Of a stretch of DNA of 15,612 nt, positions 1 through 15,612 are shown piece after piece. The translations under genes and the position numbers were made by a program. A model generated the notes under the pieces. The model was not told the origin of the DNA. It searched no databases and worked only from the letters and a program-made list of their open reading frames with translations. The stretch is from positions 1 through 15,612 of the forward strand of contig CAMZDU010000002.1 of NCBI GenBank assembly GCA_947305445.1, written 5' to 3'. Source of the DNA: an uncultured Selenomonadales bacterium (GTDB taxonomy: Bacteria; Bacillota; Negativicutes; Selenomonadales; Selenomonadaceae). The number at the start of each line of letters is the position of its first letter. Within the stretch, counting starts at the first letter, position 1.

Positions 1-1
1 C

Positions 2-532
2 ATGCAGTACAAGTGCAAGCTGACCGTCATTGACAAAAAAGTTTTCGGCGACTTGCAGGAAAAATACCTTGCCGATCCGAAATCGGGCGTGTGTCCGTTC
101 TACGAAGTCGGCACGGAATATATTTTCGAGCGTTACGGCGACGAGGACACTTTCTGGACGCAAGGCAAAGGTGCGCATTGCTCCGAGGCTTGGGACTGCT
201 TCAGCCGCTATGTTTATACGGCTCTGCAGGGCGGCTCAATAATGCGCGGCTGGACGAACGATGAGCATATGATGATTGCCTGTTGCAATGACGGCACGCG
301 CCCCGTGATTTTCAAAATCGAGCGGCTCGATTACAAAGTCGTTTACGTCGACGCGGACGAAACTGCTCAGAAAAAAATTGTCGACGCGCTGAAAAATCTT
401 GACGGCGTGACGAACGCGGTCTATCGTGCCGACAAAAATTTTCTGGAAGTTTTCATGGACAGGAATCGCGAAGTTGCCGACGACAAAATTATTTCGGCGG
501 CCGGCGACGTTAAAATCATTCGCATTGATTAG
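2..532 (+). CDS. TIGR04076-like Cys-containing protein with C-terminal HMA-like fold
   Basis: The 176-residue product has two parts. Residues 1-108 resemble the small uncharacterised TIGR04076 family: a beta-strand start (MQYKCKLTVI), a CPFYEVG motif at C31, CSEAWD at C60, a GG-containing segment at 77-78, and ACCNDGTRPVIFKIE at 93-107. The conserved cysteines suggest metal or redox chemistry, but the family function is not established. Residues about 111-175 look like a beta-alpha-beta-beta-alpha-beta ferredoxin-like fold of the heavy-metal-associated type, without the CxxC metal motif. The ATG at base 2 fits the family N-terminus, but its ribosome binding site lies outside the window, so an earlier start cannot be excluded. 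The stop codon overlaps the ribosome binding site of rsmB, so the two are co-transcribed. Family assignment is from motif recognition only. Confidence 0.75.
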   Translation: MQYKCKLTVIDKKVFGDLQEKYLADPKSGVCPFYEVGTEYIFERYGDEDTFWTQGKGAHCSEAWDCFSRYVYTALQGGSIMRGWTNDEHMMIACCNDGTRPVIFKIERLDYKVVYVDADETAQKKIVDALKNLDGVTNAVYRADKNFLEVFMDRNREVADDKIISAAGDVKIIRID

Positions 533-536
533 GAGG
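531..536 (+). promoter_or_regulatory. RBS fixing the rsmB start
   Basis: AGGAGG overlaps the TAG stop of the upstream gene (530-532) and lies 6 nt before the TTG at 543. It decides the rsmB start over the in-frame upstream candidate at 426, which would overlap the preceding gene by about 100 bases. Confidence 0.85.
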
Positions 537-542
537 CTCGCC

Positions 543-1829
543 TTGGACAACGTGAGACTGGCGGCGACGAAAATTTTGTTCGACGTGGCGGCTAAAGGTG
601 CATGGGCGAACGTGGCATTGGCGCAGACGTTGCGGCAAGAAAAATTTTCCGACCTGGACAGAAAATTTTGCACGGAGCTGGTTTACGGCACGGTGAAGGC
701 CGGCGCGTCACTCGATTGGAAAATTTCCAAATACCTCAACCGTCCGCTCGCCAAAGTAGACGAAAAAATTTTAGCCGTCCTGCGCGTGGGCATGTATCAA
801 ATTTTTTTCCTCGACCGTGTGCCGAATTCTGCGGCGGTAAATGAATCGGTGGAGCTGTCGAAAAAATTTTGCGGACTGGGCGCGTCAAAGTTTGTCAACG
901 GCGTACTGCGCTCGGCCGTGCGCGACATGCATAAATCAGACTTTCCGACGGGCGACGACGTGCAATCGCTGGCGTTGCGAACTTTTCACCCCGCGTGGCT
1001 CGTACAGCTGTTCGCGGAAGAATTTGAACTCGACGCGACGAAACGACTGCTCGACTTCGACAACACCGATCCGCCGCTGTGCCTGCGCGTAAATTTTTTG
1101 CGAACGACGCGTGAAAAAATTTTGTCCGCGCTGAAAAATTTCGGACTACAAGCCGAGGAGTCGACACTCGCACCCGAAGGCGTCATTTGTCGCGGACACG
1201 GTGCGCTTGACAAATTCCAACCGTTGCGGGCGGGGCTGTGTCAAGTTCAAGACGAAAGCTCCATGACGGCGGCGCGGTTGCTCGCTCCCAAGCCCGACGA
1301 ATTCGTAATTGATTGTTGCGCGGCTCCGGGCGGCAAGTCGACGCATTTGGCGGAGCTGATGAAAAATCGCGGACGAATCGTCGCGGCAGACATTTACGAG
1401 ACGAAACTTGAGCACGTCGCGCAAAACGCGCAACGCCTCGGCATAAAAATTATCGAGCCGCTGTTGATTGACGCCCGCGAAATCGGCGACAAATTTTTTG
1501 AACAGGCCGACAAAATTTTAGTCGACGCGCCGTGTTCGGGTCTGGGCGTGTTGCGTCGGAAGGCGGATTTGCGTTGGCGAAAAAATTTCAACGAACTGCA
1601 GGAGTTGCCCGGGTTGCAGTCGGAAATTTTGGCGAGCGCGGCCAAAGCTCTGAAGCGCGGCGGAATTTTGCTTTACAGCACCTGCACAATCACACGTCGC
1701 GAAAACGAAGCGGTCGTTGAAAATTTTTTGTCGTCGCGCGAAGATTTTCGGCTAACGGAGATGCGAACACTCCTGCCGCACGAGACGAACACCGACGGAT
1801 TTTTCTTCGCGAAAATTATTCGGACATGA
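543..1829 (+). CDS. rsmB: 16S rRNA (cytosine-967-C5)-methyltransferase RsmB
   Basis: RsmB methylates C967 of 16S rRNA using S-adenosylmethionine. From the TTG start the product is 428 residues, almost the E. coli length of 429. Residues about 1-140 form a NusB-like RNA-binding domain. The Rossmann methyltransferase domain follows, with SAM-binding motif I DCCAAPGGKS at 257-266, motif IV DAPCSG at 328-333 (C331, the product-release cysteine in this family) and motif VI YSTCT with C381, the catalytic nucleophile. The C-terminus ends in GFFFAKI, typical of the family. It is the second gene of an operon with the TIGR04076-like gene and is followed by an intrinsic terminator. The gene is rich in AAAATTTT octamers: eight in 1.3 kb by hand count. 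Confidence 0.96.
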   Translation: MDNVRLAATKILFDVAAKGAWANVALAQTLRQEKFSDLDRKFCTELVYGTVKAGASLDWKISKYLNRPLAKVDEKILAVLRVGMYQIFFLDRVPNSAAVNESVELSKKFCGLGASKFVNGVLRSAVRDMHKSDFPTGDDVQSLALRTFHPAWLVQLFAEEFELDATKRLLDFDNTDPPLCLRVNFLRTTREKILSALKNFGLQAEESTLAPEGVICRGHGALDKFQPLRAGLCQVQDESSMTAARLLAPKPDEFVIDCCAAPGGKSTHLAELMKNRGRIVAADIYETKLEHVAQNAQRLGIKIIEPLLIDAREIGDKFFEQADKILVDAPCSGLGVLRRKADLRWRKNFNELQELPGLQSEILASAAKALKRGGILLYSTCTITRRENEAVVENFLSSREDFRLTEMRTLLPHETNTDGFFFAKIIRT

Positions 1830-1836
1830 AAAATTT

Positions 1837-1864
1837 TTCCGACAAGACGTCGGAATTTTTTTTT
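1837..1864 (+). terminator. Intrinsic terminator after rsmB
   Basis: A 7-bp stem (TTCCGAC 1837-1843 with GTCGGAA 1849-1855) and 5-nt loop are followed at once by nine T residues (1856-1864). It begins 7 nt after the rsmB stop and separates that operon from topB. Confidence 0.88.
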
Positions 1865-1881
1865 GTTCGGGGAAGGCGAGG

Positions 1882-1910
1882 TTGTCTGTTGCGGAAAAAT
1901 TTTTTATAAT
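1882..1910 (+). promoter_or_regulatory. topB promoter (sigma-A type)
   Basis: TTGTCT (1882-1887) and a perfect TATAAT (1905-1910) are separated by 17 bp. The expected transcription start near 1917 coincides with the ribosome binding site GAGGTGA (1917-1923), so the 5' leader would be only about 13 nt. An AAAATTTT octamer fills the spacer just upstream of the -10 box. Confidence 0.75.
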
Positions 1911-1929
1911 CGGCGCGAGGTGAATTTTG

Positions 1930-4182
1930 GTGAGACTTTACATAGCCGAGAAGCCGTCGATGGCGCGGGAACTGGCGTCGTGCCTGAAAAATCCCCAACG
2001 CGGCAGAGGCTTTATAAAAACTGACGGCGGCGTTGTGACCTGGCTCGTCGGTCACGTGTTGCAACAGGTTGAGCCGGACGCTTACGACCCGAAATATAAA
2101 TTTTGGCGTGCGGAGGATTTGCCGATTGTTCCCGAACATTGGAAATTGCAAGTCAATCCTTCGACCGCCGAGCAGTTCCAAATCGTCAAGTCGCTGATAA
2201 GTCGTGCGGATGAGATTATTCACGCCGGCGACCCCGACCGCGAAGGTCAACTGCTCGTCGACGAGGTGCTTGACTTCGTAGGCAACAAAAAGCCTGTCAA
2301 AAGAATTTTGCTCAACGCCTTGGACGAGACGAGCATTCGCCGCGCCAATGCCGACTTGCGCGACAACGCCGAATTCTTCAACCTGAAACAATCCGCGCTG
2401 GCTCGCTCGCGTGCCGACTGGCTCATCGGCATGAATCTTTCGCGGGCTTACACGCTGTCGGCTCGCCGTCACGGTCACGACGGATTGATTTTACCGATTG
2501 GCCGCGTGAAGACGCCGACGCTTGCGCTGGTCGTGCGCCGAGAACGCGAGATAAAAAATTTTAATCCCTTCGACTTCTTCACGATTCGTGCGACATTCGA
2601 GCACGCCAACGGACTTTTCTCCGCGCAATTCAAGCCGTCAAAAAAGATGCTGGACTTGTCTGCTTTCGACGGCGAGGGACGACTCGTCGACAAAAATTTT
2701 GCTGAACAGCTCGCAAAAAAATTTTCTGCCGCGCCGTTTGACGGAAAAATTTCTTCGTACAAGACGACCGAAAAAAAAGAGTGGCAACCGTTGCCGTTCT
2801 CGCTGTCGACGTTGCAAGTGACCGCCGGCAAAGCTTTCGGTTATTCGCCGCAACAAGTACTCGACGCCGCGCAAAGTCTCTACGAAAAAAAATTGACGAC
2901 TTATCCGCGCTCCGACTGCGAATATTTGCCGACAAACCAGTTTAAAGACGCGCCGATTATTTTAAAAAATCTCGCCGCTTTGAGTGACGAACGGTTGCAT
3001 AAATTATCTGCGAATGCTTCGGCCGCGATTAAAAGCCGCGCTTGGAACGACAAAAAAATTTCCGCGCACCATGCGATTATTCCAACGCGCAAGCCGTTAA
3101 ACACGCAACTGACCGTCGTCGAGTTAAACGTCTACATGCTTATTGCGAAAAACTACGCCGTGCAATTTTATCCACAACACGTTTACGACGAGACCGTTGT
3201 CGCCGTCAAGTACAAGGACGAAACTTTCACGGCTCGCGGCAAAGTCGTCAAGAAACTCGGCTGGCGGGAATTTTATACCGCGCCGAAGTCTAAAGCCGAC
3301 GACGAGAGCGATACTTTTTTGCCGCAGATGAAGGAAGGCGACGACGTTCAATACAAGTCCGGCGACCTCAAGAAAAGTGTCACGAAGCCGCCCGTCAGAT
3401 TCACTTCGTCAACTCTGGTGCAGGGCATGAAGGACATTCACAAGTACGTAAAAAATCCCGACGCACGCAAACAGCTTAAGGACGTTTACGGCATCGGCAC
3501 CGAGGCGACGCGGGCGGCTATAATCGAAGATTTGATTCAGCGGAAATTTTTGCGCGTCGTCAAAAAAAATCTTTATCCGACCGAGCAAGCGTATCTGCTG
3601 ATTGATGCGTTGCCCGATGAAATGACTTATCCCGACGCGACCGCCATTTGGGAGGATAAACTTCACTCTATGAGCGAAGGCGACGGCACGCTTGAAGATT
3701 TTTTGGCGGGGCAGGTAAAATTCACGAGCGAGCTTGTCGAGGCGGCGACCACCGCAAAATTCGCCGACGCCGAAGATATTTTTAAGTGTCCGAACTGCGG
3801 CTCCGCGCTCGTCAAACGCAACGGCAACTACTGCGAGTTTTGGGGCTGTACAAATTATCCCGACTGCAAGGCGGCCTTCGACGACGACAACGGCAAGCCA
3901 GATCTTGACGGCAAAGCTCGTTCCGCTCGGCTGATTAAAGAAGGTGCGCCGACTTGTCCGAACTGCGGCTCTGCGCTCGTCAAACGCAACGGCAAGAACG
4001 GCGAGTTCTGGGGTTGCTCGAATTATCCGAGATGTCGCACGACTTTTAATGACAAGGACGGCAAGCCCGACTTCGACGGCAAAAAATTTCTCCGCGCTCC
4101 GACTGTTGAGGTTCCAGCCAATTTTAATTTTGCTGACTTCGAGCCGATAATCTCTTCCGCTGACTTCGACCCATCACGATAA
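1930..4182 (+). CDS. topB: DNA topoisomerase III (type IA) with tandem C-terminal zinc modules
   Basis: This type IA topoisomerase cuts one DNA strand through a 5'-phosphotyrosyl link and decatenates or relaxes DNA. The chosen GTG start gives 750 residues beginning MRLYIAEKPSMA, matching the family and lying 6 nt after GAGGTGA; a TTG one codon earlier is less well spaced. The Toprim domain has E7 and the metal-binding triad DPDRE at 101-105. The active-site tyrosine is Y325 in LTTYPRSD. The C-terminus carries two Cys4 zinc modules (C620/C623/C640/C646 and C676/C679/C696/C702) linked by acidic GKPDxDGK spacers. These are near-copies at the DNA level. The gene has its own promoter, and no hairpin terminator was found after it. 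AAAATTTT octamers are sparse (three in 2.25 kb). Confidence 0.95.
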   Translation: MRLYIAEKPSMARELASCLKNPQRGRGFIKTDGGVVTWLVGHVLQQVEPDAYDPKYKFWRAEDLPIVPEHWKLQVNPSTAEQFQIVKSLISRADEIIHAGDPDREGQLLVDEVLDFVGNKKPVKRILLNALDETSIRRANADLRDNAEFFNLKQSALARSRADWLIGMNLSRAYTLSARRHGHDGLILPIGRVKTPTLALVVRREREIKNFNPFDFFTIRATFEHANGLFSAQFKPSKKMLDLSAFDGEGRLVDKNFAEQLAKKFSAAPFDGKISSYKTTEKKEWQPLPFSLSTLQVTAGKAFGYSPQQVLDAAQSLYEKKLTTYPRSDCEYLPTNQFKDAPIILKNLAALSDERLHKLSANASAAIKSRAWNDKKISAHHAIIPTRKPLNTQLTVVELNVYMLIAKNYAVQFYPQHVYDETVVAVKYKDETFTARGKVVKKLGWREFYTAPKSKADDESDTFLPQMKEGDDVQYKSGDLKKSVTKPPVRFTSSTLVQGMKDIHKYVKNPDARKQLKDVYGIGTEATRAAIIEDLIQRKFLRVVKKNLYPTEQAYLLIDALPDEMTYPDATAIWEDKLHSMSEGDGTLEDFLAGQVKFTSELVEAATTAKFADAEDIFKCPNCGSALVKRNGNYCEFWGCTNYPDCKAAFDDDNGKPDLDGKARSARLIKEGAPTCPNCGSALVKRNGKNGEFWGCSNYPRCRTTFNDKDGKPDFDGKKFLRAPTVEVPANFNFADFEPIISSADFDPSR
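3787..3995 (+). repeat. Tandem 168-bp duplication encoding the TopB zinc modules
   Basis: Bases 3787-3827 and 3955-3995 match at 40 of 41 positions, encoding CPNCGSALVKRNG twice. Similarity continues at the same 168-base (56-codon) offset through the GEFWGC/NYP part and the GGCAAGCC spacer near 3892 and 4060. The synonymous positions are nearly unchanged, which points to recent duplication or gene conversion within topB. Confidence 0.85.
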
Positions 4183-4311
4183 CATTTAAGCGGCGAAATC
4201 TCGATGATTCAGAAAGCTCACGTCTCTTTAAAAAATTTTTTCATGACAATCGCTTCTGCTTCTTTCGTTGAAAAATTTTTCGGCATGCACGGCAAAGTTC
4301 TTGCGCGTCAA

Positions 4312-4340
4312 TCGACAAGCAACGACCGCTGTGCTATAAT
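4312..4340 (+). promoter_or_regulatory. alaS promoter (sigma-A type)
   Basis: TCGACA (4312-4317) and a perfect TATAAT (4335-4340) are 17 bp apart. The expected start near 4347 gives a leader of about 25 nt before the TTG at 4372. That is too short for a T-box, so no tRNA-sensing leader is present on this transcript. Between the topB stop and this promoter (4183-4311) I see only AAAATTTT-type palindromes, including GAAAAATTTTTC at 4270-4281. Confidence 0.75.
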
Positions 4341-4371
4341 TCGCGGCGAAAATTTTTTGGAGGTTGATATT

Positions 4372-6993
4372 TTGAAATACATGACAGGCAAAGAAGCGGC
4401 TACGGCGTTTCTGAAATTTTTCGAGAGCAAAGGACATCTCGTCATGCCGAGCTTTTCGTTGATACCCGAAAACGACCCGACGCTGTTGATGATTGGCGCG
4501 GGTATGGCTCCGCTTAAACCGTTCTTCACGGGCAAGCTTAAGCCGCCGTGCCCGCGTGTGACGACAAATCAGCGGTGCGTGCGCACCGGCGACATTGAAA
4601 ACGTCGGACGCACTGCCCGACATCATACGGCGTTTATGATGCTGGGAAATTTTTCTTTCGGCGACTACTTCAAAGCGGAGGCAATTCCGTGGGCGTGGGA
4701 ATTTTTGACGGAAGTCTGCGAACTGCCGCGTGAAAAACTTTGGGTGTCAATCTATCCGAACGACGACGAGGCCGAGCAAATTTGGCTCAAGCAACCCGGA
4801 CTCAATCCCGAACACATAATCCGCCTTGATGACAATTTCTGGGAAATCGGTCCCGGTCCGTGCGGTCCCGACAGCGAAATTTATATCGACCTGGGCGAGG
4901 AGCGCGGTTGCGGAAAAGAAACTTGCGCTCCCGGTTGCGACTGCGACAGATTTTTGGAAATTTGGAATTTGGTTTTCACGCAGTTTGACAAAACCGAAGA
5001 TGGCGAGTACAAACCGCTTGAGCATAAAAATATCGACACGGGTTGCGGGCTGGAGCGTCTGGCTTCCGTCCTGCAACAAAAGAACTCCAACTTCGAGACC
5101 GACCTGCTCTTTCCGATAATCGAATACGTCGAACAAATCAGCGGGCTGAAATTCGGCGACGACGCCAAAAAAGATATTTCCATGAAAGTTATCGCCGACC
5201 ATGCGCGGTCAATGGCGTTCATGATTATGGATAAGATTTTGCCGTCGAACGAAGGCCGCGGCTACGTCCTGCGCAGAATTTTGCGGCGGGCGATTCGTCA
5301 TGGGCGCATGCTCGGTATCCGCGACGCATTCCTTGAAGGCGCGATTGGCGTCGTCGCGAAAATTTATGACGGCTTCGCTGACTTCGAGGAACTTGCCAAA
5401 AACGTCGGCTACATCAAAAAAGTCGTGCGGCTTGAGGAAGATCGTTTCGCCGCGACGCTCGCGCAAGGCATGGAAGTTTTGACGCGGGAGATCGACGCCG
5501 CCAAAGCTTCGGGCAAATCCGAACTCGACGGCGAAATTTGTTTCAAGCTGTACGACACGTTCGGCTTCCCGTTCGAGCTGACTGAGGAAATTTTGGTGGA
5601 AAACAACCTTGCGCCCGACAAGGCAGGCTTCGATTCGGCGATGGAGGCTCAGCGTCAACGCGCCCGCGCCGCTCGTGCCGCAAATGAACGCCTTGACGTT
5701 CCCGACCTGCTTAACGTCGACACCGAACACCTCACGCGTGACGAGACTTGCACGTCGTCAAAAGTTTTTGCAATTTGGAAGGACGGCAAACTTGTCGATG
5801 AACTCACCGACGGCGACGCGGCCGGAATTATTTTGGAGTGCACGCCCTTTTACGCGGAGGGCGGCGGACAAGTCGGCGACGAGGGCTGGATTTTCGGCGA
5901 ACTCGGCAAGATTAAAATTTCCAACGCGAAAAAACTTCCCGACGGCACGATTTACCACGAGGCTTACGTCGAGGAAGGTCAGCTTAAAGTCGGCGACGCC
6001 GTTGAAATTCGCATCGACCGCGACAAAAAACTTTCCTCCGCCCGCAACCACACCGCGACGCATTTGCTCCAGGCCGCGCTGAAAAAAGTTGTTGGCAACC
6101 AAGTCAATCAGGCCGGCTCGCTCGTCACGCCGGAGAGATTGCGCTTCGACTTCTCGAACTTTGAACCTGTCACCGCTCAACAGCTCGCCGACGTCGAAGA
6201 ACTCGTCAACGAAGAAATTTTGAAGTCGGCTGACGTCACGATTCGACAAATGCCGATTGACGAGGCCAAAAAGCTCGGTGCGATGGCTCTGTTCGGCGAA
6301 AAGTACGGCGACATTGTGCGCGTCGTCAGCGTCGAAGACTTCAGCTGCGAACTTTGCGGCGGCTCCCACGTCAAGAACGTCGGACAAATCGGTCGCTTCA
6401 AAATCGTCAGCGAAGGCGGCATTGCGGCGGGCGTGCGTCGTATCGAGGCTGTCACAGGTCGTGCGGCGATTAAGGACGCCACTCATCAAGCCGAGCTGTT
6501 GAATCAAACCGCCGCGCTGTTAAAAGTTCGTCCCGAAGATTTGCCCGCGCAAGTCGAAAAAATTTTGGCGGACGATAAAACCATGCGCAAACAGCTCGAA
6601 GAAGTTCAAAAACTCAAAGAACGTGCCGAGGCTCAAAAACTTTTGGTCGGCGGCGAAGAAGTCGGCGGGCTGAAATATCTTAAAGGCGTCGTGCAGACGA
6701 AAACTCCCGACGAGTTGCGCGGCATGACCGATTTCATCAGCGACAAGCTCGACGGCGGCGTTGTAGTGCTGGCGGCCGTTAACGACGGAAAAGTTTCGCT
6801 GGTCGTCAAAGCCGACAAAAAAGCTGTGGCGGCCGGCGTGCACGCGGGCAAAATCGTCAAGGAGATTTCCAAGCTCGTTGGCGGCGGCGGCGGCGGTCGT
6901 CCCGACATGGCTCAAGCCGGCGGCAAAAATCCCGAAGGCATTCCGCAAATGTTTGACGCGGCAAAAAAAATTCTGACTGACTTAACGAAATAA
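4372..6993 (+). CDS. alaS: Alanine--tRNA ligase
   Basis: This class II synthetase charges tRNA-Ala and removes mischarged Ser and Gly. The TTG start lies 8 nt after GGAGG (4359-4363) and gives 873 residues, close to the usual length. An in-frame upstream extension from 4204 is rejected because it would cross the promoter. Visible features are the class II catalytic core (NDPTLLMIGAGM; TNQRCVRTGDIENVG; GLERLASVLQ), the editing domain with zinc ligands H560, H564, C662 and H666 (HTATH and CELCGGSH), and the C-terminal DHHA1 region with its Gly-rich loop GGGGGGRPDMAQAGG. It contains only one AAAATTTT octamer in 2.6 kb, far below its neighbours. It is monocistronic: promoter upstream, terminator downstream. 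Confidence 0.97.
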   Translation: MKYMTGKEAATAFLKFFESKGHLVMPSFSLIPENDPTLLMIGAGMAPLKPFFTGKLKPPCPRVTTNQRCVRTGDIENVGRTARHHTAFMMLGNFSFGDYFKAEAIPWAWEFLTEVCELPREKLWVSIYPNDDEAEQIWLKQPGLNPEHIIRLDDNFWEIGPGPCGPDSEIYIDLGEERGCGKETCAPGCDCDRFLEIWNLVFTQFDKTEDGEYKPLEHKNIDTGCGLERLASVLQQKNSNFETDLLFPIIEYVEQISGLKFGDDAKKDISMKVIADHARSMAFMIMDKILPSNEGRGYVLRRILRRAIRHGRMLGIRDAFLEGAIGVVAKIYDGFADFEELAKNVGYIKKVVRLEEDRFAATLAQGMEVLTREIDAAKASGKSELDGEICFKLYDTFGFPFELTEEILVENNLAPDKAGFDSAMEAQRQRARAARAANERLDVPDLLNVDTEHLTRDETCTSSKVFAIWKDGKLVDELTDGDAAGIILECTPFYAEGGGQVGDEGWIFGELGKIKISNAKKLPDGTIYHEAYVEEGQLKVGDAVEIRIDRDKKLSSARNHTATHLLQAALKKVVGNQVNQAGSLVTPERLRFDFSNFEPVTAQQLADVEELVNEEILKSADVTIRQMPIDEAKKLGAMALFGEKYGDIVRVVSVEDFSCELCGGSHVKNVGQIGRFKIVSEGGIAAGVRRIEAVTGRAAIKDATHQAELLNQTAALLKVRPEDLPAQVEKILADDKTMRKQLEEVQKLKERAEAQKLLVGGEEVGGLKYLKGVVQTKTPDELRGMTDFISDKLDGGVVVLAAVNDGKVSLVVKADKKAVAAGVHAGKIVKEISKLVGGGGGGRPDMAQAGGKNPEGIPQMFDAAKKILTDLTK

Positions 6994-7092
6994 TCCGTTG
7001 TGAGTGTAAGTTGCGCTATCCGTAGCTCAGCGGAGATACACCGACCATATCCGCGCGCTCTCTCTTGTATCAAAAATTTTTTTCCGAGTACG

Positions 7093-7120
7093 AATCCCCG
7101 CGAGGGGCTTATTTTTTTTT
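7093..7120 (+). terminator. Intrinsic terminator after alaS
   Basis: CCCC (7096-7099), a GCGA tetraloop and GGGG (7104-7107) form a short GC stem, extended by AA/TT across one mismatch, followed by nine T residues (7112-7120). It lies about 100 bases after the alaS stop and 42 bases before the next gene. Confidence 0.7.
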
Positions 7121-7161
7121 GCAAGCCGATATAAAATTTCTTTTCAAGGAGGCGATGATCA

Positions 7162-8666
7162 ATGAAAAAATTTTTGGCGACAATCTGCGCGGCGGCAATG
7201 TTAATGACGGGTTGCGGCGGCGAGAAAACTTCCGCGCCCGACGAAAAAACTTTTACCTACGGCACGATAGCTTACGGCGTGGCAATGGAAAATACCGGCA
7301 CCAATCCGCACGACAGCTACAGCGGCTGGTCGACGTTGCGCTACGGTATCGGCGAAACGCTTTTTAAATTTAACGAGCACATGGAGCTTGAGCCGTGGCT
7401 TGCAGAAAGTTTTGAACAGGTTGACGATTTTACCGTCCGCATAAAAATTAACGACGCCGCAACTTTTTCAAACGGCAAGAAAGTCGACGGCGCGGCTGTC
7501 AAAAAATGTTTGGACGCGCTCATCACCAATCACGACCGCGCTCCCCGCGACCTCAAGATTACTTCGTCACGATTAAATCCGCCGAGAAGGTGCCCGCGCT
7601 CCTCAACTACCTGAGCGACCCTTACGGTTGCATTGTCGACGTTGACGCGGGTATTACGGACAACATTGCTGTCGGCACCGGACCTTACAAGGCCGTAAAA
7701 GTCACCGACACGCAAATTGACCTTGTCGCCAACGAAAATTATTGGGGAGCCGTCAAGCCGAAGCTCGACAAAATTGTTGTCAAGAGCATAACCGACGGCG
7801 ACACACTCACAATGGCCATGCAGAACGGCGAACTTGACGCGGTGCAGGGCTTGCCGTATTCGAGTCTGAAACTTTTCGGCGACGGCTACAAAATTTCGCA
7901 AGCGGACACTTCCCGCGTCTATCAAGCCGCGTTCAACTTCACGACGCCCGAACTGCAAGATATAAACGTTCGCCGCGCAATTTCCATGGCGATTGACAAA
8001 GAAAATTTCTGCAAAGTTCTGCTAAACGGCAACGGCACGCCCGCAGTCGGTCCTTTCCCCGCGAACTTGACGTTCGGCGACGATAAAGTTAGCGCGGTGC
8101 CTTACGACCTTGACGGCGCGAAAAAAATTTTGGCGGACGCGGGTTGGTCTGATAGCGACGGCGACGGTTACGTCGACAAGGACGGAAAAAATTTGGAGCT
8201 GCGCTGGTTGACTTACACTTCACGCCAGGAACTTCCGCTTTTGGCCGAGGCCGCGCAAGCCAACTTGAAATTAATCGGCATAAAACTCAACGTCAACGCC
8301 ACCGACAATTATAAAAGCTTCCTCAAGAGCGGCGACTACGATATTTTTTCTAAGGCAATCGTGACGGCCCCAACCGGCGACGGCGAATATTATTTCACAA
8401 GCCATATCGTCCCCGGCGCGGTCGACAACGCGGGCTTCTACGACAGCGCGGAGATTGTCGCGCTCGAAAACGAATTGCACAACACTTTCGGCGCGGAAAA
8501 TCGTTCGGAACTCGCAATTAAAATGTCTCAGCAAGTTCTCGACGATTGCGCGTTGATTTACGCTTCGCACCTGCGCATGTCGTTCGTCATGAAACCGAAT
8601 GTCGAAGGCTTCAGCGCACACCCGTCGGATTACTACGAGATTCGTCCGGAACTCGACAAAAAATGA
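7162..8666 (+). pseudogene. Family-5 solute-binding lipoprotein (peptide/nickel type), reading frame broken
   Basis: The product resembles the SBP_bac_5 binding proteins of Opp/Dpp/Nik ABC importers. The ATG at 7162 follows AAGGAGG (7146-7152) by 9 nt. Residues 1-18 form a lipoprotein signal (MKKFLATICAAAMLMTGC) with C18 as the lipid anchor. Family-like sequence runs to DRAPRDLKI near 7560, then leaves frame. The family sequence resumes in the -1 register with DYFVTIKSAEKVPALLNYL and runs to the TGA at 8664-8666. The join looks some 7-8 residues short of relatives, so a small deletion of 3n+1 bases (about 22-25) fits better than a single lost base. Without frameshifting the N-terminal product is 150 residues. 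Nickel versus peptide specificity cannot be told from sequence. The stop overlaps the next start as ATGA. Confidence 0.82.
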
Positions 8667-9430
8667 GCGATGAACTTTTGCGCGTGGAAGATTTAGTTGT
8701 CGCTTACGGCGGAGAAAAAATTTTGCGCGGCGTGAATTTTTCCGTAAAGCGCGGAGAAATTTTGATTATCGCGGGCGAAAGCGGCTCCGGCAAGTCGACT
8801 GTCCTCAAGGCGATTGACGGATTGCTCGGCAAGGGCGGCGCGATTGTCGGCGGAAAAATTTTTTTCGACGGACGCGACATCACGCACCTTTCAGACGACG
8901 AACGGCGCAAAATTTCCGGCGAGGCAATCGGAATTATTTTTCAGAATGCCGGCGCAAGTTTCTGTCCGATACGCACAATCGGCGACCAAATTTTTGAGAG
9001 CGTCCGCGCTCACCGCGACCAAGACAAAAAATTTTTCCGCGAGCGGGCGGTCGAACTCATGCAAAAAATAAATTTAGACCCCGCGACGCTTGACGAGTAC
9101 CCGTTTAGACTTTCGGGCGGCATGGCGCAACGTGCGGGCATTTTGGCGGCGACAATCCTCGAACCGAAACTTTTGCTTGCCGACGAGCCGACGAGCGCAC
9201 TCGACGTGGTCACGCAAGTCGGCGTCGTCAAGGAGCTGTTGAAACTTCGCGAGCGCGAAAAAATTTCAATCGTCCTGGTCACACACGACTTGAAGATTGC
9301 CAAACGCATGGCGGACAAAATTTTAATCTTGCGGCGCGGCGAGCCGGTCGAATTGGGCACGCGGGAGCAAATCTTCAACGAACCGCGACAACCTTATACA
9401 CGCGAGTTGATTGGAGCGGCGAACTTATGA
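8663..9430 (+). CDS. ABC transporter ATP-binding protein, DppD/NikD type
   Basis: This 255-residue ATPase should energise the importer that used the upstream binding protein. The ATG at 8663 overlaps the preceding stop (ATGA), implying translational coupling; the in-frame extension from 8546 lies inside the binding-protein gene. Motifs are complete: Walker A GESGSGKST at 38-46, Q-loop FQNAGASFCP, signature LSGGMAQRAG, Walker B LLLADEPTSALD and switch histidine LVTHDL. The C-terminal GEPVELGTREQIFNEPRQPYT stretch is typical of the Opp/Nik ATPase subfamily. An alanine replaces the usual proline after FQN. The partner permease genes are absent from this locus. Confidence 0.9.
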   Translation: MSDELLRVEDLVVAYGGEKILRGVNFSVKRGEILIIAGESGSGKSTVLKAIDGLLGKGGAIVGGKIFFDGRDITHLSDDERRKISGEAIGIIFQNAGASFCPIRTIGDQIFESVRAHRDQDKKFFRERAVELMQKINLDPATLDEYPFRLSGGMAQRAGILAATILEPKLLLADEPTSALDVVTQVGVVKELLKLREREKISIVLVTHDLKIAKRMADKILILRRGEPVELGTREQIFNEPRQPYTRELIGAANL

Positions 9431-10120
9431 TTTTGGAAGTTCAACACGTCAAAAAATTTTTCGGCAAACGGCTTGTCCTCGACGACATAAATTTTTCCGT
9501 AGGCGCGGGCGAATGTCTGTGCATTGTCGGCTTGAGCGGCGGCGGCAAATCCACGCTGGCGAAAATTATTGCGCGGCTGATTCCCTGCGACGACGGAAAA
9601 ATTTTTCTCTGCGGCGAAGACATCACTCATGCGGTTGGAAACGAATTTTATCGCGAAATGCAGATGATTTTTTCAAAATCCGGAAGAATCTTTCGACCCG
9701 CGACGCACTTTGGGCGCGAGCATTGCCGAACCGATAAAAAATTTTCTCGGCAACAACGACCGCGAACTTGTGGCGAATCTTTTGACGGAAGTCGGGTTGC
9801 CAACGAATTACGCCGAACGTTATCCGCGTGAAGTCAGCGGCGGTGAATGTCAGCGGGCGGCTGTTGCGCGGGCAATTTCCGTCGCGCCAAAACTTTTAAT
9901 CTGCGACGAGGCAACAAGCGCGCTCGACGTGACGATTCAAGCTCAAGTCGTCGCGCTGATAAAAAAACTCTGCACGAAAAAAAATATTGCCTGCCTTTTC
10001 ATCACGCACGACTTGGCACTTTTGCCGAAGCTGGCCGACCGCGTGCTCGTCTTGGAAAATTCGCGGCTAAAAACTTTGGACGAATCAAATTTCAGGGAGG
10101 TAATCGCATGGAGCAGTTAA
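9427..10120 (+). pseudogene. ABC transporter ATP-binding protein, DppF/NikE type, +1 frameshift in a T run
   Basis: This is the second Opp/Nik-type ATPase. It starts at the ATG at 9427, which overlaps the previous stop as ATGA. Walker A (GLSGGGKST) is intact, but after MQMIF the frame is lost at the six-T run 9668-9673. With five T residues the sequence would read IFQNPEESFDPRRTLGAS, an exact family Q-loop, and continue in the downstream frame with signature VSGGECQRAA, Walker B LLICDEATSALD and switch FITHDL to the TAA at 10118-10120. The repaired product would be 230 residues. As written, translation stops at 9831 after 134 residues. The cause could be a sequencing error, phase variation, slippage or recent decay. 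The rest of the sequence shows no sign of drift. Confidence 0.87.
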
Positions 10121-10809
10121 ATCGGCGCATCGAAAATTATTGGGACGAACGCAGCGAACACTTCAGCCGGACGCGGCGACTTGAACTTGACGGCGTTGAC
10201 GGTGCCGCCTGGCGAAAAATCTTCAAAAAAAATTTGCCAGCCGGCAAGCTGACAATTTTGGATGTGGGCACGGGCGCAGGATTTTTCGCGGCGATTTTGT
10301 CGAAGCTCGGACACAAAGTTATAGGCGTGGACATGTCGACCAAAATGCTTGGCGAGGCCGATAAAAATTTGCGCGAGCTGAAACTCTCCGCCGACTTCCG
10401 CAAGATGAATGCGCAAGCTCTCGACTTCGACGACGAAACTTTTGACGCGGTTGTAACCAGAAATTTGACGTGGACTTTGCCCGACGTGAAGGCCGCTTAC
10501 CGCGAGTGGCGACGCGTGCTCAAGCCCGGCGGCGTGCTGATGAATTTCGATTCCGACTACGGCGAAAAAAATTTTTCCGACGACGTTTGCAACGAAGTTG
10601 AAGTCACGGACGCCATGCTCGTTGAGTGCGACGCGATTAAAAATTCTCTGACGATAAGTACTCGTCGCCGCCCGATGTGGGACGCGGGATTTTTGGAAGG
10701 ACTAAATTTTTCCGTGCGCCTGGACGAAGACATTTCTGACACCGTGCACAAAGACAATCGTTGCGTTTACGATTCGGTGCCGCTGTTCGCCATTCATGCG
10801 ACAAAATAA
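10108..10809 (+). CDS. Class I SAM-dependent methyltransferase linked to the ABC transporter
   Basis: This 233-residue methyltransferase has motif I ILDVGTGAGFFA (D52 onward), motif II VIGVDMS, the acidic segment MNAQALDFDDETFDAV, motif IV-like VTRNLTWTLPD and the post-motif VLKPGG. The ATG at 10108 follows GGGAGG (10095-10100) by 7 nt and overlaps the upstream ATPase gene by 13 nt; an extension back to 9847 would run inside that gene. The coupling suggests a role tied to the transporter, for example modifying a metal-binding small molecule or imported substrate, but that is inference. The substrate cannot be read from the sequence. A 7-bp AT-rich inverted repeat (10800-10817) is centred on the stop codon. 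Confidence 0.85.
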   Translation: MEQLNRRIENYWDERSEHFSRTRRLELDGVDGAAWRKIFKKNLPAGKLTILDVGTGAGFFAAILSKLGHKVIGVDMSTKMLGEADKNLRELKLSADFRKMNAQALDFDDETFDAVVTRNLTWTLPDVKAAYREWRRVLKPGGVLMNFDSDYGEKNFSDDVCNEVEVTDAMLVECDAIKNSLTISTRRRPMWDAGFLEGLNFSVRLDEDISDTVHKDNRCVYDSVPLFAIHATK

Positions 10810-10829
10810 TTTTTGTCAGTCAGCATGAC
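10800..10829. terminator. Weak hairpins between convergent genes
   Basis: GACAAAA (10800-10806) pairs with TTTTGTC (10811-10817) around the methyltransferase stop, and GTCA (10819-10822) pairs with TGAC (10826-10829) just after. The 32-base gap separates two convergent genes, so a bidirectional terminator is expected here. The stems are short or AT-rich and no long T run follows. Confidence 0.3.
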
Positions 10830-10841
10830 GATTTTGTAAAA

Positions 10842-12485
10842 TCATTGACGATTACCGTTGACGAAAATTTTACAGCGAACGACATCATAACCGTCGAGGT
10901 GTTCGCTCTCGTAAATCACGCGAAAATCTCTGTCACGGGAAAGTTGATTGAAGATAAACGGATCATTGCTCGTGATGATTATGTGCGTGAAGTCGTAGCG
11001 GCCGAAAAAATCTTTGTAGAAAATTTTTCCGTTCTTGAAGTCGATATACTCCTCAAAAATATTTTTACGACCGTTGTTGACGTCGAGAAAAACTTCCGAG
11101 CGTGAGTCGATGTAGTAACGAATTCCGAATTCGCCGGCCAATCCGCCGACGCTTTGATCGACATAGAGCAAAATATTTTCCGGCCGCTCGCTACGCAATA
11201 AAAATTCTATTGCGGGCGTGTAAATTTGCGGCGGATTTTTTTTTGTCGTGTCGAGCGTCGTCGAGTAAATTCCGCAGACAATCACGGCCGTGATCGTCAG
11301 TGACAAAATTTTTCGCGGAAGGAGCTTCGGGTGCAAAATTCGCCCGTCAACACGCAATATCAGCAAATTGTACAGCACGAATGCCATCGCCGCAAAAAAG
11401 ATAATTTCAATCGGCGCGGAGAGTTTGTCTAGTCCGTCCTGCATGAGGAGCGTTATCGACGCCGTGTTGACAAACAGCACCGTCATTAACATGAGAATCA
11501 TCATCGCGTTATTTTCAGGGCGTCCGCCGTCCGGGGCGGAAAAAATTTTTTCGAGCACGAAATTTCTGCACGCATAAACAATCGGCAACGTTGCCAGCAA
11601 ATGAAACAGCAAAAAGTTTCGAGAATGCATTATCGACAAAAAAATTATTCCGCCGCTCAAGAAGACGTATCGCCACGGAGTTTTGACTTTTGCCGACGAA
11701 AAAATTATTGCCGCTTCCGTGAGGTAGAAAACTTTGCCGCGGAAGTCATGTGCCGACGGCGTGAACATCTCCGCCACGCGTGAATTTATCAGCTCGACGC
11801 CGTAGGAGCGCAAAACGTAAGTCATTGCGTCGACGCCGTAAGGATTAATCAGCCCGCAAACGACAATGGCCGCCATTGCCGCGAGCAAAAATTTCGCGTG
11901 ACGAACATTGCGCACGAACAGGAACGGCAGGCATATTGCAAGCGACATCATCCAGAGTGCCGCGTGAAAATTTATCATCGCGAGCGACACGAACGGTAAC
12001 GGCAACAAAAATTTTGTCTTGCCCGTGCGCGTGAATTTTTCTAAAAAGAAAACTTCGCCGACAAGTAGCGGCGTCGAAAAAATTTGCGGGCGCGGAACGA
12101 TCATTGACGAGATTGCCATACCGACGAAGAAGGCCATTACCGCCGACAAAATTTTATTCCCGCCGCTGACCGTCAAGCACAGCCGCCAATAAATCACGAC
12201 CGCCGCCGCGCCGCAAAAATAATCGAGCACCGCCAATCCGTTGACGCCGAAATTTTTGTACGCCTCCCAAAAAAAAATTCCGCTTAACCACTGCTGGGCG
12301 ACGAGTTGAAGATTTTCGTGGATTGTAAACGGATCGACGTGCGGGAAGCCGTGCTCCAGAATATATCGTCCCAAATTCATTGCAAAGCGCGTGTCCGCCT
12401 CCTCAATAAATGGAAACGTCGTCTGCCAATAAGCCACGCTCGCCGTTATGAAAATTATTTGTACAAGCGGAAAAATTTTATTCAT
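10842..12485 (-). CDS. GT-C-like polytopic membrane protein with C-terminal soluble domain
   Basis: The 547-residue product has roughly ten or more hydrophobic segments and a soluble C-terminus from about residue 440. The N-terminal loop contains DTRFAMNLGRYILEHGFPHV, then DPFT and QQWLSGIFFWEAY, the pattern of bacterial GT-C-fold glycosyltransferase-like membrane proteins (acidic residue in the first extracytoplasmic loop, then DPF and WL motifs). The C-terminal part (IRYYIDSRSEVF, then a segment ending VIYESEHLDGYDVVRCKI) matches the soluble domain common in that group. The ATG at 12485 overlaps the upstream stop by 8 nt, implying coupling; an in-frame start at 12566 would lie far inside the upstream gene. 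The upstream Shine-Dalgarno is weak (GGGTG). Donor and acceptor are unknown. Confidence 0.72.
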   Translation of the reverse strand: MNKIFPLVQIIFITASVAYWQTTFPFIEEADTRFAMNLGRYILEHGFPHVDPFTIHENLQLVAQQWLSGIFFWEAYKNFGVNGLAVLDYFCGAAAVVIYWRLCLTVSGGNKILSAVMAFFVGMAISSMIVPRPQIFSTPLLVGEVFFLEKFTRTGKTKFLLPLPFVSLAMINFHAALWMMSLAICLPFLFVRNVRHAKFLLAAMAAIVVCGLINPYGVDAMTYVLRSYGVELINSRVAEMFTPSAHDFRGKVFYLTEAAIIFSSAKVKTPWRYVFLSGGIIFLSIMHSRNFLLFHLLATLPIVYACRNFVLEKIFSAPDGGRPENNAMMILMLMTVLFVNTASITLLMQDGLDKLSAPIEIIFFAAMAFVLYNLLILRVDGRILHPKLLPRKILSLTITAVIVCGIYSTTLDTTKKNPPQIYTPAIEFLLRSERPENILLYVDQSVGGLAGEFGIRYYIDSRSEVFLDVNNGRKNIFEEYIDFKNGKIFYKDFFGRYDFTHIIITSNDPFIFNQLSRDRDFRVIYESEHLDGYDVVRCKIFVNGNRQ

Positions 12486-13719
12486 TATCAACACCCAACT
12501 GCAGACAGCGAAAATTTTTTGTCGCGTCGAATACTCCGCGAAGTTCAGAAAAATTTTTGTCGGCACGAAAGTCGAACGAGTACTTCGGAATTTTTACGCA
12601 CACGCCGCCGCGTACGTCCGCCGCCGCAATAAGCCCGACCGTAGCAAGTTCATCGGCCGCAAACTTCACAAAATCATCGTCCGTCAAATTTAGCAATTCG
12701 TCGTCGGCACTGCAGAAGTAATCCAGGCCGAGCCACGTTAAATTTTTCTCTGCGGAGACGAGTTGCGGCGACAGGTTGTTGAAAATTTTTACGCGGGCAA
12801 GTTTAACTGACGGCTCCCGAATGTAAATGACTTGCGCTTGCGTCTCCGGCAAAATTTTTTCGGCGAGAAGCCCGACGGTTATGCGGGCGCGGTACGGCAA
12901 ATTTTTGAGCAGTTCACGCGGTTCGGCTGGCAAAATTTTTTCGTCGAACATGTCGGCCAATTCGTCAAGCGGCATACTCGACAAGAAGAGGTCGGCCGGA
13001 AAAGTCAGCGTGCCCGCCGCCGTTGCCGCCGTCACGGATTTAATGATTTTATTCGCGTCTGCACGAAAATTTTTGACTTCAACCCCGTTGAGGACTTCGC
13101 CGCCGAGCCGTTTGATTTCGTCGGCAAGTTTTTCGCACAGACGACCGCCGCCGCATTTAGGACAGAAAAATTTTTCCGGCAACGTGAATTTGTCGAACAG
13201 TTGATTGCCGAGTTTCGCGTTAAGTTGTGCGGGCGAGCGTCCGAAAATTTTCGTCGTGCAGTCGCCGAAAAAAATTTCGTAGAATTTTTTTCCGAAACGA
13301 TTAATCAGCACGTCTTCGAGCGTCCGTTCTTCGCGCCGAAAAAATTTTGTGCGCAGGAGACTTGCGCCGATTGACACGGCCTCAAGCAACCCGAAACTCA
13401 TCAGCGTCGCACGGTTCGGCGTCAACGGCAACGGAAAAATTTTCCCGCGACAGAGGACAGCCGACGCGCCTTGAAGTTCCGATAAATCGTCGGGCAACAA
13501 TTCGCGCCACAGTGACAAATTTTTCTCGTCCGTCAAAAATATTTTTCGTTCGTCGACTTCCAACAGGTTGCCGCAAAAATTTGTCGTGCGCGAGCTTCCG
13601 CCAACAAAATTTTCCCGCTCCAAGACAATCGGTCGAATGTCGGTGCGTTTCAACAAAATGTACGCCGCCGTCAGCCCCATAAGCCCCGCGCCGACGATTA
13701 TCGCGTGTTGTTTATGCAA
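12478..13719 (-). CDS. NAD(P)/FAD-dependent oxidoreductase, amine-oxidase-like
   Basis: The 413-residue product begins with an FAD-binding Rossmann motif (IIVGAGLMGLTAAY, GAGLMG at 10-15) followed by ERENFVGGSSRT, typical of the amine oxidase / protoporphyrinogen oxidase / UDP-galactopyranose-mutase-like superfamily. The central RGKIFPLPL and FGRSPAQLNA segments fit the subgroup often found near glycosyltransferases. The TTG at 13719 follows GGGAGG (minus strand, 13733-13728) by 8 nt and overlaps the upstream stop by 8 nt. The C-terminus ends at NFRCLQLGVDNE, where relatives usually continue with a GRxGxxRYxxxD flavin-contacting segment. No continuation is seen in the other frames. It carries eleven AAAATTTT octamers, the densest gene in the window. 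The substrate is unknown. Confidence 0.78.
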   Translation of the reverse strand: MHKQHAIIVGAGLMGLTAAYILLKRTDIRPIVLERENFVGGSSRTTNFCGNLLEVDERKIFLTDEKNLSLWRELLPDDLSELQGASAVLCRGKIFPLPLTPNRATLMSFGLLEAVSIGASLLRTKFFRREERTLEDVLINRFGKKFYEIFFGDCTTKIFGRSPAQLNAKLGNQLFDKFTLPEKFFCPKCGGGRLCEKLADEIKRLGGEVLNGVEVKNFRADANKIIKSVTAATAAGTLTFPADLFLSSMPLDELADMFDEKILPAEPRELLKNLPYRARITVGLLAEKILPETQAQVIYIREPSVKLARVKIFNNLSPQLVSAEKNLTWLGLDYFCSADDELLNLTDDDFVKFAADELATVGLIAAADVRGGVCVKIPKYSFDFRADKNFSELRGVFDATKNFRCLQLGVDNE

Positions 13720-14350
13720 GAGACTGTCCTCCCGTCGGCAGGTTGAGCAAAATATTTTGCTGATTAATTTGCGCGACGCCGAATTTTATTTCGTCGCCCG
13801 CATGGCAACTAAAATCCTGTCGCGGCTCGTTTAAAAGTTCGCCCGTCAAAATATTTTCGTCAACGGAGACGCAACGCACCCATAACAGCTCCGGAGTGTG
13901 TTGCGCATCGAGGAAGTAGACAACCACGTCATCGGGATAATTTGGGTGGCGGAAGGCGTCGAGCGTCTTAATCAGTCGCGTCTGCTCACGAGCGGCGTCG
14001 GCGGACGTTTGGTCGTTAATCATCTGAATTCTGTCGCGGAAAGCCGTCGAATACTCCGCAGTCAAAATTTTCAGTTCGGCCTCCTCCATTTGCCCGCGCT
14101 TGAGCTTGACGGATTTTTTGTAGCTAGCGGGAAAAATTTTTACGCGGTCGCCGTCGCACTGAGCACCCGCCAAAATTTCAAAAACAAAAGTCTCGCCGTC
14201 AATGTGCGCGTAAGTCAAAAAGCCGTCAATTTTTTCGTCGGGCGGGAAGTCAAACACGTCGCGCAGGTTCACGGCGTCAACGACGTTTTGACCGGTCAGC
14301 AGACAAATTTGCCGATACACCTTGCGGAAAAAAATTTTTGCAACGTTCAA
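13712..14350 (-). CDS. Uncharacterised protein, possible DUF2314-like C-terminus
   Basis: I do not recognise this gene with confidence. The best start is the TTG at 14350 (MNVAKIFFRKVYRQ), 9 nt after GGAG (14363-14360), giving 212 residues; an ATG at 14359 directly abuts that Shine-Dalgarno, and a GTG at 14383 lacks one. The protein appears soluble, with no signal peptide. The C-terminal part (VVVYFLD, PELLWVRCVSVDE, ILTGELLNEP, AGDEIKFGVAQI) resembles the DUF2314-type pattern of a Trp-Val strand, a G.L.NEP turn and a GD strand. A charged stretch at roughly 85-130 may be helical. It is the first gene of the minus-strand operon and overlaps the oxidoreductase gene by 8 nt. Function unknown. 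Confidence 0.6.
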   Translation of the reverse strand: MNVAKIFFRKVYRQICLLTGQNVVDAVNLRDVFDFPPDEKIDGFLTYAHIDGETFVFEILAGAQCDGDRVKIFPASYKKSVKLKRGQMEEAELKILTAEYSTAFRDRIQMINDQTSADAAREQTRLIKTLDAFRHPNYPDDVVVYFLDAQHTPELLWVRCVSVDENILTGELLNEPRQDFSCHAGDEIKFGVAQINQQNILLNLPTGGQSLA

Positions 14351-14359
14351 AGCTGTCAT

Positions 14360-14719
14360 CTCCAAAAAATTTTTAGCGCGCACATTTTACCACACGAGCG
14401 CAACAAAAACCGTTCCCATGTTGAAAAAATTTTTGCCGTCTGATAAACTTCGCTTATCAATTTGAAACGGTCGCCCCTTCCTGCGAAGGAGAAAATTCGG
14501 AGTTGTCGACAGAGCGGCACGCGACAAAAATTTTGGTTGCCAAAGTTGCTCCGCTTGCACACGTGCAAAAGCCGGTTCACAGTAGCGACGCCGTAAATTT
14601 TTCGACATCTCCAATAAAATTTTATTCACCTGTTGTGAGTGCGCAAAACAATTCCTAATTATTTTGTCTCCGCACAACAAGTTTGTTCGGAAAATTTTTT
14701 TCGAGGAGTGACGAAGATT
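14360..14719. other. Divergent intergenic region with hairpins and five AAAATTTT octamers
   Basis: No gene is supported here. It separates the minus-strand operon from tsaE. It holds the extended -10 promoter, AAAATTTT octamers near 14365, 14426, 14526, 14616 and 14692, and two small inverted repeats: TGATAA/TTATCA (14441-14446 with 14454-14459) and CCTTC/GAAGG (14476-14480 with 14485-14489, loop CTGC). A tsaE promoter must lie here, but I could not pick a convincing one. TTGTGA (14633-14638) with a poor -10 17 bp downstream is the best guess. Confidence 0.6.
14384..14392 (-). promoter_or_regulatory. Extended -10 promoter of the minus-strand operon
   Basis: Read on the minus strand, TGGTAAAAT (14392-14384) is an extended -10 element with five of six matches to TATAAT. 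The expected start near 14377 leaves a leader of about 27 nt before the TTG at 14350. I see no good -35 hexamer, which extended -10 promoters often lack. Confidence 0.45.
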
Positions 14720-15202
14720 TTGTTTACCCACATAACGCAGTCCCCATACGGGACGGTAAAATTGGCGGCTAAAGTTGCGCAACGCGTGCGCGAAGGTACG
14801 GTCATTTGTCTGGAAGGCGGCTTGGGCGCGGGCAAAACTCTTTTCGTACAGAGTATGGCGCGGACTCTCGGCGTGCAGGGCGAAGTCACCAGCCCGACGT
14901 TCAACCTGATGAGCGTTTACGAGGGTTTTTGCCCGATTGTACACTTCGACCTGTATCGCCTGCACAACGAGGCCGAACTCGAAGACATCGGCTTCTACGA
15001 GTACATCGATTTTCCCGACGGGATTGTTTTTATCGAGTGGGCTGAAAAATTTCCGCAGGCTTTGCCCGAAGATTACGTCGTCATCAAAATCGAGCGTATC
15101 AAGGATTCCAAAAACATGCGGCGGATAACTTTTTCCTGCGTCGGCGAAGAGCATGCGGATTTTATCGCCGAGCTTGAAGACTTCGTGGCAAAGGACGACT
15201 GA
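14720..15202 (+). CDS. tsaE: tRNA t6A biosynthesis ATPase TsaE
   Basis: TsaE is the ATPase that resets the TsaB-TsaD complex during synthesis of N6-threonylcarbamoyladenosine at A37 of ANN-decoding tRNAs. The 160-residue product from the TTG at 14720 has a P-loop GGLGAGKT at 33-40 (K39, T40), the SPTFNLMSVYEG segment, HFDLYRL, ELEDIGFYEY and VFIEWAEKFP, all typical of the family. GAGGAG (14703-14708) lies 11 nt before the TTG; a GTG at 14708 overlaps that site and is less likely. tsaB follows after a 13-nt gap. It has no AAAATTTT octamer. Confidence 0.93.
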   Translation: MFTHITQSPYGTVKLAAKVAQRVREGTVICLEGGLGAGKTLFVQSMARTLGVQGEVTSPTFNLMSVYEGFCPIVHFDLYRLHNEAELEDIGFYEYIDFPDGIVFIEWAEKFPQALPEDYVVIKIERIKDSKNMRRITFSCVGEEHADFIAELEDFVAKDD

Positions 15203-15203
15203 C

Positions 15204-15208
15204 GGAGG
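15204..15208 (+). promoter_or_regulatory. RBS fixing the tsaB start
   Basis: GGAGG begins two bases after the tsaE stop and lies 7 nt before the TTG at 15216, which sets the tsaB start. Confidence 0.8.
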
Positions 15209-15215
15209 CGCGAAC

Positions 15216-15612
15216 TTGTACATTTTGGGAATTGAAACTGCGACGCGGGCGGCAAGTGTCGCAGTAATTCTTGACGGAAAAATTTTGGCGGAGACCGTGC
15301 GCGAATCCCCGCAAAGTTTTTCGGAGACACTCATGCCGCAGGTCGAAGAGGTCATCAAAGTTTCCGGCGCGTTCCAAAAACTCGACGCGGTGGCAGTTTC
15401 AATCGGGCCGGGTTCGTTTACGGGACTGCGAATCGGATTGGCCACGGCCAAGGCTCTGGCTTACGCGTGGCGAACAAAAATTATCGGCGTGCCGACACTT
15501 GACGCACTGGCACGCAATTTTCCGTCCGCAAAAGTCTTGCCGCTAATCGACGCGCAAAAAAATCGGGCTTATTGCCAACTGTTCAAAAATTTTTCGGCGC
15601 AGTCGGAGCTTG
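15216..15612 (+). CDS. tsaB: tRNA t6A biosynthesis protein TsaB (3' end outside the window)
   Basis: TsaB is the ASKHA-fold partner that forms the threonylcarbamoyl transferase complex with TsaD and TsaE. The frame from the TTG at 15216 stays open to the window edge, giving 132 codons. It starts MYILGIETATRAASVAVI (the phosphate-1-like ASKHA strand), then carries the hallmark GPGSFTGLR at 64-72, IGLATAKALAYA and PTLDALARN. The last visible residues are in the PLIDAQKNRAYCQLF strand. About 100 residues are missing. It is co-transcribed with tsaE; family operons often continue with rimI and tsaD, which would lie beyond this window. Confidence 0.93.
   Translation, partial: MYILGIETATRAASVAVILDGKILAETVRESPQSFSETLMPQVEEVIKVSGAFQKLDAVAVSIGPGSFTGLRIGLATAKALAYAWRTKIIGVPTLDALARNFPSAKVLPLIDAQKNRAYCQLFKNFSAQSEL

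Follow-up and report, generated by a model that had tools for sequence, protein, structure and literature searches.

An iterated, position-conserved A-then-T box in the genomes of Quinella

The DNA of Quinella, a giant, uncultured rumen bacterium, carries a short iterated element: a dyad-symmetric A/T island of 8–12 bp, best at 10–11 bp (A5T5, one helical turn), in a GC-rich frame of about 24 bp. Its boxes are spread over the genus, hold their positions in rsmB and alaS, have left an imprint on proteins and are not enriched in terminase loci. We tentatively read them as binding sites of a putative protein that would recognise the narrow minor groove, maintained by selection or by a drive that resembles it, and give this reading a probability of about 0.4. 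Few short elements iterated throughout a genome are known to us, and the reason for the existence of HIP1 is still debated; the Quinella boxes add another such element, in a phylum distant from that of HIP1. A method for physically enriching Quinella cells is given in PMC9585023.

The octamer is in excess in the window and in its own genome

The window, a 15,612-base stretch that is contig C2 of a metagenome-assembled Quinella genome (G000), contains exactly 57 copies of the octamer AAAATTTT (Table 1), as the original prediction had counted approximately. Base composition alone predicts 0.18 copies, and a third-order Markov model, which already includes the tetramers of AAAATTTT itself, predicts 16.1. 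A4T4 ranks first among all 8-mers of the window, and the second commonest 8-bp palindrome occurs five times. When coding DNA was shuffled with amino acids and codons preserved, the refuting check named in the original prediction, the excess survived both in the window (51 observed versus 16.3 ± 3.2) and in the 20 longest contigs of G000 (238 kb; 314 versus 84.9 ± 7.5). Because the counts lie so far above the synonymous shuffle, codon choice does not explain them. The excess is also genome-wide: G000 holds 2,063 copies of AAAATTTT versus 76 of TTTTAAAA, the density in the window being about 2.7 times the genome's mean.

Table 1. Features of the window, with start positions of AAAATTTT and island counts
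Feature	Positions	Strand	Observation
Whole window	1..15612	no strand	57 AAAATTTT, 85 islands
End of TIGR04076-family gene, rsmB and gap after	435..1903		AAAATTTT starts 435, 570, 641, 662, 765, 863, 1116, 1512, 1720, 1830, 1896
rsmB	522-1829	+	13 islands (9.9/kb)
topB to start of alaS	2555..4356		AAAATTTT starts 2555, 2693, 2718, 4232, 4272, 4349
End of alaS to solute-binding protein ORFs (named by eye)	6559..8131		Sparse; AAAATTTT starts 6559, 7073, 7167, 8124
ABC ATPases, methyltransferase-like ORF (named by eye) and end of membrane-protein ORF	8717..10871		AAAATTTT starts 8717, 8855, 9028, 9317, 9453, 9598, 9738, 10568, 10864
Membrane-protein-like ORF	about 10842-12503	-	No NCBIfam match
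AAAATTTT in membrane-protein-like ORF	11020..12479		Starts 11020, 11305, 11542, 12008, 12148, 12472
Oxidoreductase-like gene	12478-13719	-	Densest gene; 16 islands (12.9/kb)
AAAATTTT in oxidoreductase-like gene	12511..13613		Starts 12511, 12550, 12782, 12851, 12932, 13066, 13167, 13244, 13341, 13436, 13606
Hypothetical gene, gap after and tsaE side	14064..15593		AAAATTTT starts 14064, 14133, 14331, 14366, 14426, 14527, 14616, 14691, 15279, 15586

Islands were defined as at least three A's followed by at least three T's, with a total of at least 8 bp. The islands in the window comprise 27 of 8 bp, 19 of 9 bp, 23 of 10 bp, 10 of 11 bp and 6 of 12 bp. Many copies had been thought to extend to GAAAAATTTTTC, of which there are merely four in the window, and 11 copies had been placed in 0.8 kb; the densest 800 bp, from 12,472, holds nine and lies in the coding DNA of two adjoining genes. 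In larger samples intergenic DNA is the denser, as had been proposed, with 4.80 islands per kb versus 2.78 outside it in G039 and 3.42 versus 0.88 in G046. Coding DNA accounts for 51 of the 57 copies in the window by ORF calling and for 48 by a stricter gene list, which leaves outside it four of the six copies in a part-intergenic cluster (starts 14,331–14,691).

The unit is a length-graded island of one helical turn

The repeated unit is an A/T island, in most cases a run of A's followed by T's, rather than a fixed octamer. Over an order-2 Markov model, the enrichment of A-then-T runs in G000, G039 and G046 rose from 1.0–1.3-fold at 7 bp to 2.2–2.6-fold at 8 bp and 5.0–5.6-fold at 9 bp, reached 8.8–10.6-fold at 10 bp and 9.6–11.2-fold at 11 bp, and then fell to 5.2–7.7-fold at 12 bp and to 6.5-, 0.7- and 0-fold, respectively, at 13 bp. 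The maximum of 9–11-fold at 10–11 bp has the consensus A5T5 with GC-rich shoulders; in pooled Quinella DNA, 537 copies of A5T5 were observed versus 51.4 expected. The A/T junction is central, A6T6 making up 28 of 65 A-then-T runs of 12 bp (pure runs counted in), and GC-richness reaches to about +12 from the junction. In G000, 3 of 641 centre-to-centre gaps were below 16 bp. This physical signature indicates what a reader would recognise.

Runs of A alone or T alone and T-then-A runs, of at least 6 bp, showed no excess, being at or under expectation. Excess A/T runs of 11–14 bp are mostly mixed, so the lack of TpA is a preference and not a rule: TpA-free A-then-T islands are the preferred form, and the preference for mixed A/T runs is weaker.

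A rival reading is an intrinsic curvature code, in which helix-phased A-tracts would bend the chromosome with no dedicated reader of single boxes. A4T4-type tracts are bent and T4A4-type tracts are not. In other prokaryotic genomes, phased A-tracts at a periodicity of about 10–11 bp are widespread and are associated with DNA-bridging nucleoid proteins (PMC3940949), a possible parallel. By contrast, the Quinella boxes are single, symmetric and unphased. A search for 10.5-bp phasing among AAATTT pairs found none, and AA/TT power at 10.4–10.6 bp was lower in three Quinella genomes (0.65–0.94) than in 16 loci of relatives (1.37–1.41). The curvature code envisaged in the original prediction is thus largely refuted at this scale, and we regard it as highly improbable.

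Boxes are spread over the genus and along its genomes

AAAATTTT outnumbered TTTTAAAA in all 66 genus genomes examined (median 1,123 per Mb), and none of 123 other genomes of the family held at least 500 per Mb. Across the 66 genomes the excess over the reversed word ranged from 2.1- to 279-fold, and counts in the sister genera g34, g43 and g45 were intermediate. Density was very unequal among species (116–2,168 per Mb), and box strength was uneven along single genomes too; island enrichment in the sampled 20 kb was 0.6–1.3-fold in G005, G024, G027 and G033. Contig C1 of G013, G025, G030 and G041, and G029:C1, are all-N stretches and contributed nothing. Around alaS, the Quinella sp. 1Q5 group (L010, L013 and L014) has few boxes and no protein imprint. 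We do not claim secondary loss in this group, because the observation effectively concerns a single locus, and box-rich genomes also show wide local variation in density.

Pooled over relatives, convergent, divergent and tandem gaps held 4.2, 4.4 and 3.9 islands per kb, and because these densities are alike, a promoter or terminator role is disfavoured; left over is the density in the first 20–30 bp beside gene ends and starts, where boxes are most frequent. Tandem gaps were richer in G039 and G000 (6.5 and 5.8 per kb).

In 371 genes of G039, AAATTT occurred 1,812 times versus 690 after within-gene shuffling. The island-poor genes of this genome resembled well-expressed ones (glycogen phosphorylase, PFOR and PGDH), and ribosomal L2 loci held 29 AAAATTTT, where genome means would predict 101.9; their coding DNA held 10 versus 10.7 ± 3.0 in a pooled shuffle. 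We rejected these observations as evidence for avoidance of expressed genes, because the pooled shuffle had wrong-frame ORFs among its input, the within-gene expectations for ORFs taken for L2 and L4 were tiny (0.0 and 2.2, with 0 and 3 observed) and 10 of 11 island-poor genes exceeded their own shuffle (PFOR, for example, 6 versus 1.1, numbers being small). Pressure across so wide a range of genes, strongest in intergenic DNA, speaks for a neutral bias of mutation or repair, dependent on sequence context, that would make and shield A-then-T runs and need neither a reader nor a function.

Islands keep their positions and have altered proteins

Conservation was compared for rsmB in 30 species and for alaS in 36 loci (first analysis) or 31 (second); the species are related and therefore not independent. 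Islands lay at matching codons in different species, for rsmB in as many as 25 of 30, and synonymous conservation was raised. AAA in rsmB was conserved at 0.92 (0.88–0.96) in islands versus 0.76 (0.62–0.82) in long TpA-containing A/T runs; in alaS, the value in islands, 0.81 (0.76–0.91), was no better than the 0.79 (0.72–0.85) of long runs with TpA. The gain was not seen for every codon type, and several further intervals overlap. Amino acids in islands were often less conserved (for rsmB AAT, 0.49 versus 0.77). In both genes, sites hold their positions to a degree that codon and protein constraint do not account for.

Box-type tripeptides were enriched in all three frames in G000, G039 and G046 (KIF, 5.8-, 7.7- and 4.0-fold; KNF, 8.4-, 7.4- and 6.0-fold), whereas the reversed tripeptide FNK stood at 0.1–0.44-fold and comparison loci gave 0.65-fold for KIF and 1.97-fold for KNF. 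The sample of G000 contained 402 box-type tripeptides versus 93 expected. Strands were compared for signs of RNA-level selection: among non-palindromic variants tested in coding DNA, most orientations exceeded the shuffle, two being about 1.1 in G046, and raw sense-strand counts differed up to 3.5-fold (AAAAAATT 91 and AATTTTTT 26 in G046). Boxes fixed in place across species, together with altered proteins, point to a DNA-level process or a DNA-reading protein. Because proteins throughout the genus have been reshaped by a force acting on DNA, codon and amino-acid trends in Quinella should be read as adaptation with care.

Terminase loci held 29 boxes versus 29.3 expected under the Markov model, and random stretches from 11 of the same 16 species, which supplied the control letters, held 240 versus 104.3. 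A weak excess over the synonymous shuffle was kept in the terminase loci (AAAATTTT, 19 versus 10.3 ± 2.8); the second part of this analysis excluded four sequences from G058 that were near-copies or fragments. Because of the synonymous conservation in islands and the terminase loci without box excess, a simple neutral bias, one of the roles originally suggested, fits poorly. It is also at odds with the proteins altered to fit, the absence of favour for pure and T-then-A runs and the drop in excess that two of the three genomes show beyond 12 bp. We consider it quite unlikely.

A molecular drive without chromosomal function, in which biased uptake, recombination or repair favours molecules bearing A5T5, would yield a density of about one per kb in all frames, a proteome imprint and terminase loci without box enrichment. 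Pasteurellaceae and Neisseriaceae have accumulated uptake sequences (USS/DUS), which occur about once per kb in all reading frames, leave an imprint on proteins and have a non-palindromic exact core of about 9–12 bp. Quinella shares the density, the frames and the imprint, and ComEC was found in 58 of 60 genomes; an ORF of G039 (L235) was taken by eye for ComEA. ComEC says little, because 10 of 14 unrelated control genomes have it too. Unlike the uptake sequences known to us, which are non-palindromic and more exact, the boxes are palindromic, graded and A/T-only, and many of these genomes carry a non-palindromic word, TCTGCGCGG, that resembles an uptake or Chi-type signal more closely. Such a drive is unlikely in our estimate. 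Conservation and a lack in recent arrivals would equally result from a drive or a biased repair that acts slowly.

A putative minor-groove reader and the search for candidates

A-then-T tracts have a narrow minor groove. Under the reading that we prefer, an abundant shape-reading protein would bind boxes chromosome-wide through this groove and serve to organise the nucleoid or chromosome. Mutation would create sites wherever protein constraint permits, and these would then persist through selection, or through a selection-like drive linked to that putative protein. It is possible, if somewhat doubtful, that the boxes form a code that runs along the whole chromosome, written in single A5T5 sites of one helical turn, one per few hundred to few thousand bp, whose putative reader would mark long-resident DNA, under a pressure strong enough to have rewritten proteins genus-wide. 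The minor-groove reading does not account for the gene-edge density or for the rich tandem gaps of G039 and G000. A partial model is Fis, a nucleoid protein that chooses degenerate sites by groove width over strict sequence (PMC4784862). The Quinella boxes differ from Fis sites in number per genome, A-then-T core and effect on proteins, and their reader is putative.

Surveys of HU and AT-hook proteins in 60 genomes gave no genus-specific reader candidate: HU was unremarkable, with 1–3 copies in 51 genomes, and AT-hook matches exceeded the cut-off in seven, at variance with the expanded AT-binding family that had been suggested. Charge-based screens of sampled small ORFs yielded nothing convincing, the top matches of one screen looking mostly like wrong-frame ORFs.

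The likeness to HIP1 (GCGATCGC) and the alternate cyanobacterial HIPs (PMC4390886) lies in a short palindrome at about one per kb in coding and intergenic DNA, clade-specific and species-variable. HIP1 is an exact octamer, whereas the Quinella element is an A/T-only, length-graded family. The original comparison with HIP1 thus holds for a genome-wide iterated element of HIP1-order density, beyond codon and amino-acid use, genus-wide and position-conserved in rsmB and alaS; it finds no support for a fixed octamer or, from the two adenine-methylase families surveyed, for HIP1-type methylation.

An adenine methylase recognising AATT or AAATTT in the box, with methylation-linked repair or function maintaining it, would parallel the link between HIP frequency and methylases in cyanobacteria (PMC4390886). 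Of 60 genomes, 54 had PF01555 matches over the cut-off, and G000 gave four such matches. The PF01555 matches are of several kinds, with none in G011, G029, G041 and G053, and PF02086 exceeded the cut-off in just 30 of 60; these surveys of D12 and N6_N4 methylases gave no reader candidate. In G011 and G041, neither of the two families surveyed was found (the MAGs behind the absences being 71–82% complete), yet AAAATTTT/TTTTAAAA counts are 2,541/382 and 1,715/249. With a length-graded optimum that has no exact core, a HIP1-like system is very unlikely. Of other methylase classes, an MmeI-type protein is present in G039.

Excess of the octamer in the window

The original prediction counted about 57 copies of the palindromic octamer AAAATTTT, and exactly 57 were found in the window, where the next 8-bp palindrome had five. 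Expected numbers were 0.18 from base composition alone and 16.1 from a third-order Markov chain. The excess persisted under synonymous shuffling, the decisive control named with the prediction: 51 copies were observed in the coding DNA of the window versus 16.3 ± 3.2 expected and, across 238 kb of the genome it comes from, 314 versus 84.9 ± 7.5. It also held genome-wide, with 2,063 copies versus 76 of the reversed control word TTTTAAAA in a metagenome-assembled genome that is 68.7% complete and has the window as its entire contig C2 (15,612 bases). Two genes in the window appear to be split over two frames, and look like broken genes or assembly indels.

Window genes apparently split over two frames
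Feature	Span	First ORF	Second ORF
Solute-binding protein	7162-8666	7162-7614	7506-8666
Second ABC ATPase	9427-10120	9427-9831	9710-10120

Distribution of the octamer

The best matches of AlaS from the window were from Quinella sp. and uncultured Selenomonadales and Selenomonadaceae metagenome-assembled genomes (at most 92% identity over the full length; 93% in a partial match), and we therefore assign the window to Quinella. This is an uncultured, large-celled rumen genus (PMC9585023); the main text of that paper contains no words beginning with palindrom or nucleoid.

We surveyed 189 genomes of the order, calculating densities from rounded genome sizes. AAAATTTT outnumbered TTTTAAAA in all 66 Quinella genomes (2.1- to 279-fold, median 9.2-fold), with a median density of 1,123/Mb (range 116-2,168/Mb) and at least 500/Mb in 57 of them. 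The 123 genomes from other genera of the family had medians of 50/Mb and a AAAATTTT/TTTTAAAA ratio of 3.3; none reached 500/Mb, and the maximum, 400/Mb, came from a genome with a ratio of 1.3. Seven of these 123 combined a density above 100/Mb with a ratio of 3 or more (genera g34, g43, g45 (two), g48 (one) and g49 (one)), including 208 and 253/Mb in g34 with ratios of 167 and 215, indicating that a mild bias predates Quinella. Outside the family but within the class, 37 of 39 genomes had a ratio of 0.6-1.8, the outliers being G090 (3.0; count 162) and G079 (4.3; count 39). In an AlaS tree of 57 rows, all 20 rows that we labelled as enriched fell inside one 32-row clade (SH-aLRT 98), which also contains 12 rows without this label.

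Length and shape of the unit

In the genome of the window, maximal A/T runs of 9-14 bp were in excess and those of 4-7 bp depleted. The excess at 8-10 bp came mainly from A-then-T runs (at 10 bp, 123 observed, 16.7 expected), and mixed runs had a larger share at 11-14 bp; T-then-A runs and pure runs of at least 6 bp were at or below expectation. No A-then-T excess was detected in 16 comparison loci (Selenomonas, Mitsuokella, Megamonas, Anaerovibrio, Pectinatus and uncultured kin). In 200-238 kb each of G000 (the genome of the window) and two further Quinella genomes, G039 and G046, A-then-T enrichment over a second-order Markov model was about 1 at 7 bp, 9- to 11-fold at 10-11 bp, 5- to 8-fold at 12 bp, and 6.5-, 0.7- and 0-fold at 13 bp. 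Pooled Quinella DNA (1.57 Mb) contained 537 copies of A5T5 (51.4 expected from a pooled model); the A/T junction was central, and GC-rich shoulders extended to about 12 bp from it. Taken together, the length optimum, the A5T5 excess and the central junction indicate that the underlying unit is a one-turn A5T5 box, with AAAATTTT as its common core.

Enrichment at 8-11 bp was at least 1.5-fold in 41 of the 45 Quinella genomes represented by 15 kb or more, and lower in G005, G024, G027 and G033. The excess was milder, and lay at 6-9 bp, in the small g34 sample (23.8 kb). At L018, a Quinella-clade locus near alaS, 55 boxes of 6-7 bp were observed (34.2 expected) and 11 of 8-11 bp (11.4 expected); the optimum is perhaps shifted to shorter boxes there.

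The fixed HIP1-like octamer first proposed is thus replaced by an enrichment graded by length. HIP has an exact octamer as its unit, whereas the Quinella box, tested for this feature, lacks it and is therefore not classed as a HIP member; we file it as a variant of the genome-wide iterated short element, a known kind. Maintenance by a HIP1-type adenine methylase is judged unlikely; neither of the two families tested was genus-wide. A literature search of titles and abstract openings, with most subscription journals outside its coverage, returned no report of this Quinella element.

Conservation and imprint on proteins

Codon positions of boxes were shared by as many as 25 of the 30 species compared for rsmB; in alaS the figure was up to 21 of 33, and one box was common to 14 of 14 TIGR04076 genes. 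Given a conserved amino acid, codons were kept more often inside than outside boxes in rsmB (AAA 0.92/0.74, AAT 0.93/0.71, ATT 0.84/0.64, TTT 0.80/0.66) and alaS (0.80/0.74, 0.94/0.69, 0.89/0.72 and 0.75/0.52, respectively). The amino acids themselves showed no general gain (rsmB AAT, 0.49 in boxes versus 0.77). For AAA in rsmB, retention was 0.92 (0.88-0.96) in boxes and 0.76 (0.62-0.82) in long A/T runs that include a TpA step, arguing against a generic A/T-context effect; alaS AAA did not differ (0.81 versus 0.79), and several other such intervals overlap. In the rsmB loci (L161-L190, spanning about 1.5 kb to each side), the genes immediately adjoining vary among Quinella species. TIGR04076, the only window gene recurring beside rsmB, adjoins it in 15 of 30 loci, including that of the window; topB follows rsmB in the latter only.

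The tripeptides KIF, KNF, ENF, EKF and KIL, encoded by the box in three frames, were over-represented (KIF 5.8-, 7.7- and 4.0-fold and KNF 8.4-, 7.4- and 6.0-fold in G000, G039 and G046, respectively), and their reversed forms were not, indicating that the force operates at the DNA level and is powerful enough to change protein sequences. In comparison loci, KNF was at 1.97 and KIF at 0.65. A neutral bias producing the boxes is improbable in our estimate. The pressure spans a wide range of genes; expressed genes at first seemed to avoid boxes, but this did not hold under controls.

Placement and foreign DNA

In the sampled Quinella stretches, box density peaked in the 20-30 bp immediately downstream of stop codons and upstream of start codons; after stops in pooled relatives, the first two 10-bp bins had 9.4 and 7.8/kb, and more distant DNA 2-6/kb. 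Intergenic densities in pooled relatives were similar for the three gap types, at 4.2 (convergent), 4.4 (divergent) and 3.9/kb (tandem), though tandem gaps were box-richer in G039 and G000. Pairs of AAATTT showed no 10.5-bp spacing, and the spectral power of AA/TT in the 10.4-10.6 bp range was lower in Quinella (0.65-0.94) than in comparison loci (1.37-1.41), contrary to a phased form of the curvature or positioning code suggested originally; curvature is the least probable of the named explanations. It is as if isolated boxes had taken the place of ordinary A-tract periodicity.

Terminase matches marked 26 loci in 16 of 66 genomes. These contained 26 copies of AAAATTTT versus 82.7 at the means of their genomes, a count that would also be lowered if short phage contigs were binned into the wrong genome. 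Boxes of 8-11 bp were not enriched (29 observed, 29.3 expected, four G058 loci left out), versus 240 observed and 104.3 expected in random stretches from 11 of the same 16 species, suggesting that boxes reside mainly in long-resident DNA. Synonymous shuffling left a weaker AAAATTTT excess (19 versus 10.3 ± 2.8; control, 159 versus 80.0 ± 7.6), and the tripeptide excess was mild (1.6-fold versus 2.95-fold in the control).

Possible reader of the boxes

Our preferred reading, with a probability of roughly 0.4, is that a nucleoid-type protein would read the narrow minor groove of the boxes, with selection. The suggested expansion of an AT-tract-binding family was not borne out: surveys of HU (51 of 60 genomes, 1-3 copies) and AT-hook proteins (over the cut-off in 7 of 60) yielded no special candidate. 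Drive without a chromosomal function, for example through DNA uptake, is conceivable because ComEC is present in 58 of 60 genomes; it is unlikely, albeit the strongest rival. The remaining probability falls to causes outside these five readings.

Other repeated words

A second, non-palindromic iterated word, TCTGCGCGG, was observed 63 times in G046 (3.1 expected; 200 kb of C1, L146, L211-L219), 67 times (10.6) in G039 (L201-L210, L228-L247), 27 times (3.5) in G000 (L101-L120) and 131 times (13.1) in first stretches of relatives; comparison loci had 10 (4.1). It is a candidate uptake or Chi-like signal. CTGCGCGG was about equally frequent on both strands of three contigs, with no regional strand skew, and had no copies in samples of 8 of 45 genomes (G002-G004, G012, G027, G038, G051, G052). 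Heptamer-type repeats (CCCTTGTCCC; TAGGAGTTAG) were very frequent, numbering dozens in 200 kb of G046:C1 and 359 kb of G039:C7. GGATCTGA, with 39 copies in one 20-kb stretch (L082, G002:C1) and 0-1 in the other stretches shown, is a local repeat.
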